NCBI GenBank assembly: GCA_903846015.1
Contig: CAIMZS010000122.1
Coordinates: 1 to 42,977, forward strand
From: an uncultured Anaerolineae bacterium
Lineage (GTDB): Bacteria; Chloroflexota; Anaerolineae; Anaerolineales; Villigracilaceae
Direction: 5' to 3'
Length of the DNA: 42,977 nt
Both the position numbers and the translations under genes were made by a program. The notes under the pieces were generated by a model, which was given only the letters and a program-made list of their open reading frames with translations, was not told the origin of the DNA and searched no databases. Positions 1-42,977 of the stretch are shown here, piece by piece. Numbering within the stretch: the stretch's first letter is position 1; every line of letters starts with the position of its first letter.

Positions 1-682
1 AGGGATCGATCGCAGCCTGGAAAGCAGAAAATGCTTGAGCGCCTTCAAAAAGCGTGCCATTGATCGTAAACGATGGGGTCGCCTTAACCCCAGCCTGGGT
101 ACCATCTACGCCATCTTGGGCAACCTTGGCAGCATATTTCCCACTATTAAAACAGTCATTGAAACTGGTCATATCCAGGCCAAGCTTTTGGGCAAATGCA
201 TCCAACCGCTTATCCGTAAATGCGCCCTGGTTTTCGCCAGCCTGATTTGCAAAAATTAGATCATGCATTTCCCAGAACTTCTCCTGGTCTCCGGCACAAT
301 AAGCTGCCTCGGCGGAGCGCCGAGATTCAGGACCTATAAATTCCCCAAATGAGCGATATTCAAAATAGACCTTGCCAGTGGTAATATATGCGTCGATCAG
401 TTGCTGTTCTGTATCGAGCGTGAATCTTCCGCAATAGGGGCATTGGAAATCGGAATATTCGATAATTTTTACAGGCGCGTTCGGATCTCCCATCCCATTG
501 AGACTGACCTGCGGGCGATTCATCAGCGGATGGTCAGCGACGGTACCTACTGGTTTAAGCGATGGTAAGATCAAAAGCAGTGCAATTGCCAGTGCGATAA
601 TTGTCACACCTGCAATGATCAAAATTCGTTGATTTCGTTCCTGGCGCGCATGTTTGTCGCGCATTTCCTGACGTTTACTCAT
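1..682 (-). CDS. Membrane-anchored DsbA/thioredoxin-fold disulfide oxidoreductase (partial)
   Basis: I translated this reading frame directly; it runs off the left edge, so the C-terminus is missing (227 residues visible). The N-terminus is basic (residues 1-19), followed by one hydrophobic segment (about 20-40), which looks like a signal anchor. The thioredoxin-fold part follows, with the active-site motif CPYC at residues 81-84 and a later cis-proline-type KATPSF motif. This is the usual pattern of DsbA_2/thioredoxin_4 proteins (BdbD-like) that introduce disulfides into exported proteins outside the membrane. The start ATG is at 682 with GGAG 6 bases upstream. It lies 153 bases downstream of the lipase gene, behind a weak hairpin, so it is probably a separate unit. 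Family assignment is confident; the substrates are unknown. Confidence 0.88.
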   Translation of the reverse strand, partial: MSKRQEMRDKHARQERNQRILIIAGVTIIALAIALLLILPSLKPVGTVADHPLMNRPQVSLNGMGDPNAPVKIIEYSDFQCPYCGRFTLDTEQQLIDAYITTGKVYFEYRSFGEFIGPESRRSAEAAYCAGDQEKFWEMHDLIFANQAGENQGAFTDKRLDAFAQKLGLDMTSFNDCFNSGKYAAKVAQDGVDGTQAGVKATPSFTINGTLFEGAQAFSAFQAAIDP

Positions 683-777
683 GTTTTCTCCATCCTTTTA
701 TAGACTAATTGTATAGGATTTTGCCATGTTCATTGGGTTTTGTCCAGTTAATACAGATAAGAATCACATTAACAGAT

Positions 778-806
778 AAAACCCCGGTATTGTTCGAAAA
801 CGGGGG
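778..806 (-). terminator. Possible weak intrinsic terminator after the lipase gene
   Basis: On the minus strand a 5-bp G/C stem (801-805 with 782-786) is followed by four T residues and an A. It lies 30 bases past the stop of the hydrolase gene and before the DsbA-like gene. The stem is short and the T run brief, so this is tentative. Confidence 0.35.
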
Positions 807-835
807 AGTATCGATGCAATATTAGGCTAAATAAT

Positions 836-1669
836 TTAGAGATTCTTGTCCAACCAGGAAACCATGGCCTGAATCACATCAGCTTTTTCCGGTTCGTTAT
901 GGATTTCATGATAGAACCCATCCCAAATTCGCAGGGTGACAATTTTGCCTGCCAGCCGGGCAAAATCTTGCGATGCCGGGGCTGAAGTGATCTTATCACT
1001 CGCGCCATGCATTAATAGCATGGGGATTTTCAATTCAGCTGCATGCTCCAAGGCCCAAAAACCGTTTGTGTAAATGCTGGTGTAAAGCCTGACAGAGATT
1101 TTGTCGTGAACCAGCGGGTCAGCGGCATATTTACTGACCACTTCTGGGTCGCGCGAGAGCGCTTTCTGATCTAGCGCACTGGAAAGCGAAAAGGAAGGTA
1201 CCAGGTTGTTGAGTAGCTTTGCTATCATGACCTGGGCTGCAGGTGGGGTAAAAGCCAGCTTTAACCATGGCCCGGTTGCAATAACACCTTTTATTGCTTG
1301 TGGTGATCTCAAAGCATAATTGATAACCTGGTTTCCCCCCATACTGTGCCCATAGAGAAAGACTGGCAACCCGGGGTATCGCTGACGCGCATCGGCTATG
1401 AAGTCAGTAATATCATCCATCAAACTCTCGTAACCAGGTGTGTATCCGCGTTGGCCCGCAGACTGCCCATGTCCTCGAAGATCAAATCCTTGCATGGCGT
1501 AATTTGCGTTCGCAAATGCTTCAGCTACATGGTGATAACGGTTGATGTGTTCACCGAGACCATGTACAAGCACTACCACTGCCTTGGGGTCACTGGGTTT
1601 CCAGTTACGGGCATACATTTGAATGCCATCTCGCGAATTCCATTTCCACTCAACAGTTTCCATAATCAT
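836..1669 (-). CDS. Alpha/beta hydrolase, monoacylglycerol lipase-like (Hydrolase_4)
   Basis: A 277-residue cytosolic alpha/beta hydrolase of the serine-aminopeptidase S33/monoacylglycerol lipase type. Visible motifs are the oxyanion-hole HGLGEH (about 36-41), the RGHG turn (65-68), the nucleophile elbow GHSMGG with Ser109, an acidic residue at Asp225 (HGASD) and the catalytic His254 (GFYHEIH). Family members split lysophospholipids or monoacylglycerols into fatty acid and glycerol compounds. The start ATG overlaps the stop of the upstream V4R gene as ATGA and carries an AAGGGA-type ribosome site, so translation is probably coupled to it. A lipase coupled to two V4R small-molecule-binding proteins suggests that the V4R proteins handle a lipid-like ligand, but that is inference. 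Confidence 0.88.
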   Translation of the reverse strand: MIMETVEWKWNSRDGIQMYARNWKPSDPKAVVVLVHGLGEHINRYHHVAEAFANANYAMQGFDLRGHGQSAGQRGYTPGYESLMDDITDFIADARQRYPGLPVFLYGHSMGGNQVINYALRSPQAIKGVIATGPWLKLAFTPPAAQVMIAKLLNNLVPSFSLSSALDQKALSRDPEVVSKYAADPLVHDKISVRLYTSIYTNGFWALEHAAELKIPMLLMHGASDKITSAPASQDFARLAGKIVTLRIWDGFYHEIHNEPEKADVIQAMVSWLDKNL

Positions 1670-2283
1670 TTCCCTTCCAGTTTGATTTTAAATTCACATT
1701 TGTTTTCGCCTGCTGCGCAGCAAGAAACTTCTTCGATATCGTGCTCATGGCCAGTAGCCCAAAATAAATTTTCTTGTATAAGGCCGATTGTTACAAAACA
1801 AACGCTCCCGGTTTCGCTCTTTTCCGATGCGGTCACTGCAGCATGATCTACCAGCATCAGGTCAAGATCCAGGGTATGTACACTGGCGCATGATTTCTTT
1901 TCACTCATAAGACGCGCCAAAAGCTCCAAAGCGGGTTTAGGTCGCATGGTAGGCGGTAATGTACGAATAAGTTGAGCTTGAGCCTTCTCGGGAATGGATG
2001 CAGATTCGAGCAACTGCGTCCATAACAAGCGACCCAGTCGGATCAACGTTCCTCGCGCGCCACGCCCATAATAAATGCGTATGGCTTTCTGAATATGTGC
2101 ATAGGTCTGTGCAGCAGAGCGGCTGGTGTATCCGGAAACAGCATGGAGATCTGCCAAATCTGCTGGTAAATCTGCTTTTTCTAATACGGTGATAATGGTA
2201 TCACTCCCTAACTCAGTACGAACAGTATTCAGGAATAAGCGAAAAAAACGTACTGGCAGCAAGGGACTATCTTGTTTGCTCAC
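1666..2283 (-). CDS. V4R-domain protein (first of a tandem pair, downstream copy)
   Basis: A 205-residue protein whose C-terminal half matches the V4R (4-vinyl reductase) fold: a TIGLIQE-LFWATG segment (about 165-177) followed by the Cys-rich end VSCCAAGENKCEF. V4R domains bind small hydrophobic molecules in regulators such as XylR/PoxR and occur in BchJ. The N-terminal half (about 10-125) is helical and resembles that of its neighbour, so the two are paralogues. The start is GTG, overlapping the upstream stop as GTGA, and the gene in turn overlaps the hydrolase gene by 4 bp. It lacks the extra CxxC seen in its partner. Ligand and role are not deducible; a sensor or carrier function is inferred. 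Confidence 0.8.
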   Translation of the reverse strand: MSKQDSPLLPVRFFRLFLNTVRTELGSDTIITVLEKADLPADLADLHAVSGYTSRSAAQTYAHIQKAIRIYYGRGARGTLIRLGRLLWTQLLESASIPEKAQAQLIRTLPPTMRPKPALELLARLMSEKKSCASVHTLDLDLMLVDHAAVTASEKSETGSVCFVTIGLIQENLFWATGHEHDIEEVSCCAAGENKCEFKIKLEGK

Positions 2284-2897
2284 TCTTTTGCGCCTCCGAT
2301 CTCAAACCGGCAATATTCATCCCCTTTCGCGCGGCAGTGGGTCTCGATTACTTCGTATTCCACCCCGGTTGCCCAGAGCACCGCTTCAGTCACTGTGCCA
2401 ATATAGAGATGACAAATTGGTTGCTCACTCTCACGTCCCCAACAAATTGTACAGGTACGTTCGATGTAAGCAATTGTGTTGTCTTTTTCTTCCATCCAGG
2501 CATCTACATCTGGGTTTGACTTTTTAAGCGCATCTGCCAATCCATTCAGGATGAATTTTATACGCTGTCTTTGGGGTAGGAATTTGATGGCCATGCCAGC
2601 AATTCCCAGCAAAGCGGCTTGTTCACGCACCCCGTATTGAAACGATGCTTTGCCAATCCTGCGCAGCATGCCCTTGGCAGCGCGCCCATAAAAGGCCTCG
2701 ATTGCCTGGTTCAAGCGGGCATAATCGGACGCTTTGATCGATGGTTGTATATCATTTGGAGGAAAGTTCCCAATAAATCGTTCAAGCCCGGCAGTACGCA
2801 AAACCGCGACCAGGCCATTGGTACCCATCACTTCTTCCGCAGAAACCAAGGCCTGGCGGACGATGCCATTTACAATTAAAGTGTCTGGACGAGGCAT
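2280..2897 (-). CDS. V4R-domain protein (second of the tandem pair, upstream copy)
   Basis: A 205-residue paralogue of the next gene. It has a clearer V4R signature: TCTICWGR with a CxxC pair, then ICHLYIGTVTEAVLWATG, then the terminal THCRAKGDEYCRFEI. The CxxC plus the later cysteines resemble the metal- or ligand-binding cysteines of typical V4R proteins. The N-terminal helical half contains a YGRAAKGMLRRIGKA segment that is also recognisable in the downstream copy. The start ATG at 2897 has GGAG 6 bases upstream. The upstream GNAT gene ends 9 bases away, so the two are probably cotranscribed. Whether it is a stand-alone sensor, a partner of the other V4R protein, or a ligand carrier cannot be told. 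Confidence 0.82.
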   Translation of the reverse strand: MPRPDTLIVNGIVRQALVSAEEVMGTNGLVAVLRTAGLERFIGNFPPNDIQPSIKASDYARLNQAIEAFYGRAAKGMLRRIGKASFQYGVREQAALLGIAGMAIKFLPQRQRIKFILNGLADALKKSNPDVDAWMEEKDNTIAYIERTCTICWGRESEQPICHLYIGTVTEAVLWATGVEYEVIETHCRAKGDEYCRFEIGGAKE

Positions 2898-2906
2898 ATT
2901 TTGCTC

Positions 2907-3755
2907 CTACAATGGGTAATTAAAGACGGTGTAACGCTCACCAGTGAATTCAAAACCTATTTTTTGATATAACGCAAGTGAAGTAAGATTATCATTTTGA
3001 GTATTGACCGTTAGTCGATAACCGCCGACCCGACGAGTCTGGTTAAGTAGATCTTGTACCAGTAAATAACCAATACCGCGTCCTTGATAGCGTGGTGTAA
3101 CCGCCAGGCGTGCCAGGTGGGTTCCAAATGAATTGCGCGTGCTTATCTGGTAGCCAACTATCTCGCCATCTACCAGGGCTACAGTAGCAAAACCCGCTTG
3201 CGAAAAACCGGAACGCAGAGCCGGAAGGGAATTCCGCCAAATTGGGGCAAATCCGGCCCAATCGACAGCTTTGACGTAAGGTAGGTCGCCTTCGGTCATG
3301 GCGCGGAAGGTGATATCAGGCGCGATATACCGCTGCGGAAATTGTGCAGAATTATGTTGGAGCACGACAATTTGCTGGTTGCTTTCAAAACCGCTTTCCG
3401 TTAATAGCGTGCTAAACCAATCGGCAGTAGTGATGGCGGCTGCCAGAAGTCCTTGACCACGTAGGGATGATTTAGCATTCTCCCATAAAATGTGCCATGC
3501 CTCAGCCAATGGCATAGAAGAAGCATGCGTAAATAAACGCACCCAGGAAACACCCTCAGGGTCTGGTGGGCAGGCTAATGCAGCTGTGACGACGCCGAAT
3601 TGATCCAATACCCAATATTCTGGCGCACCAAGCCATTCCAGCGCCCCTCGCCAATCCAGGTGGCGGTGTACGTGCGGCTCAAAGTACATCAAGTTCGCAA
3701 TTTGAGTATGATCAGATTGATTTGCAGAACGGGCTAATAATTGTGCGTTGATCAT
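2907..3755 (-). CDS. GNAT-family N-acetyltransferase (two-domain)
   Basis: A 282-residue acyltransferase. The C-terminal GNAT domain (about 148-282) has the acetyl-CoA motif A as LARLAVTPRYQGRGIG (Q/RxxGxG/A form) and a late ALYQKIGFEFTGERY segment. The N-terminal ~140 residues look like a degenerate GNAT half without the pyrophosphate-binding loop. This organisation is common in tandem GNAT proteins. The start ATG overlaps the stop of the upstream TPR gene as ATGA. The acetylated substrate is unknown. Confidence 0.82.
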   Translation of the reverse strand: MINAQLLARSANQSDHTQIANLMYFEPHVHRHLDWRGALEWLGAPEYWVLDQFGVVTAALACPPDPEGVSWVRLFTHASSMPLAEAWHILWENAKSSLRGQGLLAAAITTADWFSTLLTESGFESNQQIVVLQHNSAQFPQRYIAPDITFRAMTEGDLPYVKAVDWAGFAPIWRNSLPALRSGFSQAGFATVALVDGEIVGYQISTRNSFGTHLARLAVTPRYQGRGIGYLLVQDLLNQTRRVGGYRLTVNTQNDNLTSLALYQKIGFEFTGERYTVFNYPL

Positions 3756-4276
3756 TTCAGAAACCGTAATAGGAGTTGGAGAATTCTTTGTTTGAATGTC
3801 GGATTCTTAACCGCTGCCATGCCAATTTTCATGGAAAGCATTGCATTCATAATCTTCCCCTGTCGCAATTGGATTCCAGCCAGGGCTTGCATGACACTGG
3901 CCCTCAACTGGTATTCTCCTGTTTTTTCCAAAGCCGCAGCTGCCAACTGGTAACTTTGAACAGCAGCATCCATTTTGCCCATGGCAGCAAGCGCAGATGC
4001 TTCATTACCGTAGGCCATACCTTCCCGGCGAAAATCACCAGCTTCAGCGAATACCTGGGCAGTGTTGTGAGCCGAATTGTAAGAACCATGAGCATCGCCA
4101 GCCTGCAATAAGGCTACGCTCTGGTTGTTTTGCATTTCAGCTGCATCAAGAGTGTTTCCTTGCGCCTGCAATGCCGAGGCAGCTTCACCGAAAAGGCCTG
4201 CTGCACTTTCGAAATTGCCATCCTGGTAAAATTGTAGAGCATTTTGAGCTAGGGTTTTAAAATCCGTAGCGGACAT
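3752..4276 (-). CDS. TPR-repeat protein
   Basis: A helical-repeat protein of about 174 residues with at least three TPR-like units (for example ALQFYQDGNFESAAGLFGEA, then GNEASALAAMGKMDAAVQSY, then AGIQLRQGKIMNAMLS). TPR proteins serve as protein-binding scaffolds. I prefer the ATG at 4276 over the one at 4288 because GAGG lies at a suitable distance only for the former. The end overlaps the GNAT start by 4 bp, so the two are likely translated together. The partner protein is unknown. Confidence 0.75.
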   Translation of the reverse strand: MSATDFKTLAQNALQFYQDGNFESAAGLFGEAASALQAQGNTLDAAEMQNNQSVALLQAGDAHGSYNSAHNTAQVFAEAGDFRREGMAYGNEASALAAMGKMDAAVQSYQLAAAALEKTGEYQLRASVMQALAGIQLRQGKIMNAMLSMKIGMAAVKNPTFKQRILQLLLRFLK

Positions 4277-4295
4277 GCGCACCCTCATGAGATGG

Positions 4296-4325
4296 TAATG
4301 CGGGTGTGGAAGGACACCCGCGTTA
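4296..4325. repeat. 12-bp inverted repeat between the HTH and TPR genes
   Basis: Two 12-base arms (4296-4307 and 4314-4325) around a 6-base loop pair at 11 positions, plus one that is a U-G wobble if read rightward. No T run follows on either strand. It lies just past the stop of the HTH regulator and before the TPR start, so it could be an mRNA hairpin, an attenuator or an operator. Confidence 0.6.
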
Positions 4326-4337
4326 CCGTATCGATTG

Positions 4338-5015
4338 TTATAGCGTAATTTCCAACAAACCTTCTGCCACTGCGCGAAGTTTTGCAGTGGAAAGCTGGCT
4401 TAAGTTGCGCGCGAGTTCTAAATAGGGTCGGTTGACTGGCATACATACGAAAGCGCGTAGTTCGGCAGATAAATTCAAGAATTCCTGAATGGCAGCCTGG
4501 TCATTCATCCATTTGCCTACCGGGCCGTTTTGGTCAAAGAATGATTCTACTCGTCCACCAATCACGGTCAGAATAGCTTCTAATTCAGGCAGTGGAATCG
4601 GATGCTCCCCTAACTCATAATCTTTCAATCGCCCTTGTGAAATCCCTGTCTCAAGTGAAAGGCTTTTTAAAGAAACGCTGGTTTGCAAGCGTTTCTGACG
4701 CAATAATGCGCCAATGATGCGATGCCGAAGAGTTGCCAGCTGGCTTAGGTCGATCGGATCGGTTCGGGCGGAATTGTCAGACAGTGCAGCGCCGCTCCAA
4801 AAATGTTGTATTGGCAGGTCTAGATAATAGGCCAATACCTCCAGCTCCGGTAGAGATGGCGATTTTCGCCCTTCCTCGTAGGCCTGCAAAAATGCCGGAG
4901 AAATGCCAATAGCCCTGGCCATTTCAGTGACATTTTTGCGCGCCGACATGCGGGCATCGCGGATCAATACTCCAAGCTTGCGGGTACGTAAGGAAATCTG
5001 GGCTTGCAAGGTCAT
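4338..5015 (-). CDS. Transcriptional regulator with two XRE-type helix-turn-helix domains
   Basis: A 225-residue protein with two Cro/C1-type HTH domains in tandem. The first (about residues 14-66) contains MARAIGISPAFLQAYEEGRKSPSLPELE, and the second (about 95-150) contains LSLETGISQGRLKDYELGEHPIPLPELE. The rest is a helical C-terminal region with no recognised ligand domain. Two HTHs in one chain suggest that one monomer could contact a whole operator, or that one domain is structural. It heads the TPR-GNAT-V4R-V4R-lipase run and could regulate it. A TATAAT sequence lies 58-63 bases upstream of the start. Confidence 0.85.
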   Translation of the reverse strand: MTLQAQISLRTRKLGVLIRDARMSARKNVTEMARAIGISPAFLQAYEEGRKSPSLPELEVLAYYLDLPIQHFWSGAALSDNSARTDPIDLSQLATLRHRIIGALLRQKRLQTSVSLKSLSLETGISQGRLKDYELGEHPIPLPELEAILTVIGGRVESFFDQNGPVGKWMNDQAAIQEFLNLSAELRAFVCMPVNRPYLELARNLSQLSTAKLRAVAEGLLEITL

Positions 5016-5072
5016 AATTGTTTTCCAGTGAGATCAGGCTGAAACCAGCCGCGACAGATGGAATTTTTTATC

Positions 5073-5078
5073 ATTATA
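5073..5078 (-). promoter_or_regulatory. Candidate -10 box for the HTH regulator unit
   Basis: A perfect TATAAT on the minus strand lies in the 73-base gap between cpaF and the HTH regulator. No good -35 hexamer is seen at 16-18 bases upstream, and any -35 would fall inside the end of cpaF. Supported only by the -10 match and position. Confidence 0.35.
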
Positions 5079-5088
5079 CACGACAACA

Positions 5089-6393
5089 CTAACGCCGTCT
5101 GAGCATATCGCTCATGTTGGCGCCAAATACTTCAGGGGGTAGCTTGAATCCAGCAGCTTCCAGGCGCGGGGTAAAGAGAGGACGAATGCCGGTAGGTTTT
5201 AGCTGCCCAATGATTTTGCCATCTGGGGTCAGACCGGTTTGCTCAAAGCGAAATATATCGGTCAAGACAATCGTGTCGCCTTCCATCCCCGCCACTTCTG
5301 TAATCGCTATGACTTTGCGGGAACCATCTTTGAGACGCGTTTGCTGTACGATTAAATCAATCGCAGAAGAAACCTGTTGCCGAATAACTTTGATGGGCAA
5401 ATCCATGCCCGCCATGAGAACCATGGTTTCAGTGCGAGAGAGGGCATCTCGTGGTGTATTGGCATGCAGGGTAGTTAATGAGCCATCATGTCCGGTGTTC
5501 ATGGCCTGGAGCATATCCAGAGTTTCGCCCCCGCGGCACTCGCCAACCACAATACGATCTGGTCGCATCCGCAGTGAATTACGAACCAGATCGCGAATTG
5601 TAACCTGTCCTTTACCTTCGATATCGGCGGCTTTTGTCTCCAGGCGGACAACATGCTCTTGCTGAAGTTGTAGCTCAGCAGCATCCTCAATGGTAATGAT
5701 TCGCTCAGTTTCCGGTATAAGGCTCGAAAGAACATTGAGCAAGGTGGTTTTACCAGAGCCTGTTCCACCTGAAATAATAATGTTCAGGCGGCTTATCACG
5801 CAGGCTCTCAAGAATTCAGACATGGAAGCAGAGATTGATCCAAATTCAACCAGCTGTTGCATGCTTAATTTATCTTTTCGAAACTTCCTGATTGTGATGG
5901 ACGCGCCATCAATGGCAACCGGCGGCACAACCGCATTGACTCGGGACCCATCCGGTAGGCGTGCGTCCACGGTAGGAGAATCTGCATCCACTCGGCGACC
6001 CAGGGGCAGGATAATTCGATCAATGATCCGCAATACCTGGTCATTATCCTCGAAGGTGACGCCAGATTTTACTAACTTGCCTTTTCTCTCTACATACACC
6101 TTCTTGGGACCATTAACCATCACTTCATCCACATCTTTATCATCAAGGAGTGGTTGAATCGGGCCATAGCCCAAGACTTCATTTCTTACTTCCTGGTTTA
6201 TTTGTTGGCGTATCGAATCGGGAATATTCGAGGGCAAGCGAGAAAAAATATCAGCCATGTTTTTCTGTACGAATGCTTCACGGTTGGCATAGGGGGGATT
6301 TTCGCTCTCCAGCGCACGATTTAGGTTTTCAATGATGAAATGCTTAAGCCTCAATAGATCGGCAGATGTCATTCCTGGTGATGAGAGTGTCAT
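5089..6393 (-). CDS. cpaF: CpaF/TadA-type secretion ATPase
   Basis: A 434-residue P-loop ATPase of the VirB11/TadA family that powers Tad/Flp pilus assembly or related secretion at the inner membrane face. The N-terminal domain (to about residue 175) includes LGYGPIQPLLDDKDVDEVMVNG. The Walker A loop is GGTGSGKTT at 209-217, the Asp box is around TIEDAAEL (234-241), the Walker B region RIVVGECRGGE is at 280-290 and the His box (TTLHANTPRDAL) is near 307-318. Length and order are typical. The start overlaps the stop of the small upstream gene by 4 bp. No TadB, TadC, TadV, pilin or secretin gene is in the window, so the rest of the machine is elsewhere or absent. Confidence 0.93.
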   Translation of the reverse strand: MTLSSPGMTSADLLRLKHFIIENLNRALESENPPYANREAFVQKNMADIFSRLPSNIPDSIRQQINQEVRNEVLGYGPIQPLLDDKDVDEVMVNGPKKVYVERKGKLVKSGVTFEDNDQVLRIIDRIILPLGRRVDADSPTVDARLPDGSRVNAVVPPVAIDGASITIRKFRKDKLSMQQLVEFGSISASMSEFLRACVISRLNIIISGGTGSGKTTLLNVLSSLIPETERIITIEDAAELQLQQEHVVRLETKAADIEGKGQVTIRDLVRNSLRMRPDRIVVGECRGGETLDMLQAMNTGHDGSLTTLHANTPRDALSRTETMVLMAGMDLPIKVIRQQVSSAIDLIVQQTRLKDGSRKVIAITEVAGMEGDTIVLTDIFRFEQTGLTPDGKIIGQLKPTGIRPLFTPRLEAAGFKLPPEVFGANMSDMLRRR

Positions 6394-6692
6394 TTTCTGT
6401 CTCCGGAATGGGTGGTTTCATCACCAGGAATCACCCAAACGATCTGGGAACGCGAAATCGACATAAAATTGGTTTCATAGAGCACAGAATTGTCGGCAGG
6501 GTTGAAGACTCGTGCATTGGTTACAGCCAGAAAAGGTTCATGGGTATCCAACTCATCCTTCACACGGCCGTCAATCCTGACGTGAACAGAACCTTCGATA
6601 CGGTGTGAAACCGTTTGGATAATTGCGGGAACAGCCGATTTGGAGATGATGTCGGTGAAGTATTTCCCTTTTTCGTTGAATTCCAGGCTCAT
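6390..6692 (-). CDS. Conserved-looking small protein of unknown function between cpaE and cpaF
   Basis: A 100-residue soluble protein without signal peptide or membrane segment. It is predicted to be largely beta-strand: VSHRIEGSVHVRIDGRVKDEL, then PFLAVTNARVF, then SVLYETNFMSISRSQIVWVIP. I do not recognise a named function; the pattern may belong to a domain of unknown function found in Chloroflexota (DUF6812-like, from memory and unverified). A strong GGGAGAAGG ribosome site precedes the ATG, and the stop overlaps the cpaF start as ATGA. Tight coupling to cpaF points to a dedicated accessory or regulator of the ATPase. Confidence 0.7.
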   Translation of the reverse strand: MSLEFNEKGKYFTDIISKSAVPAIIQTVSHRIEGSVHVRIDGRVKDELDTHEPFLAVTNARVFNPADNSVLYETNFMSISRSQIVWVIPGDETTHSGDRK

Positions 6693-6704
6693 GATCCTTC
6701 TCCC

Positions 6705-7883
6705 TTATACGCGATTTCGGCGCGCAGTTTCTAAAATCTCCCGCGATGTTTGGTCAATCATCATTGCGGCAGTGTCATTGGGTAGTTTAACCTTGATAGG
6801 TAGATGCTGGTTATTGGCCAACGAGAATGTTCCACCTAGATAGGGTGTGGTTGCTCGAATTTCCATCCCCAAGATTTGTTCGGCATCGCTCTTGCTTAGA
6901 CCTTCCAAACCCATTGAACGGTTGAGCAGTAAGTAAACATGTTGTGGCTTTATACCATTTCTCTGTAAGTATTGCCAGGTAATGTGAGTCAGGTTGACTG
7001 TGGTAGGGTCGGTGCCGGTGATAATGACCACAACGTCAGCTTCTTGGATAATAGCCAGGTTCGGGTTTGAAAGGGAACGACCCAGATCAATGCACGTCAG
7101 GTCAAATGCATCCCGAAAGGTTCGGGTAAATGTTGCGAAGAGTGCCAGATCCAGTGAGTTTGCCGTTTCGGGGTCTGGAGATCCGGCCAGGAAACGAAAA
7201 CGCCAGTTTTCAAGTGGTGTAAGAATGTGATGCAAGAATTCACTGTTCAGATCATCTAACGAACGGGATGTTGCACTCAAAATGCCAAAATCCCCATTGT
7301 AGCCCACAATAGATGCAATTGAACCGATAGGCAGCACCAGGTCCAGGACAGCCACTTCCAATTCTGGGTTGGATGCGGCTATGTTCTGGGCAATATTCGC
7401 GCACATGGAGGAAGTACCCAGTCCACCTTTGGCACTCAAGAACACTGCCAGCATCCCGTTTGAGCGCTGTTTTCTCGCTCCCCCAACCCGGGCATCATTT
7501 GGTTGCGTCAAGGTTGGGTTGGATAGCAGCGCCAGCAGTTTTTCAATCGAATCCTGCGTTTTTACAAAGAACTCGTTGCACCCGGCTGCCAGCACACTGC
7601 TCATATTCTCGGCATTCGAAACTAACGAAAGAGCAATACAAATCGTTGTAGCGGTGCGTTTATCAGCGCGCAGTTTTTTCACAAGCTCAATAGCTGACAG
7701 GTCAGACAGACTGGTATCTATAATGATGACTTCCGGTCTGTCGCGCAGTGCACTGATGAAGCCTTCTTTTCCGGAAGACACAGCCAGAACAGAATATTTT
7801 TGACTGGAGAGCAAAGATGTCAGAAAATTGCGGCTGCGCGAGTCTTCCTCAATGAGTAAGATCGACAATGGCGAATTATTCAC
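6705..7883 (-). CDS. cpaE: CpaE-like protein: receiver domain fused to a MinD/ParA-type ATPase
   Basis: A 392-residue two-domain protein. Residues 1-120 form a response-regulator receiver with acidic residues near 12-14, the phospho-acceptor Asp56 (VIIIDTSLSD) and Lys108. Residues about 143-392 form a MinD/ParA-like domain with the deviant P-loop AKGGLGTSS (151-159) and a DLGRSLSNPNLAIIQEADVVV segment. The signature lysine (KGG) is present but the second P-loop lysine is replaced by Thr, as in many CpaE/TadZ proteins. These proteins position Tad pilus machinery at a cell site. The start is GTG, with AAAGG overlapping the stop of the upstream regulator gene. With cpaF and the small gene it forms a localisation-plus-motor set. 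Confidence 0.87.
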   Translation of the reverse strand: MNNSPLSILLIEEDSRSRNFLTSLLSSQKYSVLAVSSGKEGFISALRDRPEVIIIDTSLSDLSAIELVKKLRADKRTATTICIALSLVSNAENMSSVLAAGCNEFFVKTQDSIEKLLALLSNPTLTQPNDARVGGARKQRSNGMLAVFLSAKGGLGTSSMCANIAQNIAASNPELEVAVLDLVLPIGSIASIVGYNGDFGILSATSRSLDDLNSEFLHHILTPLENWRFRFLAGSPDPETANSLDLALFATFTRTFRDAFDLTCIDLGRSLSNPNLAIIQEADVVVIITGTDPTTVNLTHITWQYLQRNGIKPQHVYLLLNRSMGLEGLSKSDAEQILGMEIRATTPYLGGTFSLANNQHLPIKVKLPNDTAAMMIDQTSREILETARRNRV

Positions 7884-7893
7884 TGATCAACCT

Positions 7894-8589
7894 TTAACTT
7901 TCCCCAGGTGGCATGAGATAACCCAGACCGGAACGAGTAACAATATGTTTGGGGTTATGAGCATCTTCTTCCAACTTTTGACGCAGTCGGGCGATACTTA
8001 CCCATAGAATTTCCTTGTCATTGCGATATTCCCCCCCCCACACACTCGAAAGTAAATCTTCTGCGCTCATAACGATACCCACATTATGGGAAAATTGGAG
8101 CAGCAGACGATATTCGGTGGCAGACAAGAACACCAGCTGGTTGTTACGCCAAACTTCCGCACGCGCAAAATCAATGCGGAGATTTTCGTGTTCAAAGAAA
8201 CGACTCTGGTGAACATCTTTTGAAACCTGCGAACGGCGCAAAACTGCCCGGACGCGCGCTAGCAACTCAGTGGCTGAAAACGGCTTGACAAGATAATCGT
8301 CCGCGCCCATATCCAGACCACGGACACGATCTTGTTCTTCACCTTTGGCGGTAAGAATAATAATGGGTACATTCGAAAACTGGCGGATACGCTGGCAGGC
8401 CGCCAGGCCATCCAGGTTGGGCATCATGACATCCATTAAAATTAAATCAACCGGGTAGGCCGAGAACGCTTCCACAGCCTGAAGTCCATCTGCTGCTGTC
8501 ATAATTTCATAACCATCTGGCAATAGGTTTGCTTCCAGTAAACGCAGATATCGAGGCTCATCATCGACAATTAATATTTTTGTAGGCAT
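7894..8589 (-). CDS. OmpR/PhoB-type response regulator
   Basis: A DNA-binding response regulator of 231 residues. It has an N-terminal receiver (phospho-acceptor Asp in LILMDVMMP, residue 53; conserved Lys in YLVKPF, residue 102) and a C-terminal winged helix ending RLRQKLEEDAHNPKHIVTRSGLGYLM, typical of Trans_reg_C domains. A longer reading would need a TTG at 8604. I chose the ATG at 8589 because AGGAG lies 6 bases before it, and this removes the overlap with the upstream kinase gene (1-base gap). It is the only classical DNA-binding regulator beside the two kinases, so it is the likely phosphate acceptor. Confidence 0.92.
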   Translation of the reverse strand: MPTKILIVDDEPRYLRLLEANLLPDGYEIMTAADGLQAVEAFSAYPVDLILMDVMMPNLDGLAACQRIRQFSNVPIIILTAKGEEQDRVRGLDMGADDYLVKPFSATELLARVRAVLRRSQVSKDVHQSRFFEHENLRIDFARAEVWRNNQLVFLSATEYRLLLQFSHNVGIVMSAEDLLSSVWGGEYRNDKEILWVSIARLRQKLEEDAHNPKHIVTRSGLGYLMPPGES

Positions 8590-8590
8590 T

Positions 8591-9796
8591 TTAGTCTCCT
8601 GCAAAGTGCGTGCTTTGAGAAAATGGAAGATCTATAAGAAATACCGTACCCATGCCAGCTTCTGATTCAACGGAAATCTTGCCACCGTGAGCCTCAATAA
8701 TTTTCTCGCAAATAAAAAGGCCCAAACCAGAACCTGCACCACCCTGCCCAGGAACGCGATAAAAACGTTTGAACAAATTGGGCAGATGTTCAGGCTGAAT
8801 ACCAGGCCCAGAATCGGCAAAACAGATACGATATATACCAGATTTTTCAGTGACGGTGATCGAAATCGGAGTCCCAGGAGCATATTTGGCAGCATTGCTG
8901 AATAAGTTTCCCAGAACTTGGGAAATTCGAACAGTGTCGATTTGCACCACGGGCCGGACAGCAAATTCGAGATCCACATGCATATCTTTAAACCTCGCCT
9001 GGGCACGCGTGGCGGAATCGAATATAAGCGTATCGAGACGAGCAGCCTGGAATTTCATTGGCAGTGTGTTACTTTGCAGGCGAGCAGATTCAAGGACGTT
9101 CTCTATCAAAGTTGTTAAATGATCCGCTTCTTCTTCAATAATTGTCAAAAATTCACGCCGGGTGGCTTCATCCCATTCAGTATCCTGGCGCAAAAGCGTG
9201 GTGGAATATCCTTTAATAAAACCAAGTGGAGTGCGCAATTCATGTGAAATTGTGGCAATAAAATCGTCCTGTAGCGCCAATAGGCGGCGGGCCTCTTCCA
9301 ATGCGCGGATATCTTCGATTAACTTTTTACGCTCGAACACTCCGGCAAACTGCGCGGCGATGAAACGGGCGTGCAGAATATGCTCCGCCGTGTAAGCAGG
9401 TCCGCCAAAACGGACAAACACAGCCGCGCCTTGCACACCACTCGAAGTACCCAACGGAAGACCAAGCAAGTAGGCATTTATGAGACGATCGTCATCTGTC
9501 TGCTTTGAAGTTGGTTCTTGGACAATGATTTCATTCCGTTTCATTACCTGGGTGGCAATTTCTGTTCCCCAAGCAGTATCTGCACCAGCAGTCTGACCAC
9601 GTCCAACTGCGCGGGCGTAAACAATTTCATTTTCCCCGCTGGCCACTTTTTCGGTTATGAATAACGCCAGATTATCAAAAATAAAAACCGAGCGTACAAC
9701 GTCCAGGACCGAATCGAGCGCCTGTTTCCAGTCGCTGGACTGGATAACTTTCTCAGCGATAATCAGATAATCAGGAATGTTCTCTTGAATAATCAA
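8591..9796 (-). CDS. GAF-like sensor histidine kinase
   Basis: A 401-residue soluble kinase. The N-terminal ~155 residues resemble a GAF sensor domain, followed by a short coiled coil. HisKA comes next, with the phospho-acceptor His185 in ISHELRTPLGFIKGY, then HATPase_c with N box (LGNLFSNAAKYAPG), G1 (DSGPGI) and G2 (GSGLGLFI). No membrane segment is seen, so it senses an internal signal. It starts with TTG at 9796, one base after the stop of the upstream kinase, with a poor ribosome site, so translation probably depends on coupling. It is likely the kinase for the adjacent regulator. Confidence 0.9.
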   Translation of the reverse strand: MIIQENIPDYLIIAEKVIQSSDWKQALDSVLDVVRSVFIFDNLALFITEKVASGENEIVYARAVGRGQTAGADTAWGTEIATQVMKRNEIIVQEPTSKQTDDDRLINAYLLGLPLGTSSGVQGAAVFVRFGGPAYTAEHILHARFIAAQFAGVFERKKLIEDIRALEEARRLLALQDDFIATISHELRTPLGFIKGYSTTLLRQDTEWDEATRREFLTIIEEEADHLTTLIENVLESARLQSNTLPMKFQAARLDTLIFDSATRAQARFKDMHVDLEFAVRPVVQIDTVRISQVLGNLFSNAAKYAPGTPISITVTEKSGIYRICFADSGPGIQPEHLPNLFKRFYRVPGQGGAGSGLGLFICEKIIEAHGGKISVESEAGMGTVFLIDLPFSQSTHFAGD

Positions 9797-9797
9797 A

Positions 9798-10826
9798 TTA
9801 ATCTGCCTTTGATATCACTAAGGGAAATGAAATTGTCGTTCCTTTGTTGCTTTCTGATTTTACATTGACAAAAGAGCCATGGGCTTCAATGATTTGTAAG
9901 GCTAATGACAGGCCCAGACCAGTGCCTCCATGTCGCCGCGTGGATGATCCATCCAGCTGGTGAAATGGCTCGAATATCTCTTTGATGTGTTCTTTGCCAA
10001 TGCCAATGCCCGTATCAACCACTGTGATAACCACCAGGTTTTTATTGTCAATATCTCTTGCCGCAATCAGGTTCACTTTGCCACCCGGCAGAGTAAATTT
10101 GGCTGAATTATCCAATAATTGAGCAATTACCCACTGAAGCTTCTCTTCATCGGCCTGTACAGGCGGTAAAGACGGCTCAATGTTTGCTTCGAATGTTAAC
10201 TGATTTTCTTTCGCTCGAGATCTGAAATTGACAGCTAATTTGGTCATTACTCGCTCCAGATTGAGCGGGATAAGTGTCAGGGTCATCTCACCGCGTGATG
10301 CCTGCGAGAAAAGCAGTAGATCATCGATTAATTCCTGCAGTCGCAGCGATGATCGTAAAGACACGTCAAGTGCCTTTTTTTGTTCAGTATTCAGGTCACC
10401 CAGCGATTCAGTATATAAAAGCTCGAGATATCCACGAATATGGGTCAACGGCGTACGTAGCTCGTGTGATACATTTGCAACGATATTGGCTTTTAATTGG
10501 TTCATTTCGGAAAGTCGGCGTAATGCCTCTTCCAATTCAAGCGTTCGTTGCTCAACTCGCTGTTCAAGATTGTGGTTTGCATCTTCCAGCGCGGCGCGTA
10601 GTTGAATAATCTGCTCGGTTACAGCGCTATCCAGTGTGGCTCGATCCAGAAAGCCAAGATCCATGATTGCTTGACCTAGCAAGCTGTGCTGACCTGCTGC
10701 GTTACATTCACGTTGATATTTAAGTGCTTGATGCAGTTGCTCAGGTGTGATCAGTCTCATCATGACAAGCTGTTCACCGAGGCGTGGCACCAATACTTCA
10801 GGACTGATCATGGTATTTGGGCTCAT
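9798..10826 (-). CDS. Histidine kinase with N-terminal MshEN/T2SSE-N-like domain
   Basis: A 342-residue kinase. HisKA has His121 in NVSHELRTPLTHIRGYLELL. HATPase_c contains LLDNSAKFT, DTGIGIG and GTGLGLSLAL. A coiled coil (about 75-110) precedes HisKA. The first ~75 residues (LGEQLVMMRLITPEQLHQAL, then LGQAIMDLGFLDRATLDSAV) follow the two-repeat pattern of the MshEN domain found at the N-terminus of type II secretion/type IV pilus ATPases, some of which bind c-di-GMP. This is an unusual sensor for a kinase and is suggestive beside cpaE/cpaF. The domain identification is by eye and moderate; the kinase call is firm. Confidence 0.88.
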   Translation of the reverse strand: MSPNTMISPEVLVPRLGEQLVMMRLITPEQLHQALKYQRECNAAGQHSLLGQAIMDLGFLDRATLDSAVTEQIIQLRAALEDANHNLEQRVEQRTLELEEALRRLSEMNQLKANIVANVSHELRTPLTHIRGYLELLYTESLGDLNTEQKKALDVSLRSSLRLQELIDDLLLFSQASRGEMTLTLIPLNLERVMTKLAVNFRSRAKENQLTFEANIEPSLPPVQADEEKLQWVIAQLLDNSAKFTLPGGKVNLIAARDIDNKNLVVITVVDTGIGIGKEHIKEIFEPFHQLDGSSTRRHGGTGLGLSLALQIIEAHGSFVNVKSESNKGTTISFPLVISKAD

Positions 10827-10836
10827 CCCTTTATTC

Positions 10837-12417
10837 TCACTCTTGCCAAAGCCATTCCCCGCCTAGCATCGTTGCCGAGGAATGTATTTGCAATAAATCA
10901 TCAGGTGGACAGGTAAATGGATCTTTCTCAAGTACGATCAAATCGGCGTAATGTCCTGGCGACAGCCTGCCAAGACTGTCTTCAAGCCCGGCAGCATAGG
11001 CTGCGCCAATAGTATAACCCTCGAGTGCTTCACGCATGCTCAGTCGCTGTTCTGGATGCCAGCCTTGTGGCCCTGGGTATCCATCTGCCCGGCGGCGGGT
11101 GACAGCAGCATGTAACCCCCAGAACGGATTTGGAGTTTCCACCGGGGCGTCTGATCCAAAAGCCAGACTGGCGCCTGCATCCAACTGCGTCCGCCAGGAG
11201 TATGCCAGATCAACACGCTCTCCCCAATACTTGTCAGCTGTGAGCATATCAGATATGGCATGGATGGGTTGCATCGATGCTACTATTCCAAGCTTGCCCA
11301 AGCGCAAAGCATCATCCGGATGGATGATCTGAACATGTTCAATACGATGGCGCAAGCGTGGCAATCCTTGCTCACGTTCGTAGTTGCGTAATTGTTCCAA
11401 CCCATTTAGAACCTCATGCAAGGCACGATCTCCAATGGCATGTGCGGTCATGCTCAGTCCTGATTCGGCCGCCAGGCGGCCGTATTCAAAAAACTGCTCG
11501 CCGTCTATATTGAGAATCCCCTTATTTTCAGGTTCATTCAAATAGGGTTGCAGCATGGCGGCAGTGTGAGGGCCAAGAGCGCCATCCATAAACACCTTTA
11601 CTGAACCAATTTTCAGATGCGCGCTGCCAAAACCGGTACGTAAACCGAGCGCCTGGGCATGCGGCAGCAGTTCCAAAGGAATGCTTTTAGTGACCCGAAA
11701 ATTGAGCTGTCCACTAATATCCAGAAGTTGTAATGCCATGAACGCTGTACGATAATCAAAATCATGCACGCCGGTAAGACCAAATTTCCACAGATTTGGC
11801 AGAGCATCCCGAATGGCATTAGCAACCTCGGCTGCGCTGGGTTTAGGCAAAATCTTTTCGATAAGTTCCATGGCCGCTTCAAGCAGAATTCCATCTGGCA
11901 GGCCACCCTCATCTCTGCTGATTCGGCCATTTATAGGATCTTGTGAGTCCTGGCCAATACCTGCCAGCTTAAGTGCCATGGTATTAGCCCAGGATGCATG
12001 CAGTGACTTGGCAGTAAGGTAAACGGGGTGAGCGGGAGCAACAGCATCCAAATCTGACGCAAACGGGAATTCACCACCCCAATCGTTGTGCTGCCAACCA
12101 TGGCCGAAAATCCACTGACCTGGGGGAGTTTCGGCTGCTTTTTTGGCAACTCGTTCGAGGGCTTCAGCCCTGGTAGGGGTCTCCACATCCACTTTTTGCA
12201 GGCTAAGCGCATATTGCATCAAATGCATGTGAGCATCTGTCAAACCAGGCAAGATAACTCGTCCACCGATGTCTTCACGGCTTGTGCGTTCACCAAAAGC
12301 ATCCAGAAGTTCTGCCCCACCCACTGCCGCGACTCTATCACGATCAATTACCAGCACGGATGACTGTGGACGGGAGCGGTCAAAACTATAAATCTGGGCA
12401 TTATAGAGAATTTTCAT
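10837..12417 (-). CDS. Amidohydrolase-family metal-dependent hydrolase (YtcJ-like)
   Basis: A 526-residue amidohydrolase of the Amidohydro_3/YtcJ type. The metal-binding HxH appears in LTDAHMHLMQ (about residues 60-69). Later metal or active-site motifs are TAHAIGDRALHEVL, RHRIEHVQIIHPDD and FGSDAPVETPNPFWGL. The C-terminus carries the usual LSPGHYADLIVLEKDPF. Family members hydrolyse C-N bonds in a range of amides or cyclic compounds; the substrate cannot be predicted. The ATG at 12417 is preferred to an in-frame GTG at 12423; both have weak ribosome sites. It sits between parB and the kinase module with no obvious functional tie to either. Confidence 0.87.
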   Translation of the reverse strand: MKILYNAQIYSFDRSRPQSSVLVIDRDRVAAVGGAELLDAFGERTSREDIGGRVILPGLTDAHMHLMQYALSLQKVDVETPTRAEALERVAKKAAETPPGQWIFGHGWQHNDWGGEFPFASDLDAVAPAHPVYLTAKSLHASWANTMALKLAGIGQDSQDPINGRISRDEGGLPDGILLEAAMELIEKILPKPSAAEVANAIRDALPNLWKFGLTGVHDFDYRTAFMALQLLDISGQLNFRVTKSIPLELLPHAQALGLRTGFGSAHLKIGSVKVFMDGALGPHTAAMLQPYLNEPENKGILNIDGEQFFEYGRLAAESGLSMTAHAIGDRALHEVLNGLEQLRNYEREQGLPRLRHRIEHVQIIHPDDALRLGKLGIVASMQPIHAISDMLTADKYWGERVDLAYSWRTQLDAGASLAFGSDAPVETPNPFWGLHAAVTRRRADGYPGPQGWHPEQRLSMREALEGYTIGAAYAAGLEDSLGRLSPGHYADLIVLEKDPFTCPPDDLLQIHSSATMLGGEWLWQE

Positions 12418-12502
12418 GTTCACCGGTTGTGTTAATCAAAGCCGATATCCTATTCTTAGAAGGCATACGCTCTGTCTGCAATTTTGTATGCATACAGGAA
12501 AA

Positions 12503-13402
12503 TTATGGCAAATATCTTTGTCCGGTCAAGCGAATCATCAAATCTTGAAATTCTTCTTCAGAACCGTAATGCAAAGTCAAGGAACCGCTGGCCTTGTCCT
12601 TGCCAATCTTAACACTGATCTTTTGGCTTAAACTGGCTTGGATAAAATTAGACAGCGATTTCTCATCTGGCGATAGGCCTTCCTTGATGACCGAGGGCGG
12701 TTTTTCACCTTTAAGTTTATTAACAAGGTCCTCCGTCTGTCGAACGGTTAACTTGTTTAATAGGATAGTGTGTAGGGCAGATTCCATGGCTCGAGGATTG
12801 GTAAGACCAAGCAGTGCCCGGGCATGGCCCTCTGAGATATCGCCTTCTGCCAGTGACTTTTGAATTGAATTTGGCAGGTTTAGCAAACGCAGGGTGTTTG
12901 TAACTGCCACGCGGCTTTTCCCAACCCGCCCAGCGATTTCCTCATGGGATAAGTGAAATTCTTCGGCCAACTGGCGGTAGGCGTTAGCTTCTTCCAACGG
13001 GTTCAGATCTGCCCGTTGGATGTTCTCTATCAAGGCTAATTCAAGCCGTTGTTGATCTGTGGTTTGACGGATGATTACCGGTACCGTTTTCAATCCTGCG
13101 CGCTGCGATGCCTGCCAGCGTCGTTCCCCGGCAACCAGGGTGTACCCAGAGCCATTTTCATTTCGACTTACTAATAACGGCTGGATGATCCCATGTTCTT
13201 TAATCGATATTGCCAGTTCATTCAAGGCAGATTCTTTGAAGCTGGAACGCGGTTGGCGTGGATTCGGCACAATTTGCTCAACCGGGATCGTTAATACACC
13301 GCCAGAACCTGCCAGTGAATTTTCATCTTGCAGTCCTTCAGGTTGAAACCCGGTTGGGATGAGTGCTTCTAATCCTTTGCCAAGGCCGGAATGTTTGGGC
13401 AT
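12503..13402 (-). CDS. parB: Chromosome-partitioning protein ParB
   Basis: A 299-residue ParB/Spo0J protein. It begins with the typical GLGKGLEALIP, has the CTP-binding ParB/Srx core (VPNPRQPR, then LVAGERRW at about 89-96), then a helix-turn-helix (LSHEEIAGRVGKSRVAVTNTLRLL) that binds parS, and a C-terminal dimerisation region. It loads at parS near the origin and works with ParA in chromosome segregation. AAGGAG lies 5 bases before the ATG. It follows parA after a 76-base gap. No complete parS site was found in the window. Confidence 0.96.
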   Translation of the reverse strand: MPKHSGLGKGLEALIPTGFQPEGLQDENSLAGSGGVLTIPVEQIVPNPRQPRSSFKESALNELAISIKEHGIIQPLLVSRNENGSGYTLVAGERRWQASQRAGLKTVPVIIRQTTDQQRLELALIENIQRADLNPLEEANAYRQLAEEFHLSHEEIAGRVGKSRVAVTNTLRLLNLPNSIQKSLAEGDISEGHARALLGLTNPRAMESALHTILLNKLTVRQTEDLVNKLKGEKPPSVIKEGLSPDEKSLSNFIQASLSQKISVKIGKDKASGSLTLHYGSEEEFQDLMIRLTGQRYLP

Positions 13403-13478
13403 GAGAACTCCTTCGGTCCATTATTATTGCTTCGATACCACTGTCCTAATGGAAGTACCCATCATGAATGTTACTTTG

Positions 13479-14264
13479 TCATTCGGGAAGGGCAACGCCA
13501 TCCCCCGTCATTAATTCCTTTGCTAGAGCCATATAAGCCTGGGCGCCAGTGGAATTTGGAGCATAGGCCGAGATCGGCACACCATAAGAGGGTGCCTCGG
13601 CCAGACGAATGCTGCGTGGTACGATTGCATTGAACACTTGGTTGGGAAAGTGTTTTCGGATTTCGCCCACCACATCAGTTGAAAGGTGGGCGCGGCTTTC
13701 AAACATTGTCATTACAACTCCGCGTACTTTTAGTGCTGGAAAAAGCGATTGACGGATGCGCTGCAGAGTCTGCATCAATTGCCCCACACCCTCCAACGCC
13801 AGGTATTCACATTGTACGGGGATGATGACACCATCTTTGGCAGCAACAAGCCCATTAACTGTCAGTAAGCTGAGCGATGGTGGGCAGTCAATCAGAATGT
13901 AATCAAAGCGTTCGGCCAGGGGCTGGAGCGCCTGTTTGAGGCGAGTATCCCGGCTCTGTTCCTGTACCAGTTCAATTTCTGCCCCAGCCAGCGCCGGGGA
14001 TGATGGTAGTAGTGTCAATCCCAGGGTAGGGTTGGAAAGCAAACTCTTCAATGCTGGTGTGATATTCAGCATTGCTTCATAAGTGCCATGTTTAACCGAG
14101 TGTTTATCAACGCCCAAACAGGATGTGGCATTGGCTTGCGGGTCAAGATCCACAATCAGAACCTTCCGACCCAGCTTTGCCAGGTAAGCGCCAAGGTTAA
14201 TCGCCGTGGTTGTTTTACCCACACCCCCTTTTTGGTTGACCATTGTGTAAATGCGAGCGGTCAA
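13479..14264 (-). CDS. parA: Chromosome-partitioning ATPase ParA (Soj)
   Basis: A 261-residue ParA/Soj ATPase. It has the deviant Walker A KGGVGKTT at residues 12-19, VLIVDLDPQANAT for switch I, and FDYILIDCPPSLS for Walker B. It binds the nucleoid and is activated by ParB. The start codon is TTG at 14264: GGGAGG lies 7 bases upstream, and the family's N-terminus begins just before the IYTMVNQKGG strand, so an internal ATG would truncate the fold. Confidence 0.96.
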   Translation of the reverse strand: MTARIYTMVNQKGGVGKTTTAINLGAYLAKLGRKVLIVDLDPQANATSCLGVDKHSVKHGTYEAMLNITPALKSLLSNPTLGLTLLPSSPALAGAEIELVQEQSRDTRLKQALQPLAERFDYILIDCPPSLSLLTVNGLVAAKDGVIIPVQCEYLALEGVGQLMQTLQRIRQSLFPALKVRGVVMTMFESRAHLSTDVVGEIRKHFPNQVFNAIVPRSIRLAEAPSYGVPISAYAPNSTGAQAYMALAKELMTGDGVALPE

Positions 14265-14321
14265 ATTGATGCCTCCCAGAAAAAAAACAGATCTCGACTG
14301 TGTCGGACATTACTAATGTGG

Positions 14322-15173
14322 CTAATCCAGTATTTCCATCAAGCATTTCCGAGCATCTTCTTCGGTGGGTACACCGGCCAGACCAAAATTTTTGACAGAG
14401 ATGGCGGCCATACAGTTGGCGAATCTCGTCGCTTCCCACGGATCACGTGTATTGAGTAATCGAACGAAAAATGCTGTTGCAAAGACATCGCCAGCCCCGG
14501 TGGGGTCTACTTCCTTTACAACCGGTGGGCGAAATCGGCGGCTATCGCCATGCCAGAACAAACGCGCGCCCGCCTCGCCCTCGGTGACCACCATCACTTG
14601 GCAAAGATGCGCCATGTGCTCTATCAAATTCTCATCATGCATAACATCTTCGATGCTGAATACCACAGCGCCTGCCTGAGTCAAAGCAGAATCCATGCCA
14701 TCCCATGACGATAAACCGACCCGGCCCTTGTCATCCCATGTGCGGAACCAACCTTGGGGTGTCAGCCCAACCAGTGACGGACGAAAATCTGTTGGCAAAA
14801 CGGCGTCCATCTCCTGGTCCATGGGCGCCAAATGGATGATCTTTGCCCGGCGCCACACATCAGGGACAGTGGCAAAGTCAATCTTTGAGGCTCTTGAACG
14901 AATATACTGGATTCGTCCCGAAGCAGTGTATATGTTTTCGAAGGTGGTGCTGGCTTCAGATTCACCAGCAATCACAGGAATACCATTTAGACCGGTCAAT
15001 GGTATTTCACTACCACGAACGGTGACAATGCCTACCCGTAACCCCATCGCTGTCGCTGTCAATGCAGCATAAGCCGCCGTGCCGCCTATCACAGGCCCAG
15101 CAGAGGTCAAATCAACGGTAATGTGCCCGATGACCAGGTAATCAACAGGTTCCAGTGAAACCATGTGAAACAT
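14322..15173 (-). CDS. PfkB-family carbohydrate/nucleoside kinase
   Basis: A 283-residue ribokinase-like sugar or nucleoside kinase. It shows the early glycine-rich GGTAAYAALTATAMG and the PfkB signature DPTGAGDVFATAFF, with the catalytic Asp at residue 229. The substrate is not clear; the protein is somewhat short, and the lid region is not recognisable. There is no ribosome binding site before either possible ATG (15173 or 15164). Instead TATAAT ends 6 bases before the first ATG, which suggests a leaderless mRNA. It lies upstream of parA and may be cotranscribed with parAB. Confidence 0.87.
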   Translation of the reverse strand: MFHMVSLEPVDYLVIGHITVDLTSAGPVIGGTAAYAALTATAMGLRVGIVTVRGSEIPLTGLNGIPVIAGESEASTTFENIYTASGRIQYIRSRASKIDFATVPDVWRRAKIIHLAPMDQEMDAVLPTDFRPSLVGLTPQGWFRTWDDKGRVGLSSWDGMDSALTQAGAVVFSIEDVMHDENLIEHMAHLCQVMVVTEGEAGARLFWHGDSRRFRPPVVKEVDPTGAGDVFATAFFVRLLNTRDPWEATRFANCMAAISVKNFGLAGVPTEEDARKCLMEILD

Positions 15174-15179
15174 ATCTAA

Positions 15180-15185
15180 ATTATA
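15180..15185 (-). promoter_or_regulatory. Candidate -10 box for a leaderless pfkB-parA-parB transcript
   Basis: A perfect TATAAT on the minus strand is followed by six bases and then the ATG of the PfkB-family kinase, so transcription would start at or next to the A of the ATG. This is the spacing seen in leaderless mRNAs, and no ribosome site is present. The promoter lies directly behind the jag terminator. No consensus -35 is visible. Confidence 0.5.
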
Positions 15186-15192
15186 ACCCTAG

Positions 15193-15238
15193 AAACAAAT
15201 ACAGCCCGGCGTTTTTGAGCGCCGGGCTGTATTTGTTT
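15193..15238 (-). terminator. Strong hairpin terminator after jag
   Basis: Two 19-base arms (15193-15211 and 15220-15238) are perfectly complementary around an 8-base loop. The loop-side half of the stem is G/C-rich and the outer half A/T-rich, with a T-rich 3' arm on the minus strand. It begins 4 bases past the jag stop. It closes the rpmH-to-jag unit and separates it from the PfkB-parAB unit. Confidence 0.85.
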
Positions 15239-15241
15239 AAA

Positions 15242-15958
15242 CTACTTCTTCAGAATGATGCCAACTTTACGGTTGGGTTCATCGCCAGTGCTCTCGGTAG
15301 TGACAGTATCGTGACCTCGCAATTCAAGGTGAACGATGCGCCTTTCTGCAGCGGACATAGGCTCCAACAATTGGCGTTTGCCCGTGCGGATAGCCTGATC
15401 TGCCATTCTGCGGGCCAGTTGGCGTAATTGGCGTTCACGGCGGGAGCGATACCCTTCTACGTCAACGATTACTTGAACCCAATGGGCGGCTTCCTTGCTA
15501 ACGATCAGAGCCAGAATATATTGTAAAGCATTCAATGTCTCAGCACGGCGGCCTATCAAGACGCTCAGGTCATCGCCCTGGATATCAATTAATACCGGCA
15601 TTTCGCCTTCAGAATCCGATTCACCATATTTGGCTGAAACACGAGCCTTAATCTTCATCTTGGCAAGCAGTTCACTGGTGGTTTTAGCGGAAAAATCCAA
15701 TAGCGTCTCGCCTGGGCCCGGGGTGGCAGATTGCATCGGTTGCGCAGCGCTGGTTATCGTTGGGATTGGGCTTTCTTCAACAGCCTTGAGCGTTAGGCGT
15801 ACTCGTACCTGCCGACCGCCAATTCCGAGGAAACCCTTTGAACCTTCATCCAAAATTTCCACGTTAAGCATATCGCGCTTGACGCCGAGTTGTTCAACTC
15901 CGCGTGAAACGGCTTCATCTACAGACGGTGCGATTACTTCCAAAGTTGTCCGTTCCAT
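15242..15958 (-). CDS. jag: Jag/SpoIIIJ-associated RNA-binding protein (KhpB)
   Basis: A 238-residue protein. It has an N-terminal Jag_N domain (VIAPSVDEAVSRGVEQLG, then GSKGFLGIGGRQVRVRL), a linker, a KH-type domain (DLSVLIGRRAETLNALQYIL) and a C-terminal R3H domain (RERQLRQLARRMADQAIRTGK, then ERRIVHLELRG). Jag/KhpB proteins bind RNA and are linked to cell-division and envelope control. The ATG has GGGAG 5 bases upstream and follows yidC by 12 bases, the classical yidC-jag pair. It ends at a strong terminator. Confidence 0.95.
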   Translation of the reverse strand: MERTTLEVIAPSVDEAVSRGVEQLGVKRDMLNVEILDEGSKGFLGIGGRQVRVRLTLKAVEESPIPTITSAAQPMQSATPGPGETLLDFSAKTTSELLAKMKIKARVSAKYGESDSEGEMPVLIDIQGDDLSVLIGRRAETLNALQYILALIVSKEAAHWVQVIVDVEGYRSRRERQLRQLARRMADQAIRTGKRQLLEPMSAAERRIVHLELRGHDTVTTESTGDEPNRKVGIILKK

Positions 15959-15970
15959 TTCAACTCCCTA

Positions 15971-16798
15971 TCAACGCTTTCCCGATTTTGTTTTTGTCTC
16001 GGGTTTCTTGTCCGGTCCAAATTTTAACAGGTTGCTCCAATTGACCTTGCCCAGTGCAGCATATTGCGCTATTCCCAACAGGTTGCTGGTGATAAAGTAA
16101 ACAGCCAAACCTGAAGCAAAGTTGAGCGCAAAGTAGAAGAGCAGCAGGGGCATGTAAAGTCCCATCATTTGATTCATTTGGGCAGACTGGTCATTGGGGC
16201 TGGCCGACGGTTGAATTGTCAGCTTGGTTTGGACATAGGTGGTTAGACCAACGATAATCGCCAGAATTGGGATGGCGAAGGGTAGGAAACTTAACTTCAC
16301 ACCTTCGGGTTGGCCGAGGTTCATCCATAGAAATTGGCTGTGAATAGGAATAAGAGATGAAAGACTGGCGGTTGGGGTGATATTTTGCAACCAGGGATAA
16401 ATACCGCGTACCAAAGAGAGCAGTTGCAAAGGGGTTGCGCCAATGGCACGTACGATGCTCTGATAGAAGCCTATCAAGATTGGGAATTGGATCAGGGTTG
16501 GCAGGCAGGAACTGAACGGACTGACACCCTTCTCGCTATAGATGCGCATCTGCTCTTGGGCCAGTTTTTCCTTATCGCCCTTATATTTTTCCTGTATCTT
16601 GAGCCATTCTTCAGATGCCATTAATGCCTGCATGGCTGTGCTGGATTTGATCTGTTGCGCCATGATTGGATGGGTAAGCAAGCGGATAAGAATGGTGAAC
16701 AAAATGATTGAAACGCCAAAATTGCCTACAAAAGCATAAATGAGCAATAAAGCGTTTGTAAAGGGGTTGACAATAAGTAAATCGAAAATATTACCCAT
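15971..16798 (-). CDS. yidC: Membrane protein insertase YidC/OxaI family
   Basis: A 275-residue YidC with about five membrane segments. The hydrophilic-groove arginine is Arg39 in ILIRLLTHPI, followed by the cytoplasmic helical hairpin (about 50-90; QQIKSSTAMQAL, then EKYKGDKEKLAQEQMRIY). Later segments carry PFSSCLPTLIQFPILIGFYQSI and LNFASGLAVYFITSNL. It lacks the large periplasmic domain of proteobacterial YidC, as in single-membrane bacteria, and lacks a lipobox. The C-terminus is basic. It inserts membrane proteins with or without Sec and is followed by jag. Confidence 0.95.
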   Translation of the reverse strand: MGNIFDLLIVNPFTNALLLIYAFVGNFGVSIILFTILIRLLTHPIMAQQIKSSTAMQALMASEEWLKIQEKYKGDKEKLAQEQMRIYSEKGVSPFSSCLPTLIQFPILIGFYQSIVRAIGATPLQLLSLVRGIYPWLQNITPTASLSSLIPIHSQFLWMNLGQPEGVKLSFLPFAIPILAIIVGLTTYVQTKLTIQPSASPNDQSAQMNQMMGLYMPLLLFYFALNFASGLAVYFITSNLLGIAQYAALGKVNWSNLLKFGPDKKPETKTKSGKR

Positions 16799-16807
16799 TT
16801 ATTTTTC

Positions 16808-17911
16808 CTATTTTGCGATAAAAGTCCACTTTTGGGCGCCATTCAGGTCATAGGCAGCCAGAAGGAACTTGGCATTCATCGGAGCGATTAATATCACATC
16901 CCCGGCGAGGAAAGGCGGGGTATACAACTTGGCATTTTCGATCGTATCCTGCCACTTAGAAACACCTGTTTTATCCCGGGATTGAATGCGGCCTGTTTCT
17001 GTGACATAAATCACCTGGTCAGCAACGATCAAAGCTCCCGCTGCAATCGAGCCTTCTTCATCCTTTGACCAGACAATCTGTCCATCAGAAGCTTTGACGG
17101 CGTAAAATTTACCGGCCGTGCCTTTTACTGTCCCGACATAAACATTGGTACCATCGGTAGCAGGATTGCCCCAGATGCCGCCATCGAGTTGTTTGACCCA
17201 TTTTTGGCTGCCTTCGGCGGCGTTGAGAGCGTAGAGGTTGCCAGAGAGGGTGCCCACATAAAGCGTGCCATCGGCAATGGATGGAGTTCCGATAACGCCA
17301 TTATCAAGCTTGAAACTCCAGACCTGCTTGCCTTCAGAGTTGATAGCAAATACTTCGTGATCCAAAGTTGCAAGGTAGATCAATTTCCCATCTGTGATCG
17401 GGCTGGTCCACAAGCTGTGATCTGAAGCGGTGAAATCCCAGCGTTTCTGACCGTTGAGACCAAATGCGTACAGCTTGCCATCACCTGCGGGAACATAGAC
17501 TGCATCATTGAGCGTTAATGCGCCAGCCAGCCAGGGGCTCTTAAGACCAGGGAAGGTCCACTTGACAGCGCCGGAAAGCGGATCAATGCTATAGAGGGTA
17601 TGATCACCTTGCGCCGCACTTCCGATCACCATTTGACCATCACTGGTAAGCGCTGGAGAAGCATAAAACGATTTTGTACTTTCAGCCTTAAGGGGGAAGC
17701 GTGCCGGGGCAGGGCCATCTGCGGTCTGTGTGGTGACTTCGCTGCCATCGCTTACCAGGACGTTGTAAATATACTGGCCATCTGCCAGATACACATGCGT
17801 TCCATCAAAGGCCAATCCTGGCCAGTTGGTAGCTGGAGCGGCTCCACAACTCGTTAATAACATCGCCAGAGAGGCAACGAGGGCAAAGAAAAAGACGCGA
17901 TTGAACTTCAT
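16808..17911 (-). CDS. PQQ-type beta-propeller lipoprotein between yidD and yidC
   Basis: An exported lipoprotein of 367 residues. A hydrophobic signal peptide ends in the lipobox LTSC at about residues 19-22. The rest is a series of PQQ-like propeller blades recognisable as KLYAFGLNGQKRWDF, EVFAINSEGKQVWSF, NLYALNAAEGSQKWV, KFYAVKASDGQIVWS and similar. The fold resembles BamB, but no outer-membrane BAM system is implied here. The ATG at 17911 is chosen because AGGAG lies 5 bases upstream; the codon before it is TTG. It ends 9 bases before yidC, so it is probably cotranscribed. A role near the insertase is inference from position only. Confidence 0.88.
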   Translation of the reverse strand: MKFNRVFFFALVASLAMLLTSCGAAPATNWPGLAFDGTHVYLADGQYIYNVLVSDGSEVTTQTADGPAPARFPLKAESTKSFYASPALTSDGQMVIGSAAQGDHTLYSIDPLSGAVKWTFPGLKSPWLAGALTLNDAVYVPAGDGKLYAFGLNGQKRWDFTASDHSLWTSPITDGKLIYLATLDHEVFAINSEGKQVWSFKLDNGVIGTPSIADGTLYVGTLSGNLYALNAAEGSQKWVKQLDGGIWGNPATDGTNVYVGTVKGTAGKFYAVKASDGQIVWSKDEEGSIAAGALIVADQVIYVTETGRIQSRDKTGVSKWQDTIENAKLYTPPFLAGDVILIAPMNAKFLLAAYDLNGAQKWTFIAK

Positions 17912-18007
17912 CAAATCTCCTGGTAAACCACCGCGCCTGAGAGCGCGTTCTACACCCGAAATAAAGGGTTTCTGGCAATTAATTCGGGGTGAAATGTAAT
18001 TTGTTGG

Positions 18008-18316
18008 TTAAGGAACAGGATCAAAGCCACCCGGGTTAAACGGGTTACAGCGCAGCACGCGCCACGCCGCCATAAATGAGCCTTTAAATGCTCCGTATTT
18101 ATAAATCGCCTGGTAGCCATAATGAGAACAAGACGGATAGAACCGGCAAGTATTCGGCGGCATAGTCTTGGACAGTGTCATCTGATATAGTCGGATGAGT
18201 GCTAGAAAAGGCAGGCGCGGCCAATTAAACAGTGTACGCGGCAAATCACGCAAACGCGGCTCATTGGGATACTCATGGGGCAAATAATGGTCAGCGCACA
18301 TTGACAAATTACTCAT
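18008..18316 (-). CDS. yidD: Membrane protein insertion efficiency factor YidD
   Basis: A 102-residue YidD (UPF0161). The conserved core is [34 protein letters not shown], then [15 protein letters not shown]. An amphipathic start lets the protein lie on the inner membrane and help YidC-dependent insertion. The N-terminus is about 30 residues longer than usual; an ATG at 18301 is possible, but the overlap with rnpA (18309-18316) supports coupling from 18316. It belongs to the usual rpmH-rnpA-yidD-yidC order, here interrupted by the propeller lipoprotein. Confidence 0.93.
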
Positions 18317-18656
18317 TGACAGAAAGCAACAGTCCGCCTCGCTGCAAAAGCCGTTTCACTGCAGCCTGCACATCCTGAAAGGAGGCTGTTACCAGAGGAT
18401 TGCGTGCTATCAGGACAAAATCCCAGCCCGGAGTAAGCAGCGGAAGAAGCGGCCGAATCGATTCTCGCAGCAATCGTTTTGCCCGATTGCGTTGAACGGC
18501 GTTTCCAACTGCGCGGCTTGTGCTAATACCCACACGCAGGCACTCTTCAGAAGCAGGAAGCCTTACCAACACAACAAGCGGGTGCGCGAAGGACTTGCCC
18601 TGGTTTCGCACCCGCTTGAAGTCTATGGACCGGGTCAGGCGAAAACGATGTTTCAC
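18309..18656 (-). CDS. rnpA: Ribonuclease P protein component
   Basis: The protein subunit of RNase P, about 115 residues, which helps the RNA subunit mature tRNA 5' ends. It shows [25 protein letters not shown] and the RNR signature [16 protein letters not shown] place the start at GTG 18656 because the family begins just before KHRFRLT and an AGG-rich stretch precedes it. A longer form from GTG 18698 has no ribosome site. It overlaps yidD and follows rpmH closely. Confidence 0.93.
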
Positions 18657-18719
18657 CCTGGCCTTGCACTTAAGGACGCGCCGAGCGCACAGAGGCACAC
18701 AGGCCGCTGGCGGGGCTGC

Positions 18720-18893
18720 CTACCAACGAATCCGTTTTACGTGATTATTGATTTTGACCGCAAGCTTGGTGCGGCCACGGCTGCGACGGCGGCGCAATAC
18801 TTCACGCCCGTCAGCAGTGGACATTCGTTCTCGGAAACCATGCACACGCACTCTGCGACGTATCTTCGGTTGATATGTACGTTTAGTAGCCAT
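18720..18893 (-). CDS. rpmH: 50S ribosomal protein L34
   Basis: Translated by hand: a 57-residue, strongly basic protein beginning [20 protein letters not shown] and continuing with [20 protein letters not shown], the L34 signature, then [15 protein letters not shown]. It is slightly longer than the common 44-46 residues. GAGGT lies 8 bases before the ATG. It heads the rpmH-rnpA-yidD-lipoprotein-yidC-jag unit. Confidence 0.96.
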
Positions 18894-18920
18894 TCTATAT
18901 TACCTCTTCAAGCAGTGATA

Positions 18921-18960
18921 ATAAAAAAAATCATACCGTTCAAGTAATTGGACGGCATGA
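18921..18960 (-). terminator. Intrinsic terminator between the large histidine kinase and rpmH
   Basis: On the minus strand an 11-base imperfect stem (18950-18960 with 18931-18941; one wobble and one mismatch) with an 8-base loop is followed by eight T residues and further T/A. It lies 55 bases past the kinase stop. It should end the kinase transcript, although it also overlaps the predicted start of the rpmH transcript. Confidence 0.7.
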
Positions 18961-18962
18961 AA

Positions 18963-18990
18963 TTATACCGTAAAGTTGGCAAATCTCAAG
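18963..18990 (-). promoter_or_regulatory. Candidate sigma-70 type promoter for rpmH
   Basis: On the minus strand TTGAGA (18985-18990) and TATAAT (18963-18968) are separated by 16 bases. Transcription would start near 18956, inside the 5' arm of the terminator hairpin, giving a leader of about 60 bases before the rpmH ATG. Confidence 0.55.
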
Positions 18991-19014
18991 GGCCAGTTTT
19001 GGGGGTTATTGGGA

Positions 19015-22000
19015 TCAGGTACGGGTGATTTTGGGCTGGCGAAGCGGCATCTGTAAAGAGAAAGTAGTGCCTTTGCCAAGCTGGCTTTCCAGCCAAACCT
19101 TGCCGCCATGACGGTCGATAATGGATTTGACGATGGCAAGCCCCAGGCCAGAGCCTTTTTGTTCGCGGGTTTCGCGCTGGGCAGCGCGAAAAAACTTCTC
19201 GAAAAGGCGCGGTTGGTCTATCGGCGCAATCCCAATGCCGGTATCCTGCACTTCCAGCAAGAAGGTTGCCTGGGTGATGGTCAGACGGACAGCTACACGT
19301 CCTTGTGGCGGAGTGTATTTTATGGCGTTTTCGATCAGGTTATGGATGGCTTGCTGCAGCAAGGCCTGGTCGGCTTCGATGAGAGGAACAGTGTTTTTGG
19401 GGGCTGTGATGGTGAATTCTATATTTTTTTGAGATGCGAGACGCTGGAGAGGCCCAATGGCGCGCTCGAGAATATCAAAGAGAGGAAAAATTTCCAATTG
19501 TAAGCCGACACCGGCTTCGATACGGCCCAGATCAAGCAGATTGTTTACCAGGCGGGCCATGTTCTCAACACCGGAGACGATTTGCCTGACATAGCTCTGC
19601 TGCTGCTCGTTAATGGCGCCAACCAGATCGAGCATGGTGGCATACCCACGAATGAGGGTCAGCGGCGAGCGTAAATCGTGACTGACGGTATTGACGAACT
19701 CTGTTTTCATGGTATCCAGCTCTTTGAAGTGGGTGACATCGCGCAAGATGCAGACGCGCCCGACTGGCAGATCGTTGGCGAGCATGGGGGAGGCGGTGGC
19801 AAAATAGACGCGGCCATCCGGCTGGGTGATTTCGGCAGAAAGCTTTTCGGGTGATTTTGATACCAGAATATCCAGCAAGCCCTGGTGTTGGAGGATGTGC
19901 TGGATGGGTTGGCCTTCGTTTTTCCCCGGAGGGTTGGGCCCTGCTAGAGCGGGCGCTGTCGCGAGGATTTGCCAGGCGGCCGGGTTGGCCAGGATAAGGC
20001 GATTAAACTGGTCTGTAACGATGATGGGGTCGGGGGTCGATTCCAAAATTGCGGCCAGGCGTTGACGGCCCACTTCGGCAGATCTGAATAGATGGTGTTT
20101 GGAGGCTGCCAATGAGGCCTGGCTGGCGAGGGTGGTGAGGAAGCGGATATCTGTTTCGGAGAATGGGTGTTCCTGATCATAGCCAGCCCAGAGGACGCCA
20201 ATGGAACGGTGTTCGTGCCGGAGGGGCAGGGCCATGATTGAAAACGGGAGGAGACTACCAGACTTGGGTTCGAAGATGCTTAAACGGGAAACGCTGGTTA
20301 TGATGATGGGATTCTTTTGGTGGGCAAGCGTTAGTAGTTGGTCATCCAGATGGGCATAGGCATCTTTGCGGGGGCCAAGGGCATAGACAGAGGGCTGGCC
20401 GAGTTGGTCAAATTCATCCAGCGGCGGGATAACAAGGCGGACGGCACTGGCGCCAGTAGCGAGGACGGCTTCCATGACGGGTTGGAGTGCTTCCTGGATA
20501 TCGAGGCTGGAAGCAACCCCTTGACTGACGAGCAGGAGGCGGTTGAGTTCTTCCAGGCGCGACTGCAGACTGACGCGCATTTGCTCAAAAGCGCGGCGAA
20601 GCTGTCCAACTTCATCGACGCCATCGGTGGTGAGGGCGTGGTCAAACTGTCCCTGGGCAATGCGGACCGATTCGTTGGCAAGGGTGTGCAGAGAGGTGGT
20701 GATGCCTTTTAGCCCTAGGCGCAGCGAAATGAGGGCTATGATGGTGAGGACAAGGATGAGGACTGAAAGAGGTGTGGCAATGGTGAGGGCAGTTTGTTGG
20801 GCTTGTTGGGCGGGAATTGTGAGTACGATGGCCCATGAGCGTCCCGGGACTGGTTGGTAATAGACCAGGCTGCGGGTTCCATTGGGGGCAGTGTCTTCAA
20901 AGAAGGTGGGTTGGGTCTTGATTTGACCTGAATAAAGGGTGATGATTTGTGAAAAAACTGGAGAATAGATAATTCGTCCGTTTTCATCCAATAAAATGCC
21001 GCTGCCACCGATTGCGGAAATGGATTTTAAACTGGTGATGAGTGGCTGGGCAAGCGGGTTGGCAGCCAGGTTGGTACGGGCGATGATGACTCGTTGTGTC
21101 TGGCCAGAGGCTTGATCGATGATGGCTGTGATGAAGGATATACGGGCGGCCTGGGCCTGTTGAAGAGCTGGGATGGTGTAATGCTGGCTGATGACGCCAT
21201 TGAAGGCCAGGTCAATGGCGGCGTTTTCTTCAGGGAAGAGGCTGAGTTGTGAGTCGGATGTGGATGGGTAGGCGGCTATAAATTGTTTTGAGTGGTCGAA
21301 GACCAGCATTTGGTCAAAATAGGGTATGGCGCGGATTTCTTGGCCAAGTATCTCAGCCAGGGCACTGCCCTGGGCGGTCAGCATTTCTGGTTTTTGAGAG
21401 GTCTGAAGTGCGAGGTTTTGACCTGTTTCGAGCAAGAAGGGTACGTTTTCAGATGATAATTGTGCTGTGCTCTCTAAGCGATTACGGAGCAAATCCTGGG
21501 CTACTGTTCCGGCTATGAACCAATCGCCAGCGAGCAGGGCAAATAAGAGGGTGATGATAATAGCGCCTGTGCCAAGAAAAAAACGGGCCTCAAGACTGCG
21601 TTGTGCTGGGGATGGCTGCAAGGGTAGCTTGCGCCCCCAGGGTTGAGGAAAAGCGAGAGCCAGAACCTGGGCAAACATGCCTGCGATGATAAGTTCGCCA
21701 GCCCTGGCTAGTGACGCCGCTGCCACACCTGCCAGGGCGTAATCCATTCGGGCTGGCAGGGTGTCCGAGGCTGCCAGGAAGGCATCGATAATGAAGACGG
21801 GTACATAGATGAGCGCCAAGAAAATTGCCGCAATCAACGGTTCGCGTAACAGTCTGAATGTGCGGGTTCGATAGCGCTGGCGAATTGCAAAACTGAATAG
21901 TACCCCGAGGAGTACGAGTTCATTAATTGTAAAAATACTATTGGTATCCCACAGGTAACGGATAATACCGGCAAGCAGACCTAAAAGGGCTGCGGCAATT

Positions 22001-22329
22001 GGCCCAAGAATACCACCGCCCAATAAAATGGGAACCATCGAAAGCAGCATGAGGGCCAGGCCGCGCGGTTCCTGGGGAACGCCTGGCAGTGATAAGGCTG
22101 AGCCGACTGGCAGGCGTACTCCGATAAATAAGTTGGAGAGGATCACAAATATGCTTAGGAAGCCAAGTATGTTCCAATTGCGCATATTCCAGTCAAGTTG
22201 AAGATGACGCCCCATCCACACCAACCAGATAATTAACCCCAAGAAAACGAGCCATCCCAACCAACCAATGATAGAAATTGGCCAGAATGGGGCAGGATTG
22301 GTATCTAGTAACGAGAGGATGATATTCAT
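19015..22329 (-). CDS. Large multi-domain membrane histidine kinase
   Basis: A 1104-residue sensor kinase. Membrane segments occupy about 15-230, with a PILLGGGILGPIAAALLGLLAG part reminiscent of 5TMR/LytS-type modules. Another segment at about 252-275 starts an extracytoplasmic sensor region (275-510; Cache-like) that closes with a helix at about 517-540. Then come HAMP (540-595), GAF (600-745), PAS (755-865), HisKA with His884 in VSHDLRSPLTLIRGY, and HATPase_c with NLIENAIKYT, DTGIGIA and GSGLGLAIV. It senses an external signal; no response regulator is adjacent. No ribosome site precedes the ATG. A copy of the dispersed palindromic repeat lies inside the PAS coding sequence (residues about 789-797). 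Confidence 0.92.
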   Translation of the reverse strand: MNIILSLLDTNPAPFWPISIIGWLGWLVFLGLIIWLVWMGRHLQLDWNMRNWNILGFLSIFVILSNLFIGVRLPVGSALSLPGVPQEPRGLALMLLSMVPILLGGGILGPIAAALLGLLAGIIRYLWDTNSIFTINELVLLGVLFSFAIRQRYRTRTFRLLREPLIAAIFLALIYVPVFIIDAFLAASDTLPARMDYALAGVAAASLARAGELIIAGMFAQVLALAFPQPWGRKLPLQPSPAQRSLEARFFLGTGAIIITLLFALLAGDWFIAGTVAQDLLRNRLESTAQLSSENVPFLLETGQNLALQTSQKPEMLTAQGSALAEILGQEIRAIPYFDQMLVFDHSKQFIAAYPSTSDSQLSLFPEENAAIDLAFNGVISQHYTIPALQQAQAARISFITAIIDQASGQTQRVIIARTNLAANPLAQPLITSLKSISAIGGSGILLDENGRIIYSPVFSQIITLYSGQIKTQPTFFEDTAPNGTRSLVYYQPVPGRSWAIVLTIPAQQAQQTALTIATPLSVLILVLTIIALISLRLGLKGITTSLHTLANESVRIAQGQFDHALTTDGVDEVGQLRRAFEQMRVSLQSRLEELNRLLLVSQGVASSLDIQEALQPVMEAVLATGASAVRLVIPPLDEFDQLGQPSVYALGPRKDAYAHLDDQLLTLAHQKNPIIITSVSRLSIFEPKSGSLLPFSIMALPLRHEHRSIGVLWAGYDQEHPFSETDIRFLTTLASQASLAASKHHLFRSAEVGRQRLAAILESTPDPIIVTDQFNRLILANPAAWQILATAPALAGPNPPGKNEGQPIQHILQHQGLLDILVSKSPEKLSAEITQPDGRVYFATASPMLANDLPVGRVCILRDVTHFKELDTMKTEFVNTVSHDLRSPLTLIRGYATMLDLVGAINEQQQSYVRQIVSGVENMARLVNNLLDLGRIEAGVGLQLEIFPLFDILERAIGPLQRLASQKNIEFTITAPKNTVPLIEADQALLQQAIHNLIENAIKYTPPQGRVAVRLTITQATFLLEVQDTGIGIAPIDQPRLFEKFFRAAQRETREQKGSGLGLAIVKSIIDRHGGKVWLESQLGKGTTFSLQMPLRQPKITRT
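19938..19962. repeat. Dispersed 25-bp palindromic repeat, copy inside the large kinase gene
   Basis: Core GCCCTGCTAGAGCGGGC followed by GCTGTCGC. It lies within the PAS-domain coding region and encodes ATAPALAGP in the sense strand, a different frame from the copies in the two glycosyltransferase genes. The reading frame is intact. Confidence 0.75.
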
Positions 22330-22426
22330 ACAAGCGATCTATTTTATTTTAATTTTTTCACAAAGATTGAGATTGTCTGAACCGCTGATTTACGCAGATT
22401 AGAGCAAGTGCGAGAACCGGGACTAC

Positions 22427-22447
22427 CGCAGAACCGGGTACCATGCT
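22427..22447. repeat. Shared 21-base repeat block, copy 1
   Basis: Identical over 21 bases to 36452-36472; the centre is AGAACCGGGTACCATGC. It lies upstream of the large kinase gene. An ATGCTTATAACA segment at its 3' end also recurs beside the other copy. Confidence 0.75.
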
Positions 22448-22505
22448 TATAACATAGCATATTATGCGTTACTGCCATTATAGCATCTTGTCTGAAGCTG
22501 CCCTG

Positions 22506-22530
22506 GCCCTGCTAGAGCGGGTACTATCGC
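22506..22530. repeat. Dispersed 25-bp palindromic repeat, kinase-plsC spacer copy
   Basis: Core GCCCTGCTAGAGCGGGT followed by ACTATCGC. The outermost stem pair is changed from G-C to G-T, which keeps a wobble pair. Confidence 0.75.
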
Positions 22531-22593
22531 GGATTGACGTTGATTGTGTTGATGTAAATTTTCGCTCCAGGGGAAGCGCCATCTCCTGCAGCG

Positions 22594-23292
22594 TTAGGGT
22601 TCCACCGCTGTTTCTGTATAAACTCCACGGTATGACCTGGGTAATAAACCTGCGATATGCTGCATAACCAGGTCGGCATTGCGTTGGCGGGATTCACGCC
22701 GCTCATTGCCCTTGCCTTCCAACGATGGCAGCACAAGCGGCTTACCGATACGCATTTCCAACAAACGACGCTCACCACGCATGGCTTTCTTAATGAAATT
22801 ATCGGTTGTGCCAACAATTCCAACGGGTATAACCGGAACCTGGGCTCTTTCAACAATATATGCAACACCTGGGCGGGCTCGCTGCATTCCTTCCTGGTGT
22901 GAGCGACCGCCCTCCGGTGCAAGCAGCAAGGGTCTCCCGGATGCAAGTATGCTTAAAATCCTGTCAAAGACAACTCGATCATACTCCCCGCGGTGGACTG
23001 GGATGGCATGGTATAAGCGCACCAACTGTGCTTGCCCGGGTCTTTTCCAAATATCAGATGCACCCATCGCCTCAATCATCTCAGGCCAGAGTGCTAAGAA
23101 GAATGGCGGGTCAAACGTTGATACGTGATTAATAACTGCCAGATAGGGTTGTCTGAAAGGAATGTTTTCGTGACCGGTGATCTTGATGTTGGCCAGTAAA
23201 TGAAAGATTCCGCAAAAAAGCGGTTTAATGAAAGCCCGCGCTATTTTATTAGGCCAGGGCACCCTGTAATCCGGTTCAGGTTGTTCTATCAT
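22594..23292 (-). CDS. plsC: 1-acyl-sn-glycerol-3-phosphate acyltransferase (PlsC family)
   Basis: A 232-residue PlsC-type acyltransferase that adds the second acyl chain to make phosphatidic acid at the membrane. The catalytic NHx4D motif is NHVSTFD at residues 55-61, and the glycerophosphate-binding motif is PEGGRSHQ at about 126-133. One hydrophobic stretch near the start (about 20-38) may anchor it. It follows cmk by 72 bases; cmk-plsC neighbours are common. An AAGGT lies about 12 bases before the ATG, a weak ribosome site. Confidence 0.9.
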   Translation of the reverse strand: MIEQPEPDYRVPWPNKIARAFIKPLFCGIFHLLANIKITGHENIPFRQPYLAVINHVSTFDPPFFLALWPEMIEAMGASDIWKRPGQAQLVRLYHAIPVHRGEYDRVVFDRILSILASGRPLLLAPEGGRSHQEGMQRARPGVAYIVERAQVPVIPVGIVGTTDNFIKKAMRGERRLLEMRIGKPLVLPSLEGKGNERRESRQRNADLVMQHIAGLLPRSYRGVYTETAVEP

Positions 23293-23364
23293 TTTAGAAT
23301 AGTACCTTGCGGTGTAGCGACCGTGACCATTCTTTTTGATTTTAAATCTATCATCTATGCTCTA

Positions 23365-24042
23365 TCAACTTTTGCACAGATCAAAAACTTTTTCAAATAC
23401 TGTATCTGCATCAAGATGGTCGGAATCGATAATTACAGCATCTTGGGCTGGTTTGAGCGGGGCAACGACACGGGTAGAATCGATGCGGTCGCGTTCGATG
23501 ACTTTCGCGAGGATGTCCTCGTAATTGACTTTACCACCCCGGGCGGTTATTTCCTGGTGACGGCGGTGGGCACGTTCTTCCGCAGATGCATCCAGGTAAA
23601 TTTTAATGTCTGCATCAGGTAGGACGATTGTGCCGATATCGCGTCCAACCATGACAACTCGCCCCCGTAATCCAATGCGGCGCTGTTGCAGGGTGAGTGC
23701 CTCGCGAACCCCAGGGTATGCTGAAACCATGGAGACATTGATTTCAATCTCAGGCTTGCGAATCTCCCAGGTAATATCACGATGGTCGACAACCACATCG
23801 CAGGCGCGACCGTCTGCCAATGATGGGGGGCTGACATCGATGGGTATTTCCTCGGCCAAAAGAGTAACGGCTGCTTGGTTTGTTATGGCTATGTGGCGAT
23901 CAAGAACCAGCCAGGTGACAGCTCGATACATTAAGCCCGTGTCAAAATACAGGTATCCAAGCGCTTCTGCCAGACGAAAGCCAAGCGTGGATTTTCCGGA
24001 AGCAGCCGGGCCGTCAATCGCGATGATCGAAACAATTGCCAT
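23365..24042 (-). CDS. cmk: Cytidylate kinase
   Basis: A 225-residue CMP/dCMP kinase. It shows the P-loop GPAASGKST at residues 11-19, YFDTGLMYRAVTWL, VVMVGRDIGTIVLPDADIKIYLDA and a final RDxxDSTRVVAPLKPAQDAVIID segment. It phosphorylates CMP and dCMP with ATP in the cytosol. The gene lies directly downstream of a repeat-filled spacer and ahead of plsC. No clear ribosome site precedes the ATG. Confidence 0.95.
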   Translation of the reverse strand: MAIVSIIAIDGPAASGKSTLGFRLAEALGYLYFDTGLMYRAVTWLVLDRHIAITNQAAVTLLAEEIPIDVSPPSLADGRACDVVVDHRDITWEIRKPEIEINVSMVSAYPGVREALTLQQRRIGLRGRVVMVGRDIGTIVLPDADIKIYLDASAEERAHRRHQEITARGGKVNYEDILAKVIERDRIDSTRVVAPLKPAQDAVIIDSDHLDADTVFEKVFDLCKS

Positions 24043-24060
24043 AGGTCGGATAAATCCTTG

Positions 24061-24097
24061 TCTGAACCGCAGATTTACGCAGATTTAGATGATTACG
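24061..24097. repeat. TCTGAACC-type repeat block upstream of cmk
   Basis: Begins TCTGAACCGCAGATTTACGC and continues with a second CAGATTTAGATGATTACG unit. Related blocks start at 22376 and 38464. It directly adjoins a 25-bp palindromic repeat and fills the cmk spacer. Confidence 0.7.
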
Positions 24098-24122
24098 GCC
24101 CTGCTAGAACGAGCACTATCGC
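24098..24122. repeat. Dispersed 25-bp palindromic repeat, upstream of cmk
   Basis: Core GCCCTGCTAGAACGAGC followed by ACTATCGC; one stem position (G to A) is unpaired. It joins the TCTGAACC block on the left and the 31-base shared block on the right. Confidence 0.75.
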
Positions 24123-24149
24123 AATGACAATCGGATTAGTGCAAGGGCG
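24119..24149. repeat. Shared 31-base repeat block, copy 1
   Basis: Identical over 31 bases to 25974-26004; the centre is AATGACAATCGGATTAGTGC. It ends 13 bases before the stop codon side of the GT-C gene. It partly overlaps the tail of the palindromic repeat. Confidence 0.8.
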
Positions 24150-24162
24150 GGAGCGGGACTGG

Positions 24163-25860
24163 TTATTGATTATTTTGATTGTCGATGAAGATGTCATTTC
24201 GCACCCACAGGATGATCTTTCCATCCATCTGAGGAAAGTCATGCAGGATGCTCCAGCGCAGCCAATTAGCCCCGGTTCCTTGTTCCCAGGCCGGGTCGGT
24301 GTGCCAGGTGAGACCTTGACCACGGTAGGCTGTTTCAATTTCAGGGCTTGAGAATTGATCGGATGTAATCACGATCGATGGGTTGCTGCCTGTAAGGTTG
24401 GTGCCAGGTGAAATCGAAATCGGCCAATCACGCAGAGCCCAGTGTAAGGCTGGTGAGTCGATACCCAACAGGGTCACATCGAGAGAACGATTAATTCCGG
24501 CTTTCCAGCGTGAAAGATCATTTATCTGGCTGACTAACGTGCCGGCTTGTCCAGTGTATGATTCTCCCGGCCACATCTCAACGGTGTGATAAGTTCGCAG
24601 CTCGGCGGATGCCATGGAGGTGGAAATTGACAGGACGATCAGAACAAGCAAAGTACCCCACAGGCTGCCCTGGACCGCTGTGGGAATGGACCAACCGAAC
24701 GCAACCATGGCAATGCTGACGATTAACAAGGCCAGAGATCCGAGTAACAACCACCAACGCAGTTGTAAGGCAGTCGGTTCGGCGGGTGCCAGAGCTATGG
24801 CAGAAAAGTTGATCATGATAAAAATGAGGACTGCGCTGGTAAAGGCGGCCATGCCGAGCGTTTCCCATTTGCCATCTTGAATGGGGGCGAGATAGCTTGA
24901 TATTTCCAGGGCTGCCAATGTCAATAGTGGGATTAATGCCCAGGCCAGATCAGCCACCTGGCGGGAAGGGTAAACCAGTGCCAGCACGAGCGCCACTGTC
25001 AGCCAAAGCCCCAATGAAATGATCAGTTTATCTCTTTTTAGGATACCGCGCACAAGGCTGGCTATTGCCAGGAATAAGGCTAGAAACTCATAAGAAGCCA
25101 GGCCGATCAATAACCGGGAGGCCGGCACATCTGTGAAGTCCAGCCAGCCGCCGAAATATGCCGGAATGGCTGCCAATCCGGCGCTCAAACCACCAGTAGC
25201 GAGCAGGAATAAACTTCCCAGGATAACGTAAGTGCTCCCCGCAAATATAGCCACCCTGGTCAAGGATTTACGTTGTTCGGATGGTTCTCCGGCAGGCTGA
25301 ATATCGTGTTTTATTATTGTGCGCAAGAAGCCATATGTTACTGCCAGCCCAAGAACTCCTGGCCATAACATCGGTCCGCTGAGCAGCGCCACGCCAACCC
25401 AGAAGCCAGCCCAGCTGCGACTTTTTTGCCAGGCGGAACATGCAAACAAGAGCGCTGCCACTCCAATGATAGGGCTGCCTGCGATGCGCGAAAGTGCCAG
25501 GTAGCCGGGGTCGAGGGCCAGGAAGAATGCCAGGATGATGGCGGGTTTTCGGCCCAACCGGTCTCGGAAGTGGAAGGGGGCAAGACTGAGTCCGGCGCCA
25601 AACAAGGCTGGGACAAGGCGGGCGGCAAAATTGCTGGTTTGAATGATAAAGAAAGTTAGGGCCGTCAGGACGATGTAGGCTGGTTGGGGACTCATTACCG
25701 GGTGGAGTCCCTTACTCAGATCAAGAGCCTGCAATGCCAGGCGGGCTTCTCCGTCGGTAAGTGGGAGTTCGCCCAGGCGAAGCAGCCGAATCGATAGCGC
25801 CAGCCCAAATGCAAGGGCAAACAGTCCAAATTCCAGGTTTCGTTCTCGGGAGTTTTCCAT
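24163..25860 (-). CDS. GT-C type membrane glycosyltransferase (PMT/ArnT-like)
   Basis: A 565-residue polytopic membrane protein with about ten to twelve hydrophobic segments. The first external loop carries the acidic motif LPLTDGEARLALQALDL (Asp36, Glu38), characteristic of GT39/GT83 PMT-type enzymes that transfer a sugar from a lipid-linked donor. ARLVPALFGAGLSL and DRLGRKPAIILAFFLALDPGYLALSRIA follow the family layout. The C-terminal ~150 residues form an extracytoplasmic domain. It belongs to the surface-glycan cluster. The spacer on each side is filled by repeats. Confidence 0.82.
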   Translation of the reverse strand: MENSRERNLEFGLFALAFGLALSIRLLRLGELPLTDGEARLALQALDLSKGLHPVMSPQPAYIVLTALTFFIIQTSNFAARLVPALFGAGLSLAPFHFRDRLGRKPAIILAFFLALDPGYLALSRIAGSPIIGVAALLFACSAWQKSRSWAGFWVGVALLSGPMLWPGVLGLAVTYGFLRTIIKHDIQPAGEPSEQRKSLTRVAIFAGSTYVILGSLFLLATGGLSAGLAAIPAYFGGWLDFTDVPASRLLIGLASYEFLALFLAIASLVRGILKRDKLIISLGLWLTVALVLALVYPSRQVADLAWALIPLLTLAALEISSYLAPIQDGKWETLGMAAFTSAVLIFIMINFSAIALAPAEPTALQLRWWLLLGSLALLIVSIAMVAFGWSIPTAVQGSLWGTLLVLIVLSISTSMASAELRTYHTVEMWPGESYTGQAGTLVSQINDLSRWKAGINRSLDVTLLGIDSPALHWALRDWPISISPGTNLTGSNPSIVITSDQFSSPEIETAYRGQGLTWHTDPAWEQGTGANWLRWSILHDFPQMDGKIILWVRNDIFIDNQNNQ

Positions 25861-25918
25861 GATGGGTTTATTTTAGTTTAGATTTCCAATTTATGTGCAG
25901 GTTGTGTTGTCTGAACCG

Positions 25919-25943
25919 GCCCTGCTAGAACGGGCACTGTAAG
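25919..25943. repeat. Dispersed 25-bp palindromic repeat, GT-C/DUF2298 spacer copy
   Basis: Core GCCCTGCTAGAACGGGC with intact stem, followed by ACTGTAAG rather than the usual ACTATCGC. A TCTGAACC start lies just before it (25910-25917). Next to it is a GAGATTGCCACGCC, then GGCTCGCAATGACA segment, an inverted-repeat type common in bacterial spacers. Confidence 0.75.
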
Positions 25944-25973
25944 ACGAGATTGCCACGCCGCAAAGAACGCGGC

Positions 25974-26004
25974 TCGCAATGACAATCGGATTAGTGCAAG
26001 GGCG
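25974..26004. repeat. Shared 31-base repeat block, copy 2
   Basis: Identical over 31 bases to 24119-24149. It ends 2 bases before the stop codon of the stand-alone DUF2298 gene, so it would be part of that gene's 3' untranslated end. Confidence 0.8.
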
Positions 26005-26006
26005 AG

Positions 26007-28436
26007 TTAGGGGACTTCATAGATGATAACTTGTCCCTGGGCAAAAAATACGGGCAGGTTGGCGAACTTGGGTTCGTTGACGAGGTAGGTGGTTCGTTCG
26101 AGCTGGCCTATATAGATATAACGAATGCCATATTTTTTCAATACAGTGTTAGCTTCGTCCCAACGGGCGGTGCTGTAAAGCAAGGCGATGTCGTCTGCCC
26201 GGCTGCCCATTTCGGTGAAACCGCCGCGCCATTGGCTCTCGTGAAAGGGCCAGCCTAAAACGGCTGGTTGGCCGGAAAAGGTGGAGATACGGGCAAATTC
26301 GGAATAGCTGCCGCCGACGGCTTCAACCAGGGTGCCAGATGGGGCATTTGCCAGGCGTTGGATGGCAGCAAAATCATCAGGGTTGTTGGCGGCAAGGGCC
26401 GCAGCGCCATCAAGGGTGCGGCGATCAGGGCTGGCAGCGTTAAAGTTTTCTGTTTTGTTCGGCAGCGCCAGGGCCGGGTAGGTTAATCCAGTCAACAGGC
26501 CAAAGCACATCAAAAAAGTAAACAGCACCAGTTTGAATCTGCGCAGCTCCCTGGCCAGGACAACAAATCCAAAGGCTGCCGCCAGTGACCAGAATATCCA
26601 GGCCTGGTAATAAAATTTAAAAACTGTGTTCATGCGTGAGCCAAACTGGTCGCGCAGGTAAACAAATTCAGGTGCCAGGACGAGCAAGGCGCCGAAAAGC
26701 ACAGCTAACAGAACAAACGGCAGCGGGTCAGTGTTCGGCTGGTCATTTGCTCCTGTTTGAGGCTTTGCTGCTGATAAAAAGGTTAGCGGCAAGCCCAGCA
26801 GCAGCAGGATGGTCAACAAGCCCGCGCTGTATTGCAATCGTCGCAGCGTGGCTTCAGACAGGACATCCCGTATGGATGATGCTCCTTGGGATGTGATGAA
26901 TGAGCTGCCCGCATCCGTTTGGGCAGCGATAATGCCCAGCACAACCGAAAAAATCCACAGGAGAATCGTAAAGCCAATTGCGATGGTGAAACCAGTTTTC
27001 CAGTTTGTGGGTCGTTTGCTGCGCAGTGATGCCATGAATAGAAACAAGGGCACAAGCAGGGGGCCAAACATGATCCAGATATACGCGCCGCGGGTGGGGA
27101 AAATTACGTTGGGCAAAATGCCGCCGGCTTGGGATGAGAAGCTGATATAAAAGGGCAGGTACAGAATAACACTGGCCAGCCCGAGCGGGATGGATATTTT
27201 CAGGAAGTCTTCGATCAGATTCCAATGCCAACCGCGTTCATTGACCAGCGATAAAACAAAGGCTCCGCAGACCAGTGCCAGGTAAATAGGGAAATCCCAG
27301 GTATTCAGGAAGGCAATCCCGCCCAGTATTACCGCTGAGAGAGCCAGCCCTTCTTTGCGGATGGGCAGGTTAAATTTGCCGAAATGGGTGGAGCCCTTCC
27401 AGCCGCCCAGGTAAATATTTAATGCGACTGCGATGGCTAGCAAGCCAAAGGGCATTGCCAAAACATGTGGATGCAGGTCTCCGAGCAAGTAGGAGAAAAA
27501 GGGAAATTCATCAATTGTTTCGATGAATGTTCCGCGCAAATCATAATCATGAAGAACCCGCGAGGCGCGCCACCAGAACCAGAAGCGCGGTGTCCAGCCA
27601 TACGGTAAGGCAGGCGCGTCGCTCAAATCTTTCATATTCAACCATGTCCAGAAGTTTGCGCTGCCAGACCAGCCGATTCCATAAGCATGTAAAAGCTCGA
27701 GGAATCCTTCTGCATTGCTGACGATCAATAAAAATAGGGGCCCAAAAAAAGCGCCCAGCATGGCTGCCAACCCGCTTTTTTTCCAGTAAGCGGCTAACAG
27801 GTTATAAAGAAGTCCATACGCACCGATAACACTCAAGGCAAAGACGAGTGAAAGCATTAAGTTGTGGGCGATACTGCCAATAGTGCCGGTGATCATGGCC
27901 AGCATGGCTGTGATCACGTAACCAAAATAATAGTACGAAATGGCATATCCGCTTAGCCAGGGATCATGCGGAGGAAAGACTGGCGAATGTAAAATGGCGT
28001 TAATGAAGGCCACCTCCATCCACTTTTCCCCTCCTGAACTGGTGATTTCAGGATTATTGGCGCGGATAAAAGCCCAGGCGCCAAATGTGAGCAGAAAAAG
28101 CATTTCGATGGAGAGAACCAGGCGCAGGTTGGTTTTTAACCAGGTAGTAGTAGTGGCGGAGCGCTGCTCTGCCATTCCATCATTTTTCATGGCATAAAAT
28201 GCCCAGGCCGATAGGCCAATCGGGACTGCCAGCGTAAGTAATAGTCCGCTGATGTCATTGCGGGCAATTCCAAATGAGACTGACAGCCAGAAAACAAATC
28301 CCCATAACAGCAGGCCGAGTGCGCGGCTAAGGGAATAGCCGCGATCGGCGAGCGCAGGGAATAGCCTGTAAGCTAACGGGAAAGTTAGCAGGCCAAGAAA
28401 AGTTGTGGTGATATACCAGAGTATGAATTGGAGCAT
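26007..28436 (-). CDS. DUF2298 (Chlor_Arch_YYY) polytopic membrane protein
   Basis: An 809-residue membrane protein with many hydrophobic segments. Conserved points are INAILHSPVFPPHDPWLSGY with SYYYFGY (about 146-173), EFPFFSYLLGDLHPHVLAMPF and FGSRMNTVFKFYYQAWIFW, followed by a soluble C-terminal domain (AVLGWPFHESQWRGG, then YGIRYIYIGQLERTTY). DUF2298 proteins occur mainly in Chloroflexota and Archaea and are thought to be GT-C-like, but the reaction is unknown. It aligns from end to end with the C-terminal half of the giant neighbour (residues about 930-1735), so the two arose by duplication. It probably takes part in surface-glycan assembly. Confidence 0.87.
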   Translation of the reverse strand: MLQFILWYITTTFLGLLTFPLAYRLFPALADRGYSLSRALGLLLWGFVFWLSVSFGIARNDISGLLLTLAVPIGLSAWAFYAMKNDGMAEQRSATTTTWLKTNLRLVLSIEMLFLLTFGAWAFIRANNPEITSSGGEKWMEVAFINAILHSPVFPPHDPWLSGYAISYYYFGYVITAMLAMITGTIGSIAHNLMLSLVFALSVIGAYGLLYNLLAAYWKKSGLAAMLGAFFGPLFLLIVSNAEGFLELLHAYGIGWSGSANFWTWLNMKDLSDAPALPYGWTPRFWFWWRASRVLHDYDLRGTFIETIDEFPFFSYLLGDLHPHVLAMPFGLLAIAVALNIYLGGWKGSTHFGKFNLPIRKEGLALSAVILGGIAFLNTWDFPIYLALVCGAFVLSLVNERGWHWNLIEDFLKISIPLGLASVILYLPFYISFSSQAGGILPNVIFPTRGAYIWIMFGPLLVPLFLFMASLRSKRPTNWKTGFTIAIGFTILLWIFSVVLGIIAAQTDAGSSFITSQGASSIRDVLSEATLRRLQYSAGLLTILLLLGLPLTFLSAAKPQTGANDQPNTDPLPFVLLAVLFGALLVLAPEFVYLRDQFGSRMNTVFKFYYQAWIFWSLAAAFGFVVLARELRRFKLVLFTFLMCFGLLTGLTYPALALPNKTENFNAASPDRRTLDGAAALAANNPDDFAAIQRLANAPSGTLVEAVGGSYSEFARISTFSGQPAVLGWPFHESQWRGGFTEMGSRADDIALLYSTARWDEANTVLKKYGIRYIYIGQLERTTYLVNEPKFANLPVFFAQGQVIIYEVP

Positions 28437-28469
28437 CAGATTTTCCGTTTTGGTGCTAGTCTGAACCGG

Positions 28470-28494
28470 GCCCTGCTAGAACGGGCACTATCGC
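28470..28494. repeat. Dispersed 25-bp palindromic repeat overlapping the DUF952 stop codon
   Basis: Core GCCCTGCTAGAACGGGC followed by ACTATCGC, the consensus form. TCTGAACC lies at 28460-28467. On the minus strand its end supplies the last sense codon CGA and the stop TAG (28488-28490) of the DUF952 gene. Confidence 0.85.
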
Positions 28495-28859
28495 AGGGTT
28501 GCGGGTAAATCGAACTTGCCGAGGGTGTTTAATGGAAAATCAAATTCTTTTTCAACGGCATCGTAATTGAGTGGGCCATAAATGTGTGGAAAGTTGTTGT
28601 CCGAGGTTGGCGCAGTTGCGGAGGGCCGAGGGTGAACCGGGGCCTCAAATTTCAACTGCGCGGCCAGGCGAGTTGGGTCAATTGCCAGGATTACCAGGTC
28701 TTTTTGGCCGGTATAAAAAGCGTTGGCAACATCCAGGATCTGGAAGATTTGTGAACAGTGGATAAAGCCCTCAATTGCCAGGCTTTCAGTTTGGTATTCG
28801 CCGGTTTGGCGGGCTTGCAGGGCTGCGCTGCGGGTTGTGATATGGTAAATGAACGTCAT
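28488..28859 (-). CDS. DUF952 family protein
   Basis: A 123-residue cytosolic protein. It shows the family pattern IYHITT, then EGFIHCSQ (about residues 30-37), DLVILAIDPTRL and FPHIYGPLNYDAV. The DUF952 fold resembles ADP-ribosyl-transferase-like proteins, but no reaction is established for it. The ATG overlaps the stop of the giant upstream gene as ATGA, so it is translationally coupled. The last codon and stop lie inside a dispersed repeat, so the natural C-terminus may once have been different. Confidence 0.87.
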   Translation of the reverse strand: MTFIYHITTRSAALQARQTGEYQTESLAIEGFIHCSQIFQILDVANAFYTGQKDLVILAIDPTRLAAQLKFEAPVHPRPSATAPTSDNNFPHIYGPLNYDAVEKEFDFPLNTLGKFDLPATLR

Positions 28860-31800
28860 GGCAGCACCTGGTAAATGGCAGTATCGGCATCGCTGTAAAC
28901 ACGCTGCCAGAGCGAGCTGCTGCCGCGTTCAAATTTTGCCACGCCTTCGGGGGTGTACATGCCGCGCTCTTGTTGACCTACGACGATGTATTTGACGTCA
29001 TATTTGGTCAGGAATGCCTTTGCAGCCTCACTATTACCAGTGTTGTAGAAGTCTGTGATCTCCTGAATGCGACTCGTCACCCAATCGCCGGGGAACAATG
29101 CGCGCTGCTGGCGCTGATGCCAGCTCCAGCCAGCCACACCGGGCAGCCCGGTATAAATCGTAAAGCGTGTACCCCAGCGGTATTCAACGGTATTGGCCTC
29201 CACGATTACTGGAGAACCTTTTACATTGTCCTGCATCCAGCGAATAGCCCGGTAGTCCTGGCTGAGGTCCATGTCTGTCTGGTCTGAAAAGTGCGAGTAT
29301 TGCATGTAGGTGATGGTATCAAAGGTAAAGGGGATATCAGCTGCCATACGATCCCTGATTTTATCCATGCTGGCGGTAAAAGTGAAAAGCAAAGCGCCAG
29401 ACAGCAAAGCACCACCCAAAACCGGGAAGATTATTTTGCCCAGGCGGCCCCATTCGTCAAATTCGGTCAGGATCCAGCCCAGGGAGGCTGCCGCACTGAT
29501 GGCAAACAACACCCACACCTGCAGATAGAATTTGAAGACCGTATTCATACGGCCGATATCGCCTGAAAGAACGATAAACTCCACAATAAGTGTCAGCACA
29601 ATTCCTGTGCCAATCATAAACAAAACGAGACGCTTCACGTCGGGCTGACCGGGGCGCAGGATCAACACCAGCGCCCAAACAGCTATTGGGAAAGCGAACC
29701 ACGCCACAGGAACATCCAGGAAGAATTGCAAGGTCAATAGAATGACCAGCGCAGCCGCCAGCGTAATTTCGATAAGCAGTTCAAAGCGCTTAAGCTTTAC
29801 CAGTGCAGAAATGGGCGTTTGGGCCAGCCACTGGCGGGTCTCCCAGCTCATCCACGCTGTAATAACAAACAAGAATAAACCCCAATGCGTCCAATAAGAC
29901 CAGATGGGTGTCTTTTCGTTTGTCCATTGGCTGATTTCACTATAAGCCAACCCATACCATTGGGCAAATGGTTGGTAGAGTACCAGCGCAAATCCTACCA
30001 GCAGGCCCATACCCGCCAGGGCAAAGAATACACGTTGAATGATTGGAGCCAGACCGAAGCGTTTCTCAGTCCCGACATCTGCGTATCTAAAAATGGCATA
30101 ACCAGTGACAATGGAACCGAACGCCAGGTAGGTGGGGAAGTCCCAGGTATTCGTCGGGCGCAGAACACCGATGACCAGCCCGCCAAAGCATAAAGTGACC
30201 AACCAGGACCAGATGCTGAGCTTTCGCGCCAGAAGCGTGGAGGTCGTCCAGGCAATACCAAGCAGTGTCAGCGGCAGGGCGATCATGTGGGCGTGCAAAT
30301 CGCTGTAAAGGAAGGTAAATAGCGGGAATTCTGTAATTGCCAGGTCTCCAGTCGGCATAACCCGGCTGGGAGCCCAGTAGTATTCGCCCCACCCGATTGA
30401 CAGGGATGCCCCTTGAATTAATCTGCCGATGCCTTCCAATGCCCAACCCATGTGTTGGAAAATGGATCCATTGGTAGCATCCACCATTTCGTTGGTGACG
30501 ACCAATTTTTGCAAGGCGTGATAAATCAACTGGATGGTACCCAGATTGCCGATCAATACCAAAGCGACCGCAGCAGAAATCCCTGCGATCAATTGGAAGG
30601 TGAAGGCCGAAATACCCGGGTTGTTTTTGGCTGTAAAGCCTTCCATCAGGTTCCACGCCACTGAGAAACCGCCGATGCCAAGCATGGCAAACAATGTCGG
30701 CAGAACAAAGTTATATGCAATCGAAGGCACAATGCCGAGTAATTTTATCGGCGTGCCAACCAGGACAAAACCCCAATAGTAATAGTTAATATAGCCGCCC
30801 GCATACCAGGGATCGTAGGGTGGAAAACTGGTGCTTTTCAGGACGGCGTTCAAGTACGAGAAATCCATCGGGCGTTCACCGCCGCGGGCAGGGTGCCAGA
30901 GATCGGGATTGCCGAGGCGAATGGTGAGATCAATCAGGAAGAGGGCAAGGAACAGACCTTCAACGATCAGGTAATATTTTCCCTTGGTGCGAATTTCCTG
31001 GCGGATTTCATCGCGTTTGAGGTAAAAAGCAACTGAGCCAAGCGCCACGATCAAAAGATAGACTGCCGCAATGGTCGCGCGTGAGTATTGGCCTCCTAAC
31101 GATGCAATCAACCAGACGATATATGCCATCAGAAGCAGACCGGTTAGCCGGGCGAGAGGGTATCCTTTGTCCGACAGACCGGGAAGCGCAAAGCGCAGCA
31201 AGGGCCATGTGAACAGCCCAAGCAAGCCAATTGCCAGATACCAGATCAAGAGACCCACAACGGGGTACTTGTTTTGGATGGATTCGTATGAAAACAACTC
31301 GCTCCAGGTGCCGCCCGCGCGATCCACATTGAGACGGTCAATCGGCAGCATCAGATCCCCGGGATAGCGAGCCGCCTGGCCTGGCGTAATATGGACAACA
31401 TGGCTCAGATCGACTGCGCCCAGCAAATTACGGATATTTTGCGAATTGTAGGCAGCGGTTTTCTTGAATAGCAGAACTTTGGGAGCATCGTAAACGGTGA
31501 ATGATTCTTCGGCATACTGAGTGTTGAACTGATGCCCAAAGACTTCCGGATAGGAAGTGAATGTCTGAATCAGGTCAAAACCGAGTTTTCCCTTGAACAT
31601 TCCGGGGGTAGCCTCGTTGTAACACCAGATGATATCTTTCTCTGCCGGACAACCGATCAGGTTGCGGTAATAAGCGCTGGTTAATGGATAACGTTCCGGC
31701 ACGCGGGTCGTTGTGGCCCATTGGCGGTTTGATGAGATGAAAATATAATCTCCGGCATCCAGATTCGTTTCAAAGCGGGTTAACTTATCGGCGTTGTCAT

Positions 31801-34063
31801 CCCAGTACATCTCGAAATTGAGATCACCCTGGAATATGCCGCCGAAAGCATCAAAGCCATCCATTCGCAATGGCAAACCATCATCCCAGGAAGTCTCCTG
31901 GATAGGAGCGCTTCCAATCAGGGCCAGCGGGCCGGTAGTAACGATTCGCAGCAAGTAATTGCGGCCCTTTTCAAGCGCAGTGGGTTTATTCAATTTGAGC
32001 GTATATGCTTCGCCGCGTCGATCAGATTTGATTGCAAAATCTGAGATTAGTTTGCCGTCAGTCAGTAAGTTTTCAGGAGATGGTCCCACATCGGTGTAGA
32101 CGTTAATGGTCAGCGATTGAGAAGCCGGGTCACCAACATTGACGGCATGCGCAATGAATATTTCAGTCAGATCACCGGAGGCAAATGCCGTGAAGCGAAC
32201 ATCATAAGGCAGTTCCGGGGTGAGTGTGTACCCTGTTGGGATGGACATGGGCTGGGTAATGCTGGTGCCATCCGGCTGCTGGATTTTCAGGTTATATGGC
32301 CCAGGGATATTTTGATAGATCCAGTGGGTGGCCTGTACGCGGCTGTGATCGCGGGCATAAATTCTTGTGAACCCATAAGCCCAGGCAAAAGTTGCAATCA
32401 GAACGCCAAGCCCCACGGTGCCTGCCAGCCAGGGAGAAAGCTTGACCCATAACAGCCCCAATCTTTTGGCCGTGGCCCTGGCCGTGCTAGAACCGGCACT
32501 ATCGGCCGTGCTAGAACCGGCACTATCGGCCGTGCTAGAACCGGCACTATCGAGCGGTGGGGGTTCTTGGGATTGCGAGTCTTTATTTTTCGAGTTTGCG
32601 TCCAGACCCTGGACGGTTATCCAGGCTGCCATCAAAGCCAACAGTGGATAAATTGGCAATTGGTAGCGCATATTGGGGTTCGATTGGGTGGATTGCCAGA
32701 TAAAATACGCCCCTGTCCAACCCCAAAGCAATAGATACTCTTTCCATTCGCCTCGCAGGATGCGCCAACCCATATAGATAAATCCGAGTGCAGCCAGGAT
32801 GCCAAGAGGCCAACCCAATCCCCAGGCTTCCATGTTGTATCCCGAAAAAAGGAAGGAGCGTCGAGCCCATTGTAATGCGGGTGGAAAGTCCACATCGCCG
32901 CTGGCCTGGGCGCGTTGTTCCGTGATATTTGCAACCCATTTGGGATTGGGTGTTATCCCGAAGAAACCCGGTCCACTGAAAGCATAGGGCATGAAAACGC
33001 GGAAGGCCAGGATGGATATGAACCCGCCCAGGACTAGCAGCGCGATCATGGTTTCCATCGACATGGCCCAGTACTTTGTGCCGGATGGATGTTCTTCGAT
33101 TTCGGATGCTTCATCGAGAACTACAGTTGGCTGGTCGGCGTGGTTTTTATGTTTTCTGAAGTACATAATCGCCAGAGCGCCGGGCAGCAGTACAGCCAGG
33201 GGCGCAGCGTTGATTTTGGATGCTACTGATGCCCCGAAAGCCAGGCCAAAGCCGATCACATTCCAAAATAAGGGGTCGCGGATGATGACCGACAGAATAG
33301 CGGATATTGCAGCACCTATCCCTCCGGGCTCCTTTCCTGCGATGGAAGCGGGTGGCGCGGCCTCACGGGGGCCCTCGCTAACCATTATTTGAACCGCAAA
33401 ATAGATCGCCAGGAACATGAAGAAATTGGCAAACATATCCACGGTGAAGAAGTGCGACTGTTGGATCTGCATCACAGCCAGGGATGAGAATGCAGTCGCG
33501 AGAGTCGCAACCTTGCGCCCATAAAGCTGTGAGGCGATCAGGTACAACAGCACCAGCGTACCCATATCCGAGAGGGCTGAGAAAAAGCGCCCCACCAGGG
33601 CGACTTCATCGTATCCGGTCCAGTTGGGCGTTTTGCCCAGTGCGTTCATGAGTGGACCAAACAAGCCATCTGCCCCATTTGCCTGGACATTTTGCGCTGC
33701 CCAGGTTGTTATGGATGACATTGTTTCTGCCGCATAGCGGACGATAACGATCGGCAGGTCACCATAAACATAGAAGTTGAAGCCGCGATTATGTGGATTA
33801 AGCGTTGAAGTGTCGGTGTTAAAGTAGTCTGATAAACTTTGTACTGGTGCGATGGCTGATTCAACCATGGTCATAAAACGTTCATCTGGGTGCAGGTGCT
33901 GATTTTGATCCCAGTTGAGACCGCTGAAACGAAAATATCCAGCTACAAGCAGGGTCAGCAAAAAGAGCACATCATAAATCCAAAGGCGTATACGGGAATT
34001 ATTCATTTTGATTTTAAATCCACCGGCTGATTTTGATTTTAGAGATTGCAGGTCAAGTGCCAT
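28856..34063 (-). CDS. Giant fusion: GT-C glycosyltransferase + DUF2298 membrane protein
   Basis: A membrane protein of about 1735 residues. The N-terminal half is a PMT/GT-C module: first membrane helix, then the external acidic motif HPDERF (Asp60, Glu61), more helices to about residue 490, a hydrophilic linker (504-528), another helix and a beta-rich external domain (about 555-900). From about residue 930 on, it repeats the whole of the DUF2298 neighbour (PPYDPWYAGGYINYYYWGF, EFPLFTFLYSDLHAHM, RMNTVFKFYLQVW, KYIVVGQQERGMY). I start at ATG 34063, where GAGG lies 7 bases upstream; a start at 34150 would overlap the upstream gene by 83 bases. The linker carries three tandem DSAGSSTA units from the dispersed repeat. 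Likely role: transfer of a lipid-linked sugar to surface glycan. Confidence 0.85.
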   Translation of the reverse strand: MALDLQSLKSKSAGGFKIKMNNSRIRLWIYDVLFLLTLLVAGYFRFSGLNWDQNQHLHPDERFMTMVESAIAPVQSLSDYFNTDTSTLNPHNRGFNFYVYGDLPIVIVRYAAETMSSITTWAAQNVQANGADGLFGPLMNALGKTPNWTGYDEVALVGRFFSALSDMGTLVLLYLIASQLYGRKVATLATAFSSLAVMQIQQSHFFTVDMFANFFMFLAIYFAVQIMVSEGPREAAPPASIAGKEPGGIGAAISAILSVIIRDPLFWNVIGFGLAFGASVASKINAAPLAVLLPGALAIMYFRKHKNHADQPTVVLDEASEIEEHPSGTKYWAMSMETMIALLVLGGFISILAFRVFMPYAFSGPGFFGITPNPKWVANITEQRAQASGDVDFPPALQWARRSFLFSGYNMEAWGLGWPLGILAALGFIYMGWRILRGEWKEYLLLWGWTGAYFIWQSTQSNPNMRYQLPIYPLLALMAAWITVQGLDANSKNKDSQSQEPPPLDSAGSSTADSAGSSTADSAGSSTARATAKRLGLLWVKLSPWLAGTVGLGVLIATFAWAYGFTRIYARDHSRVQATHWIYQNIPGPYNLKIQQPDGTSITQPMSIPTGYTLTPELPYDVRFTAFASGDLTEIFIAHAVNVGDPASQSLTINVYTDVGPSPENLLTDGKLISDFAIKSDRRGEAYTLKLNKPTALEKGRNYLLRIVTTGPLALIGSAPIQETSWDDGLPLRMDGFDAFGGIFQGDLNFEMYWDDNADKLTRFETNLDAGDYIFISSNRQWATTTRVPERYPLTSAYYRNLIGCPAEKDIIWCYNEATPGMFKGKLGFDLIQTFTSYPEVFGHQFNTQYAEESFTVYDAPKVLLFKKTAAYNSQNIRNLLGAVDLSHVVHITPGQAARYPGDLMLPIDRLNVDRAGGTWSELFSYESIQNKYPVVGLLIWYLAIGLLGLFTWPLLRFALPGLSDKGYPLARLTGLLLMAYIVWLIASLGGQYSRATIAAVYLLIVALGSVAFYLKRDEIRQEIRTKGKYYLIVEGLFLALFLIDLTIRLGNPDLWHPARGGERPMDFSYLNAVLKSTSFPPYDPWYAGGYINYYYWGFVLVGTPIKLLGIVPSIAYNFVLPTLFAMLGIGGFSVAWNLMEGFTAKNNPGISAFTFQLIAGISAAVALVLIGNLGTIQLIYHALQKLVVTNEMVDATNGSIFQHMGWALEGIGRLIQGASLSIGWGEYYWAPSRVMPTGDLAITEFPLFTFLYSDLHAHMIALPLTLLGIAWTTSTLLARKLSIWSWLVTLCFGGLVIGVLRPTNTWDFPTYLAFGSIVTGYAIFRYADVGTEKRFGLAPIIQRVFFALAGMGLLVGFALVLYQPFAQWYGLAYSEISQWTNEKTPIWSYWTHWGLFLFVITAWMSWETRQWLAQTPISALVKLKRFELLIEITLAAALVILLTLQFFLDVPVAWFAFPIAVWALVLILRPGQPDVKRLVLFMIGTGIVLTLIVEFIVLSGDIGRMNTVFKFYLQVWVLFAISAAASLGWILTEFDEWGRLGKIIFPVLGGALLSGALLFTFTASMDKIRDRMAADIPFTFDTITYMQYSHFSDQTDMDLSQDYRAIRWMQDNVKGSPVIVEANTVEYRWGTRFTIYTGLPGVAGWSWHQRQQRALFPGDWVTSRIQEITDFYNTGNSEAAKAFLTKYDVKYIVVGQQERGMYTPEGVAKFERGSSSLWQRVYSDADTAIYQVLP
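32480..32551. repeat. Three perfect 24-bp tandem copies of the dispersed repeat, in frame
   Basis: Units 32480-32503, 32504-32527 and 32528-32551 are identical. Each holds GCCGTGCTAGAACCGGC and ACTATC, and encodes the 8-residue unit DSAGSSTA on the minus strand. Because 24 is a multiple of 3, copy-number changes keep the frame. Relative to the consensus, one C and its hairpin partner G are both swapped (C-G to G-C). Confidence 0.92.
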
Positions 34064-34067
34064 TCTG

Positions 34068-36338
34068 TTACCTCTGCGCGTTATCGGGTATCGAGTAAAT
34101 CCAGAAATTTTTACCCTCGAGTGGGCTGGTAAAGTGACCCACTTGTACAAATGGATAGAGCTTGCGCAGCGCAGCCAGCGTATCTACGTCTTCTTCTTTG
34201 ACGATAAATAATTTATTACCCGGCGTAGCCAGTGTTTTGGGGAGATCATCACGCGAGACTGCATAATCCTTGCTAGGATAGCCTGCCTGGATACCTACCA
34301 GCCGAGTATCCACCCAATAAGGATAGGGTACCACAAAGGCATTGTCTGGGCTGTTACCAGCATCGACAAAAGAGCGTATTACCTTGCCTATGTCAGATGT
34401 GTTCCAGGCCTTGTCGAGGAATTGTGATGCAAAAGTATTAAAGACCAGGTTGTAATTTTGAAGGGAGGAAACCAGCAAAAGCAGGATCACTACACCGGCA
34501 GCAAATCCACGTTTTCGGGCGGCGCCCTGTATCGATTGTAAACCAGTGTAGATGCCATCCAGCGCCATTGCGGCGATGATAAAAACGATCACAGCCGCAG
34601 CGCCGGTGCGGTTTAGCGATGGATTCTCACTGGGGAATGCCAACGAGAGAATGGATGGCATTAATAGCGTCGGGACTGACAGGATTAGGAACAGGTCAAG
34701 CCAGTGACGGTTTCGAAGGTAGCGCGCAAGTAGAAATAAATACCCGATCAGAAACAATACCGCCGATACTACGTCTAATGCCGGGCGGTGAGGAATGGAA
34801 TGTACCCAGGTCTCGCCGTTATCATAATAGAACATGGTCATCGCATTAAATGTATTGCTGATGAATATTTGCCAGGCTGGGTCTTTGAGCGGCTGCTCAA
34901 TCCCTGTAAGACGGGTCATGGTGCGGTATGAGAACGATTCCTGATTTTGAATGATATAACGCATCAAGGGAATGAAAACCATGAAGGAGGCTAACACCAG
35001 GATGGAAAAAAGCATCATGGTTTGCTTGCGATTGCCAACGGATTGTTTGTGCAGTAAATACAAAGCCAACCCCAGCAGGGCAACAAACGGTACAAACCGG
35101 AAGGGGCTGTAGCCATTCAATCCCAGGCCCAGGAACAATCCAGATAGAATAAAGTCATTGCGATTCTGACGGCGCAAACCTCGGATCAGGTAATACAGGG
35201 TAGGCGCAGCAAATGCCGGGTAAAGTGGAAAACGCAGCCCGATCCGGCTGATGGTATTCAGCCAGTATGAAGTTCCTGCCAGGATAAGGGCAAACATTGC
35301 CACGCGCTTGCCGCCAATTTCTTTGCCGAGCAGGTAAATATACGGCATGGTAAATAAACCGATCAGGGCAGTCCCAAGTTTAAGACTGAAAAAAGTTAGT
35401 CCTGTATTAAACAAAATGGAAACCAACGCAGTCCAATAGAATTGGATGAACTCGCGGCCAGTATTGCGTGGGAAGAAAATATGTGTTTGGCCCTGGGTTA
35501 CATCGAACACATCCAGCAATTTTTCGGCGTGGTCACTGAATGGTTCACCGGGGACGCCGTCCAACCTGTAAAAACGGAAGAATATGACCAGCGCGGCAAC
35601 CGCAAAAAGTAGCACGCCCCAGCGCGTGATGGATAGCTGCCACTTGTCGCGTTTGAAAAAATCCACCACCTTTGTAAAGAATGCGGGCTTGCCAGGATCG
35701 CTGAGCCATAACCCGCGAACAAACAAACCCATTGCTGCCAGCCAGATGGTGACATTGATAGATGTGAACAGGTTGTTGTTTAAGAGAATGAAAGCCGAAA
35801 GTGCCAGCAGCATGGCATAAATAAGCGTCTTGCGCCGGTAGGTCAGAGGGTCTTTTTGAATGGGGGCATCTTCATCAGCAAGCTGGGGCTTTTGAACGAT
35901 ATCAGCCCTGCTAGAACGGGCGCTGTCGTGGGGATAATGTAGGTCTGGCAGCGAGAATTCGTTTAGCATGTATGCCCAGACCAGCAGGACAAGCGCGAAG
36001 AAGTATAGGCTAAACGCAAGCACAAACGAATCAGCAGGTGGTTCAAGGGTTCGTTGGGCAAGGAGTGCCAGCCCAAGTGCCAGGAATACTTTCCAGGGGA
36101 ACTGGGCGGCCGTGGCTGGAATGGTTCTGGTTACTGGGATAGCGTCCTCTGCCGCGTTGGAGGATGGCGAAATATCCAATAAATCCGGTTCGCCAGGGGA
36201 ATCCTGGATTTGTTGGGGCTGATTGGGAGGGAAGGGCTCCTCCACCGTGGCGGATGCATTCCAGGGAATTTGAATCTTTTCTTTTTGCCAGGGGTTGAGT
36301 CTGGATTTTAGATAATCAAGGATACTGGGCTCTTTCAT
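34068..36338 (-). CDS. GT-C type membrane glycosyltransferase (PMT family)
   Basis: A 756-residue protein. A long, proline-rich cytoplasmic N-terminus (1-80) is followed by two helices, a second hydrophilic loop (about 128-165) and then a polytopic GT-C core. The core shows RLDGVPGEPFSDHAEKLLDV and LGTALIGLFTMPYIYLLGKEIGGKRVAMFALILAGTS, followed by the typical SRIGLRFPLYPAF and LGLGLNGYSPFR. A small external C-terminal domain ends it. It would move a sugar from a lipid carrier on the outer face. Its stop lies 4 bases before the giant fusion's start, so the two are coupled. Residues about 136-144 (DSARSSRAD) come from a dispersed repeat copy. Confidence 0.83.
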   Translation of the reverse strand: MKEPSILDYLKSRLNPWQKEKIQIPWNASATVEEPFPPNQPQQIQDSPGEPDLLDISPSSNAAEDAIPVTRTIPATAAQFPWKVFLALGLALLAQRTLEPPADSFVLAFSLYFFALVLLVWAYMLNEFSLPDLHYPHDSARSSRADIVQKPQLADEDAPIQKDPLTYRRKTLIYAMLLALSAFILLNNNLFTSINVTIWLAAMGLFVRGLWLSDPGKPAFFTKVVDFFKRDKWQLSITRWGVLLFAVAALVIFFRFYRLDGVPGEPFSDHAEKLLDVFDVTQGQTHIFFPRNTGREFIQFYWTALVSILFNTGLTFFSLKLGTALIGLFTMPYIYLLGKEIGGKRVAMFALILAGTSYWLNTISRIGLRFPLYPAFAAPTLYYLIRGLRRQNRNDFILSGLFLGLGLNGYSPFRFVPFVALLGLALYLLHKQSVGNRKQTMMLFSILVLASFMVFIPLMRYIIQNQESFSYRTMTRLTGIEQPLKDPAWQIFISNTFNAMTMFYYDNGETWVHSIPHRPALDVVSAVLFLIGYLFLLARYLRNRHWLDLFLILSVPTLLMPSILSLAFPSENPSLNRTGAAAVIVFIIAAMALDGIYTGLQSIQGAARKRGFAAGVVILLLLVSSLQNYNLVFNTFASQFLDKAWNTSDIGKVIRSFVDAGNSPDNAFVVPYPYWVDTRLVGIQAGYPSKDYAVSRDDLPKTLATPGNKLFIVKEEDVDTLAALRKLYPFVQVGHFTSPLEGKNFWIYSIPDNAQR
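35905..35929. repeat. Dispersed 25-bp palindromic repeat inside the PMT-family gene
   Basis: Core GCCCTGCTAGAACGGGC followed by GCTGTCGT. It encodes DSARSSRA in the cytoplasmic loop, the same reading frame as the tandem copies in the giant fusion gene (DSAGSSTA). Confidence 0.82.
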
Positions 36339-36429
36339 GCGAGCATCTCTTTCCTAATTTAATTGGAATAATGGATATGGTTTCATTGGCCGTGCAAGTG
36401 CGTGTCTGAACCGGGGCTTGTCTGTACCG

Positions 36430-36454
36430 GCCCCGCTAGAACGGGCACTATCGC
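36430..36454. repeat. Dispersed 25-bp palindromic repeat, methyltransferase-PMT spacer copy
   Basis: Core GCCCCGCTAGAACGGGC followed by ACTATCGC. The stem is intact; one loop base differs from the consensus (T to C). Confidence 0.8.
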
Positions 36455-36472
36455 AGAACCGGGTACCATGCT
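36452..36472. repeat. Shared 21-base repeat block, copy 2
   Basis: Identical over 21 bases to 22427-22447. It follows the palindromic repeat here, whereas in the other spacer it precedes it by 59 bases, showing that blocks recombine. Confidence 0.75.
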
Positions 36473-36517
36473 GGATGCTTATAACAACAATAGCGTCTAC
36501 ATGGCAGGGCTATTTTA

Positions 36518-37300
36518 TCAAATACGGCGGGCGATATAGAAGGTATATGTGCCTTGTTCTTGAGGAACTGGCTCATCGTAATATTTGCGCAGGTAGTTCA
36601 TGATCGGCACAAAATTCCAGTAGGCGGAGGAAATCTGCCAGCGGTGGGTAAAAAGGTGAATAATGCGAGATGGCAGGCCAAAATAATGACCCCACTCGAG
36701 CGTTGCTAATGCGGCGGGTGAGAAGTAATGGAAGTATTTTTCCACCCTGAACCCGGCCGCCTCGAGCCGTTTTGTCCACTGGGTTGGATCATCGCAGGTG
36801 ACATGGCGTGAAATTTTATTGAAATATGCCCGGTAAGAATTTGCCAGGGTTTTCCACCCGAGTGAGTCGAAAAAACGAGCAATGGAAAGGGTTGGTAAAA
36901 AGTTTTGGTTTGGAACACAAAACACAAACGGAGCGCCTATCTTGAGCACCCGGGCTGTTTCAACCAGCACCTCATCCAGGTGGGGTATATGCTCAAGCAC
37001 CGAATTGCTTATGGCGCTGGCAAAATAGGCATCCGGATACGGCATTCTGGCTCCATCCGCCTGTGTGAGCAGATTGTAAACGCCCCTGGTTGCGGCTTCG
37101 CGGATTGGTTCAGCCCAGGGATCAATGCCAACATCCAGCTTGTGATCAAATGTCAATTGGGCGAAGTGACCATCACCGCAGCCCACATCCAAGATTGGAG
37201 ATGGCAGGTCCAAGCCCTGGTAAAAACGCGATTCAACTGCGCGCAGAAGCGCACGAAAATATGGCAAGTCCCGGATGTGTAGAAAAAGGAAGTCTTTCAT
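36518..37300 (-). CDS. SAM-dependent methyltransferase (class I)
   Basis: A 260-residue cytosolic methyltransferase. The S-adenosylmethionine-binding motif I is ILDVGCGDGHFAQL at residues 36-49. Motif II-like ADGARMPYPDAYFASAISNSVLEHIPHLDEVLVETARVL follows, as in Methyltransf_11 proteins. The acceptor is unknown; the position after a GT4 glycosyltransferase suggests a glycan or lipid-linked intermediate. It starts 3 bases after the GT4 stop, so it is cotranscribed and probably coupled. Confidence 0.87.
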   Translation of the reverse strand: MKDFLFLHIRDLPYFRALLRAVESRFYQGLDLPSPILDVGCGDGHFAQLTFDHKLDVGIDPWAEPIREAATRGVYNLLTQADGARMPYPDAYFASAISNSVLEHIPHLDEVLVETARVLKIGAPFVFCVPNQNFLPTLSIARFFDSLGWKTLANSYRAYFNKISRHVTCDDPTQWTKRLEAAGFRVEKYFHYFSPAALATLEWGHYFGLPSRIIHLFTHRWQISSAYWNFVPIMNYLRKYYDEPVPQEQGTYTFYIARRI

Positions 37301-37303
37301 GCC

Positions 37304-38461
37304 TTACCGGGGGGAAATATTTTTGAATAATTTCTCATATTCTGCTGCAATGGCATCAGGGTCGTATATACGCGCGATTTCAGCCGGGTCGCGACGATAT
37401 TTTTGAGGTTGTGCCAGGATTTCAAGGATGGCGTTGGCGAGCGCATTGGCATCTCCGATTGGGGTAACCTGGCCCATGCCAGTCATCTCAACCGGGCGGC
37501 GCACCCCGGGTAGGGCGGATGCAACGCATGGAACATTGTTTATCATGGCCTCAATTTGTACCAGGCCAAAGGCCTCGGTGGAATTCAGGCTGGAGACAAC
37601 CAGTACATCCAGATTCGGATAATAGGCAGCCATCTGGGCCGGGTTCTGGTTACCGAGGAACTTCCAGTGGCCGCTTTGTTCAAATTGGCGAATAACGGGA
37701 ATCAACCGGTCAAAATAGGCCTGTTCCCCCATCACGTTCAGGTGCTGACCTGCAAACAAGACCTGGGCATTGGGATATTTTCCCAAAACTTTCGGGAGTG
37801 CTTTTAGCAGAATTTCTACACCCTTTTCAGATGCAAAACGTGTGGCCATGCCAATCACTGGCCGTTTGGTGTCTGTCTGATGGGCTGTGCCGAGTGCTTC
37901 GATTGCGCCTTTTTGAGGCGTAGGCAGCTGAACAGGGGGCAAAATGGGGGTCAGTTTGTGTTTGTAATGGGAGAGAAATGGTGAGTGATCGGCGTAATCC
38001 TGGGTGTAGGTGACAATATGGTTGGCAAGCAGTGCGGCAGTATTATTCTGAAAATCCACCACATGGTTCACAATACGGTTAAATAAACCTGCCGGCAGCT
38101 GTAAATCGCAATGGTAGGTGAGGATTGCCAATTTCCCCAACAAGCGCGCGCGCGCTGTAAAGCCAGGGGCATCAAACTGCGGAAGATGTAATTGGACGAC
38201 ATCGTTCTCGGCAACATATTTCCAGGCGAGAAAGCCAAGTGTCGGCATGAGCACGCCCTTGCTGATCCGCAGCGCAACAGGAGCGCGGACGATCCGAACG
38301 CCATTTCGCATTTCATCAGTCGGAGTGGATGGATCGAAACGGGAGGTCAGCACAGTAACCTGGTGACCGCGTCGCGCGAATGCCTCTGCCAGACGTTCGG
38401 CATAGATCGTCAGTCCAGAGGTATGAGGCCGGTAATAGGTGAGGGCAGTGAGTATTTTCAT
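37304..38461 (-). CDS. GT4-family glycosyltransferase
   Basis: A 385-residue GT-B glycosyltransferase that uses nucleotide sugars at the cytosolic membrane face. The N-terminal acceptor domain starts ILTALTYYRPHTSGLTIYAERLAEAFARRGHQVTVLT. The C-terminal donor domain shows PVIGMATRFASEKGVEILLKALP and an STEAFGLVQIEAMINNVPCVAS segment with the E-x7-E pattern of GT4. It resembles the GT4 enzymes that work on phosphatidylinositol or polyprenyl carriers. The ATG is preceded only by 2 bases and then the inverted end of a MITE-like repeat, so there is no recognisable ribosome site. Confidence 0.9.
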   Translation of the reverse strand: MKILTALTYYRPHTSGLTIYAERLAEAFARRGHQVTVLTSRFDPSTPTDEMRNGVRIVRAPVALRISKGVLMPTLGFLAWKYVAENDVVQLHLPQFDAPGFTARARLLGKLAILTYHCDLQLPAGLFNRIVNHVVDFQNNTAALLANHIVTYTQDYADHSPFLSHYKHKLTPILPPVQLPTPQKGAIEALGTAHQTDTKRPVIGMATRFASEKGVEILLKALPKVLGKYPNAQVLFAGQHLNVMGEQAYFDRLIPVIRQFEQSGHWKFLGNQNPAQMAAYYPNLDVLVVSSLNSTEAFGLVQIEAMINNVPCVASALPGVRRPVEMTGMGQVTPIGDANALANAILEILAQPQKYRRDPAEIARIYDPDAIAAEYEKLFKNISPR

Positions 38462-38463
38462 GG

Positions 38464-38664
38464 TCTGAACCGCAGATTTAGATGATTACGCAGATTAGGG
38501 CAAGAGCAAGAACCGGGTACACGGCGATAAATCGCCGTGCTATAGCTTTTGTAGTAACGACTTTAGTCGTTTAGCGAGGAAAAGCAATGAAAGTCGCCGC
38601 TACCATGCAAAATCATTATCTGAAAAACTATAGTATCGTAATTAGCGACATTCTGCGGTTCAGA
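38464..38664. mobile_element. MITE-like element with 13-bp terminal inverted repeats
   Basis: The 201-base stretch starts with TCTGAACCGCAGA (38464-38476) and ends with its exact reverse complement (38652-38664). It has no coding capacity. Inside are two perfect small palindromes: ACGGCGAT with ATCGCCGT (38521-38538) and ACGACT with AGTCGT (38557-38570). The left end matches the TCTGAACC blocks found in five other spacers. It lies between the epimerase and the GT4 gene and touches the GT4 start region. No clear target duplication could be defined. Confidence 0.65.
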
Positions 38665-38673
38665 AAAATTCAT

Positions 38674-39693
38674 TTAAATTATATTTTCGCTTACCCATTC
38701 AAAAAGTTGTTTGATGCCCATTTCAACATTGTATTTTGGCTTCCAGCCCAGTAAAAGTTGAGCCTTACGTGTATCGGCTACAAAAACTTTTTGATCGCCA
38801 GGGCGCCAGTCACCGCTTGCAATCGGAATAGGTCTGCCCAGCAGCTTCTCCAGGCGAGGCCCAAACTCAGTCCAGATCGCCATGGTATTTTCGGAACCAC
38901 CCCCAAGGTTAAAGACCTGGCCCTGGGTTTTGTCGATATTTTGGATAACGCTATCATACGCATCCAGCAGATCGTAAACATGCAGCAGATCACGGATTTG
39001 TTTGCCATCGCCATAAATGGTGATGGGGCGATTCGTTTGTGCCGCGATGATCATCCAGGCGACCCAGCCCTGATCTTCAACGCCAAACTGGCGAGGGCCG
39101 TAAATGCACGATTGGCGCAGGACAACCGAACGCAGACCGTAAATCCGGGCATAATCGCGCACATATTGGTCCCCGGCGCCTTTTGAACAGCCATAAGGTG
39201 AGTGGAAGTCAAGCGGCTGGGTCTCGGGCGCGCCAAAAGGTAGGTCTTCATATTCCCAGCGCAGGCCTTTTTCAACAACCTTGACATCGTCCATGCCCCC
39301 ATACACTTTGTTTGTGGATGAGTAAAGAAAAATGGGGTTGCGTTCGTTGAGACGGGCTGCTTCAAGCGTATTAAAAGTACCCAGGGCATTGATTTCAAAA
39401 TCCTCGCGCGGGAAGACCACCGAAGTTGTCACCGCCACCTGACCTGCCAGGTGCACGATAATATCGGCGTGACGCGCGGAAACAGTTAACTGTCCGGCAT
39501 CACGCACATCGCCGACAACCAGCTTAAAAGCCTTGTCGCCAAACTTATCTTGCAGCCATTTCAGATTGCGCGGTGCACCTGCGCGGCTTAAATTATCATA
39601 AATGGTTACGGTTTCGCCACGTTCAAGCAGGCGATAGACATAATTTGAACCAATGAAACCGGCGCCACCGGTCACAAAATAGTTGCCAGCCAT
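38674..39693 (-). CDS. NAD-dependent nucleotide-sugar epimerase, CDP-paratose 2-epimerase-like
   Basis: A 339-residue extended short-chain dehydrogenase/reductase. The NAD-binding motif GGAGFIG is at residues 9-15, and DNLSRAGAPRNLKWLQ (33-48) is characteristic of the CDP-paratose/tyvelose epimerase branch. The catalytic Tyr167 and Lys171 are in SPYGCSKGAGDQYV, with a Ser/Thr near 125-127. It would interconvert nucleotide sugars in the cytosol for the glycan pathway. GGAG lies 5 bases before the ATG, and it follows the upstream YbhN-like gene by 2 bases. The exact substrate is uncertain. Confidence 0.87.
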   Translation of the reverse strand: MAGNYFVTGGAGFIGSNYVYRLLERGETVTIYDNLSRAGAPRNLKWLQDKFGDKAFKLVVGDVRDAGQLTVSARHADIIVHLAGQVAVTTSVVFPREDFEINALGTFNTLEAARLNERNPIFLYSSTNKVYGGMDDVKVVEKGLRWEYEDLPFGAPETQPLDFHSPYGCSKGAGDQYVRDYARIYGLRSVVLRQSCIYGPRQFGVEDQGWVAWMIIAAQTNRPITIYGDGKQIRDLLHVYDLLDAYDSVIQNIDKTQGQVFNLGGGSENTMAIWTEFGPRLEKLLGRPIPIASGDWRPGDQKVFVADTRKAQLLLGWKPKYNVEMGIKQLFEWVSENII

Positions 39694-39695
39694 TC

Positions 39696-40730
39696 TTACT
39701 CCTGGTTTGAATCGGTCGCAGGCGGTGTCTCCGCGGAGCGCGATTGGAATTTGATCAATTGTTGATAAATACCCGAAACCGTCTGACCTTCACGAGAGAG
39801 GCCATACAGGCCGAAAACACCAATGTAAAGATAATTAAGCACACGACTCGTCAGGGCGACAGCCAGCGCCGTTGCCTGATTGCCTGAAAGCAATGTCAGC
39901 GATCCGGCCATGGCGCCTTCGAGTGTTCCGACGCCCCCCGGCAGCGAAGGTATTGCCCCGCCAAACGCGGCTGCGCCAAGCACGAACATGCCCCACACCA
40001 CGGTGGCCTGCGGGAAAAATGCCAGGCATAATAAATAATATTGCACAATCGCCATGCCCCAGTTAAACGCCATCAAAAGGAAAAAGCGAATAAACAAACC
40101 CGGGTCGGTCAATACTTCCAGCCCCGCAAAAAATGCTTCCAGGAGACTGCCGCCAGTTTGCTGCAGCACGGGCCAGCGTGTGCTAAGACGGTGGAAAATA
40201 TTCAGGGCCCACTGGCGGTTTCGCGCCAGCAGATACATGGTGACCAGCCCCACTACCACCGCGAAGCCGACGATAAAGCCTATCCGGTCAGCACCCTGCG
40301 CGCCAACCACAAATGGCACCGCTGCCACGAAAATCGCGGCAGAAAAAGCCAGGTCAGCAACACGTTCAATGATAATGGTAGGCAGGATCTCCACGAATTT
40401 CATTTCAGATTTTCGGCTGAGCAAAAAGGCGCGGCCCAATTCCCCCAGGCGAAAAGGGAGAAAATTGTTCAGCAGATAACCTTCCATGATGGTCAGAAAA
40501 ACATCGCGCCAGGAGGCCCGGTTGCGCAGCAGGGTGCGCCAGACCAATGCGCGCACCATCAACCAGAGCATGCCCAGAACCACTCCAATGAGCAGGTAGC
40601 CAACATTGGCGGCTTGTATGGCTGCAAGTGTCAGCCTTAAGTCTACAAAATACAAAATAACGGCCACCAGAACAAGGCTGACGATCAATCCCGGCAGCAT
40701 GCGGCGTAAATTTTTGATGGTTTCAGACAT
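39696..40730 (-). CDS. YbhN/UPF0104 family membrane protein (LPG-synthase-type flippase domain)
   Basis: A 344-residue protein with about eight membrane segments. The family hallmark is MEGYLLNNFLPFRLGELGRAFLLSRK (about 83-107), then ILPTIIIERVADL and the glycine-rich AFGGAIPSLPGGVGTLEGAM. Related domains flip lysyl-phosphatidylglycerol in MprF; stand-alone proteins near glycosyltransferases are thought to move or help move lipid-linked intermediates. No synthase domain is attached. AGGGAG lies before the ATG. The epimerase follows after 2 bases. Confidence 0.87.
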   Translation of the reverse strand: MSETIKNLRRMLPGLIVSLVLVAVILYFVDLRLTLAAIQAANVGYLLIGVVLGMLWLMVRALVWRTLLRNRASWRDVFLTIMEGYLLNNFLPFRLGELGRAFLLSRKSEMKFVEILPTIIIERVADLAFSAAIFVAAVPFVVGAQGADRIGFIVGFAVVVGLVTMYLLARNRQWALNIFHRLSTRWPVLQQTGGSLLEAFFAGLEVLTDPGLFIRFFLLMAFNWGMAIVQYYLLCLAFFPQATVVWGMFVLGAAAFGGAIPSLPGGVGTLEGAMAGSLTLLSGNQATALAVALTSRVLNYLYIGVFGLYGLSREGQTVSGIYQQLIKFQSRSAETPPATDSNQE

Positions 40731-40796
40731 TCCGCTCCCTACACGGCGATAAATTGCGGTGCTAGTTTCGGCCCTGCTAGAACGGGCACTATTTCG
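40731..40796. repeat. Repeat-filled spacer between lepA and the YbhN-like gene
   Basis: The whole spacer is made of repeat blocks. ACACGGCGATAAATTGCGGT (40741-40760) is a variant of the palindromic segment inside the MITE-like element, and next to it lies one 25-bp palindromic repeat. No promoter is evident. Confidence 0.65.
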
Positions 40797-40797
40797 C
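40771..40797. repeat. Dispersed palindromic repeat touching the lepA stop codon
   Basis: Core GCCCTGCTAGAACGGGC followed by ACTATTTCGC, two bases longer than the usual tail. Its last base coincides with the end of the lepA stop codon. Confidence 0.78.
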
Positions 40798-42596
40798 TAT
40801 TCACTTTCCAGTTTCAGCACCGCCATAAAAGCTTCCTGCGGGATTTCAACGTTTCCAACCATCTTGAGACGGCGCTTGCCTTTCTTTTGTTTCTCAAGCA
40901 GCTTCTTTTTGCGGGAGATATCGCCGCCATAACATTTGGCAAGCACATCCTTTCGCATGGCCTTGACATTGGCCCGGCTGATGATACGCCCACCCGAGGA
41001 GGCCTGGATGGCAACATCGAACATCTGGCGTGGAATGATGTCTTTAAGTTTGGTAATCAGGGCTTGCCCTTTATGATAGGCATTTTTTTCATGTACGATA
41101 GCCGCCAGCGCATCAACCGGGTCGCCATTGACCAGGATTTCCAGCTTTTGCAGGGTGTCGGCTCGATATTCGGCAAATTGGTAATCCAGGGAAGCGTAGC
41201 CCTTGGTGCGCGATTTTAAAGTATCGAAAAAGTCAACTATCAGTTCGGCCAGCGGTATTTCAAAGTTGAGCTGGACGCGGTGCGGGGCCGGGTATTCCTG
41301 GCCTTTGTAAATGCCGCGCCGGTTGATGACCAGATCCATGATGGTGCCATAATAATCGGTTGGCGTAATAATTTCGATATTCATCCAGGGTTCACGGATC
41401 TCGGTGACCATGCCTTCGTCCGGAAGCTGGGCGGGTGAATCGATCCGCAGCGTTTCACCGCTGCCCATGACGACCTCATATTCGACCGAGGGGGCGGTAA
41501 AGAGCACATCCAGATCATACTCACGTTCAAGACGCTCCTGGATGATCTCCATGTGGAACAGGCCCAGGAATCCGGCGCGGAAGCCAAAGCCAATAGCCTG
41601 AGATGTCTCGGGTGTGTAGGTGAGCGAGGCGTCATTCAACTGTAGTTTTTCAAGCGAGTCGCGCAGGTCGGTGTAGTCGTCGGCATCAACCGGGTAGATG
41701 CCGGCAAAAACCATCGGTTTGGGATGAAAATAACCTGGCAGCGGTTCGCTGGCCGGGTTGGCTGCGCTGGTAATCGTATCGCCAACGCGGGCGTCATGAA
41801 CGGTTTTCAAACCGGTAGCGACATAGCCGACTTCACCGGCATTCAGGCGCGTGACGGGTTTCATGACCGGGGCAAATATTCCCACTTCAATCGGCTTGAC
41901 GTTGATGCGGGTGGCCATCAGGCGGATGGTTTCGTTGGCCGAAAATGAGCCTTCGACGACCCGGACGTAACAGATGACGCCTTTGTAGGCGTCGTAATGT
42001 GAGTCGAATACCAACGCGCGCGGACAGTCTGCTTCCAATCCCACAGGAGGCGGGACGCGTTGAACAATGGTTTCAAGCACCTGTTCAATATTAATGCCGG
42101 CCTTGGCGGAGATGCGGATAACATTCTCGGGCTTACCGCCGATCAGGGCGGCAATATCTTCAGCGACTTCATCGGCGTGGGCTGAAGGCAGGTCAATCTT
42201 ATTGATGACGGGGATGATTTCCAGGTCGGCGTTGAGGGCAGAATACAAGTTGGCGAGGGTTTGGGCTTCGATGCCCTGGGTGGCGTCGACCACCAGGATG
42301 GCGCCTTCACAGGCGTTCAGGGCGCGGCTGACCTCGTAGCCAAAGTCAACATGGCCGGGAGTATCGATCAGGTTTAGTTCATAGTCCTTGCCATCCTTGG
42401 CGGTGTACTTCATGCGCACAGCGGAAGCCTTGATGGTGACTCCCTTTTCGCGTTCGAGATCCATCGTGTCGAGGATTTGCTCAGTCATGTCACGATCGGA
42501 GATCGTTCCGGTGAACTGGAGCAGGCGGTCGGCCAGGGTGGATTTACCGTGGTCAACGTGGGCGATAATACAAAAATTACGGATATTTTCAGACAT
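40797..42596 (-). CDS. lepA: Elongation factor 4 (LepA) GTPase
   Basis: A 599-residue translational GTPase of the usual family length. G1 is AHVDHGKST (12-20), G3 DTPGH (78-82) and G4 NKID (132-135). The C-terminal LepA-specific domain includes RMNKRR-like basic tracts (RKKKLLEKQKKGKRRLK). It acts on the ribosome, allowing back-translocation or remodelling under stress. No strong ribosome site precedes the ATG; AAGAAAG is the best candidate. A repeat copy touches the stop codon. Confidence 0.96.
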   Translation of the reverse strand: MSENIRNFCIIAHVDHGKSTLADRLLQFTGTISDRDMTEQILDTMDLEREKGVTIKASAVRMKYTAKDGKDYELNLIDTPGHVDFGYEVSRALNACEGAILVVDATQGIEAQTLANLYSALNADLEIIPVINKIDLPSAHADEVAEDIAALIGGKPENVIRISAKAGINIEQVLETIVQRVPPPVGLEADCPRALVFDSHYDAYKGVICYVRVVEGSFSANETIRLMATRINVKPIEVGIFAPVMKPVTRLNAGEVGYVATGLKTVHDARVGDTITSAANPASEPLPGYFHPKPMVFAGIYPVDADDYTDLRDSLEKLQLNDASLTYTPETSQAIGFGFRAGFLGLFHMEIIQERLEREYDLDVLFTAPSVEYEVVMGSGETLRIDSPAQLPDEGMVTEIREPWMNIEIITPTDYYGTIMDLVINRRGIYKGQEYPAPHRVQLNFEIPLAELIVDFFDTLKSRTKGYASLDYQFAEYRADTLQKLEILVNGDPVDALAAIVHEKNAYHKGQALITKLKDIIPRQMFDVAIQASSGGRIISRANVKAMRKDVLAKCYGGDISRKKKLLEKQKKGKRRLKMVGNVEIPQEAFMAVLKLESE

Positions 42597-42977
42597 TCAT
42601 TTCTTTCTTAAGGGAAATTACCGATCCCGTATTCGATCCGGGATACTTATTAAGCGGCTGAAGTATAACCGATTTTATTAATTCGAGAATTTTCGCTATT
42701 ATAAAATCAAATAGCCTAAAGTTTGCCCCACAAAAAACCATCCTTCCTTTGGCGCAAGTTTTGCCGCCCCCATTTGTGTTCTTCAAATGGGGGCGGTGGC
42801 CGAAGGCCGGCGGGGGTCCAGACGGAAGAGTCAGCCGCAGTGTTGTGATGAAATCTTCAGGCTATTCCCGATCAATTCACATTCCGTACTTGGCTGGAAA
42901 TCCAAAAACATGGACAGAATAACCCTTTATACTGGCTATCAAACTTGGTAAATCACGAATATTCTCGCATAGCACCA
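42597..42977. other. Upstream region of lepA, no confident gene
   Basis: This 381-base stretch has no recognised gene. On the minus strand TATACT (42662-42667) and TATAAT (42698-42703) are possible -10 boxes for lepA, both without a good -35. A small inverted repeat ATCCCG with CGGGAT lies near 42630-42650, and a perfect 13-bp hairpin at 42764-42796. A minus-strand frame is open from the right edge to a TGA at 42877-42879 (about 32 codons, ending GFPAKYGM). It could be the tail of a gene beyond the window, but that is weak. Confidence 0.4.
42764..42796. repeat. Perfect 13-bp hairpin upstream of lepA
   Basis: Arms 42764-42776 and 42784-42796 (CCGCCCCCATTTG and its complement) are separated by 7 bases. 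There is no T run on either strand, and a GGCC-GAA-GGCC palindrome follows. It could be a terminator without a T tract for the next upstream gene, or a repeat element. Confidence 0.6.

What the first reader, a model, noticed from the sequence alone, without database searches (positions are those of the whole stretch)
19938..40797. A 25-bp imperfect palindrome dispersed at nine loci in one orientation
Copies with core GCCCTGCTAGAACGGGC and tail ACTATCGC (small variations) occur at 19938, 22506, 24098, 25919, 28470, 32480 (three tandem), 35905, 36430 and 40771. All read the same way on the plus strand, antisense to every gene. None was seen in 1-19,900. It has no ORF and does not look like a classical REP or IS end that I recognise. 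Uniform orientation, intragenic copies and clustering suggest a small mobile or replicating sequence family, possibly driven by a transposase elsewhere, or a replication-linked motif.
Basis: seen in the sequence. Interest (0 to 1): 0.85.

Follow-up and report, generated by a model that had tools for sequence, protein, structure and literature searches.

The report
Tiny 24-letter jumping DNA repeats
A bacterium related to uncultured Anaerolineae carries hundreds of copies of a 24-letter hairpin sequence that has repeatedly been inserted, letter-exact, between and inside its genes, an apparently mobile piece of DNA of unusually small size whose way of moving is unknown.

Summary
In detail: 11 copies at nine sites, all on the plus strand, against 0.13 expected. 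The window's genome holds 388 copies at up to 3 mismatches, one relative (G008) 3, nine other genus members none. Copies are insertions: joined flanks match a place elsewhere for 61 of 192 arrays (shuffled partners 19-22; offsets of 2 nt 0-1), and two genes where it could be sized carry 8 extra residues. Insertion follows YG, leaves no target duplication, and also lands in the element's own loop. Two of four stem pairs covary. A sibling 23-nt family follows C-N-N-T, like its own end CCAT, but only 2 of 55 empty sites were found. Orientation is uniform only locally; genome-wide it is 202:186. Best explanation: micro mobile elements that work like the small dispersed repeats (SDRs) of Nostoc, inserting as single-stranded hairpins. 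Insertion is shown; the route and enzyme are inferred. No driver gene was found. New variant of a known kind.

The parts
19938..19961 (+). 24-nt element copy, type a (GCCC/GGGC stem), inside ORF 19015..22329 (-); 8-residue gap in all 4 relatives aligned
22506..22529 (+). 24-nt element copy, type a, directly preceded by a second GCCCTG; between ORFs
24098..24121 (+). 24-nt element copy, type a, after AGATGATTACG; between ORFs; no copy at the aligned G008 site
25919..25942 (+). 24-nt element copy, type a, after TTGTCTGAACCG; between ORFs; no copy at the aligned G008 site
28470..28493 (+). 24-nt element copy, exact type a; between ORFs; no copy at the aligned G008 site
32481..32504 (+). first of three head-to-tail copies, exact type b (GCCG/CGGC stem), inside ORF 28856..34150 (-), read as DSAGSSTA
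32505..32528 (+). second head-to-tail copy, exact type b
32529..32552 (+). third head-to-tail copy, exact type b
35905..35928 (+). 24-nt element copy, type a, inside ORF 34068..36338 (-), read as DSARSSRA, within a 22-residue stretch missing in G008
36430..36453 (+). 24-nt element copy, type a, directly followed by the right part of a sibling element c
36454..36469 (+). CAGAACCGGGTACCAT: right part of sibling element c after the copy at 36430
22429..22444 (+). CAGAACCGGGTACCAT: right part of sibling element c
24058..24085 (+). module TTGTCTGAACCG/CAGATTTACGCAGATT without insert: example of an empty target
40771..40794 (+). 24-nt element copy, type a with changed tail; between ORFs, just before ORF 40797..42596

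Best explanation
The repeat is a very small mobile element of 24 nt, one of a set of related hairpin families in this lineage (24-nt a/b, a 23-nt sibling c). The unit folds on its plus strand into a 4-bp stem with loop TGCTAGAAC and a 7-nt 3' tail ending in CG. It inserts letter-exact, without target duplication, directly 3' of YG. Family c sits 3' of C-N-N-T (mostly C-N-W-T). In both cases the flank resembles the element's own 3' end (CG; CCAT), so each inserted copy recreates a target at its right end, which would explain head-to-tail arrays; and since its own loop holds TG^C, copies also nest in copies. Being 24 nt it adds 8 codons and can persist in genes in its four open frames. Shown: unit length, precise insertion of a/b, hairpin, left target, nesting, arrays, spread in one species. 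Suggested: the own-end rule and the insertion of c. Inferred: that the moving form is single-stranded DNA handled in trans by an HUH-type (Y1) nuclease, as for IS200/IS605 ends. The enzyme is not identified.
For: 388 copies vs 3 in G008 and 0 in nine other genus members. Sharp unit borders. With matches at the own locus left out, joined 13+13-nt flanks match elsewhere for 61 of 192 arrays, 35 of them at a junction outside any a-d unit; shuffled partners 19-22 (9-13); offsets of 2 nt 0-1. One match is identical over 59 nt across the junction, on another contig. 8-residue gap in 4 of 4 relatives at 19938; net 8-residue gap in 6 of 6 rhamnosidase homologues at another copy. YG^C at 102 of 156 arrays vs 4.2% background. 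Nesting: in 34 of 156 arrays the right flank is the remainder of an a/b-, c- or d-like unit, in 26 of these with a fitting left part; of 14 with a resolved a/b- or d-like outer unit, the outer stem can pair in 12. Covariation at pairs 4-14 and 1-17, 0 of 2000 permutations; 90.9% of cells paired vs 76.0% shuffled. Family c: C at -4 in 85%, T at -1 in 96% of 55 copies, no fixed base to the right.
Against: No Y1 or RT locus examined has a unit in its fetched stretch, and Y1 matches are as common in relatives without the repeat. The stem starts at the first base of the unit, leaving no room for the guide tetranucleotide that IS200/IS605 and REP hairpins carry 5' of the foot. For a/b the own end ATCG ranks only 15th of 256 4-mers as predictor of the left flank, only YG is firm; subfamily d goes against the rule in the register tested (0.5 matches vs 1.0 background). 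a/b prefer C on the right, c do not. Family c has only 2 of 55 empty sites (shuffled 0-1); the 14 of 61 came mostly from tandem copies and their own locus. 131 of 192 a/b arrays have no match elsewhere, and 26 of the 61 match only inside units. A left offset of 6 nt also gives 43 of 192, because many left flanks end in the hexamer that starts the unit. Pairs 2-16 and 3-15 show no covariation, and the number of pairs changed on both sides and of further pair types is not beyond shuffles (287 and 40 of 500). One solved homologue of the rhamnosidase has a net 6-residue, not 8-residue, gap. No strain-level filled/empty data were available.
Confidence: 0.58

Rival explanations
1. Same micro mobile element, but moved through an RNA copy: the hairpin, as part of a transcript, is reverse transcribed and the copy inserted, the route proposed for Nostoc SDRs (recalled).
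For: At pair 2-16 the plus strand shows U.G 32 times and C.A 3 times (19 and 3 among distinct sequences). The two genomes that carry the families have the most reverse-transcriptase matches: 5 in G000, 8 rows in G008, 0-3 in nine other members.
Against: No RT locus examined has a unit in its fetched stretch. At pair 3-15 the wobble contrast is small (7 vs 4). Insertion into mRNA before copying would favour sense copies; intragenic arrays are 30 antisense to 19 sense. These genomes are also among the larger ones.
Confidence: 0.2
2. A REP/RAYT system: the unit is a REP hairpin spread by a TnpA-REP.
For: Short hairpin, hundreds of copies, stem covariation; one G000 Y1 match lies in an ORF of about 209 aa. 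GTAG REPs are reported from Chloroflexi (passage of PMC3733652).
Against: No GTAG/GTGG or CGTC tag at the hairpin foot; 4-bp stem and 9-nt loop instead of 7-20 and 2-5 nt (definition); all 8 a/b pairs under 200 bp have the same orientation, not inverted; Y1 genes not flanked by units.
Confidence: 0.06
3. A cellular binding or uptake signal (DUS, Chi, KOPS or terminator-like hairpin) kept by selection or molecular drive.
For: High copy number, strong conservation, local orientation concordance.
Against: Copies are net insertions in genes and modules, not point-mutated sites; nesting; nine of ten genus relatives lack it; no genome-wide polarity.
Confidence: 0.03
4. Slippage and rearrangement of intergenic modules produce copies, without a mobile unit.
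For: Head-to-tail arrays, mosaic intergenic modules, arrays at contig ends.
Against: 143 of 156 arrays are single units; insertions in unrelated genes; sharp borders with a target motif.
Confidence: 0.05
5. Tiny MITEs of a classical double-strand transposase.
For: A separate larger MITE-like family is present in the same genome.
Against: No inverted repeat over the whole unit and at most 1 bp of target ambiguity, so no target duplication; 24 nt leaves no room for two transposase sites (inference).
Confidence: 0.04

Closest known systems
Small dispersed repeats (SDRs) of Nostoc punctiforme (Elhai et al. 2008; recalled, paper not held; SDR5 insertion in HIP1 seen in a passage of PMC4390886)
   Same: 21-27 nt size, dispersed, hairpin with compensatory changes, precise insertion at a short target, nesting in own kind, limited to a small group of relatives (SDR side recalled)
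   Different: Other phylum; here 62 of 184 sampled copies lie inside reading frames; target is YG rather than HIP1; no sequence comparison was possible
IS200/IS605 ends and single-strand transposition (PMC6006769, passages)
   Same: Hairpin on one strand, insertion 3' of a short flank motif, a terminal motif at the right end; no target duplication (recalled for the IS family)
   Different: 24 nt with one 4-bp hairpin and no guide tetranucleotide; no linked transposase
REP / REPIN with RAYT (PMC3733652, PMC3116915, PMC6006769, passages)
   Same: Short hairpin repeats in hundreds of copies with stem covariation
   Different: No GTAG/CGTC tag, short stem and long loop, no inverted pairs, no linked RAYT
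Rickettsia palindromic elements (mentioned in passages of PMC3733652; in-frame insertion recalled)
   Same: Palindromic repeats found inside genes
   Different: Much longer (recalled) and tagged CGTC

Membership tests
SDR-type very small mobile repeats (features recalled) | unit of about 21-27 nt, dispersed in many copies | tested here: met
   24 nt, 388 copies
SDR-type very small mobile repeats (features recalled) | hairpin supported by compensatory changes | tested here: met
   pairs 4-14 and 1-17 covary, 2-16 and 3-15 do not; alternative helix none
SDR-type very small mobile repeats (features recalled) | precise insertion, empty sites, nested copies | tested here: met
   for a/b; for c only 2 of 55
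SDR-type very small mobile repeats (features recalled) | sequence relation to Nostoc SDR families | not testable with these tools
   paper and its sequences not held
REP | GTAG/GTGG or CGTC tag at the hairpin foot | tested here: not met
   unit and flank profile; definition
REP | basal stem 7-20 nt, loop 2-5 nt | tested here: not met
   4-bp stem, 9-nt loop
REP | linked RAYT gene | tested here: not met
   no a-d unit in the fetched stretches around both G000 Y1 matches
IS200/IS605-derived miniature element | insertion 3' of a target motif without duplication | tested here: met
   a/b:
IS200/IS605-derived miniature element | guide sequence 5' of the hairpin, hairpin at both ends | tested here: not met
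   one hairpin starting at base 1; definition
IS200/IS605-derived miniature element | parent IS with the same ends | tested here: inconclusive
   only the G008 TnpA locus was inspected, no a-c similarity at up to 7 mismatches
Rfam RNA family | match to a described family | tested here: not met
   no match in the window at gathering threshold

The most novel reading that the evidence does not exclude
Units of 23-24 nt with a single hairpin form a self-targeting micro-transposon class: each inserts 3' of a motif like its own last bases, so every insertion makes the next target. They would be among the smallest mobile DNAs, outside cyanobacteria, moved by an unidentified single-strand nuclease, and they add 8-residue peptides to proteins.
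Probability: 0.3. Interest if true: 0.85.

Novelty: new variant of a known kind. Interest (0 to 1): 0.62.

Why it matters
How units too small to carry two protein-binding ends can spread precisely through a genome is, to my knowledge, open since SDRs were described in Nostoc (recalled). Here is a second lineage, in another phylum, with hundreds of copies (81 of 213 in the sample exact), empty and filled sites in one genome, related hairpin families, and sister species without it. That makes the target rule, the moving form and the missing enzyme testable. It also shows a route by which 8-residue peptides enter proteins in frame.

Tried and rejected
REP/RAYT, uptake or polarity signal, slippage and double-strand MITE were weighed and rejected as listed. 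The alternative helix 4-7/16-19 shows no covariation. Local hopping: neighbours under 10 kb share orientation, but subtype only marginally (2-5 kb, p 0.033) and private changes not clearly (5-10 kb, p 0.051; other bins not). Orientation against GC skew: 87 to 62 at +-5 kb, weak. Orientation against genes: 70 antisense to 45 sense (intragenic plus co-directional intergenic), weak; type a 30:14, type b 40:31. Orientation concordance is not significant when permuted inside contigs (p 0.138) and absent between c copies. Viral contigs: no exact match to the a/b or c pattern. Rfam: none in the window. Literature, by listings only: (Chloroflexi, dispersed repeats, palindromic) found no paper; searches listed none that I recognised as describing such units in Chloroflexota; a passage of PMC3733652 does report GTAG REPs in Chloroflexi. 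One search was a mistake of mine: the pattern does not fit the family (0 in the own genome), so it says nothing. Subfamily d gave no clear target in the register tested. Searches used 66 of the 103 distinct units; the other 37, nested halves and units with various further changes, were left out by eye.

Mended on checking: the empty-site tests did not leave out matches at the copy's own locus, which tandem and nested copies can give. One search repeats them with the own locus (+-400 nt) left out: the a/b result stands (61 of 192), but the c result falls from 14 of 61 to 2 of 55. One search was not filtered in this way: 46 of its 236 queries have a junction match of at least 75% local identity, and some of these are tandem or nested self-matches; the 59-nt case cited is on another contig. 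The ORF caller leaves out ORFs that overlap a longer one, so it missed ORF 34068..36338 and the copy at 35905; 62 of 184 is thus an undercount.
Full report
OBSERVATION. The 17-nt core occurs 11 times at nine sites in the window, all on the plus strand, with none before 19,938; shuffles give 0.13. The window is contig C122 of a 6.51-Mb, 662-contig genome (97.41% complete, 5.85% contaminated). That genome has 238 exact matches to GCCSTGCTAGARCSGGC, 0 for the reversed control, and 388 places within 3 mismatches of the 24-mer, 202 forward and 186 reverse.

DISTRIBUTION. Of 61 genomes (own plus 60 relatives) only the own and G008 hold the exact core. At 3 mismatches G008 has 3 copies and nine other genus members none. 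G008 is the genus member that aligns best to the window's right part. A scan of the genome collection (84,980 species; the window's own or near records may be left out) finds the exact 24-mer in one record only, of an uncultured Anaerolineae bacterium, on a contig of the same length (82,247) as the G008 contig with the match. No viral contig has an exact match. With 81 of 213 sampled copies exact, the expansion looks recent and nearly species-specific.

THE UNIT. A profile of 184 copies (up to 4 mismatches) in a 905-kb sample shows conservation at positions 1-24 and a sharp fall outside, apart from G at -1 (86%), C or T at -2 (51 and 40%) and C at +1 (65%). Positions 23-24 are CG whether the left flank is CG or TG, so there is no target duplication beyond one ambiguous base. 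The sample was taken from contigs with matches, so it is not used for density. Two main types differ at positions 4 and 14 together: C..G (a) and G..C (b).

STRUCTURE. Over 103 distinct sequences (up to 5 mismatches, nested halves included) the highest mutual information is between positions 4 and 14; 4-14 and 1-17 exceed all 2000 permutations, 2-16 and 3-15 exceed none. On 66 of these sequences the stem 1-4/14-17 is paired in 90.9% of cells versus 76.0% shuffled (0 of 500) and at most 50.4% when slid; cells with both sides changed are 31 versus 11.1 (0 of 500), but pairs changed on both sides (3 versus 2.7) and further pair types (9 versus 7.1, 40 of 500) are not beyond shuffles. At pair 2-16, T-G occurs 32 times and C-A 3 times; at 3-15, 7 and 4. 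This leans towards the plus strand as the folding strand, RNA or single-stranded DNA, with the caution that copies share ancestry.

INSERTION. For arrays (tandem copies merged) the 13 nt on each side were joined and sought in the sample. Searches (47 of 147; 61 of 188) did not exclude the copy's own locus. One search does, in the 1.20-Mb sample: 61 of 192 arrays match elsewhere, 35 at a junction outside any a-d unit (by my reading of the list, 22 of these in plain modules such as TGTCTGAACCG^CAGATTTACG, the rest at diverged units or array ends) and 26 only inside units. Shuffled partners give 19-22 (9-13 outside units), offsets of 2 nt 0-1, of 3 nt 0-2, of 1 nt 6-10 as expected from the 1-bp ambiguity; a left offset of 6 gives 43, because many left flanks end in the hexamer that starts the unit. 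The best long case is identical over 59 nt across the junction. In genes: at 19938 the copy is an 8-residue addition against all four relatives aligned. In a rhamnosidase gene (L061:5030-8002; Pfam) one copy gives a net 8-residue and a second, diverged copy a net 12-residue gap in 6 of 6 homologous sequences; the solved homologue 6gsz has a net 6-residue gap at the first and 12 at the second. At 35905 the extra stretch is 22 residues against G008, and at 32481 the region is too variable to size.

IN GENES. 62 of 184 copies lie inside greedy ORFs and 5 overlap an edge, against a coding fraction of 0.879, so copies are depleted from genes. Those inside use the four frames without a stop (the other two would end the ORF and so cannot be counted): AVLEPALS, RARTGTI, DSAGSSTA, IVPVLARP. 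ORFs were called by length only and overlapping ones dropped, so the count is approximate and misses the copy at 35905.

TARGET, NESTING, ARRAYS. YG^C flanks 102 of 156 arrays (23 of 49 intragenic, 71 of 93 intergenic, 40 of 52 exact copies, edges left out in the latter three) versus 4.2% background. In 34 arrays the right flank is the remainder of another unit (a/b-, d- or c-like), in 26 of these with a fitting left part; of 14 with a resolved a/b- or d-like outer unit, the outer stem can pair in 12. Of 156 arrays 143 are single; the rest have 2-5 units. Arrays also sit at contig ends, so longer ones may break the assembly.

SIBLING FAMILY. TGCCCGTGCAGAACCGGGTACCAT (c) has 138 places in the own genome and 22 in G008 at 3 mismatches, none in 59 others. 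Its tandem period is 23. Among 55 copies without a c copy directly to the left, the base at -4 is C in 85% and at -1 T in 96%, the right flank is mixed, and its own end CCAT ranks 3rd of 256 4-mers as predictor of the left flank; for a/b the end ATCG ranks 15th with YG as the firm part, and d goes against the rule in the register tested. Direct proof of insertion is thin: 2 of 55 with an empty site elsewhere, shuffled 0-1, offsets 0.

ORIENTATION. Neighbouring a/b clusters agree in 75 of 104 cases (0 of 5000 permutations); 61 of 74 pairs at 2-5 kb agree, 19 of 41 beyond 20 kb. Permuting inside contigs is not significant (p 0.138). c copies do not show it. Gene strand explains little.

DRIVER. 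Y1_Tnp: 2 matches in G000, 0-3 elsewhere in the genus. RVT_1: 5 in G000, 8 rows in G008, 0-3 in the others. None of eight such loci (seven of G000, one of G008) has an a-d unit at up to 4 mismatches in the fetched stretch, of which two are whole contigs of only 3.5 and 4.8 kb. The TnpA locus of G008 shows no a-c similarity.

COMPARISON. By size, hairpin, insertion, nesting and narrow distribution the element works like the small dispersed repeats of Nostoc (Elhai et al. 2008; recalled, not held; a passage in PMC4390886 tells of SDR5 inserted between nucleotides 3 and 4 of HIP1). Membership by sequence could not be tested. It fails REP criteria and lacks the guide of IS200/IS605 ends, but lack of duplication, a left motif and a similar terminal motif are what that mechanism gives, so a single-strand route is my preferred inference.

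VERDICT. A real, precisely inserting micro mobile element with related hairpin families, not seen in print for this phylum in the searches named. The insertion of a/b is well shown; the rule for c and the mechanism are inferred.

Noticed in passing
window 38548-38636: Part of a MITE-like repeat; 23 BLAST matches (itself included) in the 1.20-Mb sample, the 15 other ones listed 92-98% identical; k-mer extension suggests ends CTATAGCTCTTCAGA and TCTGAAAAACTATAG.
   Followed up: partly
window 38518-38542 and 40740-40764: Another near-perfect hairpin repeat, ACGGCGATAAATCGCCGT type; 31 matches at up to 4 mismatches in the sample, both strands.
   Followed up: partly
G000 contigs, a/b copies: Orientation of neighbouring a/b copies agrees over a few kb but not beyond about 10 kb, without a clear link to gene strand or GC skew.
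   Followed up: partly
window 22373-22421, 24058-24158, 25907-26013, 38461-38517: Intergenic regions are mosaics of shared modules (TTGTCTGAACCGCAGATTTACGCAGATT, GATTACGCAGATTAGAGCAAG, TCGCAATGACAATCGGATTAG), several of which serve as targets.
   Followed up: partly
G008:C192 and C231, G000:C149: Head-to-tail arrays of sibling element c with a 23-nt period at contig ends.
   Followed up: no
L228 1069-4223: A G000 Y1-domain ORF (209 aa) lies directly upstream of an 835-aa ORF with a P-loop (GGPGSGKTT) and, read by eye, a formylglycine-enzyme-like C-terminal part; possibly a functional pair.
   Followed up: no
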